From positions 7,549,375-7,613,374 of the forward strand of contig NC_088297.1 of the NCBI RefSeq assembly GCF_032854445.1: a DNA stretch of 64,000 nucleotides. The letters are read 5' to 3'. The notes beneath the pieces were generated by a model, which saw only the letters and a program-made list of their open reading frames with translations, did not search any database and was not told the origin of the DNA. This document shows positions 1 through 64,000 of this stretch, one piece after another; position 1 is the stretch's first letter; the number at the start of each line of letters is the position of its first letter. The translations under genes and the position numbers were made by a program. This DNA is from Liolophura sinensis (lineage: Eukaryota > Mollusca > Polyplacophora > Chitonida > Chitonidae).

Positions 1-63
<63 letters not shown>
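1..63. repeat. (TA)n microsatellite
   Basis: A perfect run of alternating T and A opens the window and is cut by the window edge, so its true length is unknown. Confidence 0.97.
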
Positions 64-66
<3 letters not shown>

Positions 67-197
67 CCGAAATGTTGTTAATTATTTCACCAGATGAAAA
101 CACTGTTTGTAGTTCAGTAATGAGCTGACGCTTCTTTGCACAGGGACATGTGCACCCTGTATACAAATCCACCGTCGTTATGTACCTACACTGTACG

Positions 198-450
198 TTA
201 TGTGGCCTTCAGCACTAAGAGGTCAGAGCAAGAAAACAGGACTGGTTGGTCCGGTGTCAGTATAATGTGACTGGGTGGAGTGTCATGTCCGGTGTCTTTG
301 GCATGATGATACTTGCCAAAGTGGTGGCAGCACTTTGGCGGCATGGACTCGCCCTGTCACAAAAAGGCACAATATATGTACACACACTTAATGACTCACC
401 GTCATCGTATGACTAACATTGTACGGGGTAAAATCTCTAAGCATACATAT
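198..450 (+). mobile_element. SINE family 2 copy, head missing
   Basis: This copy shares its body with the copies near 6.1-6.4, 26.6 and 58.0 kb. Shared landmarks are a block about a drop in 'tcagagcaagaaaacagg', a 'tgacatgtc'-type segment, and a terminal segment that in the reverse direction reads 'ggggtttaacgtcgtactt'. The orientation is set by a tRNA-like head seen in the 6.1 kb copy. The head is absent here. Boundaries are approximate. Confidence 0.7.
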
Positions 451-2600
451 ATACATACACACATACATAACGAGCTTCACAAACATCGGCGTGTGAACAA
501 AATGGTATACGCGTTTTGTGCTGGTTGAGAGTAAGAGAGATTTTGTGAGATGACAATCTTCCGAAGTTTCGTAATTTCAATGTAATTCTGTCCTATGTTT
601 TGCTTGTAATATAATTATCGGGTTATTTCAGTAGCTTAACGTCTACATTTGCATGCTCGGAAACTTATATAAGTTTGTCGCATGACAAAGCCCACTTTAA
701 GTTGTAGTTGGTTTATTTGTCTGCACACGAATACGTCAGCTCGAGATCTTTATCCATTAATTTCAAACAGTTAACTAAGACAACAAAATCTCTAGACGTC
801 TAACTCTAACGGGTTATGCCTGGCAGGTATGAGAGTTGCTTGGATATTTACTACAGAAACCACGGTTCTTCACTTGAAGTAACACCCCATGGACAAGCTC
901 ATGCGATCTTCACTCAAGTCTGATGTCAGTATTTAGGTTGTTTTCGCCTTTACATGTACACAAAATAACGGGTTATTAACGACCGTCTAGGCTTTGATTG
1001 ACGATAACTGGTCCCTTGCTGATGCTGACACAAAGTGGGACTGATTACAAAGATTAGAGCTTGTGCTGGTCGGGCTGGAGTCTCCCGTCGATCACGCACG
1101 GATACAACATCTGTCAAAAAAGGTTTGATATTCAAATTACCGATGACAAATTTTACCACAATGATTACTTCTCAATTATCTATCATTACACAGATTTTTG
1201 TTATATGTGATTTCATTATTATGCAAGCTATAATTGTCACGTCTCCGCCCAACTCTGAAGTACTGTCGCTAGGCCTCATTCATGTACATGTATATCAAAC
1301 CTGATGGAAATATAAGTCATGTTTAGCTCCTGAGCATAAAACCTACCGTACGTCAATTGCTCTTTATTTTGGTTTACCTCACCGATCTCCCATACTGTCT
1401 TGACGTCCAGTCTCGTGAAATGTTTTGCTAGTTAGAAATTGCACATGATGTTTTTTAGAACAGCTGTACAACAGCATGGTTCTGGATGGATGTCTACCAT
1501 CAGGCCGCCCTGTGATTAACATGTAACTTCATCCTAGGCACATAGGCAGGAATCTAGCGACATTGCCAATGTTATGCTGAGAAAAGGTAGAGAAGGTCTC
1601 CTGTAACAATTCTCTGTACGTCCAGATTTCGAGTACAACGTGTTCTTTGAAAACGTTCATAGAGTATTAACTTTCGGTGAAGCAAAATGTGAATTGAAAT
1701 ATTTCTGAAAGATTTCTTCTTGCTCTTTGTTTAGAAATGAACTGATCCCTTCGACAAAATATCGCCATTACACAATTGTGCTTTAAAAATTATAACTGCA
1801 TCATTTGGGAACTTAGACAAAAAAGTTGTCAGATTTAACAGATTTTTAATTTTGGTATTTAAAGATATTTATATTTCACCTGACACAATTATTAAGTACT
1901 AAAATTCAAAGGGTTTTCGATCCAATCAACACTTACTTGGTTTCAAGCGAGGAACAAGATTTCGGAAGGTAAAGCATCAGGTATAGCTCGATCTGAAGTC
2001 TTCAGTACACTTTTCTCGTTATTATTAACGGGAAGTTGCTTAATAAGGCTATGTTAGGGCTTTTATTCCAACGAAGTGAAGACATAACAAGATCCAAAAT
2101 GGTGCGCAATGACTTATGCTGTATTATGTTTCCTTTAGGCCAGAATGGTGGACTACATTAAGACATAATGTTAGCTGTTGTACATGCAATCAACCAAAGG
2201 CTAGCAGCTTAAACTGGACACCCCTACGGCCGTTGATTTCATAAATTAAAATAGTATACAGTTGATTTCACTTTTCATTTTGTAGTATGAACTATTAAAT
2301 TTGACTAGAAATCTGCAGTAGAACAGCGATAATTTTCACCTTCAGTTATTTTGTTCTTCTCAGGGTGTTTTTAATTACACATATTTAATGCAGGTTAAGC
2401 GACAAAACACTTCGATACCACTTTACCGAGAAATCTACCAATCTTTTGTATGTGTTGTGTAGGCAGGAAACTTTAAGTTTTAAGTACTAGTATCAAGTTA
2501 CTAGTACACGATAGCTTACTAGGAAGATGTGCTATATGGACATACAATTTATTAATTTATTAACACGATGTAAACGGGACAACAACCGTTCCACAGCGAT
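451..2600. other. No gene recognised
   Basis: Only short open frames with no recognisable domain are present. The sequence is AT-rich and unique as far as can be judged by eye. It may hold upstream DNA of the beta-lactamase-like gene, but no promoter could be placed. Confidence 0.5.
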
Positions 2601-2617
2601 CTACATCGAATTAACAT

Positions 2618-2702
2618 TGTATTTATTTATTTTATTTTATTTTATTTTATTTATTTATTGATTGATTTATTTATTTATTGATTGATTTATTTATTGATTG
2701 AT

Positions 2703-2769
<67 letters not shown>

Positions 2770-2900
2770 TATGATTGGTGTCATTCACCGAACTCAAGAA
2801 AATTTCCCATGACGGCGGCCAGTATTATGGTTGGAGGAAACAATCCACGACCATCCATCAGTTGCTCGCAGACCTTCGCAGGTACGACCGGACCTGCCAC
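2618..2900 (-). mobile_element. SINE family 1 copy with long (TTTA)n tail
   Basis: A run of TTTA repeats of about 150 bp (2,620-2,771) is followed by a body containing 'gacggcggccagtattatgg' and 'ccacgaccatccatcagttg'. These match the reversed body of the full copies at 5.1 and 33.1 kb. The TTTA run is the expanded A-rich 3' tail. The tRNA-like head is lost or decayed. Confidence 0.8.
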
Positions 2901-5100
2901 TGTTAGCAGTTACACGACAGTTGTCTTGCTGAAAACGACTAACTTGTTATCTGGAGTACTGCGCTTTTAACTATATCTACAATGTATCGTGGAATGAGCG
3001 TCATTCCCGGGCTAAATTCCTCAGACTTAAGACTCGCCGTCCTGATATTATCGGCCTAAATCTGACAATTTGCTCTCGATTCAGACAGAGATTTAATTAG
3101 AATGGAGTCGTGAAGTGGCTCAAAGTTATCTTGTAGGAGCCTAGAACTTCAAATGTGGGTATTCACACCGTTCATTGATATCCAAGTTACCAGGATAATT
3201 AAGTCTAAAGCTAAGCCAATGTGCGAGGATTAAGGTGTATCGCTGTCGGCGGGAAGTTTTTCCACTCACCTATCTACATGTAATTAGACAGAATTAGAGT
3301 GTCTCATAAATTCATCGAATTCATCAATTATAAAACGCCCGTAAAGTCCATAAAGCTACCATTATTGAGAAAAGTTTTTCAGTTCACAGTTCTTCGTGGT
3401 CTTACCTCCGATGCTTAACTGATTTTTTAAAACTATTTCCATCCCTCTAAGCGTACATGTGAATAGACACAAGCTGTGGGGTTTTATGTGCCATATGCTA
3501 CTACCCAGGACAACTTTCTTTTTGCCCTGGCACGTAAGAATGGTATCGCTTTGCAGTAAGCTGGCAACAAAGCTGACGTATGCACTAATGTTTAAGTACT
3601 GCCTCGTCGGAATGCCAGACCACACGCACTGGTCAGACTTTTTGCCAAGCATCATAAATGGGAACAGACATTTAAAACTTTACCAACAAGAAACCTTATC
3701 CTCTCAATTCTAAGGCTTTCCAAGTCCCAGACCTTCGAGAATGGCGAGAGTTTCTCCTGATGCATATGGAGTGATATGAGCGAGATTTATTAATTTCTTT
3801 GAGTTCAAGCTTCAGTATTTACATTTTCGATGAGCTAAGTTAGCCTAAATATTTGCATGTTAATAGTACACACATGTATACGTGAGAGATTGTGGATGAA
3901 AATCAATCGGCAATCAGATGAAACTTTGACCAGAATAATCAGGGGTTTGCACAGAGTCATGTTACAGCGTGGCACACGGAGCTGTTCTCTTATTCCGCTT
4001 TTATTACTAAAAAATCGTAGTTCAAAAATGATTTCTTCACAGCATTACGCATGAACTTTTATTAAATGAGTAACATCACCAATCACTGTTGTCACAGATT
4101 TTGGAAAGGCCTCCGACGTGATTCTTGGCATATCTACTGCGATTTAACGCGAGATTTGTCTGTCCCATGTAAATGTTCCTGGCTAGTTTAGTGTGGAAAA
4201 CTAAATCTCTACCTAACTAATGCAAAGTGTCAAAAATCCCTTACCTATTATTTTAACTATGTGGAGGGCCAGTTATGAGGATCTGGGTGACGAAATCTAG
4301 GCATAACAACAAAGGCTTGCTGTACTCCATAAGCGCTCATTCTCAAAAGAGCAAACGGCCGCGGGCTCAGCTTGATTACGACCCATTGATGACCATTCTG
4401 TGATTCCCCTATCGGGTTCCAGCCAAGGAGATTTTAAAGAAAATTGTTTTCAGACCAGGAAAAAACAGACACGGGATTAACAACAGTGATTTAGTTCGGT
4501 AATCAGCAGAGCTTCCGGAGAAGCATAAGCTTGGTTTCTCTAGCTTTATCTACTTTTATACCTTCTGTAATTGGCTCAATCTTGAATTACGGTTACTTTT
4601 GATCGCAAGATACCCATTTCATGGTCATCGGCTGGCAAATGAGTTGAAGGAACAAATTAAGTTCACACGCGCTTTCTTCTCCCTTTAAGTCTGAAATTTA
4701 CTTTCAACTTTGTGGAGCCCACGGCATTAAGCAAGAAATATCCGAAAGTTGTGGATCAGCACAAAATTGGCTTATTTGAAAGGATCTAGACAAAACACAG
4801 TGAAAATGTAGATTGCTGTATACGAGACGTCCTCGCTATATGTGCTGGCTTCCATGTGACGTCAGGTAGCTTGAGCATGTGGAGAAAGTGAGAAAAGTGA
4901 GAATAGAGCGGATCCAGCTTTGCATTACATAACCAAGCAAGCAACACAACGAAAATCTGCATAATGTATTTATTTAATTATCTATTTGACTTATGTTCAT
5001 CCATATGATTTATGGTCAAATTCATAGAAAAAAAAACAATGCAATCAAACATAACAACGAGGCACTGTATTGGGCATTCTATTTGATCAACATGCGTGAC
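2901..5100. other. No gene recognised
   Basis: Open frames here are all under 100 codons on both strands and lack family resemblance. No repeat array is evident by eye. Confidence 0.5.
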
Positions 5101-5104
5101 GCAC

Positions 5105-5365
5105 ATTATGTCATTATTTATTGATTTATTTGATTGCTTTTTACGCCATACTCAGGAATATTTCACTTATACAACGGAGGAAACGAGAGGAAAAGGGGCA
5201 GAGCCCTGGGGAAAACCACGACCATCCGCAGGTTGCTGTCAGACCTTCCTACGTAAGGCCGAAGAGGAAGCCAGCATGAGCTGGACTCACAGCAACCGCA
5301 CTGGTGAGAGGCTCCTGGGTCAATACGCTACGCTAGCGCGCTAACCAATTGAGCCACGGAGGCCT
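5105..5365 (-). mobile_element. SINE family 1, near full length
   Basis: Read on the minus strand, this begins with a tRNA-like head ('cctccgtggctcaattggtt', with A-box and the phrase about 'gcgcgctagcg') and runs through the family body to a tail near 5,105. tRNA-derived SINEs carry internal RNA polymerase III A and B boxes in this head. The copy is slightly diverged from the 35.25 kb copy. Confidence 0.85.
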
Positions 5366-5799
5366 CCGTTATGTCATTATTCAAATATATTCTAGTATAC
5401 CGTGTAAGCTGCACCGTTTTTTTGGTGTACATATTTACTGACTCCTGGCAAACCTCCAGTCTTTAAGCCCAGCCGAAACAGACTGCCGCAGTGAGAATGC
5501 GCTTTGGTGATCTGGTCCGTCTGCTATACAGTAATTGGAGTCCATTGACGTAAATAGTAATATATAATTCTATATAGATTACTCTAACACATGCAGGTAA
5601 CACTTTTCAAGTTGTCGAATCTAATCTGAAGATTTTCTTATATACAAGTACTGAATACAGGTACTCTCTCGTGAATTGTGCCTTTTAGTGAAAATTAGGC
5701 TTAACGCTACCAATGTTGTGGGAAATGCTGACCCTGGCTGGTGATCTGATGCCAGCTTCTTGTCTGCTGATTAAAAGTCATGTAATGTTGCTGATGAGT

Positions 5800-6115
5800 G
5801 AGTGAATGAGTGCTTGGGGTTTCACCTCGTACTTAAGAGTTTTCAGTCATATGACGACGAAGGAGTCCTTAGAGTGCCTCTTTGTTGCAGGACGGATTTC
5901 CGCCGCTCTTTAATCTAGTGCTGCAGCTCTGTAACGACTTACCGAAGGCAAGTAAGCTGCCCTAACCGAGCCTTTATACTGACACACGTCATCCAGTCGT
6001 TGCACTATCCCCTTACTGCTGAACGCCAAGCGAAGAAGCTACAACTTTAAGGTTTTAGGAGTGACCCGACCCAGGATTGACCCTGCATCTGCCGACTCGA
6101 AGCGGACGACCGGTC
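5800..6115 (-). mobile_element. SINE family 2, left arm of an inverted pair
   Basis: The left edge carries 'gagtgcttggggtttcacct', the 3' end of the family seen in reverse. The right end carries the tRNA-like head in reverse ('gacccaggattgaccctgca' then 'gaagcggacg'). It faces a second copy head-to-head across about 6,116. Confidence 0.8.
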
Positions 6116-6440
6116 CCCATGGTGGAGCGTCCGCTTAGGGAGCGGTAGATCCAGGGCCAATCCTGGGTCGAAGACCTTAAAAGAGAAAGATGTGACTTCC
6201 TCGCTTGGCGTTTAGCATGAAGAGGAATGTGCCAGGACTGGTTGGTCTGTTTATGGCTCGGGCGGGGCGCCTTACTTGCCTTCGGTAAGGCGTCTCAGTG
6301 AAGCAGCACTAGAAAAAAGAGAGTAGGAAATCCGTCCTGCAACAAGGAGGCACGTTACATGCACTGTAAAGATTCCTTCTGGAAAATTGTTAAGTACGAA
6401 GTTATACTCCAAGCACTCACTCACTCACTCACTCGCTCGA
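6116..6440 (+). mobile_element. SINE family 2, right arm of an inverted pair
   Basis: This copy starts with a tRNA-like head ('tggagcgtccgcttagggag', then 'ccaatcctgggtcg' as B-box-like). It ends at 'actccaagcactcactcact'. It is a reverse-complement partner of 5,800-6,115. A further reversed head fragment ('gaagcggacgctctaccact') follows at about 6,441-6,466. Confidence 0.8.
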
Positions 6441-6466
6441 AGCGGACGCTCTACCACTGAGCTGTT

Positions 6467-7191
6467 GATGCCGGTAATACAGCAATGAAGTAAAGAATAA
6501 AAACATGTACAAAGATTTCAGTACAAACAGGGAACAGTGCAAAAGTCGGTATAACGCAACAACCAAAACTAGTGGGTGAAAGCAGTTTATGATAATTTAA
6601 AGGCAAAACATTAATGAGATATTTCTAGATTATATATTCGAGCATTATCCCGTATCCCGTGAATCATTCATCGATTGTAAATGGATCAGTAAATCTCACC
6701 GTACACAAATACGTGTACGACACTTCCGAGGGTAAAAGAAAGCTGAACGGAGAAAAATACCACGCATTCACCACTGGTACCAGCAAAGAAAACATGAACC
6801 GGGGAAGCCTTCTCACATTTCCAGGTCAGCTGAATTGTAGGTGTAAACAACCGTTTCCAAAAATTGATTCTATTCCTCTTGAAATGTTACTTTTCTGTTG
6901 CTAGTAATACATGCACCTATCATAAGGTATTTTTCTACACATAAGACAACATTACTAAAGCGCCGAAGTTAACACATTGCGCAGAAAGACGATGTGTTCT
7001 TGTTGTTGTTGATCTTTGGGGGTTGGCAAACATACTCTGGCCTTTCCCTCCTGTATTCTCTCATGGTGTTTCACATAAATAGGTCAGACACGACCTGTGG
7101 GAAACGTTTATCATTAAGATGACTTTTCAGATGTTTGCTGCATGCACTTTCCGCATATTCAGGCAGGCAGTACATTGGAGAGACGTCAATC
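6467..7191 (+). other. Upstream DNA of the beta-lactamase-like gene
   Basis: No coding domain is seen. A pyrimidine-containing stretch ending in 'ccgcatattcag' at about 7,161 could be a 3' splice site of a 5' untranslated exon, because the start codon follows about 30 nt later. No clear TATA box could be assigned. Confidence 0.35.
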
Positions 7192-7505
7192 ATGGCGGTA
7201 GCAGGGGGAAAGCTGCATCTACTGGTGTTGTTTGTTTGTACGTTAGCAATTTCCGCCCGAGTCTTCACTCCGGGACAGATTCGACAAATCGACGATTTCG
7301 TGGAGAAAGTAATGGAGTGCTATAACTTACCTGGATTTGCCATAGCTGCCGTGAGAGGAGAAGAGGCGCACATAAAAGGATACGGAAAAATGGACATCAA
7401 GAACGATATTGATGTTACAGGGGATTCAATTTTTATGATCGGTTCATTGACGAAGGCAATGACGGCCAGCCTATTGGCGAAAGTCTTGCCAGAAAAACAT
7501 ATGAG
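7192..7505 (+). CDS. Beta-lactamase-like gene, exon 1
   Basis: This exon codes residues 1-104 plus two bases of codon 105. The ATG is chosen because it begins a hydrophobic signal peptide. An upstream in-frame ATG at 7,135 would add 19 residues that spoil the signal. The exon carries the catalytic SLTK. The donor is ATGAG|GTAGGC (phase 2). The open frame runs into a stop inside the donor (TAG at 7,507), as expected for an intron. Confidence 0.88.
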
Positions 7506-10500
7506 GTAGGCCAAGTGTTTTCTTTGTCTTCCTTTCTTTCTTATCTTTCGTTTCAGCCAGTTGGTGCCTTTCAAAATTATTTAAGATGTGTACCACAAAT
7601 TTCCACACAGCACAGAAACTTTACAACTTTCAGATTTCAAGATGACCTGGACATTTGCTGACGACTTACAATTTATTATTCAAATGTCAAATTCTAAAAT
7701 TATGTTATTTTGATGTGAAGTAAATGTAAATATATCTCACTGCAATAGTGTGTTTTAATTATCGCATCGCAATTGATAATATCTGTTGGGGGTGCTTAAC
7801 TCTTATATATTTGTGTTTTCACAAATCCTTGCAAATTCATGTGAAACAAACGCCATGAATATTAATACAACTGCAGGGGGTAATGAATCTTCCATCCTCC
7901 CCAGACTGCATGGCTATGGGGAAGTATACCGGTACAAAAGTCTATATATATATACACATCTTCAAAGTTGCCAGTCACGTACATCGGATGTTTTGGAGCT
8001 GTTATGAATGGAAATTGTTATCGAGTGAACCGCTATGTAGAGTAAGTGGGCCTTTGAGAGCGACATCTGCAGGCGATACCAGTCAGTATTTATCCAATTT
8101 CAGGAAGAAAATATATGCATGTGATTTGTTTACATTAGTAACTCACATGTTCAACAATTCCGCCCTCCCTTACCTCCAGGGTAGCCATGAATTATAAGAG
8201 TGAAATGTGTGTTTAGGTGGACCAGTAAGCAAAATAATGAGCCCAGGGACATGTGAGCTAGGCTTGGGAACCTCAGTTGAATGACTATACTAGTCATTCA
8301 ACTAAGGTATATTATCCTTCCGGTACTTGACCTTTGTAATTACGCTGGGTAAACAACTAGCGGAATATTTGACAGGAACTGATGACCGTCATTAATACAG
8401 TTCACACAAACGCGAAAATTGTAATGAAATGATTCACGTCGAAATTGTAAGGAGATCACTATGACGAAAATGCAGTGAAATGTCTATTCGGAAACCGTAA
8501 TGAAATGACTATAAGAAATTGTAGTAAAATGTCTCTCAGAAATCTGTAATGAAATGACTATGACGGAATTGTAGTGAAATGTCTATTAGGAGACTGTAAT
8601 GAAGTGACTTTGATGAAATTGTAATGAAATGTCTATCACGAAACTGTAATAAACTGACTATGACAAATTGTAGTAAAATGTCTCTCAGAAAACTGTAATC
8701 AAATGACTCTGACGGAATTGTAGTGAAATGTCTATTAGGAAACTGTAATGAAGTGACTTTGATGAAATTGTAATGAAATGTCTATCACGAAACTGTAATG
8801 AAATGACTCGCACGAAACTGTAATGAAATGACTCACCCAAAAGTGTAATGAAATGACTCACCCGAAACTGTAATGATATGATTATCACGAAACTGTAATG
8901 AAATGACTAACACGAAATTGTAAAGAACTGAGTACAACGCAATTTTAATGAAGTGACTAGGACAAAATTATAATGATTTAACGATCAGAAAATTGTCATG
9001 GGATGACTACAAAATATAAATAAATGACCACCATGTTTTTAAAGGAAATGAGTATCACGCGAGTTGAACGAAATGAGTATCACGGGATTTGAACGAAACG
9101 AGTATCACGCGATTTGAATTAAATGATTATCACGTACTTTGAATGAACAGATTTTTTTTACATATTTCGAATGGAATGACTATCACATAATTTAATTAAT
9201 CTCTATCGCGAATTCTGATTAACCTTTCTCACGTCATTTGATTAACTCCTGTTACATAATTTGATTAATCTAGTAATTTAAATACAGTGACTATTATGCA
9301 ATTTGAGAGTATAACGTGATCATGGTGACTTAGAATGGGGGAAACATTAAAACGAATATCAACCACATTCATCCACTTTCCCGAAAAGATGTGTTGCGAA
9401 AGTGTGATAAATAGCTCAATGATACTTTTATATGCCATATATAAGCATTTATGTACCGTAATCATTACAAACACCCACATTTTCTCATGTTACGACCCAA
9501 ACTGTCTGTATTATAAAGAGATGGCTTGTTCGAAATACACGACAGTTTAGCCGCACAAAAAAGTAACCAAAACCAGCAGATTTTATTTTTCAACAATTTA
9601 TTAGCTTTAACAAGAACAGATAACAAGGCTTATACAAATACTAAAGTACTTAAGTTTAACAAGAAAGGATAGCAGTATCTATACAAATACTAAAGTACTT
9701 ACATGTACAACGGTGTCAAGTCCAAACGGACGCATATACTCCACAATGCTTAAAAATGCACAGAGGCAATATTCACAAGAGGGAAAATCCACAATATAAC
9801 TGAGCGTATGACGAAATATACACAAAATTCCACAGACAAGGTCCGTATACTTATAAGCACTGTGTACACAAGAGCACAAATTAAATATACAAGTTCAGAC
9901 TGAACAAGTGCTTGGTGGAGATATGATATAACAAAGCCAGAGGCTATAAAGACACCAAAATTCAGCACAAAAGGCCTACTAAAGTAACACACAGCGAAAG
10001 CATCCCAAACTGTCAATTCTCCTTTCTCCTCCTTTGACCTGCTTTCATAGGTCTTATATAGACTGGTGGAATTTTCTAGAATTAGAAAAGTCTTGAACAC
10101 TTGTTGTAAACAAACAGGCCCCGAACTGAGCGTATTCTGGAACATTCTATGGTAGAGGCAGACAGCAGGCCCTGAACTCAGCATATGTAAGCAGTGACAA
10201 GCTAAATTTAGAAGCTAACGGCAGTTGTTCACCTAACACTCATCATGTCAGAAACTTGTCCTCCTCGCTTCTTGGGACAGTCGTTCTGCCTTTAAAAATG
10301 AAATCGCTGGCTCGAGTCCATGCAGTTCTCGGGAGTACGCGTGAAACACCAATCAGATATTTAAATAAATCAAGTAGCTCTCAGAAGTTCGGCAGTGGTT
10401 TTAGGTCAGGAAGTGTGTAAGATACATGACACGTCGCTGGTTTCCTCCACCCATAAAACTGATCACCGTAGAATCAGTAAAATATCCGCTAGAACGACGT

Positions 10501-12111
10501 TAAGCATCGATCAAATAAAATAAATAAATACACATATAAATGACTAAAAATTATAAATACATAAATTATGCTAATATCAGCTCGACGTGGGACACCAAAG
10601 TCAAGGACATTCTGGGGGACTCATTTAAGCTGAGCACAGAGGACCTGACAAACGGTGTGACGATCAGAGATCTACTGAGCCACAAGACTGGGCTAGCCGC
10701 GGGGATTTATGGTATCTTCAGAGGATACTCCAAAAACATCACAGCGGCTCGTATGGTGAAGTGTGTATTTATATATTTGTGTGGAATTTGATTTAAATTA
10801 AATTTATTTCTAACTGTTGTATAGCTGAGCTTGGAAACTCAGTCAGCTCACACCAACATAACTTATTACATAAGTATCCAATTATGCCAAGGACCAGACA
10901 AATCCTTGCGGTGCAGTCAGTCTCGAAGGACCTGAAAACACAAACTACATCCCATGATATTGCTCCCTGTTCAAACCTATGGTGCATCATGTTTAAGGGA
11001 CTCTGTGAAATGCGCTTCTCACAGAACCGCAGCTACAACTAAAGAGTGCATCTTACGTTTCGTTGTAGATCGTTATGAGGTGTTAACGGTTATATCGGTT
11101 CTAGATAAAATTGTAACCGTCTACATACACAAATCGAGCATATGTTACCAGATAATTCATTCCCTAAAGCCTAATTCTCATGAAATGATAAAAACTTATT
11201 CTTTATTTGTCCTACTACATGTATGGAGTACTTCCTTGCAGAAAACTTCGCCACTTGCCCTCCGTAAAGCCTCTGAGGTTAAGGTTTGACTACAATCAAT
11301 GGACGTATATGTTGGCAAGTCACGTGACAGAAGTACTAGCAGGAGGCACAGAATCCTGGGAGGAACTAATGAAGCGTCACTTGTTCGAACCATTGGGAAT
11401 GGACTCTACAGTCATCGGACCGAATCTTAGCAAATTGGCGGCAAATAATAAACTTGCCTTACCGTATCAGTTCTCTAATGGCAAGCACGAACAAATGCCT
11501 CTAGAAATATTCGAGTAGGTACCCTTGACCTGTGGGATACGTTCCGATAATAATCGGATTTTGGCTTAATTGTAGTTTCCACTAGATTATGCAGTTAGAG
11601 AATTAGTCAGGTATAAAGGTTTAAACATGCTACGTAGGCGGTGATTTTTGGCACAAAATTCATATCAGCCGACCAAATAAGACTTTTTGCATTTTGCAAG
11701 AATAGCTAAAATTCTTCCATTTTAGTAAATATCAGACTCGTTGTTTGTGGTATTAACACGATTCCAAAGTTTGAAACAGTTATACTGCGAGTCCTTTTAT
11801 AAATTTTACTACTTATTTCTAAGGGTAGCGGTGCACAGTCGATGTTTCTACGTGCATTTTGTTACAGGTAATTATTTGGGCTATTCTACAATAGTAAAAA
11901 TTCGATCGTAGTTGCGCTGATGATTTCTGTTGCCAAAAATCTCCGGTTTAGCCTTTTGAATGATACTCATCCGTTAAGTGCTGTGTTTTTTTCGTCCTAG
12001 TCTATAAATGAAGTCAGCAACCTGCGGATGGTCGTGACTTTTCCACGGGCTCGGCCCTGTTTCCTCCCACCATAATGCTGGCATACATACATACATACAT
12101 ACATACATACA

Positions 12112-12143
<32 letters not shown>

Positions 12144-15100
12144 CATACATACATACAAACGACACTATCACTGTCTCCGTTCAAATATCCTTTGATTTTA
12201 TTTAACTTATTAATCTTTTGCAGTATGCGCCCAAATAACTATTAACCTACCGTCCATATACCCTTTGATACTATTTACTTATTGGCTCTGTTACAGTATC
12301 CACCCGGCGCAGGCGGCCGGTGCAGCATTCTCTTCCGCCAATGACATGGCCGAGTGGATCAAGTTTCTGCTCCGAACACCAAAGCAGATCGTGAATGACA
12401 CGGTGTTTTCTCAGACAATGCTTTCTACTCAGCACCTGAACAGCGTGAAGGGTCAAATGAGACCAACATTTCCAGTGGACATGTATGACTACGGTTATGG
12501 TTTGGGCTGGTTCACATCGGCTTATCGGGGTAAGTGGGTATTACCCGGCTTCTGTCCGTGAAATTCTACGTGAAATTACTACGTGAACCGAAGTGAAATT
12601 TGTCTTTGCTTATGTTTGTACTTATGTAACTGATTGATGTTTACCGCCAATGACGGTTACGTATTGCAATCAGTTCCCATAAGTGGTAGATGTAAAACGG
12701 TTGCATCATGCAACCAACAACACGCACAGTAAAAATATTTTAAATTTAACTAACATGACGACTATGAGGTTTATGGATGAAGACCGGAGTGCTTACAGTA
12801 TACCACCGACATTAACTACTGTCGTGACAAATCTCCTCACTTACAGTATACCACCGACATTCACTACTCTCCTGTAAAAACTCCTTACTTACAGTAAACC
12901 ACCGACAGTCACTACTGTCCTGACAAACCTCCTCACTTACAGTATACCACCGACATTCACTACTGTCCTGAAAAAACTCCTGACCTACAGTATACCACCG
13001 ACAGTCACTACTGTCCTGACAAACCTCCCCACTTACAGTATACCACCGACATTCACTACTGTCCTGAAAAAACTCCTGACCTACAGTATACCACCGACAG
13101 TCACTACTGTCCTGACAACCTCCCCACTTACAGTATACCACCGACAGTCACTATTATCCTGACAAACCTCTTCACTTACCGTATACCACCGATATTCACT
13201 ACTGTCCTGAAAAAACTGCTGACCTACAGTATACCACCGACATTCACTACTGTCCTGACAAATCTCCCCACTTACAGTATACCACCTACATTTACTACTA
13301 TCCTGACAAACCTCCTCACTTACAGTATACCACCGTCAGTCACTACTGTCCTGACAAACCTCCCCACTTACAGTATACCACCGACATTCACTACTGTCCT
13401 GAAAAAACTGCTGACCTACAGTATACCACCGACAGTCACTACTGTCCTGACAAAGCTCCCCACTTATAGTATACCACCTACATTTACTACTATCCTGACA
13501 AACCTCCTCACTTACAGTGAGACATTCCGACATACACCGACATTCACTACTGTCCTGAAAAAACTCCTGACCTACAGTATACCACCGACAGTCACTACTG
13601 TCCTGACAAACCTCCCCACTTACAGTATACGACCGACATTCACTACTGTCCTGAAAAAAACTCCTGACCTACAGTATACCACCGACAGTCACTACTGTCC
13701 TGACAACCCCCCTCACTTACAGTATACCACCGACATTCACTACTGTCCTGAAAAAACTCCTGACCTACAGTATACCACCGACAGTCACTACTGTCCTGAC
13801 AAACCTCCCCACTTACAGTATACCACCGACATTCACTACTGTCCTGAAAAAACTCCTGACCCACAGTATACCACCGGCAATCACTACTGTCCTGACAAAC
13901 CTCCCCACTTACAGTATACCACCGACATTCACTACTGTCCTGAAAAAAACTCCTGACCTACAGTATACCACCGACAGTCACTACTGTCCTGACAAATCTC
14001 CCCACTTACAGTATACCACCGACATTCACTGCTATCCTGACAAACCTCCTCACTTACAGTATACCACCGACATTCACTACTGTCCTGACAAACCTCCCCA
14101 CTTACAGTATTCCACCGACATTCACTACTGTCCTGAAAAAACTCCTGACCTACAGTATACCACCGACATTCACTACTGTCCTGACAAACCTCCCAGCTTA
14201 CAGAATACCACCGACATTCACTACTGTCCTGAAAAAACTCCTGACCTACAGTATACCACCGGCAATCACTACTGTCCTGACAAACCTCCTCACTTACAGT
14301 ATACCACCGACATTCACTACTGTCCTGACAAACCTCCCCACTTACAGTATACCACCGACATTCACTACTGTCCTGAAAAAACTGCTGACCTACAGTATAC
14401 CACCGACATTCACTACTGTCCTGAAAAAACTCCTGACCTACAGTATACCACCGACATTCACTACTGTCCTGGCGAACCTCCTCACTTACAGTATACCACC
14501 GACATTCACTACTGTCCTGAAAAAACTCCTGACCTACAGTATACCACCGACATTCACTACTGTCCTGACAACCCCCCTCACTTACAGTATACCACCGACA
14601 TTCACTACTGTCCTGACAATCCTCCTCACTTACAGTATACCACCGACATTCACTACTGTCCTGAAAAAACTCCTGACCTACAGTATACCACCGACATTCA
14701 CTACTGTTCTGACAAACCTCCTCACTTACAGTATACCACCGACATTCACTACTGTCCTGACAAACCTCCCCACTTACAATATACCACCGACATTCACTAC
14801 TGTCCTGACAAACCTCCTCACTTACAGTATACCACCGACATTCACTACTGTCCTGAAAAAACTGCTGACCTACAGTATACCACCGACATTCACTACTGTC
14901 CTGACAAACCTGCTCACCTACAGTATACCACCGACATTCACTACTGTCCTGAAAAAACTCCTGACCTACAGTATACCACCGACAGTCACTACTGTCCTGA
15001 CAAACCTCCCCACTTACAGTATACCACCGACATTCACTACTGTCCTGAAAAAACTCCTGACCTACAGTATACCATCGACAGTCATTACTGTCCTGACAAA

Positions 15101-18100
15101 CCTCCTCACTTACAGTATACCACCGACATTCACTACTATCCTGACAAACCTCCTCACTTACAGTATACCACCGACATTCACTACTGTCCTGAAAAAACTG
15201 CTGACCTACAGTATACCACCGACATTCACTACTGTCCTGACAAACCTCCCCACTTACAGTATACCACCGACAATCACTACTATCCTGACAAACCTCCTCA
15301 CTTACAGTATACCACCGACATTCACTACTGTCCTGAAAAAACTGCTGACCTACAGTATACCACCGACATTCACTACTGTCCTGACAAACCTCCTCACTTA
15401 CAGTATACCACCGATATTCACTATTGTCCTGACAACCCCCCTCACTTACAGTCTACCACCGACATTCACTACTGTCCTGACAAACCTCCCCACTTACAGT
15501 ATACCACCGATATTCACTACTGTCCTGAAAAAACTCCTTACCTACAGTATACCACCTACAGTCACTACTGTCCTGACAAACCTCCTCACTTACAGTATAC
15601 CACCTACATTCACTACTATCCTGACAAACCTCCTCACTTACAGTATACCACCGACATTCACTACTGTCCTGAAAAAACTGTTGACCTACAGTATACTACC
15701 GACATTCACTACTGTCCTGACAAACCTCCCCACTTACAGTATACCACCGACATTCACTATTGTCCTGACAACCCCCCTCACTTACAGTATACCACCGACA
15801 TTCACTACTGTCCTGACAACCCCCCTCACTTACAGTATACCACCAACATTCACTACTATCCTGACAAACCTCCTCACTTACAGTATACCACCGACATTCA
15901 CTACTGTCCTGAAAAAACCCCTGACCTACAGTATACCACCGACAGTCACTACTGTCCTGACAAACCTCCTCACTTACAGTATACCACCGACATTCACTAC
16001 TGTCCTGAAAAAACTCCTGACCTACAGTATACCACCGACATTCACTACTGTCCTGACAACCCCCCTCACTTACAGTATACCACCGACATTCACTACTGTC
16101 CTGACAATCCTCCTCACTTACAGTATACCACCGACATTCACTACTGTCCTGAAAAAACTGCTGACCTACAGTATACCACCGACATTCACTACTGTTCTGA
16201 CAAACCTCCTCACTTACAGTATACCACCGACATTCACTACTGTCCTGACAAACCTCCCCACTTACAATATACCACCGACATTCACTACTGTCCTGACAAA
16301 CCTCCTCACTTACAGTATACCACCGACATTTACTACTGTCCTTAAAAAACTGCTGACCTACAGTATACCACCGACATTCACTACTGTCCTGACAAACCTC
16401 CTCACCTACAGTATACCACCGACATTCACTACTGTCCTGAAAAAACTCCTGACCTACAGTATACCACCGACAGTCACTACTGTCCTGACAAACCTCCCCA
16501 CTTACAGTATACCACCGACATTCACTACTGTCCTGAAAAAACTCCTGACCTACAGTATACCACCGACAGTCACTACTGTCCTGACAAACCTCCTCACTTA
16601 CAGTATACCACCTACATTCACTACTATCCTGACAAACCTCCTCACTTACAGTATACCACCGACATTCACTACTGTCCTGAAAAAACTGCTGACCTACAGT
16701 ATACCACCGACATTCACTACTGTCCTGACAAACCTCCCCACTTACAGTATACCACCGACAATCACTACTATCCTGACAAACCTCCTCACTTACAGTGTAC
16801 CACCGACATTCACTACTGTCCTGAAAAAACTGCTGACCTACAGTATACCACCGACATTCACTACTGTCCTGACAAACCTCCTCACTTACAGTATACCACC
16901 GATATTCACTATTGTCCTGACAACCCCCCTCACTTACAGTATACCACCGACATTCACTACTGTCCTGACAAACCTCCCCACTTACAGTATACCACCGATA
17001 TTCACTACTGTCCTGAAAAAACTCCTTACCTACAGTATACCACCTACAGTCACTACTGTCCTGACAAACCTCCTCACTTACAGTATACCACCTACATTCA
17101 CTACTATCCTGACAAACCTCCTCACTTACAGTATACCACCGACATTCACTACTGTCCTGAAAAAACTGCTGACCTACAGTATACTACCGACATTCACTAC
17201 TGTCCTGACAAACCTCCCCACTTACAGTATACCACCGACATTCACTATTGTCCTGACAACCCCCCTCACTTACAGTATACCACCGACATTCACTACTGTC
17301 CTGACAACCCCCCTCACTTACAGTATACCACCAACATTCACTACTATCCTGACAAACCTCCTCACTTACAGTATACCACCGACATTCACTACTGTCCTGA
17401 AAAAACCCCTGACCTACAGTATACCACCGACAGTCACTACTGTCCTGACAAACCTTTTCACTTACAGTATACCACCGACATTCACTACTGTCCTGAAAAA
17501 ACTCCTGACCTACAGTATACCACCGACATTCACTACTGTCCTGACAAACCTCCTCACTTACAGTATACCACCTACATTCACTACTATCCTGACAAACCTC
17601 CTCACTTACAGTATACCAACCGACATTCACTACTGTCCTGACAAACCTCCTGACTACAGTATACTACCTACATTCACTACTGTCCTGACAAACCCCCTCA
17701 CTTACAGTATACCACCGACATTCACTACTGTCCTGACAAACCTCCTGACTCCACCTGCAGTGGAAGCAGCAAGAGTTTTTTTTCGAGCAGTGACTCAGTT
17801 GGTTAGCGCGCTAGCACAGGGTAATGGCGCAGTAGCCTCACCAATGTGGTCGCCCATGCTGGCTTAGGCTCGCGTCCTCTACGGCCGTACGTGGAAAGGT
17901 CTTCCAGCAACCTCTCAATGGTCATGGGTTTCTCCCGGGTTCTGCCTGATTTCCATCCACCATAATGCTGGCCGCCGCAGTATGATTATAATATTCTTGA
18001 GTATGGCGTAAAAAAACCAAGCAAATAAATCAAATAAATAAATATTATCGAGCACCCGACTTCATTGATCAAGGATCAAAGCCCTTTAACCATCTGAGCC

Positions 18101-19144
18101 TGTCGCAAATAAGTACGCGTAAAAGTATAAGGTAAAGATGGAACAAGACGTCTCCTTCAGATGTACTAGTACTGCAAGCACAAATAAATAATCAAGCAAA
18201 AACAAAGTTTTTGCAGCTCATTTATTTTTTTTAATTTCGTCACGATATGGCTGAAATATTGCCAACGTAGCGTTAACCTATAATCATAGATCCATTTTTT
18301 AATTTTATTAGTCGTACCACAGTGTACAAGAATTAATCTTAAGGATATTTTTTGTGACATCTATAAAATAATGTATTGTTCAAGTTTTGTTAAGATCAGT
18401 TACCATTTTATTTTATTCCATATACTAAGAATATATATATGTATATATGTCCTTCCAGGTAGAAAACTAGTGCAGCATTGGGGTGAACTGTTTGCCTATA
18501 CTGCAACATTATGGCTTTTTCCGAACTCTGACGTTGGGATATTTGTCAGTACAAATGGTAAGATAGAAGGCGGAGGCATACCAAGGGAACTGATAGTGGC
18601 TTTCATGGCCGACATGATGCTGGGCGAAAACCCATGGCTTAACACAAAAACAGCGTGTGTATATCCCAAACCATGGATTTCTAAACCCCCTAAAGATCTC
18701 CCCCATGGCACATTTCCGGAGTTAGGCTCCCAGCGCAACCTGTCGGAGTACGTTGGTGTGTATGGTCATAGATTACTTGGCGATGTGAAAGTGTTCATCA
18801 ATGAGTCCACAAAGAAACTACAGCTCACTCTGGGAGAAAGGGTACGGGCTGTCCTGTATCCCACAGCTGAAAAAGACGTGTTTAGGTGGGAACTGCAAGC
18901 CCCTTTGGCCTTTATGAACGTTGAATACCCGAACTATGACAGCGTCCATTTCATGGAAACAAAGGGCAAAGGAATGGACTCGCTGGTCTCGACCGCCATG
19001 GAAAAACAGTTTGTGTTCAAGACGGATGTCCGATTCGCAGACGCATCCTCCGCCACTGCCATGTCACGTGGAGTCGTCTGGACGAAAGTCGCATTCGTTT
19101 TGATTGTGGACATGTTGATCTTTGTGTACTCGTGTACTTGGTAA
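7192..19144 (+). CDS. Beta-lactamase-fold serine hydrolase (class C / penicillin-binding-like), five exons
   Basis: Joining 7192-7505, 10581-10760, 11242-11514, 12297-12529 and 18459-19144 keeps one frame of 561 residues. Residues 1-22 look like a signal peptide, with likely cleavage after ISA. The catalytic S-x-x-K motif is Ser85-Leu-Thr-Lys88. The usual Y-x-N position reads Tyr182-Asn-Gln184. The K-T-G position reads His340-Trp-Gly342, the H-x-G variant common in animal members. A DUF3471-like C-terminal domain follows (about 390-530). Residues 544-557 are strongly hydrophobic at the very C-terminus, suggesting a membrane or lipid anchor. Relatives include mollusc shell-matrix gigasin-6-like proteins and LACTB-like hydrolases; substrates are mostly unknown. 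All splice sites are GT/AG and phases match. The Asn-to-Gln change could reduce activity. An AATAAA lies at 19,717. Confidence 0.88.
8410..9200 (+). repeat. Degenerate 25-bp tandem array in intron 1
   Basis: The unit resembles 'cacgaaactgtaatgaaatg' plus about five bases. Exact starts of 'taatgaaatg' at 8,771, 8,796 and 8,821 show the 25-bp period. The outer copies are increasingly diverged, so edges are approximate. Short minus-strand open frames here are products of the repeat. Confidence 0.9.
9540..10435. other. Intron 1 sequence with an unassigned minus-strand open frame
   Basis: A 144-codon minus-strand frame (9,750-10,184) has no domain I recognise and is rich in hydrophobic residues as expected from AT-rich DNA. 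A 50-bp segment with 'tacaaatactaaagtactta' is duplicated at about 9,610-9,700. This could be a decayed transposon, but no termini are visible. Confidence 0.35.
10440..10535 (+). mobile_element. SINE family 1, 3' fragment
   Basis: A diverged copy of the family 3' body ('tttcctccacccataa' to 'gatcaaataaaataaataaa') lies directly before exon 2. The exon 2 acceptor follows about 45 bp later. Confidence 0.6.
10581..10760 (+). CDS. Beta-lactamase-like gene, exon 2
   Basis: The acceptor is ctaatatcag|C and the donor is GTGAA|GTGTGT. A donor five bases earlier (ATG|GTGAAG) was rejected because it shifts the frame against exon 3. The exon encodes the family segment W-D-T-K-V ... T-I-R-D-L-L-S-H-K-T-G-L, which precedes the second active-site motif. 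It enters and leaves in phase 2. Confidence 0.85.
11242..11514 (+). CDS. Beta-lactamase-like gene, exon 3
   Basis: The acceptor is cttccttgcag|A and the donor is TTCGA|GTAGGT. The exon contains the Y-N-Q segment (family usually Y-x-N) and the E-x-x-x-x-H-L-F-E-P-L-G-M-x-S-T block typical of PF00144 proteins. Both ends are phase 2. Reading past the donor meets TAG at once. Confidence 0.85.
11515..12000. other. Intron 3, no feature recognised
   Basis: AT-rich intron sequence between exons 3 and 4 with no gene or repeat visible by eye. Confidence 0.5.
12010..12157 (+). mobile_element. SINE family 1 fragment followed by (CATA)n
   Basis: The segment 'gcaacctgcggatggtcgtg' through 'cctcccaccataatgctgg' matches the middle of the family. 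It breaks off into a CATA tetranucleotide run of about 75 bp (12,081-12,157). Confidence 0.75.
12297..12529 (+). CDS. Beta-lactamase-like gene, exon 4
   Basis: The acceptor is tctgttacag|T and the donor is CGGG|GTAAGT. The exon encodes the P-A-Q-A-A-G-A-A-F-S-S-A-N-D-M-A-E-W-I block, the conserved loop and helix of this fold, and Y-G-Y-G-L-G-W. It leaves in phase 1, matching exon 5. The intron behind it (12,530-18,458) is the longest of the gene and is mostly minisatellite. Confidence 0.88.
12785..17757 (+). repeat. 48-bp minisatellite, about 104 units, in intron 4
   Basis: The unit is 'cttacagtataccaccgaca', then 'ttcactactgtcctgacaaa', then 'cctcctca'. The 48-bp step is exact in places (for example 'cacttaca' at 14,771 and 14,819). 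Variants alternate (aaaaaactcctgacctacag versus aaacctcctcacttacag), giving a loose two-unit pattern at the left. Because 48 is divisible by three, one frame stays open for 728 codons (15,681-17,867) as a 16-residue repeat, but it lies inside an intron of a well-defined gene. I treat it as non-coding. Confidence 0.97.
17790..18045 (+). mobile_element. SINE family 1, near full length
   Basis: The copy starts with a tRNA-like head ('gactcagttggttagcgcgc'), passes the family body and ends in an AAATA-rich tail. It sits directly beyond the minisatellite in the same intron. Confidence 0.88.
18459..19144 (+). CDS. Beta-lactamase-like gene, exon 5 (terminal)
   Basis: The acceptor is tatgtccttccag|GT (phase 1) and the stop is TAA at 19,142. 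The exon encodes the H-W-G active-site motif, the L-W-L-F-P-N-S-D-V-G-I-F strand region, the DUF3471-like C-terminal domain and the terminal hydrophobic segment. It is the best preserved single piece of the gene. Confidence 0.9.
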
Positions 19145-19716
19145 TGACACCAATAGCATGAACTACTCTGGACAGGCAAGCGGATGTTCAAAATGAGCGG
19201 AAGAGAGAGCTGTGTGACCTATACCTGACGGTCAACAAAGGAGGAGGGGTGGGGGTGCAGATCCCCCTGTTTTATTCGACAAAAAGCGATTACATCTGTT
19301 TCTTTTAGTATTATATAAGTTCGCGACTTGTCTCTTTGCACTGACGCTTTTCTGTACAGGTCAAAATCTGACGGCACACAATCATTCAGAACTCTCCACA
19401 ACAATCGCCTTCTTTTGATGTAACAAGCCCAGAAATACTTGAATGTGCTTATCCTCCACATTACAATCTACATTGATCAAATGCTGTTATTTTTTTTTCA
19501 CTTCGTTACATAGACTATATCATCAGGGTACCTGTCAAATCTTCTGGCGGAAACAGCGAATGCTGCATGGCATTCTAACATCCGACCTAATCGGTCTAAA
19601 GTCATAAAGACGTAGTCAGCAGGCGAAACCATCAAGGCCCGTGCGGATATTTCTAATGTGACAACCTTCGATCAACTAAAACAATGATACGCAGTTGATA
19701 GCATTATGAAACCACA

Positions 19717-19722
19717 AATAAA
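19717..19722 (+). terminator. Candidate polyadenylation signal of the beta-lactamase-like gene
   Basis: This is the first canonical AATAAA I see downstream of the TAA stop, giving a 3' untranslated region of roughly 590 nt. Signals of this kind are common by chance in AT-rich DNA. Confidence 0.4.
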
Positions 19723-21310
19723 ACGGGTAAGAAGTTGTTCCCCATTATACATGCCACATAAAGTTCGTGCACATACAGAATACAGTAATTTTCATTAACT
19801 GGCAGACGTGCATCCTCTCGCCTCAGCGGTAGTTACTACCACGCATGTCAATTTACACTATATCGTTCGCTGCATCACAGGCGAACGCTTAGCTTGCCGT
19901 TTCCACAGAAAACAAACACACCTTATCTCTGGACGAAAACAAGCAGCAACAGCAGTAGGAGAAGATCTTCATTATCAATGTGAAGAAAGAAATCTTTCAC
20001 GCAAGTTAACGTGATATGTGGTATGTTTTATCCTTGGTTTTATTGACCGGCATTTCTATGGTATTCATTGGCTTACTGCCACTTTCAAGTGACTTACTGC
20101 TGAATTCATCTTCAAACCAAACAGATACCTAACATAAATATCTAGAACTGAAGCTCTGGAAGCTCTGATATGTGAAGTGACCGTAACGGCAGTACCCTGG
20201 GCAATCGACTTAAGTGAAATACATAGCCAACTGCAAAAGTCGAAGAGTGGAAAATGAAATTATTTACTGGAAAAACCTCTAAGAACCCTCGCCTTATGCT
20301 CATTATATATAGAACATGTTTATTTTACAGCTGATTGGGCCTTCTTACCATGAAGGCAAACAAGTTTTGGTCACCGGGAAAATCCGTGGAGGAATCTCTC
20401 GTTATCTCTCGTTATAGCGGTTTCACGCAGCCTCTTTTTCACAACATGGTGACAGCAAATAACCTTTCTTCTTGCCTACAGCATACAAGAAATGTGGGGA
20501 AATACGCTCAGAAGGTTAGCTGTAATACATCTGTCAAATTTTACTACACAAAAATGTCGAGATGTCGACTACATATATCACGTAGTATACGTAGTGAATG
20601 TTTTTACACGGCCGAACAATAGGCGCTTGCGGTCTCGTCCAAACAATGGACACTTCCCCTACTCACCGCAGTTACCGCGGTGAGTATATACGCAGTGAGT
20701 ATATCAGCCATCATTTAAAAAAAATGGTATACTCATTTTGATTCATAGTGGAATCTATCATAATAATGAACATGTGAACTCACTTCTCCACGTAGCGCAA
20801 ACTGTCACTGATTACACTAGCCTTTGATCGTCAAGTGAATGAAAATATCGACATGAGGACAGAAAGTTAGAGCAAAGCAACTGAACCTTATGTGGAGGCG
20901 ACACTACTTTTTGATTGTTAGTTTTACTGAAATTATTTCGTGGGTGATTGACATTTAGAACTTAGGAGAAAACCATGCCTTTCCAAGAAATCCAAGAAAG
21001 CCTGTTTGTTAAAAAAAATGAAACCCAAGCTTTGTAAGCAAAAAAAAAGTAATGTCCCATGAAAAAAAACATAGAAACGAGTGAATAGAATAAAATTCTA
21101 TCTCGGATTTTGGGTGAGCATTTCAGGAATATTTTTCCATGCATATTACTTAGAAAGGGGCTAATGAAGCAATCAACTGAAACTTATTTCTCAATTTAAC
21201 TGTGTCCTATGTTGTTAAAATGGTAATATCCTTGAGGTTTAATCGAACTCCACTCTCCGACTTTAGGAAATCCTTCATTCAGTCTCTCATTTATCCCTTA
21301 AAGCTTTAAA
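19723..21310. other. No gene recognised
   Basis: Several open frames under 100 codons on both strands have no recognisable domain. No repeat array was seen. Confidence 0.5.
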
Positions 21311-21317
21311 ACCTCTT

Positions 21318-21480
21318 CCGTGTGCACGATGGTTTACGTGTGCACAATGACTTAAGTGTGTATAATGGTTTACGTGTGTACAATGGCTTACGTGTGCACA
21401 ATGGTTTACGTGTGCACAATGACTTACGTGTGTATAATGGCTTACGTGTGCACAATGGCTTACGTGTGCAAAATGGCTAT
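21318..21480 (+). repeat. 18-bp tandem array
   Basis: The unit is close to 'tacgtgtgcacaatggtt', with about nine copies. The 18-bp step is seen for 'tacgtgtg' at 21,371 and 21,389. Both strands give short repeat-made open frames that I do not count as genes. Confidence 0.92.
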
Positions 21481-24400
21481 ACAGCAAAGCTTTCTTTAAC
21501 ACTAAATATGGCAACGTGAGTCAACAGTAAGTAAGTTGTGATGAATTCATGCAAGGCCTACATAAACGTTGTCCTCAAAGCATTTCCAAATCTCTTCCCA
21601 CTGTTTTCCCCGAAGGCATCATTTTCCTACTTCAAAACAAAAAGCCTTTAATCGTGCTGCTTATTTCATTAAACACAAGTATACATTGCGCTGTGAAAAA
21701 ATAAACATTAATTATTAACACTGCTTTCGGCGTTCTGAATGACAATTAACCACCCTGGACCCACGACCACACTGGTATGCTGTAAGACAAATTGCATTTT
21801 TAGTGTACAACAATTTCAAGACGTTATATGTTTCTTTGGCATTTACAATCCCCTTAGACTAATAAAAGAAGTGATAATGCAACTGCGAGTGGAATTCAAA
21901 CTGTTACAGAAGCCTAGACAGGACCAAATATACAACATTCCATGGCAAAATGAAAACAGATCTTCATTCAAAACAATCTAAAGGATTTGAAGAGGTGAAC
22001 ATATTTTTAGACCTACAATTAGTATACTTGAACGGAACATCTAGTAGATCCAAAATAATAAAATAGCAATTTACTCTGCGCATGTCAGGTTAATGAGTTC
22101 TAATTTGTGAGACAATGGACAGAAACAAGAGAATGCTTAGCCTCATGGGCGTTGTGCGTCTTTATCTGAAAGTTGTATATTTCGCATCCCTCAAACAAGA
22201 GTGCCCCGATGCCATTATATTATAAACAGTCTTGTATTGAAGTTATGCCATTCCTAAATCACTAGACGACTAGCTACAACAAAAATTTACTGGTACTGGG
22301 TAGTTCAGTAATTGGCCTATTTCATATAACTTTCCGCTGATTAGGAAATGGCTTATAACTAGCCCTCTAAAGTCAAAGCTGTAAGATAAATAACTTCCTA
22401 TAACCATTATAAAGTTGAGTTATTAGTGTTTCGCAGTGTATCTTTGGAATAACCGCTCGTCATTGTCCTTCATCTCGCTGAAGCAAAAAAACGAACACGG
22501 ATTTTTTTTGTACTGACATCAATGATGTTTTATGCAACAGTGTGAATGATTAATGAGTCATTAATGTCGGTGATGTCTGAGCTAGCTATCAGTGGTTACG
22601 ATGTGCTACTGGTTCTACAACGCCGGTCATTGCTATCGAAAAAGCAATACCAATCCAACAAAATGACGCAGAAAAAACTAGGTGCTGTTAATCGAAGTGT
22701 AGCAGTTATAAACAGCATTTAGAGTTATAAGAAAGGCAAGGCAGAAAATTGTACATCCGGTTGTGAGATGAAATATGCGTTCTCTCGAAGTTTAAAAGAA
22801 AAATTCCTCTTTTCACATACGTAATTGGGTCAGTGTAGAATTAATCTTTTAGCTTTCCTACTTCAGTCTATCCAAAATTCTTTTTTCAACATTAAACGAA
22901 AAGCACAGAAAGCCAATATTAGAGTTAATTTCAGTGCTACTAAGTTGTCCTGTCAGGAATTCGTCCCGAAGATCTGCTCACAGAAAAAAAAAACCTGATA
23001 ACTCTGAGACACAGAAGAATTTCTTCCCGACAGAATAAAAAGCTTTTCATCTCCAAACAGGCTTCCTTAAGAAAAATTATCTAAGCAATAACAGCCTGTC
23101 ATCGATGGGGGATTGGGGAAGAAGAAAATCAACAGCAGCGACAGGTATAAATTAGAATTTGTTGAAAATGATTGAGCTAAAAAAAAAGTGAAACAAACGA
23201 GGTCGATACTTTTTCATTATTTTTAGATTCATTTCCCTTGAAAAAAATCAGTGTGTTGAGGTTACCGCCGCACAGCACTCCTTGGTTTGATATGTCACTG
23301 GGTTGGTTCAATAAAAACATGTCTGCCACAGAGATCTAATGCAAAAACATCTTATAAAAAATTGCCAATCATAGTATGGCATTGCAGAGTGTCTATCGCT
23401 GTGCATAGGCATGAATGTACCCCTGTCTGATTCGTCCCTATAGCTACCCTGGATGACCGGAAAAGTGAAAGAATAGCCAAGAAAGCAACCTGAACAGAAG
23501 GCGTAAAACAATCAGCAATACTATCGACATCTGTCCTCTGACACACGCTACGACTTGGTGACCATTTAAATTTCTTCTCCTTTCGCTATCGGCTTTCCGT
23601 GTCATGATCATGTAATCCGTATGCAGCTTATTTCAGTCCAAATTGATGCATCGGATTAAAGAAATAGAACGTTAATTTATTTATTTATTTGTTTCATTAA
23701 TATTTGATAAGTATTATGGTGGGAGGAAACCGGGCAGAATCCGGGAAAAGGTTAACAGAAGCAGTCCAATGAATAAAATCCATCGTCATCGCGAAATGCC
23801 TAATGGTCAAAATAACGATAGTTTGAAAAGTCAGAGCGACAATGTGAGATCCATCACCGTGAAACATATGATAGAAGGCTTACAAATACGACTGTTTCAT
23901 GGAAATGCTCGTCCACGGCCTTGTTCGAGTAACAATCTGTCCACTGCTCTTTCCCCATCATGTGGTGATTAGAGAAGCCGAAGTACCTGTAATATATCCA
24001 TGTACAATGCTAGTACAATGTGACAAATGTGAGCATACCGACTTTTTTTTTAACCCATGGATCCATGGAATCGTTGGTCCGTACGAGCAAATTTCGCGAC
24101 ACAGTCCATGTAGTGTGAAGCCCTGTTTCTCAACGTGAAGTGTTATTATACCACTCATACGTGAACACGAATCTACCCCTTAAGACACAAATCTAACTGT
24201 AAAACCTGATTTCTACTTACAAGAAATTTCCAAGATACATACCCTGTAACCCTTTGTGGACTTCCGAAACAATTACAGAGCCACATTTCTAGGTGTAAAC
24301 GACTTTTGCATGAAAACATTTGTACTAAGTGACAATTCTTCACCTATCAGCGCGCGTATCTCTATGATACAGGAGTTTTAGTACTATATCAAACATACAA
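21481..24400. other. No gene recognised; one short SINE fragment
   Basis: A minus-strand fragment of SINE family 1 lies at about 23,680-23,760 (TTTA run plus 'ttatggtgggaggaaaccgg'). Otherwise only short unrecognised frames occur. Confidence 0.5.
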
Positions 24401-24419
24401 CTTCTTAACATGAAAACTG

Positions 24420-24720
24420 TTGTAAGATAGCTTTAGTTCTCGCTGAATCTGTGGTACCAGTACTGGATAAGCGGCACATGCTATTGTTTTCAAGGAAATA
24501 TTCGTCCACAGCAACAACTGTTGTTCTCGTGGTCTTATCTCGCTGTGTGATATTCACAGGGACTGCAGGACCGTACATACGCTTTCTTCCATTGAAAGAT
24601 TCGGCCACAGTAACAAATGTTGACGTGTTCGCGATTTTATCTCGCTGTGTGATACTCACAGGAGTTACAGTGCCGCACATACGATTGTTTCCACCGAAAT
24701 ATTCGTCCACATCGACAGAC
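24420..24720 (-). repeat. Tandem copies (about 100 bp) of a zinc-finger exon end
   Basis: Three units start at about 24,702, 24,600 and 24,501 (steps of 102 and 99 bp). On the minus strand the first unit is the second finger of the exon above. The next repeats its C-G-R-I-F ... E-Y-H-T-A-R-stop almost intact, in the same frame 34 codons downstream. The third is broken by stops. These copies lie after the stop codon and so would be 3' untranslated. Confidence 0.8.
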
Positions 24721-24962
24721 GTGTTGTGTGCTGTTAGAGGAATGTTTTATCCTATAGTGGGTCGTGTACGTGGATTTTCTCGTAAAGACAATACCGCATA
24801 TAAGACATGTTCGACAGCTAGCCGGTTCAAAAGTCCGCAAAGCTACCGATCGGCCTGTAAGATGTCTTCTTTGTGCCGTTGCATTCTGTGATTGAGAACG
24901 CTGGCTCATATGGGGTATCACTGGATTTCCTGTTGTGCCAGCATTCGGAACGGTCTCAGGAT
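24637..24962 (-). CDS. Terminal exon K: zinc-finger pair
   Basis: The acceptor is gtttttattttacctacag|AT (phase 1, strong pyrimidine tract). It encodes 107 residues after the split codon, ending C-E-Y-H-T-A-R-stop. A linker rich in Ser, Thr and Gln comes first. A C2H2 finger follows (C-L-I-C-G-I-V-F-T-R-K-S-T-Y-T-T-H-Y-R-I-K-H). Then comes a compact finger in which the first pair is C-R-C-G and the second is H-C-N-S-C. The layout matches exon I at 37 kb residue for residue in the finger region (R-K-S-T-Y, H-Y/C-R-I-K-H-S, W-K/R-Q-S-Y). Such pairs bind DNA in lola-type proteins. Partial copies of the second finger lie downstream. I am sure it is a finger exon and less sure of its parent gene. 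Confidence 0.8.
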
Positions 24963-25029
24963 CTGTAGGTAAAATAAAAACAAAATACAAACAATCAAAG
25001 TGCCAATGAAGAAACCACAGCATACGACT

Positions 25030-26550
25030 GATGAAATAATTTTAATTTCCAATATTTCAATACTACCTTTATGTGTACGCCTAATACTTCCAGCACTGGC
25101 ATAGCATTTTCATAGATACGTAACCGAAACCGTGGGTTATATAGCCACGCTTTAGGCAGCGACTTTGTAAATTCCTCCGATTTCACTCTTCTTTGGCGAC
25201 AGTATGTCGTCTTCGGCGTTCGTAATATCGGTGGCACAGTCTCACATACTGACAGTTAATATGTAACTTTCCAGGAGTCGGCAGTTTTCCAGAGGAAAAG
25301 AGAACAAAACACAAGATAACACATCTGCAAAGATCATGGGGTTGTAAATACTTTAAAAGCTAGCATAAGCCATAAGGATAAAAGTAAGAAAATACTACTG
25401 TCAATGTAATAATGTGGGATAAATATAAGAAAATATGAACAAATACAGAAGATTCCTATATTTGGTTTTTGATTTCGAAACGAGGAACAAAACGATAGAG
25501 TTGGGAAGAAAATGCAATTCATCCCCCCCCCCCCCAAAAAAAAAAGCGCTCATGTAGAAGACGTTCTTCAAGTAGAAAGATACAAAACGTCTTCAGGTTG
25601 AAATATACGCAAAATAAAACTCATTCAAATTGCAACAGCTGTTTGTAGGCGGGAAACAACGAAACTAATATAGTCATAACCAGTGTACTTGAGGTTTAAT
25701 AGATATAGTTGACTGCAAGCGACAGTTTAAATGTTACTTTTGTTCAGCTTATCAGTTATACCGTGCATATCTTTTTCTGGTAGCATCTTGTATTCTTGCA
25801 AAGGCAAACTGTAGAACTGTTGATATAAAGAATACTTGGTTAGTGGCCGTGTTGTAGGCTCTACAATTGCCTCACACTTTCTTATCAGGTACGATCTATT
25901 GAAAAAAGGGCTATAGAATAAGGGCTATTGAAAAAAGGGCTATAGAATAAGAATATATGTAAGTACATGTATACCTATAAGTGTCTAAGTACACATGCGT
26001 ATACTATTCATTAGACCTGTACGACGTGTGTAGGCCACTGTGTCTTGTCCGTTTCGGTTTGATTTGCTGTTGACAGCGTTAAACGACTAGGACAAACGCA
26101 CGCATGTAAGACAAAAAACCAATACTGTCGTGTCTCACGCTTCCCTTCATCACAAAGATTTTTGCCTCACCAATTGCTCCAAATTTAAATGTAATTAAGC
26201 TGGCATTAAACAGTTAGCACTTCCCCACATAACATTCTGTGTTCAGTAGTGTCCATATATGGAAAAAAAAATTCTGGGACAAAAAAACCTGAATTTCATA
26301 TATTTAGCAGGCATCCACTGAGTAAGGGTGGGGGTGGGGGTTGGGGGGTGGGGGGATAATTGCACTGTTTTAGGAGAGTTGTTCCCCCCGTTTGGATGAC
26401 GTCATAGCCTCCGTGCTACTAACGCAAGAATTATACATGTACCAGGTGTCTCCATGTCACTGGTCCTATAGTACGTTGTATGGTGGCTCACACTGGGTAA
26501 ACAAAGGTGACAATATGGTACAAATATTACTAGTATACATGTATGTAGGT
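25030..26550. other. No gene recognised
   Basis: Upstream of exon K there are only short frames. A 27-bp segment 'gaaaaaagggctatagaata' is duplicated at about 25,900-25,950. Poly-C/poly-A and G-rich runs occur at 25,527-25,545 and 26,327-26,357. Confidence 0.5.
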
Positions 26551-26554
26551 ATAT

Positions 26555-26830
26555 ATGCATGCTTGGGGTTTAACGTCGTACTTAACAAATTTTCAGTCGT
26601 GTGACGACGAGGAGTCATGATGTGTATGTACATATATTGTGTCCTCCTGTGAAAAAGCGAGTCCACGCTGCCAATGCGCTACAGTCACAAAAGTATCATG
26701 CCGAAGACACCAGACATGACACCCCACCCAGTCACTTCATACTGACACCGTGTCAACCAGTCATGTTTCTTTGCTCTTAGCTCTTAGCAAGTACTATTTT
26801 TATAGTCTTTTGTATGATCCGACCCAGAGT
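26555..26830 (-). mobile_element. SINE family 2 copy
   Basis: The plus strand reads 'cttggggtttaacgtcgtac', then 'gacaccagacatgacacccc', then 'atgatccgacccagagt', the reversed end-to-head order of the family. A 106-codon plus-strand frame starts inside the head and is not a gene. Confidence 0.85.
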
Positions 26831-27500
26831 ATTACTAGTAATTGTGACCGTGCTTATTCCACACTGGGCTGTTCCCGATGGAGGTACAGTCAGGACGTTC
26901 ATGGTTACCAGTGACCTGTTCGTGTGTAATGATGTCCGTACTACGGGTTTGTGGGTAGGGCCATGCAGATGTACCCTAACCAATTCTGTTTGTCATAACA
27001 TGAAAATGCTCACCTTGCTTACCCTACTTCATCCCCTTTACATACGCGCACGCGCCATGTTAACTTTAATAAACAATAATTTAAAACGGCATCTTTGGTG
27101 TTGTTCAGCGTATTTCATTCGTTCTGTTAATTAGGGTATGATCTATTTCCCAGTCTCGAGCTAAGGTAAAGGCCAGGGCCCAATTTACAGACAGGGTACA
27201 CGTTTTTTTTAAGACACGAAATGTAGCGATATGTCTTCATTGTACCCACGTTTGACATGGCGTTACACCTTAGTCATAGCACGAACCCCTGCATACTATG
27301 CAATGAATGCTACAGCACCAAACACTTTGAAGCTGCAGTTTTCTTTGACCAGGCGCTTGTAATGAACGAATATCATCAATTTTCAGACATGGAGTTTTAC
27401 TGATGTCAGTGACAAAATAACCAACTAAATGTCAATGAGAATTTTTCAGTAAAATGCCCCAAAAAAAACAATAACTTGAAAGAGAGCGCACCTGTAATAT
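26831..27500. other. No gene recognised
   Basis: Unique-looking sequence between a SINE copy and the 55-bp array. No domain-bearing frame was seen. Confidence 0.5.
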
Positions 27501-27509
27501 ACCCCACAA

Positions 27510-28497
27510 AATGTCTGGAATTGTCTCGTAATCGTAATGGTGTACATAATACGTGTTATGGAATATTGGCTGGAATCGTCTCGTAATGGTAATGGTGTAC
27601 ATAATACGTGTTATGGAATATTAACTGGAATTGTATCGTAATGGTAATGGTGTACATAATACGTGTTATGGAATATTGGCTGGAATTGCCTCGTAATGGT
27701 AATGGTGTACATAATACGTGTTATGGAATATTGGCTGGAATCGTCTCGTAATGGTAATGGTGTACATAATACGTGTTATGGAATATTGGCTGGAATCGTC
27801 TCGTAATGGTAATGGTGTACATAATACGTGTTATGGAATATTGGCTGGAATTGTCTCGTAATAGTAATGGTGTACATAATACGTGTTATGGAATATTGGC
27901 TGGAATTGTCTCGTAATGGTAATGGTGTACATAATACGTGTTATGGAATATTAACTGGAATTGTATCGTAATGGTAATGGTGTACATAATACGTGTTATG
28001 GAATATTGGCTGGAATTGCCTCGTAATGGTAATGGTGTACATAATACGTGTTATGGAATATTGGCTGGAATCGTCTCGTAATGGTAATGGTGTACATAAT
28101 ACGTGTTATGGAATATTGGCTGGAATCGTCTCGTAATGGTAATGGTGTACATAATACGTGTTATGGAATATTGGCTGGAATTGTCTCGTAATGGTAATGG
28201 TGTACATAATACGTGTTATGGAATATTGGCTGGAATTGTCTCGTAATGGTAATGGTGTACATAATACGTGTTATGGAATATTGGCTGGAATCGTCTCGTA
28301 ATGGTAATGGTGTACATAATACGTGTTATGGAATATTGGCTGGAATTGTCTCGTAATGGTAATGGTGTACATAATACGTGTTATGGAATATTGGCTGGAA
28401 TCGTCTCGTAATGGTAATGGTGTACATAATACGTGTTATGGAATATTGGCTGGAATCGTCTCGTAATGGTAATGGTGTACATAATACGTGTTATGGA
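27510..28497 (+). repeat. 55-bp minisatellite, about 18 units
   Basis: The unit contains 'ggaatcgtctcgtaatggta', 'atggtgtacataatacgtgt' and 'tatggaatattggct'. The step is 55 bp ('tgtacataat' at 27,541 and 27,596). The units are over 95 percent alike by eye, so the array is young. The rare variant with 'ttaactggaattgtatcg' recurs after 330 bp. Confidence 0.97.
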
Positions 28498-28825
28498 ATT
28501 TGTTTTCCAGCTTGCTTTCGTACAACTGAACATTTTTCGGATAATCAAAAATTGTGTCTTTTCCAAATCATATTATCTTCAAGTAAAGCGATGCAAAGTT
28601 ATAAACCTATGTTATACTTTGCAGTTCTAACATACATCACGCCTGCTAGACTGTATGAGTGATTTAGTCTACGACTATCTGTCAACAGGGAAATGATTAA
28701 TGTAGTGAAATATAACTTAAGGGAGTCAGGAATAAAAACAATGTGTCATTGTCGAAGAGTTCATCCGATCCTGTAGGTTATTTATTCAAGTGTCCTTAAC
28801 GCGATAAACATTAACCAGAGCACGC
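28498..28825. other. No gene recognised
   Basis: Short spacer between the 55-bp array and the 3' end of the LINE. Confidence 0.5.
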
Positions 28826-29059
28826 ATATTTAATTTAATTCTTTATTTGTTTACTGAGGATATCCCACAACCCATGGGTCACTAGGGGGTCTCCTCAAAC
28901 TTATATACATCATACATTTATATAATCAAAACTTGATAGTGAAGAATAACATATTTACAATACACATAGGCGTCCAATACTGCACACCCTCATATACTTC
29001 ATTAAGTACCGATTATATAACAGATTTAAGAATGGGTTTCAGTCTTAGCACTTTGTACC

Positions 29060-29605
29060 TTAAAAGGAGCTTGTTTGAACTACTTGGTGAGTACGATGGA
29101 TAAATCTTCGAGTATCTTGAATGAATTTGTGCACAGAACAGAATATGGTTTTATTGTCTTCAAGAGATAGGTCATTTGATCCAAAAAGTAAAATATTTGA
29201 GATATGTTTTGGGCAATGCGGAAGGAAAATAGATAAGTGAGCATTTGGAGAAATCGTTTTAGTAAACCTGTCGAACATTTGCTTCCTTTGAGCGGCATAT
29301 GCGGGACATTCAATAAGAAAATGATGAGAATTTTCACATTTGTAATTACATTTATGACAAGACTGGTCATCTGAAAGGCCATTGGTAAATAAGTCTGCGT
29401 GAAGAGCGCTCAGTCCCATCCGCATCCTACAATGCAGTATCGAGGAAAATGTTACAAAAGAATCGTACAGTACGGAAATAGTAATGCTGTCAACAAAACT
29501 AGGTTTGAGATAGGATTTAAGCTTTTCTAAAGAGTCATGACGAAAGTGGAGAGGTATTGAATTCCAATCTTTAATTGTTTGGGGAATAAATGACGACATG
29601 TACAA
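29060..29605 (-). pseudogene. LINE ORF2 C-terminal part, frameshifted
   Basis: This 181-codon frame continues the element after the frameshift. It contains a zinc-knuckle-like C-H-K-C-N-Y-K-C-E-N-S-H-H-F-L-x-x-C-P region typical of the C-terminus of Jockey/CR1-type proteins, preceded by W-N-S-I-P. It belongs with the reverse transcriptase at 29,758-31,263. Confidence 0.82.
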
Positions 29606-29757
29606 GTGGATACGACCTTTGGGAAGACGGATGTTGTGCTTATTTCGTAGATTGTATGTACTGGTGACAGCTTCATTTCCGCATGGTAGTAATTTTTTTC
29701 AAATAAGGAGGCGAAAGCCCATTTATAATTTTATGGAAGAGAAGAATTCTGTGGGAT

Positions 29758-31263
29758 CTACGTCTCACATAAAGCGTTCCATCTTAGTTCATTTAATAAT
29801 TTACTATACGATGTCCGACGTAGGCCCCCAGAACAGAGAAGAGCAGCTCTTCGCTGAATTGTTTCAAGTTTTTGAGACAACACTATACCGCAATTGTCAA
29901 ACAGGATGTCACCATATTCGATGGTAGATCTTATTTGACTGAAGTATAGAGTTTTCAAACATTTTCGGGTAAGGCATTTCTTACATCGGTTGACAATACT
30001 CAGTTTTTTGTTACATTTATTAACTAAGTTTCCAATGTGTTCGTCCCATTTCCCATTGTGTTGTAAAAAGATCCCAATGTGTTTGTGGGACTGAACGCTC
30101 TTCACCTCCGTGCCATTAAGATACAGTTTGGGATAAGAAGGATTTCCCTTTAATGATTCAAGTAAATAAACTGTCTTAAGAGCATTGAATGTGACACACA
30201 ATTGATTTGCCCACGATGCTAACTTGTTAAGGTCACGGTTCAGTCTAGTTTCTGAGACTGGTAGTTCTTTAATTTCTTCTAACAAGGATGTGTCGTCAGC
30301 AAATATATTTATGCCACATTCAATATTAGTATTTATATCATTTATGAAGATAAGAAACAACAAAGGACCAAGTACAGAGCCCTGGGGAACTCCTGAGTAC
30401 GTAGGATTCGAGCTAGATTCTTTACCGTTGAGGCAAACAGAGATTGATCGATCAGATAAGTAATCATTTATCCACGCCAGTAACATTCCTCCAATACCCA
30501 TCTGCCTCAACTTAAATAGTAAACCTGTGTGCCAAACCTTGTCAAAGGCTTTGCTCACATCCAAGAATACCAAACACATATCATTACCGTTGTCTAAACC
30601 TTTATAAATATTATGTACGATTTTAGTTCGTTGACAGATAGTTGAATCACCACTTTTGAATCCTGCATTGTGAGGAATAAGAATATTGTTTTTCGTAAGA
30701 TATTGATATAAATGTTTATGGACGATTTTTTCAAATACTTTGGATATCGATGGTTGAAGACATACTGGTCTGTAGTTAGAAATACAATGTCGATCACCTT
30801 TTTTAAATACTGGGCAAACGCGGCACCTTTTCCACGCGGACGGAAAGACGCCGTTTTGTAATGAAGAGTTAAATAGTTTAGTACGCGAGGGTACTATACT
30901 TCCTGCTGCACTCTGCAACATAAAATTACTGATCCCATCCAGACCTGATGCCTTCCTTGTATTTAACGAACTGAGACACTGACCAACTTCCTTTTCAGTT
31001 ATTTGTATACTGTTTAAACGAGTTGTAGTAACAAAGGAGAAGTCCGGCAAGTCGGGGGCAGGAGATGGAAGGTCAGAATGTGATGCAAAGAATGCACAGA
31101 AAGCATTGGCCTTATCAATATCACTGGACACATTTTTACCATTTACAAGTAGTGGTGGTATTGGAGGTTTAACTTTAGAACCCAACAGTGATTCCATTGA
31201 AGACCAGTAAGTCTTAGTATCTAGATTTGGGTCAGATAGTTTGGTCTTTAGACGTGCAAGCAT
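29758..31263 (-). pseudogene. LINE reverse transcriptase, main open frame
   Basis: The 501-codon frame holds a full RT core. It shows the N-Y-R-P-V entry motif (about 163), F-L-D-V-S-K-A-F-D (about 234), the G-V-P-Q-G-S-V-L-G-P-L-L block (about 290) and the catalytic F-A-D-D-T (about 321). A thumb-like region follows ending in C-N-K-K-L and R-S-T-I-E-Y-G. It would copy its own RNA at a nicked target. The frame stops before the C-terminal part, which continues in another frame at 29,605, so a frameshift has broken the ORF. The missing endonuclease also argues against activity. Confidence 0.9.
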
Positions 31264-31690
31264 AGCGACGAATGGCCTCTCTTTTGGCTGTGTTGGCCTC
31301 CCTTCTGGCTATATAGAAGCGAAATTTATCTTTTTCATTTTCAGATCTTTTATACTTTTTAAAGCATCTATTTCGAATTCATAACTTATATCGCACATCA
31401 TTGGTCACCCAGGGCTTGTCGCGAGGTCTCACGGTAATTTCTTTATTTGGGATAGCTTCCTTACAGCATGACAGAAAAAGATTTCACCATGCATACACCT
31501 TGTCATTTATATCAGTGAAAACGTCACATATATCCTAGGGTGAGACAGACAGTAAGTTACGTAGACGGTCTATATCAGCACATTTAAGGTCCCATACATG
31601 TCTTTTAAAAGATTTAGGCATACACATGTTTATAAAACTATTACTCGAAGATACTATTCCACAAGGTCTTAAGTCAAGCACATTGTAACG

Positions 31691-32080
31691 AACCTATGTA
31701 ATCGGTACACGTGTCGCTTATTTTGATGTATGTGTGCTTGGGGTTTTTAACGTCTATCACATATCACACATGTACAAACGTTCATTACTGCACTTATTAA
31801 GAATGTATTTGTGAAAACAATCTTGAAGGGGCTTCGTACGAAAGATCAAAACACGTCTTACATGGCAGATAAAACACCACTCATTACCACAACACCAGAG
31901 TCAGGAGTAGGGGCCTACATTCTCAATACAATCAGGGTAAATGCAAGCCCGTGAGACAGAGAGTGTTGTAGAACTGCTCTGAGCACTAAGGCTTGAAAGC
32001 AGCTATGGACATTTTTGCAGCATGAGGATGGCTCAAGAGTCAGCTCTGCGTTGAGGAAGGAGAGTACATATGTACTGGTC
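31691..32080. other. Spacer with SINE family 2 scrap
   Basis: A fragment near 31,730-31,760 ('gtgcttggggtttttaacgt') resembles the end of SINE family 2. The rest is probably 3' flank of exon J. Confidence 0.45.
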
Positions 32081-32532
32081 TCAAGACGGTGGTCCAGGGG
32101 GTGGTAACATCTCGAACACTAAGTTTGAAACCATACCGTTGGTTCTTTGTCGAAAAGCTCGTTGACTTCTGCAAAATTCCCTTGAGCCGGTGATGGACAG
32201 GGGATAGTTTTTCGCTTTTAAATAGAGCTCCAGACAAGATCGCAGGCTTCTATATGACGGTAAGGTGTAGTCAAGACCCGATTTCTTACGGACTTTCCCG
32301 AAGTAATCACAGAGATATTCGTCCAGCTCTTTCGGAGGAATGTCCTCCATGTGTCTGCTGTCTGAGTTCTGTCCTCTGGATAGCCAACGCTCAAAATGGA
32401 TGACCGCTCCCTTTACACACCTGATCGTAGACACAGGCTTCCCCTTGAGGTTGAATCTGTCCCCTGCTGGATGTCTTCCAAATTGTTCCCCGTCTACTCT
32501 CAGTCTTAGAGACGTGCGGGCATCTGTGGAAC
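32081..32532 (-). CDS. Terminal exon J: Crypton-type core-binding domain
   Basis: The acceptor is cactttcggcttgtgcag|GT (phase 1). The exon encodes 149 residues and a stop. The linker contains D-R-F-N-L-K-G-K-P-V-S-T, the counterpart of the R-F ... S-T motif in the sister exons. The helical domain follows: A-V-I-H-F-E-R-W-L, M-E-D-I-P-P-K-E-L-D-E-Y-L, Y-F-G-K-V, S-L-R-S-C-L-E-L-Y-L-K, Y-P-L-S-I-T and F-C-R-S-Q-R-A-F. The tail after the domain is Pro-rich and unlike the others. It lies between the two zinc-finger exons, so the two types are interleaved. Confidence 0.82.
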
Positions 32533-33134
32533 CTGCACAAGCCGAAAGTGATGTATGGTTTATTCATCGTAATATATGATGCGTTCAAAACCAAACTCCG
32601 GGACCAGCTAGTGCACCCCTTGTGTACTATAGCGTTCAAGGTAGAAAGCTTAATACAGGAGGCCACATGCATGAAAATATACAGGATAATGCGAAATACC
32701 TTGTGCATTTTGACCGTAAAACTCAGAACTCGCCTGATGGGACATTCTCATCGCGTCATTGTCTTTTATATGTGTTTAAAACTTCAGCTCAATACATGTA
32801 GCACTTTTAGGTGATACCACTCCTAACATTTACTTAAAACTGATTCTAACACAATGCATTAAGTCACGAATAGGGCTACTCCGAATCACTTCTCTTGCTA
32901 AATGACAGCGACAATGACGTAAGGCAAGATGAGTTTTTGAGGCGTGAAACTACGAGAAATGTGGCTCGCTTAATAAAGCATGGTGTATGCATGTCACGAC
33001 AGTGACAAATATTTTCTGGGCAACAGAATGTGAAAAACATGATAACAACATAATTAAAGACGTACGGCACAGACAGTAAGACCACAGCGGCGACGATAGT
33101 GTGGTATCTGGCAAATGGTCGCACGGAACCGTTG

Positions 33135-33300
33135 AAACATTTATTTATTTATTTATTTGATTGGTGTTTTACGCCGTACTCAAAAATATTTCACTTATAC
33201 GACGGCGGCCAGCATTATGGTGGGTGGAAACCGGGCAGAACCCGAGGGAAACCCACGACCATCCGCAAGTTGCTGAGACCTTCTCACTTACTGCCGAAGT
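33135..33300 (-). mobile_element. SINE family 1 copy, head lost
   Basis: TTTA-type tail followed by 'gattggtgttttacgccgta', 'cgacggcggccagcattatg' and 'aacccacgaccatccgcaag'. The copy ends before the tRNA-like head. Confidence 0.88.
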
Positions 33301-35245
33301 TGATGTTTGTCAACTTAGATAAATTATTCATATAAATTCCCTTCAAATGGACACAAAAATACATAACCTTTTATCCTGGTCTTTTCAAATAAGCTTCCAA
33401 ATTTGAAATCTGTCTTACATCTAGATCCTCAACTACCTTATGCCATTTCAACTAAAATACTTGCCACCAGCCATTCTCGGAGGCCCCACCAAATCACAGT
33501 TTGAATGGTGGGCGAATAGCCTACCTTGCCATATATGAAGATAGAACAGAATTCCATGTACCTCCATTGTTGCCGTAAAACGACGACGTCATTTTGCACC
33601 GTTACGTCACTCACTTTACGTAATGACCTAACTTTAAAACTGTGTTTTAACATAGAACCAACAAAACTTGAAACTGGTGAAAAATGTACAGTTTTGATCT
33701 CTCCACCCAAAATCCTCAATTAGGACCAGCTATTGTGAAAGGAGAGTCACTTAAGATAGGGTCACTTGCGAATCTAGAGGGAGAGGGGGTGGGGCACTAT
33801 ACTAAAATGTTGTAACTATTGGGTTAGTGTCTTTCCCAGGATGGTTGATAATTAAATATCCTAAACACACATGATTAAAGTAATGAGCCATCTTGAAGCA
33901 GAGCTACATTGTAAGGGATACTATATCACTGAACTTGTCAATCTGATGAACAAAAGCGCATGAAGATAATATTCACAAATAAGAAAATATTAGGTCTACA
34001 ATTGAAAGATTCGCCCATAAAGAAGGGTATGTGGCATTATTGGTAATTTGCCTCTCCTTATGAAAAAGTAGACTGGGGTTCTCGCACAATGAGAAAGCTG
34101 GATTGTAACACAAATGAATATTACTCGTTTAATGGAGATTTAGATATATGGTACATTATAGATAAATATGTTTATGGTAATTGCAATATGTCATCTTTTT
34201 TAGTTTTTCGTTCTCTGACCATGTGAATGATGTGCCACCTGTGTTGTCTTTGTTTATTTAATGCTTAACTTCTCTGATCTTCCTCCCAATGTAAAATCAG
34301 CTTTCAAGTCACACATTAGATGTGGGTTAAAACTGTCTCCCGTTGTCCAAATGGCTAAATAGTTATTATGGACTGCTTTCATCATGTCGCCTGGATCAAA
34401 GTAAGCCAAAGCAGACTGGGAAAGTTATTGTTTATGTACTTGTTGAACATAAGTTTGGAAGAGTATAGATGTTGTATGTTACATTCTTACTCGGGGTCAC
34501 TCCTCATAACGCCTGTAGCACATTAGTGTGCTCCATTTCCAAAAAAGGGCAAGGAAGTTAATTATTTTAAAAGAAAACAACGCATATTCTGGAGAGAGGG
34601 TTTAATATTGAACCATTAACTTTGTAACTCGCCATATTGGAGCATTACCCCCCCCCCCTACCCCCCCCCCCCCAAAAAAAAACAACTCCAAAAGCGTAGC
34701 ATAAAAATATTTCTACCATGCTTTCGTATACTGATGTGTTACACAATTATGGGGCATAACCCCTGGGGAAGAATGCCGTTACATCACGAAACGTCTATAT
34801 GCATTCAAACTTTGTACAAGAACACTGACAATAATTTTCACCATCTTCTCTGGCATCGCTTGGGTCTGGCTACATGATAAAAGCATTCAATAACAACAAT
34901 TTTATTTACTTGAACAACATCTAATCATTATTGCCCACCTCTAATTCAAGCTTTCAAAGCTGATTTTCACCGGAAAAGGGGTCAATGAAACCAAGTATTA
35001 AAGAAAAAAATGAAAACAAAAACAGACGTTTTACCATGGCATCATCATTCATGGTTGGAGAGCGAATCTCACTTAAAAAGTAAGATTAAAACATGGCAAA
35101 AATTGACTACCATGCAACGTACGGTACATGTACCTCTGAATCTAGGATGTGACCGATATGTTTCTATGGTACAACCCTGCTTTCTCAATATGTGTGTGAT
35201 CTACTCTCTAATCTGCTTTTCATGAGAATGGGCAAATTATCAGTG
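33301..35245. other. No gene recognised
   Basis: Contains a poly-C/poly-A run (34,649-34,683) and short frames only. Confidence 0.5.
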
Positions 35246-35248
35246 GTG

Positions 35249-35518
35249 GCCTCCGTGGCTCAGTTGGTTAGCGCGCTCGCGCAGCGTAATGACCCAGGAG
35301 TCTCTCACCAATGCCGTCGCTGTGAGTTCAAGTCCAGCTCATGCTGGCTTCCTCTCCGGCCGTACGTGGGAAGGTCTGTCAGCAGCCTGCGGATGGTCGT
35401 GGGTTTCCCCCGGGCTCTGCCCGGTTTCCATCATAATGCTGACCGCCGTCGTATAAGTGAAATATTCTTGCGTACGGCGTAAATCACCAATCAAATTAAT
35501 AAATAAATAAATAAAGAA
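35249..35518 (+). mobile_element. SINE family 1, best preserved copy
   Basis: The head reads 'ggcctccgtggctcagttgg' and then 'ttagcgcgc' (A-box), with 'gagttcaagtccagc' as B-box. The body contains 'ggatggtcgtgggtttcccc' and 'cgccgtcgtataagtgaaat'. The tail is a run of AAATA/AATAA. This copy defines the orientation of all family 1 copies. Confidence 0.93.
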
Positions 35519-35654
35519 ATTATCAGTGTTGCCGTGTTTTTTCCTGAATGGAGTTTCTTTCAATTCAACTCAAAAGAATAGGCTTTACAGTGTGCATGTG
35601 GACCCACGACTTAAATATGAGATTGGCCATTCAAATGCCAGCCTATTAGACACC

Positions 35655-35785
35655 TATGGGTTTCCCCCGGGCTCTGCCCGGTTTCCTCCCACGATAATGC
35701 TGCATGCCCTCATATAAGTGAAATATTCTTGAGTACGGCGTTAAAAACCACCAATCAAATAAATAAATATATAAATATTTGATAC
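35655..35785 (+). mobile_element. SINE family 1, 3' half
   Basis: The copy starts inside the body at 'tgggtttcccccgggctctg' and ends in an AAATA tail. It lies about 140 bp after the full copy in the same orientation and is likely an independent insertion. Confidence 0.85.
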
Positions 35786-37041
35786 CTGGCAATGCATAAA
35801 TGTAGATCTGTTTCAAGATGGAAAAAGAACGCAGTAGTTTAATCTGCCAATTTCAGGATGTTTATATTTACTTATTACTAGCCTTCTTGGAACTAACAAT
35901 ATCGAATAAGTTACATTAGTCAAACATCAATTATTTCTTCAGTATGTGGAAAGACGTGGCGCTGAGAAGTCCTGCGTGTAGGTCTATCTGGCAGCATGGA
36001 TCACGCCAAAACACCTGCCACTGAAACCACAGCTAAACGTGGACATGTTATTGGCACTGTATTTAGTTAAATTTATTTTTTATGAAGCATTTTAACATAG
36101 GCATGTTTAAACGAGATACTATGCAGTTTTATGGACGTCTGTGTGACCATGTTATGTTTAACACAACCAGATATAAGCTTGGCAAATAAGCTGATGACAC
36201 AGAGCTGATCGTTTGAAATACTGGTTTATACACAACTAAAATTAATTTAGTTTAAATCTCTTTTCTTCAAACCAAGGTTTAATTTTATATACAGGTATTT
36301 TATTTTTATAAAATGACGTCGTCTTATACCAGTGCGACATACTACAATGTCCACAATCGTCAGCTAACAGAGAGCGCTACCGCTCAATACTTAGATTTCG
36401 TCAGCGTACATTTATATTCCATACCGGATAAAATGACTTAGTAACAATTATACACTAATAAAAAGTTTCTGTGGTCTTTGAGAGCATATGCGGGTATATG
36501 CATAACTCAATGATATCGATATTATGTTTTTAATATGTCGTTTTGGGGAAATCTATCACTGGTCTCTACTATTGACTATATGGCTAACGAACTCATATGT
36601 CTATATGTGACGTCATAAAAGCAGCGTAGCCAACCTTTGTAGACTATAAAAAATAAAACAATACATCTCTATACCCTTTGAAGGGCTTGCGAATTCGCTG
36701 AAGTTATGAATTATTTGACAGATCATACACATATATAAATAATCCTTTAGAGAATAAGAGACGGGGAAGGCATTTAACCCACCTCCATACACGTGGGTTA
36801 AACTTAACACCGGATTGCCAATACATCGCAGAGTTATTTAACACCGCACTGAACTGGTGATTATCCTCTGTTACTGATACTATTTTCACTCAGTAAAATT
36901 CTGAATTTCCTCCCTATATATGATGATATTTCACAAAAAGTCACAAAAGATTAGTCCATTCTGCCTCATTCTGCCAAACTGATATTAACGTTTTATCACC
37001 CCCATAATATTGACTTTTGTTTACAAACAGAAGACAATGAT
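35786..37041. other. No gene recognised
   Basis: Short frames only. This stretch is the presumed 3' flank of exon I. Confidence 0.5.
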
Positions 37042-37047
37042 TTTATT
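37042..37047 (-). terminator. Polyadenylation signal candidate for exon I
   Basis: The minus strand reads AATAAA about 105 nt after the exon I stop codon. This is a fitting distance for a short 3' untranslated region and supports exon I being transcript-terminal. Confidence 0.5.
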
Positions 37048-37151
37048 TAAATAATGTCGTCACACATTCTTGGAAGTGACGCAGGTAGAACGGTAATCAG
37101 TAATTCGGGCATAGTTATTATAGTCTATGTGTGGCGCCCATAAAACGGCCG

Positions 37152-37510
37152 TTACTCCTTCTTGTAAGTAGGACAACTCTGTATGTGCCGCCAGTAGGAC
37201 TGTCGCCACTCGTACATTTTCCCACATGTACAAGTGAATAGAGTTTTCGTCCCGGAATGCTTGATTCGGCAATGTTCCGCATACGTGGACTTCCGATTGA
37301 AACTGACCGCACAAATGTCACAGTAAGACTTTCCGCAACTCCTGGCAATTACTGCGGCGTTTTTGTGACTGAAAACTCCCGCATTCGAGTCGCCAGTATA
37401 ATGGGGCTCGACTTCTATCGTCAGGTTGTCCGTCAAATACTGTGACGCACCAGCAATCCGGCCACATTCAGAGGTTAGGAGACTAGAGCCTTGTTGGGCG
37501 TCAGCTAGTC
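37152..37510 (-). CDS. Terminal exon I: zinc-finger pair
   Basis: The acceptor is ttttccgttgtctttgtag|GA (phase 1). It encodes 118 residues and a stop. A Gly- and Ser-rich linker of about 60 residues leads to a C2H2 finger (C-D-I-C-A-V-S-F-N-R-K-S-T-Y-A-E-H-C-R-I-K-H). A second finger follows with C-T-C-G-K-M-Y-E-W-R-Q-S-Y-W-R-H-I-Q-S-C, a C2HC type whose first cysteines are one residue apart. The open frame extends upstream to 38,003 through a SINE, but that is a by-product of the lack of stops. I place the start at the splice site because it matches the phase of the other ten exons. Confidence 0.82.
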
Positions 37511-37639
37511 CTACAAAGACAACGGAAAACCCTTCTGCAGATTTCACATGATAAGTCTCTGAATACAGTGATGCTATTGTCATCAAATCATTTCCACTGT
37601 GTGTACGTAGCCCAGTTAGTAAATGATACATGTGAGTTG

Positions 37640-37760
37640 AAGCCAAGCTCATGGTCCTGGGTTCCGCCCAGTTTTCTTCCACCATAATACTGGCCGTCGT
37701 GGATAAGTCAAATATTCTTTTGTACGGCATAAAACACCATGAAATAAATGAATAAACAGT
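37640..37760 (+). mobile_element. SINE family 1, 3' fragment
   Basis: The segment 'tgggttccgcccagttttct' to 'cataaaacaccatgaaataa' matches the family 3' part with a tail. It lies in the intron just upstream of exon I. Confidence 0.8.
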
Positions 37761-38003
37761 AAATATATATGAAGTAAATGATATAGACCTATTCCTAAAA
37801 TCTCTTACATTTGATGCATTACCTTTCTTACGTGTACAGTTCCTAATACATATCATGGATCCTAACCAACTTGGACAAAACAAAAGAAATATTAGAAAAT
37901 GACACCGAAAAAATAGGAGATTTATAGGAATTTTGGGAAAAAAATTATAAGGGCAGCAATCATCCCGTACAGACACTGGAACCGGCCCCCTTATTCTCGG
38001 CAA

Positions 38004-38925
38004 AACTTAAGGACAGAAAAGAAATTGAGCCAAACATCATAAAGACAAACACTCTTTCGTTAAAGAGACCATTTCTGGTCAACCTCCAAATGATCTCATA
38101 CCATCTACAGTTTACAGACAAACTGGTTTCATGGATGCCTCACACAGCAGACCCCTGTCCTTTGAAACACTTTTCTCACTAATGGAAACTGACATGAGAA
38201 AGTTCTAATATAGTTGCAGAAATACAGAAATATATTTCCATCTATAATGTTCAGCAATTCAAAGACCTTAGCCCAATAGGAATAAACTCGGTTTCCAAGC
38301 ATATTTCCGTTTTTATCCTTCAGTTTTATCTTGAGACAATCTCTCAGGTATACTTGGTACAACCCGCATTTATCAGCTAGACGGTTACTGTCACTTTCTC
38401 AATTGATAAAACATGGGTTACGTTTTTAACATTATAACATACACAATGGCTTCAGCTATGCCTCAGATCTGGCACGCACGCTTTCCCTATTTGTAATATT
38501 AACCCTTAGGTTTGAAGAAAACTTATACGTTCGAGTCTCACCCCAGCCAGTCATTCCAGTGACCCACAATTATGGACCACATCTTTATTTCCATAAGAGA
38601 TCGGTTCGTTTGTCTCAGCATACTTTTAAAAGAAGGGCATATGGGAGCTCTTTCCTACTTAATCCTGGGTCAAGTTACCCCTTTTTGAAACCTGGATCCA
38701 ACATGGCGGGTGGTAGCAGGATGTGTGCGTGAGCTCTCTCTCTCTGCGTCGGGCCATACAATGTATTACGCCGTCAAATATGCTGACGTATGCCTGTCAA
38801 TGGATTGATTTTGCTGCCACAGGGACTGATAAATGTATCTATACATCTCTGCGAGTACTTTCCCGTAAATTGTGAAATATTCTGCTCCAGTGGAACCGGG
38901 TGATTTGACTATAACCAACAACAAC
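38004..38925. other. No gene recognised
   Basis: No domain-bearing frame or repeat array was seen. Confidence 0.5.
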
Positions 38926-39376
38926 AACATCGTGCAGTGTACACCGAAAACGCACCAGCCAGGAAACGCACCAGCCAAGAGTATACAAATCAGCCAAAGT
39001 CAGTTATAGATTATGTTTCCGAATTTAAAGTTTTGGGTATTATGTTTAACAGCAAACTTTCCTGGACATCCCATTTCAATTACATATGCAAAACAGTATC
39101 TCGCAACATTGGCACAATTAACAATAGTAAACACTTTATAAACAAACCAACTCTACTAACAATTTATCACTCCTTAATTTCCCCTTTTTTTACACTATGC
39201 TTGCGTTTTATGGGGTAACATTTATCCCTCTCATCTCAGACCCTGAAGTCTGTTACAAAAACGCGCAGATCGTTCACCAACCCTATTTAATCGACTCGAG
39301 CACACAGACCTTCTCTTCAAATCTCTAAATATTTTACCGGTAAAATTCTCTATCCTCCAGTCCTCTTTATTAATCG

Positions 39377-39444
<68 letters not shown>

Positions 39445-39895
39445 ACCCTTATAAAATACCCCTATTTAGACCCCCCCCCCCCGCCAAATCTTCCAACCTG
39501 TCTCTCTACTCAATTCGAAATATGATCCCCGGGGATGGAACAGGCTACGGATTTCTCTCAAATCTATTCACTCACTTCTCTGTTTAAGTCCAAAATAAAA
39601 GATTACTTGATGAAACAATTCTGTTATTTTCAAACATATAAATATCTCATAGCCATGCACCACAGCATCTCGCTTGGCACGTAACACTGCTTTGTGTTTT
39701 TCTTAGATATGTAAAACGTTTACTCTGTTATTATTTAATTATAATTCCCCTAAAACCAGTACCATCTTTTATACTTGTACTTCCTCGAGACAGATCTAGC
39801 CCTTTGTGACCTTATTCCCGCCATGCTTTATTTTCTGTAAACATGTTTACTGTAAATATACTTATGGTGAATAAATACAATACAATACAATACAA
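38926..39895 (+). mobile_element. LINE 3' fragment with internal (TA)n
   Basis: A plus-strand frame at 38,937-39,218 resembles the thumb and connection part of a Jockey/CR1-type reverse transcriptase (F-K-V-L-G-I-M-F-N-S-K-L-S-W, then L-L-T-I-Y-H-S-L-I-S-P). It breaks by frameshift. The C-terminal remnant near 39,540-39,625 reads S-L-F-K-S-K-I-K-D-Y-L. A TA run of about 60 bp (39,380-39,441) splits the copy. The copy ends in a short TACAA-type tail (39,875-39,898). Confidence 0.78.
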
Positions 39896-39899
39896 TACT

Positions 39900-42725
39900 C
39901 CGAAATAATCCCACATGAAGCGTTAATTTATAAAGCTACATGTATAATATTCGTCTCGTGACGATGTGGCTGTGATATTGATGATAGTGATAATATTGAT
40001 GATATTGATGATGTGGAATACAGCTACTATCAAACATTCACGCTGTTTCTTAGTACATGCATCATTACCTTAACGCCCGTTAAAGTAACGAAAAGCCAAC
40101 TTTAGCCCAAAATGGGTTGTGAAGTGGGTCTATTGCTCTTCTACTATTTTTATTTTTCATGTAACTATTGACCAGTTGTCTTCTAGTACAGTTCATTGGT
40201 CTTCTCCACCCCAAAGGGGCTTATCAATTATTCTGTCTGTAATGGAGAACCCTGTCCCACCTCATTATGACATGACTTTAAAAGAGAATGCATTGCACCA
40301 GAATATCATATTAAGATATACTGTAAGACTGTAGACATTTTCCCCCAATTTTTTTTTCAACTAAGTCGTTACCATTTCTATTTGTCTGGTTACTGTGAGC
40401 ATGAAAATCTTCAATATTTGCACTATTGCCAGATATGGCAACAGATCAGGGCAACATATCCTAATACAATACATGTTCTGGTGCTTACATTGTATAGTTG
40501 TATCCCAAAGCTACAAATATGGCAAGGATAAATAAAATTGTCATCAGATATAGCAAACGATTACTAACGGCTCATTCCACAATTTACTGTAATAGATAAA
40601 TTCTCCAACGGATCATGAAAAACTTTGTATAATAAGTTTGTTGGAATTCACACAATTAGGAAGATCGACTACTGGGCAGTAGCTCAATGGGTCAAGCGGT
40701 GCTACAGACGATTTTCAGAGGTAGGTCGGTGCTCTCTACTTTTCCAAGAGAGGAAGTGCTAGGTGAGCCTTCCGCAGTACACATTTTTAAAAAATACTCA
40801 ATACTTCACGACTTTGGGTCCCCAGCAATACACCTGGAAAGTGTGCAGTTAATTGAGCGTAGACGAGAAAATCGAAAGATAAACATGTGCACACATACGC
40901 AAACTTTAAATCTCGCATGTATGCTATAGCTTTCGTTAATTTAGTCGTACACACAAATCCTCACTCATATTCAGTACGCTCTGTTTTAAGCTTAGAAGCT
41001 GATCATCTCATTTTAAGCGCTTCACGCCTGCACGCCCCTTATCTCTAGCACTGGGGTCAAGGTCAAATGGCATACCCGCCGTCTGATTCTGTAATACGGA
41101 TAGGAAGCACGAGACCACGTGACCTCCTTAGTAAAAGGTGAAGAAAACGGTCCTTCCAACGTTATTGCATAGGAAAATGCCTATTTTGGAATCGCTGTCA
41201 GCGACCATGTATCCGTTGGATTTGTATAATTTTCAGCAGTACAGATAGTCTCAGTTTTTCTGCACAGCTTTCGTGGTGTTATGTTGTACAACTAAGCCTC
41301 CCTAAAAGTTGCCTTTTTCCCAATGCTTTAACATTGGGCGGCCATTTTGTTTTCAACACGAAAGGGTGGTCACGTGACCTCCAACTTCCCTCCCGTCTAA
41401 CAGAATAACTTCCACATTCTTTATTTTCATCATATTAGTAACAAAGCCCGTAAGGTAGGCCTAAATATTATTAGGAGCTGTTAAATACATGAATGTAGGC
41501 TACCTTGGTGTAATTTTATTTGCTACATATGCTACCACAGGCAATCAAGGTACAGACTGGTTCGTGACATTTACTGTCAAGATCCTCAAAACAGCGCAAG
41601 CGCATTCGATAAGCTTTCGTGACACGAAACCAAACCAATAATAAATGAAAGCACGACTCCAACCATAATTAAACTTTTTATTCAATGCATTATCATGACA
41701 TATAAATCCCAACAAGACAATAAAGAAAAACATCACGAAAGGAAGCTAATATTTGACCAGAACACATGGTCTACTTCGTTAAGTGCACTGACACGTCTTA
41801 CTTGGGTGAAACTACTTCCGGCAATTTCTTCACAATTTTTCATGCCCCTATAATGGGCCTCTCGCAATTCTCAACAATAGACCCATAAAGAGACTGAGAA
41901 CTGACAACGGTAACAGCAACGTTGAACAGCTGCTTCAGAACAGTGCCATATATAAACAAAGAACTTAATTATGCACACCCTGGTTTTCACTGTGGCGATT
42001 TGGCAGCTTCCAACTCGGTCTGATTCGTCGTCGTGTGCAAGCAAAGGATGTACCTGTATATGATCTGGCCCATATGAAAGCTGCCGTGCACGAGAAATGG
42101 TAACGACTTCCAATTCCGAGTATCAGGGGTCTGACAGATGGTGTGAGGAGAAAGGCTCAGGCTGCCATCCACGCTCACGGCGGATACACCCGATATTGAC
42201 GCAAAACGTTTTGGGAGATACCAAATGACTTTTTTTCAACTTTCAAATTTTCAAATTTCAACCACTGATTCAACACTGCTCACTCTATAACCATACTTGT
42301 AAACCCATTGTTTCATATCAAAACCAGTGATGATAGAAATGCATGTGTGTTATTAATTCGCAAGAATTCCAAGAAGTGTGTGTGTGTGAATAACTGCTTG
42401 TAAAAGAGACTGGTTCTCCTGCGACGACGCACTGTTAAATCTTACACCACCTAACATGCACCATACAAGACAATGTTGCATAGGAATCTTCCCTAGTACA
42501 CACAACAAAGCCTCGAGATTGGAACGATGCAATGTTACGGTGTATACATTCACTTGAATCGATGTCTGTTCATCTATTCTACAAGAACCAGTGGTCGCTC
42601 ACGACAGTCGATGTTTCTTGAAAGCTCATCTAAGCTAAGCAACATCCCATAGAGTTATCCTTGCCAAATGTCCTGAAAGTTCACCGAAAATGTACTAAAA
42701 TAGAACTAGTTGATGTGAGTTAAAA
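39900..42725. other. No gene recognised
   Basis: At 40,680-40,710 'gtagctcaatgggtcaagcg' looks like a tRNA A-box, but no B-box follows at the right distance. Other frames are short and unrecognised. Confidence 0.45.
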
Positions 42726-43594
42726 ATATAATTTATTGCGTCAAAACTTCACAGCTCGCAACAAGAACGTAATACAGGAAAATTCCCTGTAAAACTGCTT
42801 TATACCGGAGGTGTGTAAAGATTTTATAAACAAGATGTGTACATATACATGCAGAAAGGTACAGAAAGAAATGTAAAGTTTCATAATTATGCGACAAAAT
42901 ATGTATAAAAAAACGCTACTGTCAGTGAAGGGCAACTTGGGCTAACCAGGGCTCTAATCACAATTCAATATAATTATGTTTTTTTTCTGGTCATGTTTCA
43001 TTATAAAAAAAACAGATGCAATGAGCACATATGAGGAAATAACGATCAGAAATTTGACAAATTCAATTCCTTTCAACAGGAAACCAATGCATTTATCTAT
43101 GGGACACAGAGAAAACTGGTGTCAAGTAATGCCAAAAGTAACTAATGGAGTGAAGCAAAATAACAAAATTATTTGCAAGCTTGAAGAGGTGACAAAAAGA
43201 CACAAACCTGAAAAAAATCGATACTGGTTCTCACTTAACACAGAAGGAAGAAAAAATTACTGCTTTATCATTTGCTGCTGTATTATTTGTGCATTACTTT
43301 AGGGACAAACTAAAATTAAGTAATGATTGCAGATTCAAAGATGCAGACAAACTTAGCAAAAGGTATAACTAAAAACTGAAAAAAATATATAAATTAATAT
43401 GAAATGAAGCTGAAACAATCAACAAGATTTGTCTTAAAAAATCACTTCCACACATCCTGAAAATACCGTTTGCATCACCACATAATACACTGTTAAATCC
43501 CCAGGGGGCAAATTGTTTCACTTATGAGCGACATACCTTATTCATACTTCTGTGTGTCTAACACAGTAGCGAAACAGCGTCCGCCATAAGCGGC

Positions 43595-43977
43595 TCATAT
43601 CTGTGACAGCTGATCTCTCTTTCTATTAAAGGCAATTCGACTTTGCACGAAAACATTGGACTTGCTCAAAGAGTACGAGTAATTGTGCATTCTCAAGTAA
43701 TGGTCCAGGTTATAGCGAATTTTCCCGAATGTGGAATAGCAGAACTCATTCCCGGAGCTCTGCTTCACAGTGGAAAAGTATTCCGCTAGGTAGGCGTCAA
43801 GCTCTGCCGGCGGCAACTCCTGCATTTGGCGATATTCTCCAGGTTCTCGGCACGTAAGCCACTGATGAAAATTCTTCGCGGTGCCTCTGATGTGGCGCAG
43901 AAGAGAACTAGACATGGACTGAGACGTTTTTGTGAGCTTCCTCTGGGATACGAGTCGCGGCTGGACCGCTGTCACAG
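43595..43977 (-). CDS. Terminal exon H: divergent core-binding domain
   Basis: The acceptor is tataatttcttcctcag|CT (phase 1, strong pyrimidine tract). It encodes 126 residues, the shortest of the domain set, and a TGA stop. The helix order is kept (F-H-Q-W-L, L-P-P-A-E-L-D-A-Y-L-A-E-Y-F, then L-D-H-Y-L, then F-V-Q-S-R-I-A-F). However, S-L-R-S-C is replaced by G-K-I-R-Y-N and the Y-P-x-S-I-T segment by Y-S-Y-S-L-S. The R-F linker motif is absent. Among the nine it looks closest to KIAA1958-like vertebrate sequences, so it may be the oldest member or serve another target. Confidence 0.78.
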
Positions 43978-44234
43978 CTGAGGAAGAAATTATATCTATG
44001 TTGCCCCTCCCCAAGAACAGCTGGTCGGTCGTGAGATATCCTGTACAGGATAAAAGAAAAGTGGTTATAGAATGTTCGTCGGGACCACCCTTTAACCTAA
44101 CTCAACTAAAATACAATGCATTACCCTGGCACAAAGCGATGTCGACTGTTCAGTACACCAACCGTCACCAATCTTTAATACAGCACCTATTGTAAGTACT
44201 ATTTAGTATTAACAAACATGAAAAGTCTATAGTA

Positions 44235-44660
44235 ATGCATTGATATCAATTCCTGATTAATGCATGACCGCGCATCGACATCTGCAACTCCAGGTTAATT
44301 ATGACCCCGCATCGACATCTGCAACTCCGGGTTAATGGATGACGCCACATGATCATCTACAACTCCCGGTTAATGTATGACCCCACATGGACATCTGCAA
44401 CTCCGGGTTAATGCATGAGCCACATTGATATCTGCAACTCCGAGTTAATGCATGACCCACATGGATATCTGCAACTCCGGGTTAATGCATGACCCACATG
44501 GATATCTGCAACTCGGGTTAATGCATAACCCCACATGGACATCTGCAACTCCGGGTAAATGTATAACTTCGCGTGGACATTTGCAACTCCGGGTTAATGT
44601 TCCCCTCCCCCCCCCCCCCCCGACACCAGCATGTACATCCAGGTTAATGTATGACCCCTG
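44235..44660 (+). repeat. 37-38-bp tandem array, about 11 units
   Basis: Unit similar to 'catctgcaactccgggttaa' followed by 'tgcatgaccccacatgga'. The step is 37 bp between 44,281 and 44,318. The array is interrupted near its end by a C-run (44,606-44,621). It lies just upstream of exon H in the presumed intron. Confidence 0.92.
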
Positions 44661-46065
44661 AAATAACGATATTCTGTCAAAAACCATTTTTTTTACTAAA
44701 CTTGAAATTGTGATTTCCAGTTTTTTTCTTTTTTGTTTTGACACAAACGTGGGACATAAACGTAATTATTACAAAGCACACATGTACATCTCGCTTATTT
44801 GGAAATGTCAATAGCAATACAAATGAAATAACGGTCTTTTCTTGCAGCAAAATGGTCAGACTGAGCCTTCACACCTACCTAATAACCCTAGACCTAATGA
44901 CGAGACCAAACCTCCGTTTCTGTCCTTAGGGTTTAAAGTCTCTTCCAACTTCATTTTGATACAATTTCACAAATGTATCCTTGTAGCAAGCCAGTCCCAA
45001 TTCATGTATATTTATAATGCTTACTCACTAGAAAGCCACGTCCGGAATACCAGGAAGAAGGCAACTGTATTGCTCATCCAGCTATTGTTCAATTTTACGT
45101 GGGGCTCCCTACTGAAATCCTTCCAACAGTTCACTCCAGCTATACCGGGTTGTAGTGAGCACTCGTCAAGTGTATCCAGAGGAATTCATTCAACTATGTG
45201 ACTATCTCGATGCAGCTCTTTTTCCAGCCATGAGGCTTGTTCAGAGTGAAAACTTGCTGCTCTGAGTCGTCTTCTAGTGGAACGAGATCTCCTCGCCATA
45301 GCAAAATTAACCTGTAGCTATCTGAGAAAGTCTCATGTCCCTGATTCTCACTTCAGAGATTTGTGCACAATGGAACCATTTTGTGCTCTGAATTTCAACA
45401 TGATTTTCTGTTGATTAGAAATGAAAATCCTCTATGTTCACTGAAGGTTAACCGTTATTAGGACCATGTAAACATAGGAATTGTAATGTGTCTAGAAATT
45501 GCACAAGCAAATATACTCCTAACGTTTCTTGAACATGGATTTTTGGCAGTGGTCAACTCACATGGCTCATCTGTTACATCAGCCACGTTGATGTTTACCA
45601 ACTGTACATCACCAACGATGTCTCCTTCGACCACACGGGCAGCTATGCCCAAATACTGGCTTGAGCACTATGCCTAAGACGAGGCTGATACTCAACTCTC
45701 TCGCCCACAGGAGTGTAATTTTTACGTGAAGTTGTTAGTGTCCTGGAATGGCATATCTCGGTATAACGTGTCACCACACCCATTGGTGTTTTAAGTGGTA
45801 ATAAAGCACTCGACTGTGCGTGGTACAGGTGGTATTGGATTGCTGCTTAATACTTTACAAGTGTTCACTTATCAAGCGACGTCTGTGAGTTTGATGGATT
45901 GTAGCAAGGAGGAGTAGACTACTAACGGGTTTTTTCACTCGTCACGCACAGACCTTCACCCACAGAGCGACCAATAGTCCAAGAGCAGTATAAGATCAGG
46001 AATAGCCAGGCTTCCCAGACCTTGTTAGAGGTTAGGATTATGACCGATATAAATAAACATTGTCG
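44661..46065. other. No gene recognised
   Basis: Short frames only on both strands. None shows the exon cassette motifs. Confidence 0.5.
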
Positions 46066-46069
46066 TGTG

Positions 46070-46148
46070 ATCGGAAACCGACGACCACCTGCAGGTTGCT
46101 GAGAGACCTTCCCACATACGGGCGGTGAGGAAGCCAGCATGAGCTAAA
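46070..46148 (-). mobile_element. SINE family 1 fragment
   Basis: The segment 'aaaccgacgaccacctgcag' to 'gaggaagccagcatgagcta' matches the middle of the family in reverse. Both ends are missing. Confidence 0.75.
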
Positions 46149-46396
46149 CCCTGTTCTAATAAATAAGGTTATTTTATGTTAGGCCTAAGGAAGGAAGCGA
46201 GCCAGTACAGTCTTCACTTTCCTTAAAGAAACTACACTTTTTTGATTACTGCATTAACGCAATCCTAAACGATGGAACTTATTCATGCTTTAGAAATCAG
46301 ACTTTCGACCCATGTGAAAACGTTCATGGAAGTTCTTAATCACTATAACTGTATTCGCCGCACACCGTGTATATCATTTACATGATGACCAAAATG

Positions 46397-46402
46397 TTTA
46401 TT
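46397..46402 (-). terminator. Polyadenylation signal candidate for exon G
   Basis: The minus strand reads AATAAA about 400 nt after the exon G stop codon. Chance occurrence cannot be excluded. Confidence 0.35.
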
Positions 46403-46798
46403 CATGAACCACCAGATCATGTAAACATACATCTACAATACAGTAAAACGAACGGCGAAATTGCCTGAATCCATCAATACTAACCTAACACAAAATTATG
46501 AAACATAATAATGATTAATCAGCGTCTTTTTCTCGAACAGAATTAGAGTAAATTTAGTATTCATATTTAACTTTAATTTCCGGCAAGGGTTAACTGCATC
46601 ATCAATGAATATCGTCAACAAGTTCGCATCTCGTTTTCAACATTATGTCTACAATACATATACCACATGGATGTGCCACCATGACACTCTCTCGTGAAAG
46701 CTTCTTGCTCAAGTCCTGCAAGAAGATTGCCATCTCAACGTCACCAATGAATACAAGAATCACTGCGAGAGATAAAACTGGGTCATGGTTGACCCAGT

Positions 46799-47253
46799 CT
46801 ATAATGACGATTGTTTAATCGCTATTTTCCTTAGCTTGAAAGCCTTTTGACTTTTCAGGAACTCATGTGAACTAGTAATTGAAAAGGGGTACTCTTTCTG
46901 CTTCAAGTACAGTTCCATACACGACCGAAGGCTTTTGAAAGACCCGATTGAGTAATCTTCTCCGGAAACTTTACGCACAACGCTGAAGTACTCAACAAGG
47001 TACTCGTCAAGTATCTTTGGAGGTATATCTTCTATATATCTGTTGTCTCGACGATGCCCTTCTTTCAGCCAGTTCTCAAAATGAACCACAGCTGAGCGGA
47101 CATGTACCGTGGTAGAGCCAGGCCTTCCTGCTATGTCAAATCTCTGTCGGTCATCTCTCCCACGGCTGCTCAGCCTTTCCCTGATAGCACCGCCCTGTGC
47201 GTTAGTCGTATTGGAACCTTCAGATCTGAGGTAACCGACTCTACCAAGGAATT
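46799..47253 (-). CDS. Terminal exon G: Crypton-type core-binding domain
   Basis: The acceptor is tttcctgttttcagcag|AA (phase 1; the tandem CAGCAG allows a one-codon shift). It encodes 150 residues and a stop. The first residues F-L-G-R-V-G-Y match F-P-G-R-V-N-Y of exon F. The linker motif is Q-R-F-D-I-A-G-R-P-G-S-T. The domain contains V-V-H-F-E-N-W-L-K-E-G, Y-I-E-D-I-P-P, Y-L-V-E-Y-F, S-G-E-D-Y-S, S-L-R-S-C-M-E-L-Y-L-K and Y-P-F-S-I-T-S-S. The chain ends ten residues after R-K. A domain of this kind should bind DNA as an alpha-helical bundle. No catalytic recombinase domain follows. Confidence 0.85.
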
Positions 47254-49131
47254 CTGCTGAAAACAGGAAATAAAGGGTATCATGTCTGACTCAAGGCACA
47301 TGCACCGCTCACTATAGCCACAAGGAAATATGCAACATCCGAAAGATGGCTAGCACTGCTTTTGTTCGGTCTATAGTAGGTTTACAAGTCAATGTAAACT
47401 GAATCTATGTCGGAATATTTGTTACTTCATCATTGACGATTTTAGCATATACCTAGCGGAGTACCTCTCCATGCATTTTACACGCTACCAAGCGTGACCT
47501 ATTAAATGACCCAAGCCCCCAGTTCCAGATTACTCTTCGGTATAACATATAATCTATCGTTGTGATTTACCGGAAAAAAAGAAAACAAATAGATAAAAAG
47601 ATATAAAAATTACAATATCTCAACGGCTTTAATCTAAGCTCAGAGGAAAAAGATTGTGGTTATCTCACCGTGCAAAATATACAGTAATGTATATAGGCAT
47701 TCTCGAGCCGAGATAATATTATACCTTGTATGGTAATGTGGATCAAGATGCTCGAATTTTTTTTTAATCATAATCTGCAAAGGGCCCAAAAGGCAACGCA
47801 TTCAAATGTCTCTATAAAGGTGATAATTACCTTGGCCAAAAGTAATTAAAATAATTACCAAATGCTGTAATACGATTGCAACCAAATAATGTATTATGGA
47901 TTAAAATCAGAATGGCACTAAGTCTGCAAAAAAAAATACCGAGTCAATGACAAATGTCACATTCATATCTCCGCGAGGTGTTAATGACATTTGCCAGTAA
48001 TTGTTAAAATTGCATGCCTCTTCCTTTGCGAAGAAGCGACTGAGTACAAATGATAACGTACAGACGAACAACCTGACTGCCATAGCATAAGGAAGTTGTG
48101 GGGGTTCAAATGATGGCATCGTAGAACTGTCTATTGCACTACGTTCCACCCACTGGTCTATGCTAAGGAATCCAAAGCATGTAACCAATGAGAAAAAGAA
48201 AATGAAAAAAAAAAAATACATGAACCGGCGTATGTTACGTTAGTATTGAAACGGTGTTCTCAGTACGTTATTTTTCTCTTTAGGAAATGGTTGTAATATA
48301 GCCGAAATAACGTTCAACCAGGAACATTCATTCTTTCAATATGCCATTTGAAGTGGCCAGCACAACTTTTAAAATTCAGCCAACCGGACAAGTACATGTA
48401 TAAACAAAAATAACTTCAGTCTAACTGGCACGCAAACTGACCAGGGGGTCAGTTTATTTCCTATATGCCACATGTAACTAGTTACTATCACAAAAATGTC
48501 ATTTAAACCCTTCTTAGACAATATGAATGCTATAAAACTAGAATAAATTCCGCGGAAACCACATTAAAGTTTAAAAAAATTTCACAACAAACTTTCCATT
48601 CAGAAGACTATTTTCCACACCAAAACGTCTGCATTTCGTACTTATATGAACAGTGAACAAAGCTCTAGTGTAATTTAAAATCCTAAATGGAAGGAAATGA
48701 ATAAAAATAACAAGTACATGCACATTTAGGAGACAAACAAAATTTCTGTTTTCTCGCAGCCTTCGTTGAAAGCCCAGTCTCAGTGATGCCCACCAGATAC
48801 CTCAATCTCTCGGTATACAGACACCGGGTCGATTAACCTTTCAAAGCTATAGGTAGTGCGCTACCGTAGCTGGAATTCAAAGCGTGACATTAGCTACCAG
48901 CATTAACAAATATAAATACTGTCTGTTAAGTTTACAGATTTCTGATAAAACCGGCTGTACCAAGAAAACACTTCGGCAATATCCTGACATGTAATTTGTG
49001 CCAACCAAGTACATGTACAGCTAAGCTGATTTAATAGTGTTCCTATATCAGCATGTGGACCGCACGTAACGTAGCCAGCTGCCAATATAAACGAAGGATC
49101 CAGTCACCAGCTATCTGTGTACATTCATGAT
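47254..49131. other. Spacer between exons F and G
   Basis: No coding domain was seen. The immediate 5' flank of exon G resembles that of exon F at the splice site. Confidence 0.5.
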
Positions 49132-49571
49132 TCATGAGTTTTTCATGATCATGAATTTTCTTAGCCTATAAGCTTTCTGGCTTTTCATGAACTCCACAGA
49201 ATTTGTAATCGACAAAGGATAGTTCTTCAGTTTCAAGTGATGTTTCATACAGGATCGTAGGCTTTGGAAAGAGGCTATAGTGTAATCTTCTCCCGAATGT
49301 TTTTGTACTCCTCTGAAGTATTCAGCAAGGTACTCGTCAAGTGCATTCGGAGGTATATCCTCTATGTGTCTATCGTCTCGATAACGTCCTTCTTTCAGCC
49401 AGCTTTCAAAGTGTAAGACAGCGGCTTTGACATTTCTTATACTGGAGCAAGGCCTCCCTTTCATGCCAAACCTTTGGCTGTCCATATTAGTGTCACGGCT
49501 GCTAGACACTCCTTCTGAGAAACCACCCTTCGGCTTAGAAGTTCTCGCGTAATTGACTCTACCAGGGAATT
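49132..49571 (-). CDS. Terminal exon F: Crypton-type core-binding domain
   Basis: The acceptor is ctttctgttctcagcag|AA (phase 1, with tandem CAGCAG). It encodes 145 residues and a stop. The frame stays open from the splice site, reading F-P-G-R-V-N-Y-A-R-T-S. The linker motif is Q-R-F-G-M-K-G-R-P-C-S-S. The domain contains F-E-S-W-L-K-E-G, H-I-E-D-I-P-P, Y-L-A-E-Y-F, S-G-E-D-Y-T, S-L-R-S-C-M-K-H-H-L-K and Y-P-L-S-I-T-N-S. It is the nearest relative of exon G, probably by local duplication. Confidence 0.85.
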
Positions 49572-51272
49572 CTGCTGAGAACAGAAAGTGAGATGCTAGG
49601 AGTCACACAAGACTTTCTTGATCAAAAAGGTATATAAGCCGCCATATACAGGCATGATAAAATAGAAAAATATCTCAGGCGTCTAAATCTCTGCCTCATT
49701 TGAATCCTAAACGTAAGTACCGCATAAGTAAATTTGCTTACATGCTGTCCTCTAAACCGCTGAGAGTTCAAACACTGATAAAACAGTACATAATCACTTA
49801 GTCCAGAAGTATGTTGCAATGTACCTGGTCCACCATATGTCAACTTCGCTAAAGAAATGAATACAGAAACCTCTTGTATTTATCTGAGCACTTGTGCATT
49901 CATTATTACCAATACAAATAAGGGTAAAAACAGAGTAACGATGACAGTGCCATAGTCGATGAATGGTACAAATTCTGTCTTAAGGTACTGAAACTTCACT
50001 GCTTTTTATTTTATAAAACCACGTATGTATATCGAAGTTCCCCAGCCCCAACAATAGAGTTTAACGAAAGTATTCTTAAGGAAAAACTTGCTTTAATCCA
50101 ACGAGAAGCCCAATCATGCGGAACAAACAATGGAAACATATGAATGTTGTGGTACTGACAAACGCTGGGACAGCTATAAGGGACTTACGGCCAAGCTAAA
50201 TTGTTTTAAGGTCTGACTGCATTATTAATGAAAAAAGACGCGGGTAAACTGTACACACATGATGTATGCAGGTATATAACAGGTGTGATTATTTCTGCAG
50301 AAAGTGAAGAAAGCTAATGGAACTATTTCCAACAGGAGCGAAATGAAAGCCCAGCACTGACAGCGTCACATACCATGAAAAACGTGGAAGAGTACCAGAA
50401 AGGGATTTTTTTGAAATTATCAGAATGGCCTTGTAGGTATAATGGACTTGAATAATCGATTGGAATGCAAAACAGTATGACGTCGTACGTTAGAACAATC
50501 ATACATCTAGGAATGACCAAAACTTTCGAAACTTCAGCATCTCAGTATTTTTGGCGAACAGCGTTCTTCACTAAACTCTGTCCCTCGATGCACGGCAATA
50601 GTTGCTTTGCTTCACATAGGGCTTCCCAGATCGCATAACTTCATCTTCAACTTTCTAATTCACCTATTCTATTTGGCATACTAACGAAATTCCTTGATGA
50701 AATATTTTACAACAAACTCTAAGTGTAGGTTGGTTATGAATAACTTAAACACAAAGACATCAACGCAGTGTGTGATACAATATTGGTAGTTGTACTACGC
50801 ACGAAACAGGTAAAACTATGTGAAGTTTAAGTACAAATGTGTCCTTATGTTAAAGCAATGTATGCATGACAGCAAAGTCGATAGACACATGAAAGAAACT
50901 TAAAACAACTTCTAGTGTCTTTGTTTACCAGAAAATCAAATGTGAACAAAAGAATGCAAACAACGCAATAAGTAAAATACAAAGAGGTGTTCTAAAACTG
51001 ACCCTACGGTGTTACCGGTCGTGTTTAACACAGTCAAAACCTATTAATGTGCCTTACAAAAACGATCCTCAACCACTCATTTTTAAAATCCCGTGATGTA
51101 CTGTAATTTTCCATTAATATATGACACACCACAAGCCAATATGTCAGCTAAGCTCTATGGCGACATCATCTTAAAAAAACTTGGTGGCCGATGTAAAGCT
51201 CCAGACCCTACTACCAACAGGTAACTTTACATATCAGGTGAACACTGAAAGGCCCTTATCATCCTGCCTTCT
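49572..51272. other. Spacer between exons E and F
   Basis: No coding domain or repeat array was seen. Confidence 0.5.
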
Positions 51273-51751
51273 TCACCCAGTAGTGGAAGACCCGGAATTC
51301 GTCGTATATTGCATAGTCAACATTTTTCTACTTTTAAAAGCCATTTGGCTTTTGGTAAACTCAATCGATCCTGTGATTGAACACGGGTAATTCACTTGCT
51401 TCAGGTAAATCTCTATACAAGACCTAAGACTGCTGAAAGAAGCGACGGAATAATCTTCTCCGGACTGTTTGCGTACAATGCTGAAGTACTCAGCAAGGTA
51501 CCCGTCAAGCGTTTCCGGGGAAATATCCTCTATGTGCCTACGATCCCCGTGCTTCCCTTCCTTAAGCCAGTGTTCGAACTGCACAACGGCTAATCTGACG
51601 TGTCTGTTCGTGGAATCGGGTCTTCCACAAACGTCAAATCTCCGGCTATAAGTCTCCGTTCCATGAATGGAGCTTCTTCTTCTTGGACCACGGTGTATGT
51701 CCTCCGAAGTGGAATGCTGCAGTCTGACGCATTCGATTCCACCTACGAGAC
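51273..51751 (-). CDS. Terminal exon E: Crypton-type core-binding domain
   Basis: The acceptor is actttcttgtccgcagcag|GT (phase 1, with tandem CAGCAG). It encodes 158 residues and a stop. The linker is longer than in F and G and Arg-rich, with R-R-F-D-V-C-G-R-P-D-S-T. The domain contains V-Q-F-E-H-W-L-K-E-G, H-I-E-D-I-S-P-E-T-L (the second Pro-Pro is changed to Ser-Pro), Y-L-A-E-Y-F, S-L-R-S-C-I-E-I-Y-L-K and Y-P-C-S-I-T. The C-terminal tail is Ser-, Thr- and Gly-rich and unique to this exon. Confidence 0.85.
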
Positions 51752-53193
51752 CTGCTGCGGACAAGAAAGTGAAAGCTATGATGTTCTCTTAGAAAACATA
51801 AGATTGTCTTCGGAATGACGAAAAATAAAACGAAAACGCACATGATGATCTCGAGACACAAATACTGAGTCGTATCTGATAAAGACAGTAATCACCGCAG
51901 AAATCCACATACCAGATCAATATCGAAGTGAATATGATCCTAGACAATATCGCGCAGGTAAAAAAAAAACAAAAAAAAAAAAAACGCCAGGTCATACCTC
52001 ATAATAAAGAACCAGTTGTATAACATCTAGGGAAGAAGTTTCAGATCCATACCTTTACACTGAGCTAACCGTGTCACTGTAAAGCGGTGTACTTAACTTC
52101 GCTACTATAATGAAGGGTAAGCTATCCGTAGAGCATCGTCAGGTCATCGCAGCACAAATCTGGTTTCACCTGCACAAATACGTTTTTATCAATGTATGTT
52201 AAAAGTCAAGTTTATGTCAATGCGCAATGTGAATCGCGACAGGTGAGATGACGTAGTACTTTGCACCAAGTTGTTACTGCAAAACTTGCATGAAACCCTG
52301 AGCGAGGTAAATTGTCAAACCCCGCGTTTTATCCGATACGTGTGACCATTTGCCAACTATCAGGCTACTGTGGTTGCTACGGCTTTTGTACTCCAATTGT
52401 AGACAAGAGATATTAAAACGTACAGGCTTGCTACAATTTCTCAAATATGAGCTTCACCCAATCATTTAGATCCCGCGGAGATGGACAAAGTACATATTTA
52501 TTTAGAAACTTCACATTTATAAAACATCAGTTTCTTGTTCGTTTGCACTATAATGTATTGTGTGTCATCTAATTTATTCATTTTATATTTTAAAAGCTGA
52601 AACGCTTACACTCAAAATAACGTCTTAATAGGTGAAATCTAGAGTAGAGACAGGTATTTTATTGCATGACTTGTAGATATGTATATGCCTTCACATATTG
52701 CTCGACGTGCGCAAGAGAATTAAACGACAAGTTTCTCTAGCCTAGAAGAATGAATAAAAATAGCTTGCAGTTAACGCCACATCGACAATATTACAGCCTT
52801 TTTGGCCAGAACGTGCGCATACCGGAAGGAAGTCATGGTTTTCAATGTGATAAAGACAACACCCAAAATCAATCAAAAATAGACGAACATTTTAAAACCA
52901 GCCAAAATAGCACGGACCACCAATAGTAATCGAAAAACAATTAATATGTTTCAAATATGTAATCTAGAAAAATGTATACAGTAGGCAATCTAGATAACTG
53001 TTTACAGAAATGTTTCAGAATTATGTTTTCTTATATGGACCGTAGGTTTTAAATAATTAATGACACCCTGGCCATAGACGCTGTCGGCTAAATCAAATAT
53101 AAAAGTCCACTTGAGCAGACAATGCTATGGACGTAAACATATAACCAATAGATCACGTTAGCTAGATGAAGCATTAGTCATCTATGGGTCATG
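51752..53193. other. Spacer between exons D and E
   Basis: No coding domain was seen. There is a poly-A run near 51,960-51,984. Confidence 0.5.
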
Positions 53194-53199
53194 TTTATT
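53194..53199 (-). terminator. Polyadenylation signal candidate for exon D
   Basis: The minus strand reads AATAAA about 100 nt after the exon D stop codon. This is a good distance for a short 3' untranslated region. Confidence 0.5.
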
Positions 53200-53297
53200 T
53201 ATGCAATTTGTGAGAATGTTTGCCAACCAGCCGCCTTTTATCGGCATACATGTGTTGGCAACCTTTAACATCTTTGACAACACACACCTACAGTACA

Positions 53298-53782
53298 TTA
53301 TTCAAGGAGCAATCTATCTTCTGCACTCTGCTTAGATCTAACTGATTCGCAAACCGCTGATAGTCGTAATATTTCATTTTTCCTTTCCTTGAAAGCGTCT
53401 TGGCTCCTCCTGAACTGGACAGAACTTATGATGGAAAATGGGTATTTCTTTTCTTTCAGGTAGTGCTCCAGACAAGATCGAATGCTCTTGAATGTTGCGG
53501 CGGTGTAGTCTTTTCCTGACTGTTTCTGTATAGTCTTAAAGTACTGTGCGAGATAATGATCCAGATTGTCCGGAGGAATGTCTTCCATTCGTCTGTTTTC
53601 TCGATGGTCTCCTTCCTTCAGCCACTTCTCAAACTGATTCACAGCTCTCTTCACGTGGTGTATTGTTGAACAGTATGCCCGACCAAAGCTGAACCTTTCT
53701 TGCTCACCGGCTTTCAAATGTGCCCTTCTCAGAGGCAAGGTTGCCATGACTTTCCCTGGAACCTGGTTGTTCTTATTCTCCC
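53298..53782 (-). CDS. Terminal exon D: Crypton-type core-binding domain
   Basis: The acceptor is tctggttctcgtcctacag|GG (phase 1). It encodes 160 residues and a stop. The frame is open further upstream, and an AG at 53,830 would give another phase, so I prefer the downstream one. The linker motif is E-R-F-S-F-G-R-A-Y-C-S-T. The domain contains N-Q-F-E-K-W-L-K-E-G, M-E-D-I-P-P-D-N-L, Y-L-A-Q-Y-F, S-G-K-D-Y-T, S-I-R-S-C-L-E-H-Y-L-K and Y-P-F-S-I-I. The tail after F-K-E-R-K is longer than in most (about 35 residues) and highly charged. Confidence 0.83.
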
Positions 53783-55420
53783 CTGTAGGACGAGAACCAG
53801 AAAAAATGATGTCTTCCTTGGATGAAAACAGGGGCAGAATTCCAGCATACAATAGGTTTGTTATGTGTGCACAGATATCATAAAAGGATGTTCCACATAA
53901 GTAATATCCAAGAGCGGAGGCCAGACACCGCACGCTAAATGAAAGCTTTCTGAAATACCAAAACGAATTCCCAAACAACATACTAGTATAATATATTACT
54001 GACGGCGTGTGATCCTCAGTCAGATAAATACCTGGTCAAACTATACTCGAAGCTGTAATTTATACGTTTGGATACCTCGTCGACGCTTTAATCGCTCTAA
54101 AGTTCACGAGATAGGACGGGGAAAGTCTCAAAATGAGAATTCCCCTATTACCAAATGTCTCTATAAAATGGGGAGGTTAAAATCTGTTTCACAAATTTCA
54201 TTTCACACTGACAACTCTTTGGTCGCCTTGTAACTCCATTTCACAAAGGGGTTATTTTTTTTTTTTTTAAAAATGGGATAAAATGCTTGTGTAGTTTGAT
54301 TTCTACCTCCATGTAAAACTTTAAAATACGCGCCATAAAATCACTCACGAGCTATTTCCCTCGAATTCCAGATGCAATGAGGTGAGCCTTTTTCATGCTG
54401 TCAGAAAGGTCCAGCGGTCATTAACTGGCGCTAGATGAATAGGGTTTTGTTCAGCCAGATGACATTTTACATATTTGACGGTATTTAGTTTTCTGAATTG
54501 TGTTTTATGGCCATTTTATGTTTTATGTCACCTATTCGACAGCGTTAGCTCTTTTCCAGTTTGCTTTTCTTACATTCCTTACGTTTTCATTCCTTTTCCA
54601 TGTATCAGTACGCATGTAATTTATTAAAAATTACCAGTTGACGCAAATGCCAGTTCTTATCATTCAAACAGACAACATATACCCTTATAGCTGTTTGATG
54701 TTTGAAACCCAACATAGTGTGTTGTCGCTACGGCATTTCGAGGATTTGCCAAATTAGCCACAATAAAGACATCGCACTGTTACAATGTGACACCTACAAT
54801 TTCCTGTTAGCATAAATGGCTATTGGTTGTAATACCTTATTTCAATGAGTACACATTATAAATAGCAAATCTTCGGCATACTAATCATATGGCAGGGCTG
54901 AAAAAAATCAAGAAATCAAGTCAACGTTCAGTCTGAACAACATAGTAAAGTCAGTTCCCAGATGAAGAAGGCTAAAACAATGTCTATCATAATTTTTGAA
55001 ACAACGAAGGCTCTTTTTGCACACGAAATTTACCTCCACAAATAACAACAGAAAGGATCAGTTCAAACGTTGATAAAAATGAAACGTCACTGATATTCAT
55101 GTCCAAACACCAGTGTCATCGTGCTATATTTAATCCATGTTAAAGCTAATTTTTACATACTTTTGAGCAAGCAGCCCCATCGATCAGCTTTCCTAGCATC
55201 TCATAGCACAAGTCTTCTCCCTGAGATCATAGCGGTGACTATCATTAATGAGCAATATTCTCGGATTCCACTCACATGGAATGCAGCTAGTTCTGCACAC
55301 CCCAAATTTCAATAACCCTTTAATAATCATAAGCCCTGGGGGTCACGGTTAAAAGCATATAGAAAGGAACTAAATCAGATTTCTAGTTTTCCGGAATTTA
55401 GAAGTCATTTTGGCACACAG
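53783..55420. other. Spacer between exons C and D
   Basis: No coding domain was seen. Confidence 0.5.
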
Positions 55421-55866
55421 TTATTTCAATTTCGATAACTTCTGCTTGAAAACCTCTTGGCTCCTCACGAATTTCTGATCACCAATGATGGAGATGGGAT
55501 ATCCCACTTCCTTTAGATAGTGCTCTATACACGAGCGAAGGCTTTTGAGGGACCCAATGGAATACTCTTCGCCGGACACTTTCTTCAAATCGCCGAAATA
55601 CACGGCCAGATATTCGTCCAGAGTCTCCGGAGGTATTTCATCGATCCGTCTCTCGTCACGAAAATCGCTCACCCTGAGCCACTTTTCAAAGTTCACAACA
55701 GCTCCACGGATTTGCTGCTTGGTGGACAAGGACCGGGTACCCATCGAAAATCTGTCTTTGACGCACTGGAGGCTGTCGTGTTTACCTACACCATGCCCCT
55801 CTTTCTGGATAACGCGACGCATGACTGACTGACTTCCTCCGAATGTCGCATTTGTAGTCATGAATT
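55421..55866 (-). CDS. Terminal exon C: Crypton-type core-binding domain
   Basis: The acceptor is ttttattttcgtccaacag|AA (phase 1). It encodes 147 residues and a stop directly after K-L-S-K-L-K. The linker motif is D-R-F-S-M-G-T-R-S-L-S-T. The domain contains V-V-N-F-E-K-W-L, I-D-E-I-P-P-E-T-L-D-E-Y-L, Y-F-G-D-L, S-G-E-E-Y-S, S-L-R-S-C-I-E-H-Y-L-K and Y-P-I-S-I-I-G-D. It has the shortest tail after the domain, so the domain itself is probably the functional end. Confidence 0.84.
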
Positions 55867-56906
55867 CTGTTGGACGAAAATAAAAAGACAACGATATTTT
55901 CTTCGGTCATGTGACAGTCTCAACGATGACGCATATAACAGACACAATGAAAAGACAAAACAAATAATTCGAAAGACAAACTTTTGTCATGAGTAGATTA
56001 TTTATTCAATGTTTAAAATAATAGATAACGAATAGTAATGGCACAATGCATGTTTATGTATTCACCAGCTATTTTGACCCAGGCCATAAGATATCAATAA
56101 AATGACCTTGCAAGAATCGCACCAAGCATTGTTTTCAACAGTATGTAAAATATACTCAGCTATGTTAAGGTTATAATAGAAATATACGCATGAGGATACT
56201 GTGATATGTTCAGCTAAAACAAATAGTTAGATAACACAAATTACAACAGCAAAGAATCACAACAGTGCAAGCACAAAAGAACAGGAACAGAAAGAAATGA
56301 CATTCGAATAGACTGATGTAGGTTTGATTAATACAAAAAAAACCACTCTACAGACGGGATATCTTAAAAAATGTATCAATTAAATTTCAACAAACCTCCA
56401 TCACTGTCCGTTCTACCAGATAGCACCATGAATTTTCTTCTGTTAAAAGTTTACACTTTCTTGGCTACAATACAGTGTCAAGGAGGGGTATTGAAAATAT
56501 ATGCATATAAAAAAGTATAAAGACTACAGCCGAAAATGTACTGCTGTTTTCAGCAAATGAGGCAAACCAAAAACCCACATAATTAATAACCATCACAAGT
56601 TGCTGAGCGAACAAGAACGAGTGGTAAGTGTTTGAAACTCACAGGTACATCAGCAAGGTCACAGGTTTGGTCTAATACATGGTAGTCACCTATTGTAGTT
56701 GCTGAGAGAATAGGAATTAAATATGACTTGGTAAATGTAGAGTAACTATGCTGAAGTACTACTATTGTTGTTGTGTTCCTTCAAGTGGCAGTTTCCTGGG
56801 TTTGAAGTACCGAGCTGCGAAGACCAGCACTGGGCGCAACTGATGAATATATTCATGTGAATTCATGACGAGCATTTGACACAATTTGCATGTACATCTG
56901 AATTCA
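55867..56906. other. Spacer between exons B and C
   Basis: No coding domain was seen. A minus-strand AATAAA lies at 56,001-56,006 and could serve exon B. Confidence 0.45.
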
Positions 56907-57415
56907 TCATCGAGGCTGTTGGATATGAACTCTTTCCAGTTTGTGCTTCCTGCGCTTGAATGCTTGCTGGCTATTCACAAAGCACTGCGATTTGGTGATG
57001 GAACTGCCGTAGCCCTGTTCCTTGAGGTACAGTTCTAGACAGGATCGGACATTCTTCAATGAAGACGGTGTGTAATCCTGGCCAGATGGTTTCTGGATGT
57101 TACCGAAGAAGTCAACAAGGTAGGCGTCAAGTTCCTCCGGAGGAATATGCTCTACGTTGCGATTGTCCTTCATGGAACCAACCCAGATCCACCTTTCGAA
57201 CAGCTTCACCGCCGCTTTCACGTGTCTGGCTGTCGACCTGGAGATGAGAGGGTTCAATATCAAGCAGTCAAACCGCTGTCGTTCCTCAGCTCGATGCGAA
57301 GGCCAAAACGCTGGCCTCCCGAAGTCAGCTTCCTGTGAGGTACATGTGGGGTTCCCCTGTTGTACTTCGCTGCTGACTTCGTCGGCCTTCCCAGACAAAT
57401 CCATGGCTGCCAGTC
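56907..57415 (-). CDS. Terminal exon B: Crypton-type core-binding domain
   Basis: The acceptor is cttgtttctcgctgaacag|GA (phase 1). It encodes 168 residues, the longest of the set, and two consecutive stop codons. The linker is long and acidic, then polar. It contains Q-R-F-D-C-L-I-L and a spaced S-T-A-R-H-V. The domain contains V-K-L-F-E-R-W-I, V-E-H-I-P-P-E-E-L-D-A-Y-L-V-D-F-F, S-G-Q-D-Y-T, N-V-R-S-C-L-E-L-Y-L-K-E-Q and S-I-T-K-S. Tyr-Pro is replaced by Tyr-Gly before S-S-I-T. Confidence 0.84.
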
Positions 57416-57539
57416 CTGTTCAGCGAGAAACAAGACGAATCAGACATGGATGGCTACGACCTCATCCTCACGTCTATCAAGTCATTTTCCAAAAATGTAG
57501 AACTTAAAATAACTTCAGCATGCTGAGAAATGTTCTTTT

Positions 57540-57640
57540 AAACAGTGAGTTTTTGCCCTTTCTGCAATATCAGTCTTGTGACAATGAGTTTTTGGCCTTT
57601 CTGCAATATGAGTCTTGTGACAATCAGTATTTGTAATTGG
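57540..57640 (+). repeat. Two-copy direct repeat upstream of exon B
   Basis: A segment around 'tttttggcctttctgcaata' followed by 'tgagtcttgtgacaatgagt' occurs twice in about 90 bp (near 57,550 and 57,591). Confidence 0.7.
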
Positions 57641-58030
57641 AGGACACAACACTTGGGTAAGTATATCCAGATATGCATCATAAATCAATTTTTTTTTTTT
57701 CAACGATTATTTGACAAAGGGAACACAATACGTTAGATCTGCCTTTTGACATCAAAGCGATCTTAATGCTACGTGTTGATCACTGTCTATTTCAATGATC
57801 AATCCGTAACACAGAATTCATTCAGAAAACCATAAGGTTTTGGCTTTTCCATAATATCAATCCGATGGCAGTCAACACCAGCAAAATGAGAAGGTGGAAC
57901 AGGGTCGGGTCAGTGTTCATTATCACGTCATGCATTCAAAAAAACAGAATACAATATACTAACGCTGTCGTAAATACTTCACGTTATACAGGTTGATTAA
58001 TGTTAATTTCAAACAATACATTCTTAACGA
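57641..58030. other. No gene recognised
   Basis: AT-rich spacer in the presumed intron upstream of exon B. Confidence 0.5.
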
Positions 58031-58315
58031 ATGAATGAATACTTGAGGTTTAACGTCGTACTTAGTAGTTTTTCATTCATATGACGCCGAGGACACATGC
58101 GTGTATATAAATACTGTGTCTTATTTTGGCAGGGCGAGTCCATGCCGTCAAAGTGCTGCATCCATTGAAGTTTTATGCCCAAGACACCAGACATGACACC
58201 TTAGCAAGTCACATTATACTGACAGCGGTCAACCAGTCCTGTTTCCTTGCTCTGACCTCAAGCCAAGTGAGACAGAAGCAAATACGATTTTAAAAGTCTT
58301 TGGTATGATCCCACG
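58031..58315 (-). mobile_element. SINE family 2 copy
   Basis: The plus strand reads 'cttgaggtttaacgtcgtac', then 'gacaccagacatgacacctt', then 'tctttggtatgatcccacg', the same order as the copy at 26.6 kb. A 65-codon minus-strand frame across it is part of the repeat. Confidence 0.83.
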
Positions 58316-60535
58316 CAAGTTTGTGTTAAAAAGAGCTACAAGGGTGACAACAAGCATATCAAATTTGTCATCGAGAGGATTTGCTGTTCTGCACACGGTT
58401 GTAAAGACAAGTCGTTGAAAAACCATGGAATTATTTTTTCAACCGGTCCGGACAATTTGGCTCTCAAAAGGGCATCGATTTACAGCACAAGACAGAAGGA
58501 TTTTGCACCCACCAAAAACAGCCGTATCTGCTTTCGCCATTATGCGGCTAACAGCTAAGAGAGGAACACAACTGAATTTTAACGAGGGCGCCTGTGCACA
58601 GTAGTGATAAAATACTATTAACTGAATTGAAAACTGACAGATAATAAATCGCTGTACACTAACGCCGACGTCAACGCCGTAAATGTATTTATATTGTCCA
58701 CCAATCGGTGTTTTTATGAAGCGGGGGGAGGGAAGGAAGGAATAGTAAATAAATATTAAATCATAAGACTGGATAAAACTTACCAGCCCCTATTATTGGT
58801 GCGGTTGGAAACACTTGAAAACATATTCCACCTCATAAAACTTGGAATCTGAAGTCTGACACAGAGACACTGGCACTGACAAAGATGCCAGTGTCATAAA
58901 TTGGGACTTCAAGATCGTCCACTTCAGGTTCACATTGATACGGGAGTGTATTTGTTTCTGTGTAGCTAAAATTCATCTCCAAAATGACATGGGTTTGATA
59001 CGAATTCCCAGCTTATGTAAACCAGCCTGACTTGGGTTGGCCATCTATGGCGTCACCTGCTGAGTTTTACTCGGCGGCCTGCTGGAGATAGGCTAGAGTA
59101 GTAAATCTATTGTTTTGCTACATTCAAAGTCATGATTACGTTTCTCAGAAGCCCTCCCGGTAATATACTGCTTAAACAGGTTCTTTATATTTAGGACCCG
59201 TAACCAAATCTGGATATTATTCCTTCAAGGTAAAAATGCATCCACAAGGAAGTTCGTTGCACATTAATGGCAGATTGAATTCTTCCACATTTTATGTTCG
59301 AAACGCGCAAAATACGTCATCAAACTAAGGACTCCTACCCCTGTCAACTTGCTTCATTTAAGGTTAACCGTGAGTAATTCATACCACTGTACCCAAGAAT
59401 TGCACCAGGAGTAGTTAGTCCTGGGGAACTAATTGTACATTATCAAACAAACCGTCTTTGCCTGTGCTCGAAGAAACTAAAAACTTGTCCTGGATTACCC
59501 CACCCTCCTCACCAATGTAGGTTACCATGGTAACAAAATACTATAAGTATGATCTTATTCAAAGGACGTATCATCAAAAAATAATGGCCTTGCTCAGCTG
59601 AATGTTTGATATGGTGCCGATAAATGTTCATAATATATATGCACAAGTGGTGACATAGCTCTAAGTATATTTAGTTGAACATTTCACTACATAAAGAAAA
59701 TCAGTTTCACACTTACATATGTCACAAAAATAAATCAGCCAAATTAAAAGACGCCGATAATCTGTTTCTATCAGCAGCAAAATTACTCAAAAACGAAACC
59801 CCACTCCGCCCAAAAAAGAAGGTAATTCCGAAACCATTTCGGCGTAATCTCATCACCAAGTTTATACAATTACCACCTTTATTAGGCGAAGCTAAACATG
59901 ATCTACATATATACATTTAAAACAACAAGTTTACGGAATTAAACCCATTCTGTATCGCCTCGATAATACTCGTCGTCCTCTGTCGGAACAAAATCAAAAT
60001 GGGTCCAATCCACGAGATTAAAGCCAAGGGATTAATCAACCAGCCTCTTGGACACAAGGAGCGAAAGGAAGACCGTTAAAATCCCATCCATCTTGGTTCA
60101 GACAGCCGTCAGCAAAATTCCTAGCTCACTACTCGCAATACACTGCATTAGGGCGAACGCTTAGCCGTGCTAAAAAAACACCTGTCTGATTTTGTAGGGG
60201 ATTGATGGACTGCAAGAACAACTCTCTCAGTAATTTCTCTCGTCGTGAAGTGTGATAAATTGTGACAGTAAAATGGTAACCTTGTCTCAGAGGGGCGACT
60301 TTACAACTTTACCTTCAATGAAATCCTAAACTTATCATTCGCCAAGAGCCGTCCATTTTGCAGCCACTTTTTTCCATTCGTTTTCTTTCGGCCTCTGACC
60401 AACCTTGAACAATCTTTCGGGATTACTTCTACATAACTCTTATGCCCAATGCTGATGGCACGGACAGCTCGTGCTCATATTATTGAAGAGTGTCGCAAAT
60501 TTAAACAACTAAATGTACATGTAACTAGCTTCCTC
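58316..60535. other. No gene recognised
   Basis: Short frames only. The plus-strand 81-codon frame at 59,675 is Lys-rich and has no recognisable domain. Confidence 0.5.
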
Positions 60536-60539
60536 ATAT

Positions 60540-60640
60540 TAAGTTCTGCCCGATTTCCTCAAACCATAATGCTGGTCGCCGTCGTATAAGTAAATATTCT
60601 TGAGTACCGCATGTAACACCGATCAAATTAAAAAAAAAAA
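60540..60640 (+). mobile_element. SINE family 1, 3' fragment
   Basis: The segment 'gcccgatttcctcaaaccat' to 'cgtcgtataagtaaatattc' plus an A-rich tail matches the family 3' part. Confidence 0.8.
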
Positions 60641-61150
60641 TCAAAACAGCAACAGCAGTATTGAAACACGTGATTCCATTGGTTAACATGGAACTAGATC
60701 AAACAAGGTCCCGTGAAAACCATAAGAGAAAAGACATTAAAAGACAACACTAGACAACTAAATGTATATATGTATTGATAAAGTGTCACATTAAACCTAA
60801 AAAAAAAATTGCCATGTAGGATAACCGAGATATCGCGGTTCACAGTAAGAAAACCCCCCAAAAGGAAAAATAGAACGGGCCGCCATTCTATCAGTTTTAA
60901 CCATCAAGAGAGAGATATTTTTACCACCCGAGAACCCATCTGTTCACAGTCACCCGCTCCTAGTTCACCATTTTGACATGTAGAAGTAGTGTTTAATCAG
61001 TTGTGTTCCCTTTGATTACAAGAAACTTCTGACACAATTCTTCAAAGCCATTTTCAACGATAAAGTGGTAATGGAATACGTCTGGCGTTATTCCCCTTGG
61101 AGTATTCTCCTTGGTGTCAAACAAGGGACCACAATGCATGGCCTTGGGTT
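60641..61150. other. No gene recognised
   Basis: Presumed 3' flank of exon A. No canonical polyadenylation signal was found near the stop codon. Confidence 0.45.
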
Positions 61151-61151
61151 G

Positions 61152-61245
61152 TAATAATAACGATGACGGTAATAATAACGATGACGGTAATAATAACGAT
61201 GACCGTAATAATAACGATGACCGTAATAATAACGATGGCGGTATT
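61152..61245 (+). repeat. 18-bp tandem array just downstream of exon A
   Basis: Five copies of a unit close to 'gtaataataacgatgacggt' minus two bases. On the minus strand the array begins about 30 nt after the exon A stop, so it would lie in its 3' untranslated region. Confidence 0.93.
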
Positions 61246-61273
61246 AATTCTTGTACCCAGTCGGTTTATGTGT

Positions 61274-61761
61274 TTACTCTCCAGGCGATGTTGGCAAATC
61301 CTCTGAAAACTGTGTTCGATTCCCGGCAGCAAATTCCTCACCAGGTCTCGAAAGAGACAGTCTCCGTAGTCTAAACGCAACTTGACTACGGTGAAACGCG
61401 AGAGACCTCGTGATTGACTCCGGATAAATCTGGTCCTTCAAATGCAGTTCTAGATATGATCGTAAAGCACCCAGAGAGAATGGCGTGTAGTCGCCGCCGT
61501 ACGGTTTTTTTATCTTGCCGAAATAATCCACAAGGATTCCGTCCAACTCCTCAGGCGGGATATCCTCGATCTTTCGCTGGTCTTTGGTGGGACCTCCGCT
61601 CAACCACCTCTCGAAGTTCTTCACGGCCGCCCTCACGTGGCGACTCGTTGACACTGACCGATCATAGTTGGGTATGAATCGATTATCCTTCTTCCCGTGC
61701 AAGGATACCCCGTGGCCAGACTCTGGGGTGCTATCAGCTCTGGTGTTAGCGGTAACCATTC
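61274..61761 (-). CDS. Terminal exon A: Crypton-type core-binding domain
   Basis: The acceptor is tattgttttcgccgtacag|GA (phase 1). It encodes 161 residues and a TAA stop. An ATG follows the split codon, so an initiation here cannot be excluded, but most of the sister exons lack one at this place. The linker has N-R-F-I-P-N-Y and S-V-S-T-S-R-H-V. The domain contains V-K-N-F-E-R-W-L, I-E-D-I-P-P-E-E-L-D, L-V-D-Y-F-G, G-G-D-Y-T, A-L-R-S-Y-L-E-L-H-L-K and Y-P-E-S-I-T. It is the first terminal exon in transcript order within this window. Confidence 0.84.
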
Positions 61762-61769
61762 CTGTACGG

Positions 61770-62385
61770 CGAAAAACAATATCATAAATTAGCACTTAGC
61801 GTGAACACATGTTTCAGCATTAGAATGAGACTACTGCTGGACATGTAAAACGGCGGAAATATAACACCATCGCTTCCGGACGGGAACACATTGTGGACAG
61901 ACCTCCGCTCTCGCGTTACCCGAAACTATGCTAGTGTGGCAAGAAGTCACATTCATAATCGGTTAGCACGAAGCTTAACTCTTGAGACCAAAGATATCTT
62001 CTAATGTTGGAAAATGTACTGCTGAAATACAATACTTTAGTGTTAGATCATTTGTGTAATGCACACTTCTGTTTTGTCCAATCCGTGGCCTATATGTACA
62101 ACCCTAAAATCCCAGGTTCATCTAAACGGCTAGAAATAAAGGCGAAGTTAAAGGGTTAGTGTCCAGATTTAACAAATGGTCGTAATTAGAAAAACTGTAA
62201 CCTGTTTAAAGAGTATATGACGGGTTGGAGAAACACATGTCTTAAGTCCACTCAAAACAACAGATTTTCTGCTCTAGCCGACCTTCAGCCGGCCGTTCAC
62301 GTAAGCTCAGCGGTGACGTCACAACTGGCCAACCTAAGGCTGGCTGGGCTGGAAATTCGTATCAAAAAGATGCCATTTCGAGATG
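61770..62385. other. No gene recognised
   Basis: Sequence upstream of exon A. I looked here for shared 5' coding exons on the minus strand and saw none. Confidence 0.45.
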
Positions 62386-62387
62386 AA

Positions 62388-62642
62388 TTGATAGGTTTTT
62401 CACATCGTGCCCAAGAATATTTCCCTTATACGACGGCGGTCAGCATTATCATGGGAGGAAACTCGCCATAGCCCTGGGGGAAACCCACGACCAGTTGCAG
62501 GTTGCTGGAAACCCTTCCCACGTACAGCCTGAGATGAAGCCAGCATAAGACGGACTAGAACCAACAGCTACCACATCGGTGGAAGGTTCCTGGGCAATTG
62601 AGCCGCGCTACATGGCAAGCTAACCACCTCGGCCACGGAGCT
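62388..62642 (-). mobile_element. SINE family 1, near full length but diverged
   Basis: The reversed body carries 'tatacgacggcggtcagcat' and 'gggggaaacccacgaccagt'. The reversed tRNA-like head lies at about 62,590-62,642 ('ctaaccacctcggccacgga'). It is more diverged than the 35.25 kb copy. Confidence 0.85.
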
Positions 62643-64000
62643 TCCCTCGAATCAATTTGAACCAACAGTGAATGATGATGCAGTTTCTACTGATGACACG
62701 GACACTTTTCAGACGATGAATATGACCTCTGACATTTATAGCCGTAGTGGTAAAACGGACTGGTACAAGCTACATTTATATAGCTTTGTGGTGTGATAAA
62801 TTCCGTAAAAGTTAACCTATATTTTTACAAATACATTTTGCCTTTGGCCGTTTCACATGTAAATATCATTCATTACCGGAGGGTTTCTAAAGTAATACCT
62901 CCCAACGATGACAACTGTTACTGCTGGTATTTCCAACAGTCTGAAGCTGTGTAGTCGTGGAGAATATAAATACTGTGTTGACGTCGGTATCGGTGTACTG
63001 AGATTTGGTATTTTGTACGTGATCCAGTTTTCAGTTCAGTTTCGTAGTATTTATAACCATTGTCTCCAGGTGTCAGTGTGGAAAGTGCCTACAAAATCCT
63101 CGGTGTCAAATCGTCTGGAAACATGGAAAAAAAATCTAGGTTTCGTCGCTAAACTGTTTTTACAGCCATTGCGTGAAGAAATTCAACCTGGTTGTTGCCA
63201 CTTTAATTTTAAATATATTTTGCCTCTGGGCGCTTTTTAGCACCGAGCTGAATAGAGAAGCTTTGACAGCTCGTCAGGACTGGTCTTGTATGTAAAAAAA
63301 AATCGGCGGAGTTTATCGAGTGTTTGCGGAAAATATGCATAAACCAGCCTCATTGCCTGGTGATTTTAAATGTCATGATACCGAAATTAATGTCCCATTT
63401 CTTAGTATTTTCTAATCTTAAAATACGGAGATATCTAATTATGAATAAATAATAGACTAGCCCTTCATGTCTTCAGGCTTTGTTTTAAAGCTGATATATG
63501 TAATATGGCCCTAAACCACAATATCTTTCGAATTACTCAATATACCTAATGTTGCACATATGAAGAAGAGCAAAAAATTAAATTTTATTCCGGTCACATT
63601 TGGAGTACATTTTGTGCCAAAACAAATATGGTAAACCAATGATCGGATACCACGACGTTTGAAAACGTGTACTTTTGTTAGGTGAACAATTCTTAGTTAT
63701 GTTTTATCAGAGTTTCATCCAAAAGAGTTTAAATGTATTTTCTATTACTAGCTAAACGCACATATAAGTGATAACCGCAACAATCTTTCGTTCAAAATAA
63801 AGAAATGCTCACATCATACATCAATTATCTGTCGTAACTGTAGATAAGGGATATTTTCCTTTGTATGCTGCCAACGAGTAAACAGTCAGCTTGACAAGAC
63901 TGCACCAGTCTAAACACGTAATACTGCGCCACAATAACATATAGTATGCTTGGCGGCTACTGCTACAGGGTATTGTTGCTTCCAAGAATTCTGACAATTT
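62643..64000. other. No gene recognised
   Basis: A 110-codon plus-strand frame (62,908-63,240) has no recognisable domain. The minus strand shows no exon of the proposed upstream shared part. Confidence 0.45.

Follow-up and report, generated by a model that had tools for sequence, protein, structure and literature searches.

Candidate alternative last exons encoding recombinase-like domains downstream of a shared exon pair in the chiton Liolophura sinensis

An array of tail exons and an upstream exon pair

The window, a 64,000-nucleotide stretch of the Liolophura sinensis genome, contains eleven minus-strand blocks between positions 24637 and 61761 (Table 1). As a sequence-only reading of this DNA had described, all eleven were recovered as open frames that each end in their own stop codon, a candidate phase-1 acceptor is present at every block, and the rightmost block begins at 61761, in exact agreement with the end coordinate given in that reading. 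When acceptors were ranked with a fixed ad hoc score, the best-scoring AG was in phase 1 in ten of the eleven blocks. The exception was block 56907, where the top-ranked AG (57237) is in phase 2 and the second-ranked (57415) is in phase 1; 57415 became top-ranked once the scan was ended at the start of the domain, in a scoring that covered the window's nine core-binding exons. Two further intact tails lie to the right of the window, so that the count of eleven given earlier holds for the window and the gene has 13 intact tails, with additional decayed copies also found outside the window.

Table 1. Exons and exon remnants of the locus, in window coordinates
Feature	Coordinates	Strand	Details
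Exon 1	82100-81959	-	right of window; starts with ATG, phase-1 donor
Exon 2	80614-79982 (C3:7629356-7629988)	-	right of window; phase-1 donor
Core-binding-type tail, first in window	61274..61761	-	phase-1 acceptor 61761, own stop, open with exons 1 and 2
Core-binding-type tail	56907..57415	-	open with exons 1 and 2; QRICH1 Pfam E 2e-5, below cut-off
Core-binding-type tail	55421..55866	-	open with exons 1 and 2; QRICH1 Pfam E 9e-4, below cut-off
Core-binding-type tail	53298..53782	-	open with exons 1 and 2; QRICH1 Pfam E 0.033, below cut-off
Core-binding-type tail	51273..51754	-	own stop, open with exons 1 and 2
Core-binding-type tail	49132..49574	-	own stop, open with exons 1 and 2
Core-binding-type tail	46799..47256	-	open with exons 1 and 2; heads folded alignment A1
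Decayed tail exon, fragment of core-binding domain	45189..45317	-	profile match E 0.0013
Core-binding-type tail, most diverged	43595..44040	-	28-32% identity to the other eight
Finger tail, C2H2-like plus second C-x-C..H..C finger	37152..37510	-	open with exons 1 and 2
Core-binding-type tail	32081..32532	-	own stop, open with exons 1 and 2
C2H2-like finger tail, last of array	24637..24962	-	open with exons 1 and 2
Second-finger remnant, duplicated	24538..24636	-	adjoins last exon (102-bp tandem repeat)

The earlier reading had also suggested looking beyond position 64,000 for a common exon ending in phase 1, and such an exon is present: the last base of exon 2 is window coordinate 79982 (C3:7629356). 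Joining exon 1, exon 2 and each tail produced an open ATG-to-stop frame in all 13 cases (366-427 aa), and shifting the acceptor by one or two bases left none of the 13 open. A single donor phase is compatible with all 13 acceptors. Because exon 1 also has a phase-1 donor, a transcript that skips exon 2 and joins exon 1 directly to a tail would likewise keep the frame. At the level of sequence, the exons, their phases and the open joined frames are demonstrated, as is their strand order, in keeping with the predicted layout of one common 5' part followed by many alternative 3'-terminal exons. Neither exon 1 nor exon 2 has a copy in the window, where no exon-1 match was better than E 2.8, consistent with the claim that no initiating exons lie between the blocks. 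Poly(A) signals at the tails showed no excess over background and hence provide no evidence for terminal exons, and scanning the window for Rfam families and tRNAs returned no matches.

The shared part encodes a conserved segment of ∼47 aa in exon 1, which matched nothing in Pfam or among PDB sequences, and a region in exon 2 that looks like a disordered linker by composition. Exon 2 carries a psi-K-x-E motif positioned after a hydrophobic run, a motif of the SUMO type. The expectation that the common domain would be a BTB was rejected, as exon 1 lacks a Pfam match and none of the 125 BTB matches found genome-wide, in a search that an exon-split BTB could escape, falls within 3.2-17.6 Mb of the contig. 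An open reading frame encoding a basic region further upstream (88586-88978 in continued window coordinates) was considered as a candidate additional exon, and no similar frame was found elsewhere in 284 kb.

Domains encoded by the tails

Nine blocks have a domain of ∼100 aa in common (pairwise identity 28-64%), and the other two share a pair of fingers with 42% identity in which cysteines and histidines are present in both. The majority of tails being of recombinase type, as had been proposed, applies to the window (9/11 with a Cre/QRICH1-like core-binding domain, 2/11 with C2H2-like fingers) and to the whole gene (11/13 and two, respectively). When tail translations alone were searched, three of the nine matched PF25561 (QRICH1), all below the cut-off, and tail 56907 scored 34.2 bits against a cut-off of 30.8 when placed inside a 5000-aa frame. 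For the finger tails, PF00096 gave 23.0 bits for tail 24637 and 13.3 bits for tail 37152 (cut-off 25.2), and the latter scored 19.2 bits with zf-met (cut-off 21.2). A Pfam scan of three minus-strand frames across 24-64 kb returned only QRICH1, C2H2, a LINE reverse transcriptase and one match at chance level; such long-frame scans are insensitive, because they recovered only two of the nine core-binding and one of the two finger tails. The fold predicted from the tail alignment resembles that of the Cre N-terminal domain, and the comparison with PDB entries, 9hjt among them, also matched a QRICH1 structure. A search of the tail profile against PDB sequences yielded nothing usable (best E 0.097, unrelated). 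We consider with moderate confidence that the tails resemble the tyrosine-recombinase core-binding fold.

The tail frames contain no catalytic half (R-H-R-Y), as each stops shortly after the core-binding part, and the rather insensitive Pfam scan detected no catalytic domain in the three minus-strand frames of 24-64 kb. The N-terminal, core-binding domain of Cre is the part that grips DNA, and by this resemblance the tails may bind DNA as well. Sequence comparison indicates that the tails are under purifying selection: dN was lower than dS in every window pair with a defined dS (6/36; for example 0.24 versus 1.07, and 0.79 versus 1.51 in the pair nearest neutrality), with dS saturated in the remaining 30 pairs.

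A family of loci and the proposed splicing

The array had been described as a single locus; the array itself was found, but it is one of a large family of loci that, judged by their exons, are similarly built in the same genome. Exon 1 was counted 45 times, and 36 of the about 45 loci carry between 1 and 33 core-binding tails. The total of at least 194 such tails is a lower bound, because only 150 each of the 276 and 278 first-look candidates were scored. A 284 kb region contained 62 profile matches, of which 54 were full-length open exons after 8 partial matches were left out, and the best acceptor was in phase 1 in 45 of these 54 as compared to 53 of 153 control frames (at least 100 aa, no overlap with the family).

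Very probably, all eleven blocks belong to one gene, which uses them as alternative 3'-terminal exons and has its shared exons 1 and 2 to the right of the window. A transcription unit of ∼57 kb would extend from window coordinate 82100 down to 24637; its transcript would start in exon 1, continue through exon 2 and be spliced from the phase-1 donor of exon 2 to any of 13 or more phase-1 acceptors, every one of which leads into a terminal exon that ends in its own stop codon. Since the 5' exons are shared and the core-binding or finger tails interchangeable, the products would be proteins that bind DNA or chromatin, have an interaction or modification part in common and differ in their recognition part, in the manner of lola and mod(mdg4) although the modules are unrelated.

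Splicing in the proposed way would probably occur in cis. The same exon layout could also arise if each tail had its own promoter and reached the common exons by trans-splicing, the route described for all of the more than 30 mRNAs of mod(mdg4), which are made from a 3' exon array (PMC12692577), and the distances involved are long (median 18 kb and up to 70 kb from exon 1 among 150 tails, with one tail ∼94 kb away in the combined set of 194). However, the alternative exons of mod(mdg4) are located on both strands (PMC12692577), whereas here all 194 tails lie on the same strand as the closest exon 1 located 5' of them; cis-splicing therefore suffices, and we regard trans-splicing as unlikely. 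That the blocks are instead the last exons of separate tandem genes, with their own promoters and unrecognised 5' coding exons, is very unlikely: the intervals between tails could harbour short, fast-evolving exons that the insensitive Pfam scans would miss, but no copy of exon 1 or exon 2 lies between them, two unrelated tail types share phase 1, a complete upstream exon pair with a fitting donor exists, and other loci show the same order.

The resemblance of the domain to Crypton/QRICH1-type recombinases, together with the decay of some copies, would fit remnants of Crypton-like transposons as opposed to host exons. This seems more improbable still given the 54 open copies of full length found across 284 kb, the low dN wherever dS is defined, the lack of an in-frame catalytic half, the phase-1 acceptor in most copies and the strict strand order with exon 1. 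Tandem domain repeats are also typical of Dscam-like arrays, in which the blocks would be internal, mutually exclusive cassettes spliced onward to a shared last exon. Each frame reaches its own stop soon after the domain, however, and donor-like sites (at least 7 of 9) occur in the last 330 bases of six of the eleven exons, once each and at positions not shared, which makes cassettes the most improbable of these arrangements.

Relation to known systems and significance

In lola, transcripts combine a common 5' part with a 3' exon chosen from many alternatives. A common 5' part joined to alternative 3' exons is likewise reported for mod(mdg4), and trans-splicing is named for lola, in the account of PMC12692577. 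The locus described here is like both in sequence architecture, with common 5' coding exons followed by terminal exons with their own stops, but descent from the same family is not indicated, as no BTB was found at the locus. Unlike these genes, most of its tails are of recombinase type and dozens of paralogous loci exist. TTK-type BTB domains of the mod(mdg4)/lola kind are reported absent outside Arthropoda, with Mollusca among the taxa searched (PMC11426971). Taken by itself, the mitochondrial gene order of the genome studied here points to a gastropod mollusc.

The DUF3504 genes (QRICH1, WOC, ZMYM2-4 and KCTD1) are described as host proteins whose Crypton-derived recombinase domain lacks most catalytic residues (PMC3212892), and the tails gave the Pfam QRICH1 matches listed above and a match to a QRICH1 structure. 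In contrast to those genes, only the ∼100-aa core-binding part is present here; it occurs 194 times or more, as exchangeable last exons, and with a different N-terminus. The plant ALOG transcription factors similarly reuse a tyrosine recombinase N-terminal DNA-binding domain, from DIRS1-like elements and with a zinc-ribbon insert, as a regulator domain; unlike for the locus here, the description drawn on mentions no alternative-exon system (PMC3537659).

It can only be guessed that the function is SUMO-linked repression or mobile-DNA surveillance. As dozens of related loci are built alike, splicing may yield many regulators from few shared starts. In KRAB or ZAD C2H2 clusters, DNA-recognition modules that follow a common N-terminal effector are expanded in tandem by duplication of whole genes, whereas here mainly last exons are duplicated. 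Quite speculatively, the about 45 loci, with a new N-terminal domain, a SUMO-type linker and at least 194 spliced-on tails, could amount to a mollusc-type recognition repertoire, a splicing-based equivalent of KRAB-zinc-finger clusters that would keep track of mobile DNA or set cell identity; this tentative reading also takes in fingers and other transposase-derived tails as attachable ends.

No paper on such a locus was found among the open-access literature; this is weak evidence of novelty, because the search covered open-access papers only, at listing level. To our knowledge, the extreme arrays of alternative last exons compared here are insect BTB loci. What would be new in this comparison is a different common part and the use of a domesticated recombinase domain for the interchangeable tails. 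An arrangement of this kind that arose independently in a different phylum would mean that the architecture evolves repeatedly and, if the proposed gene model is true, that transposon-derived DNA-binding modules can feed it at scale, here with a minimum of 194 tails in a single genome. The system would allow a direct test of how splicing selects one last exon from as many as 33, and would represent a case of domestication followed by birth and death by exon instead of by gene.

Probable common and alternative exons of the window gene

The tails, putative alternative 3'-terminal exons on the minus strand, very probably belong to a gene in which common 5' exons are joined to alternative last exons, as judged from the layout of the sequence. 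All eleven coding blocks described by the sequence-only reading, each with its own stop, were recovered as open frames. The phase-1 acceptor assigned to each was the best-scoring site in 10/11; block 56907 was the exception, with a slightly higher score for the phase-2 site 57237, and 57415 became the top acceptor once the scan ended at the domain start. Nine window tails share a ~100-aa core-binding domain (pairwise identity 28-64%) and two share a pair of C2H2-like fingers (42% identity). Close copies of these finger tails were absent elsewhere, the four matches of a genome search being the two tails themselves, the remnant finger and one weak match on contig C4.

The exon 1 and exon 2 families were found by locus-to-locus comparison in the DNA right of the window, with seven copies of each in the 284 kb comprising the window and 220 kb to its right. 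Exon 2, which opens with [DE]CSxxxPxPxW, sits on the 5' side of the tail arrays; exon 1, an ATG plus about 47 residues (window gene: MGSLERVQYKFASIIGELCSEPIVLSQFAVWLDLKLAEYKAKGSISL), lies farther upstream. Copies of both were looked for inside the window and neither was found, in agreement with the claim that no initiating exons separate the blocks.

Exons of the window gene and related remnants (positions past 64,000 continue to the right of the window, C3:7549375-7613374, where C3 is contig NC_088297.1; genome, 609 Mb)
Feature	Position	Strand	Own stop	Phase-1 acceptor start	Other
Exon 1	82100-81959				C3:7631333-7631474; donor CTTTAG|gtatga
Exon 2	80614-79982				C3:7629356-7629988; acceptor ATTGTAG|AC; donor TCCTCAG|GTTAGT
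Tail exon	61274..61761	-	61274	61761	
Tail exon	56907..57415	-	56907	57415	
Tail exon	55421..55866	-	55421	55866	
Tail exon	53298..53782	-	53298	53782	
Tail exon	51273..51754	-	51273	51754	
Tail exon	49132..49574	-	49132	49574	
Tail exon	46799..47256	-	46799	47256	
Decayed tenth copy of ~100-aa domain	45189-45317				E 0.0013
Tail exon	43595..44040	-	43595	44040	
Tail exon	37152..37510	-	37152	37510	
Tail exon	32081..32532	-	32081	32532	
Tail exon	24637..24962	-	24637	24962	
Remnant finger	24538-24636				

The common phase-1 donor expected right of 61.8 kb corresponds to that of exon 2, which ends at base 79982 and matches the tails in phase. All eleven tails are in place, and the array has two more right of the window (65244-65689 and 69727-70214). 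Joining exon 1, exon 2 and a tail gave an open ATG-to-stop frame of 366-427 aa for 13/13 tails, a result that is partly built in, as acceptors were picked as phase 1 in open frames; the independent content is the joint open frame of exons 1 and 2 and its matching phase. When the tail acceptor was shifted by 1 or 2 bases, 0/13 joined frames were open. The length of exon 2 divides by three and its two ends are in phase 1; skipping it would therefore also preserve the frame (13/13). Across the 284 kb, a phase-1 donor with at least seven of nine consensus bases was present in 6/7 exon-2 copies (the copy at 183315-184007 had none at this cut), and three of these six, the window gene's included, also have a rival-phase site (7 of 9).

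A genome-wide family

Exon 1 had 45 matches in the genome (45/45 candidates scored), none with internal stops and 41 at least 76% identical to the probe. Core-binding tails number at least 194, comprising 182 places in the union of two probes (150 matches scored for each, of 276 and 278 candidates) and 12 from a local scan. For 194/194 of these, the exon 1 closest to the tail on its 5' side lay on the same strand; for the first 150 tails the count was 150/150, against a mean of 75.1 and a maximum of 129 with random exon-1 strands (2000 trials). Thirty-six exon-1 copies own 1-33 of the at least 194 tails each, including 33 at C3:7816026 and 23 at C3:19670672; the window gene has 11, plus two finger tails.

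Nine exon-1 copies have none of the 194 tails. Behind one, C3:7652197, is a C2H2 frame (PF00096, 24.8 bits vs a cut-off of 25.2) whose continuation switches frame. Another, C1:79760600 (in C1:79751001-79761000), is a diverged relative followed by a phase-1 acceptor and a frame of the Tc5-transposase HTH type (PF03221, E 8e-4, below cut-off). A second diverged relative lies at C1:70529501-70539500; both are outside arrays, each with an exon-2-like frame (PDWM motif), and perhaps represent an ancestral, single-tail form.

Genome-wide, seven pairs of exon-1 copies are arranged head to head, with 3.3-6.1 kb between them. The copies at C3:7735023-7735259 (-) and C3:7822024-7822266 (+), 87 kb apart, are identical over 56 aa and 96% identical over 135 nt (dS 0.21), through either recent duplication or gene conversion.

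Other features of the window and genome

Between tails lie a minus-strand LINE with reverse transcriptase (PF00078, 29060-31308; frame broken between 29698 and 29758) and minisatellites at 27515-28499 (55 bp x 17.9, 96% matches) and 44257-44599 (37 bp x 9.2). Serine beta-lactamase-like gene pieces occupy 7123-19144 on the plus strand, with PF00144 at 7123-7506 and 11192-11515, a weaker piece at 10540-10788, a DUF3471-like frame below cut-off at 18290-19141, and an intervening 5-kb minisatellite at 12792-17750 (48 bp x 103). The mitochondrial contigs read ND3-ND2-COX1-COX2-...-ATP6 (gene names by eye). In the gastropod mitochondrial circle, COX1 comes next after NAD2. Contig C99 carries seven mitochondrial COX1 copies spaced about 15.5 kb apart, the tandem mitochondrial genomes probably being an artefact of the assembly. 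A published gastropod mitochondrial table ends NAD3-tRNA-Ser1-NAD2 (PMC10977763). By its mitochondrial gene order the animal would be a mollusc, probably a gastropod.

Rival readings and proposed mechanism

By analogy with lola and mod(mdg4), the sequence-only reading pointed to a BTB common part, which was not supported: a whole-genome search gave 125 BTB matches, zero of them between 3.2 and 17.6 Mb of C3. One study, which also searched Mollusca, reports no TTK-type BTB domains beyond Arthropoda (PMC11426971). A BTB frame at C3:1995381-1995710 (-), about 6.5 kb from the exon 1 at C3:2002188 (+) and on the opposite strand, is probably unrelated. Tandem arrays of BTB frames, of about 360 aa at C1:50.60-50.62 Mb and of 381-445 aa at C6:0.34-0.38 Mb, are far from the loci of the family.

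Internal cassette exons would also account for repeated domain-coding blocks, and donor-like sites do occur; these are sporadic, a stop comes shortly after the domain, and this reading was rejected. Plain transposon debris, to which decayed copies would belong (the 284 kb hold 54 full-length family exons and 8 partial pieces), is countered by the strand order with exon 1, the open joined frames, the phase-1 acceptors and dN < dS. The best acceptor was in phase 1 in 45/54 family exons vs 53/153 control frames. dN was below dS in 6/36 pairs of the nine window tails, that is, wherever dS was defined (0.24 vs 1.07 up to 0.79 vs 1.51), and in two of the eight closest pairs in the 284 kb (0.16 vs 0.97, 0.23 vs 1.13), the remaining pairs being saturated with dS undefined. 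In the 11-tail and 33-tail arrays, the two larger ones, tails are less alike the farther apart they lie (rank correlations -0.32 and -0.36), as predicted by tandem duplication; in a 7-tail array the correlation, -0.19, was not significant.

With common exons and alternative last exons, transcription would start at exon 1 and run through the whole array, and splicing would pick one of 13 last exons. Cis-splicing is favoured over trans-splicing because every tail found and its exon 1 share a strand, a respect in which the arrangement differs from mod(mdg4). The architecture would be that of lola and mod(mdg4), built from unrelated parts. The proteins would share their N-terminal part and a linker open to modification, and would differ in the DNA-gripping end. 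The tails are likely to bind DNA. Plant ALOG is a precedent in which the same recombinase part turned regulator domain (PMC3537659), and animal relatives carry a larger recombinase domain (PMC3212892). Tentatively, the family might supply a recognition repertoire, directed against mobile DNA or serving cell identity.
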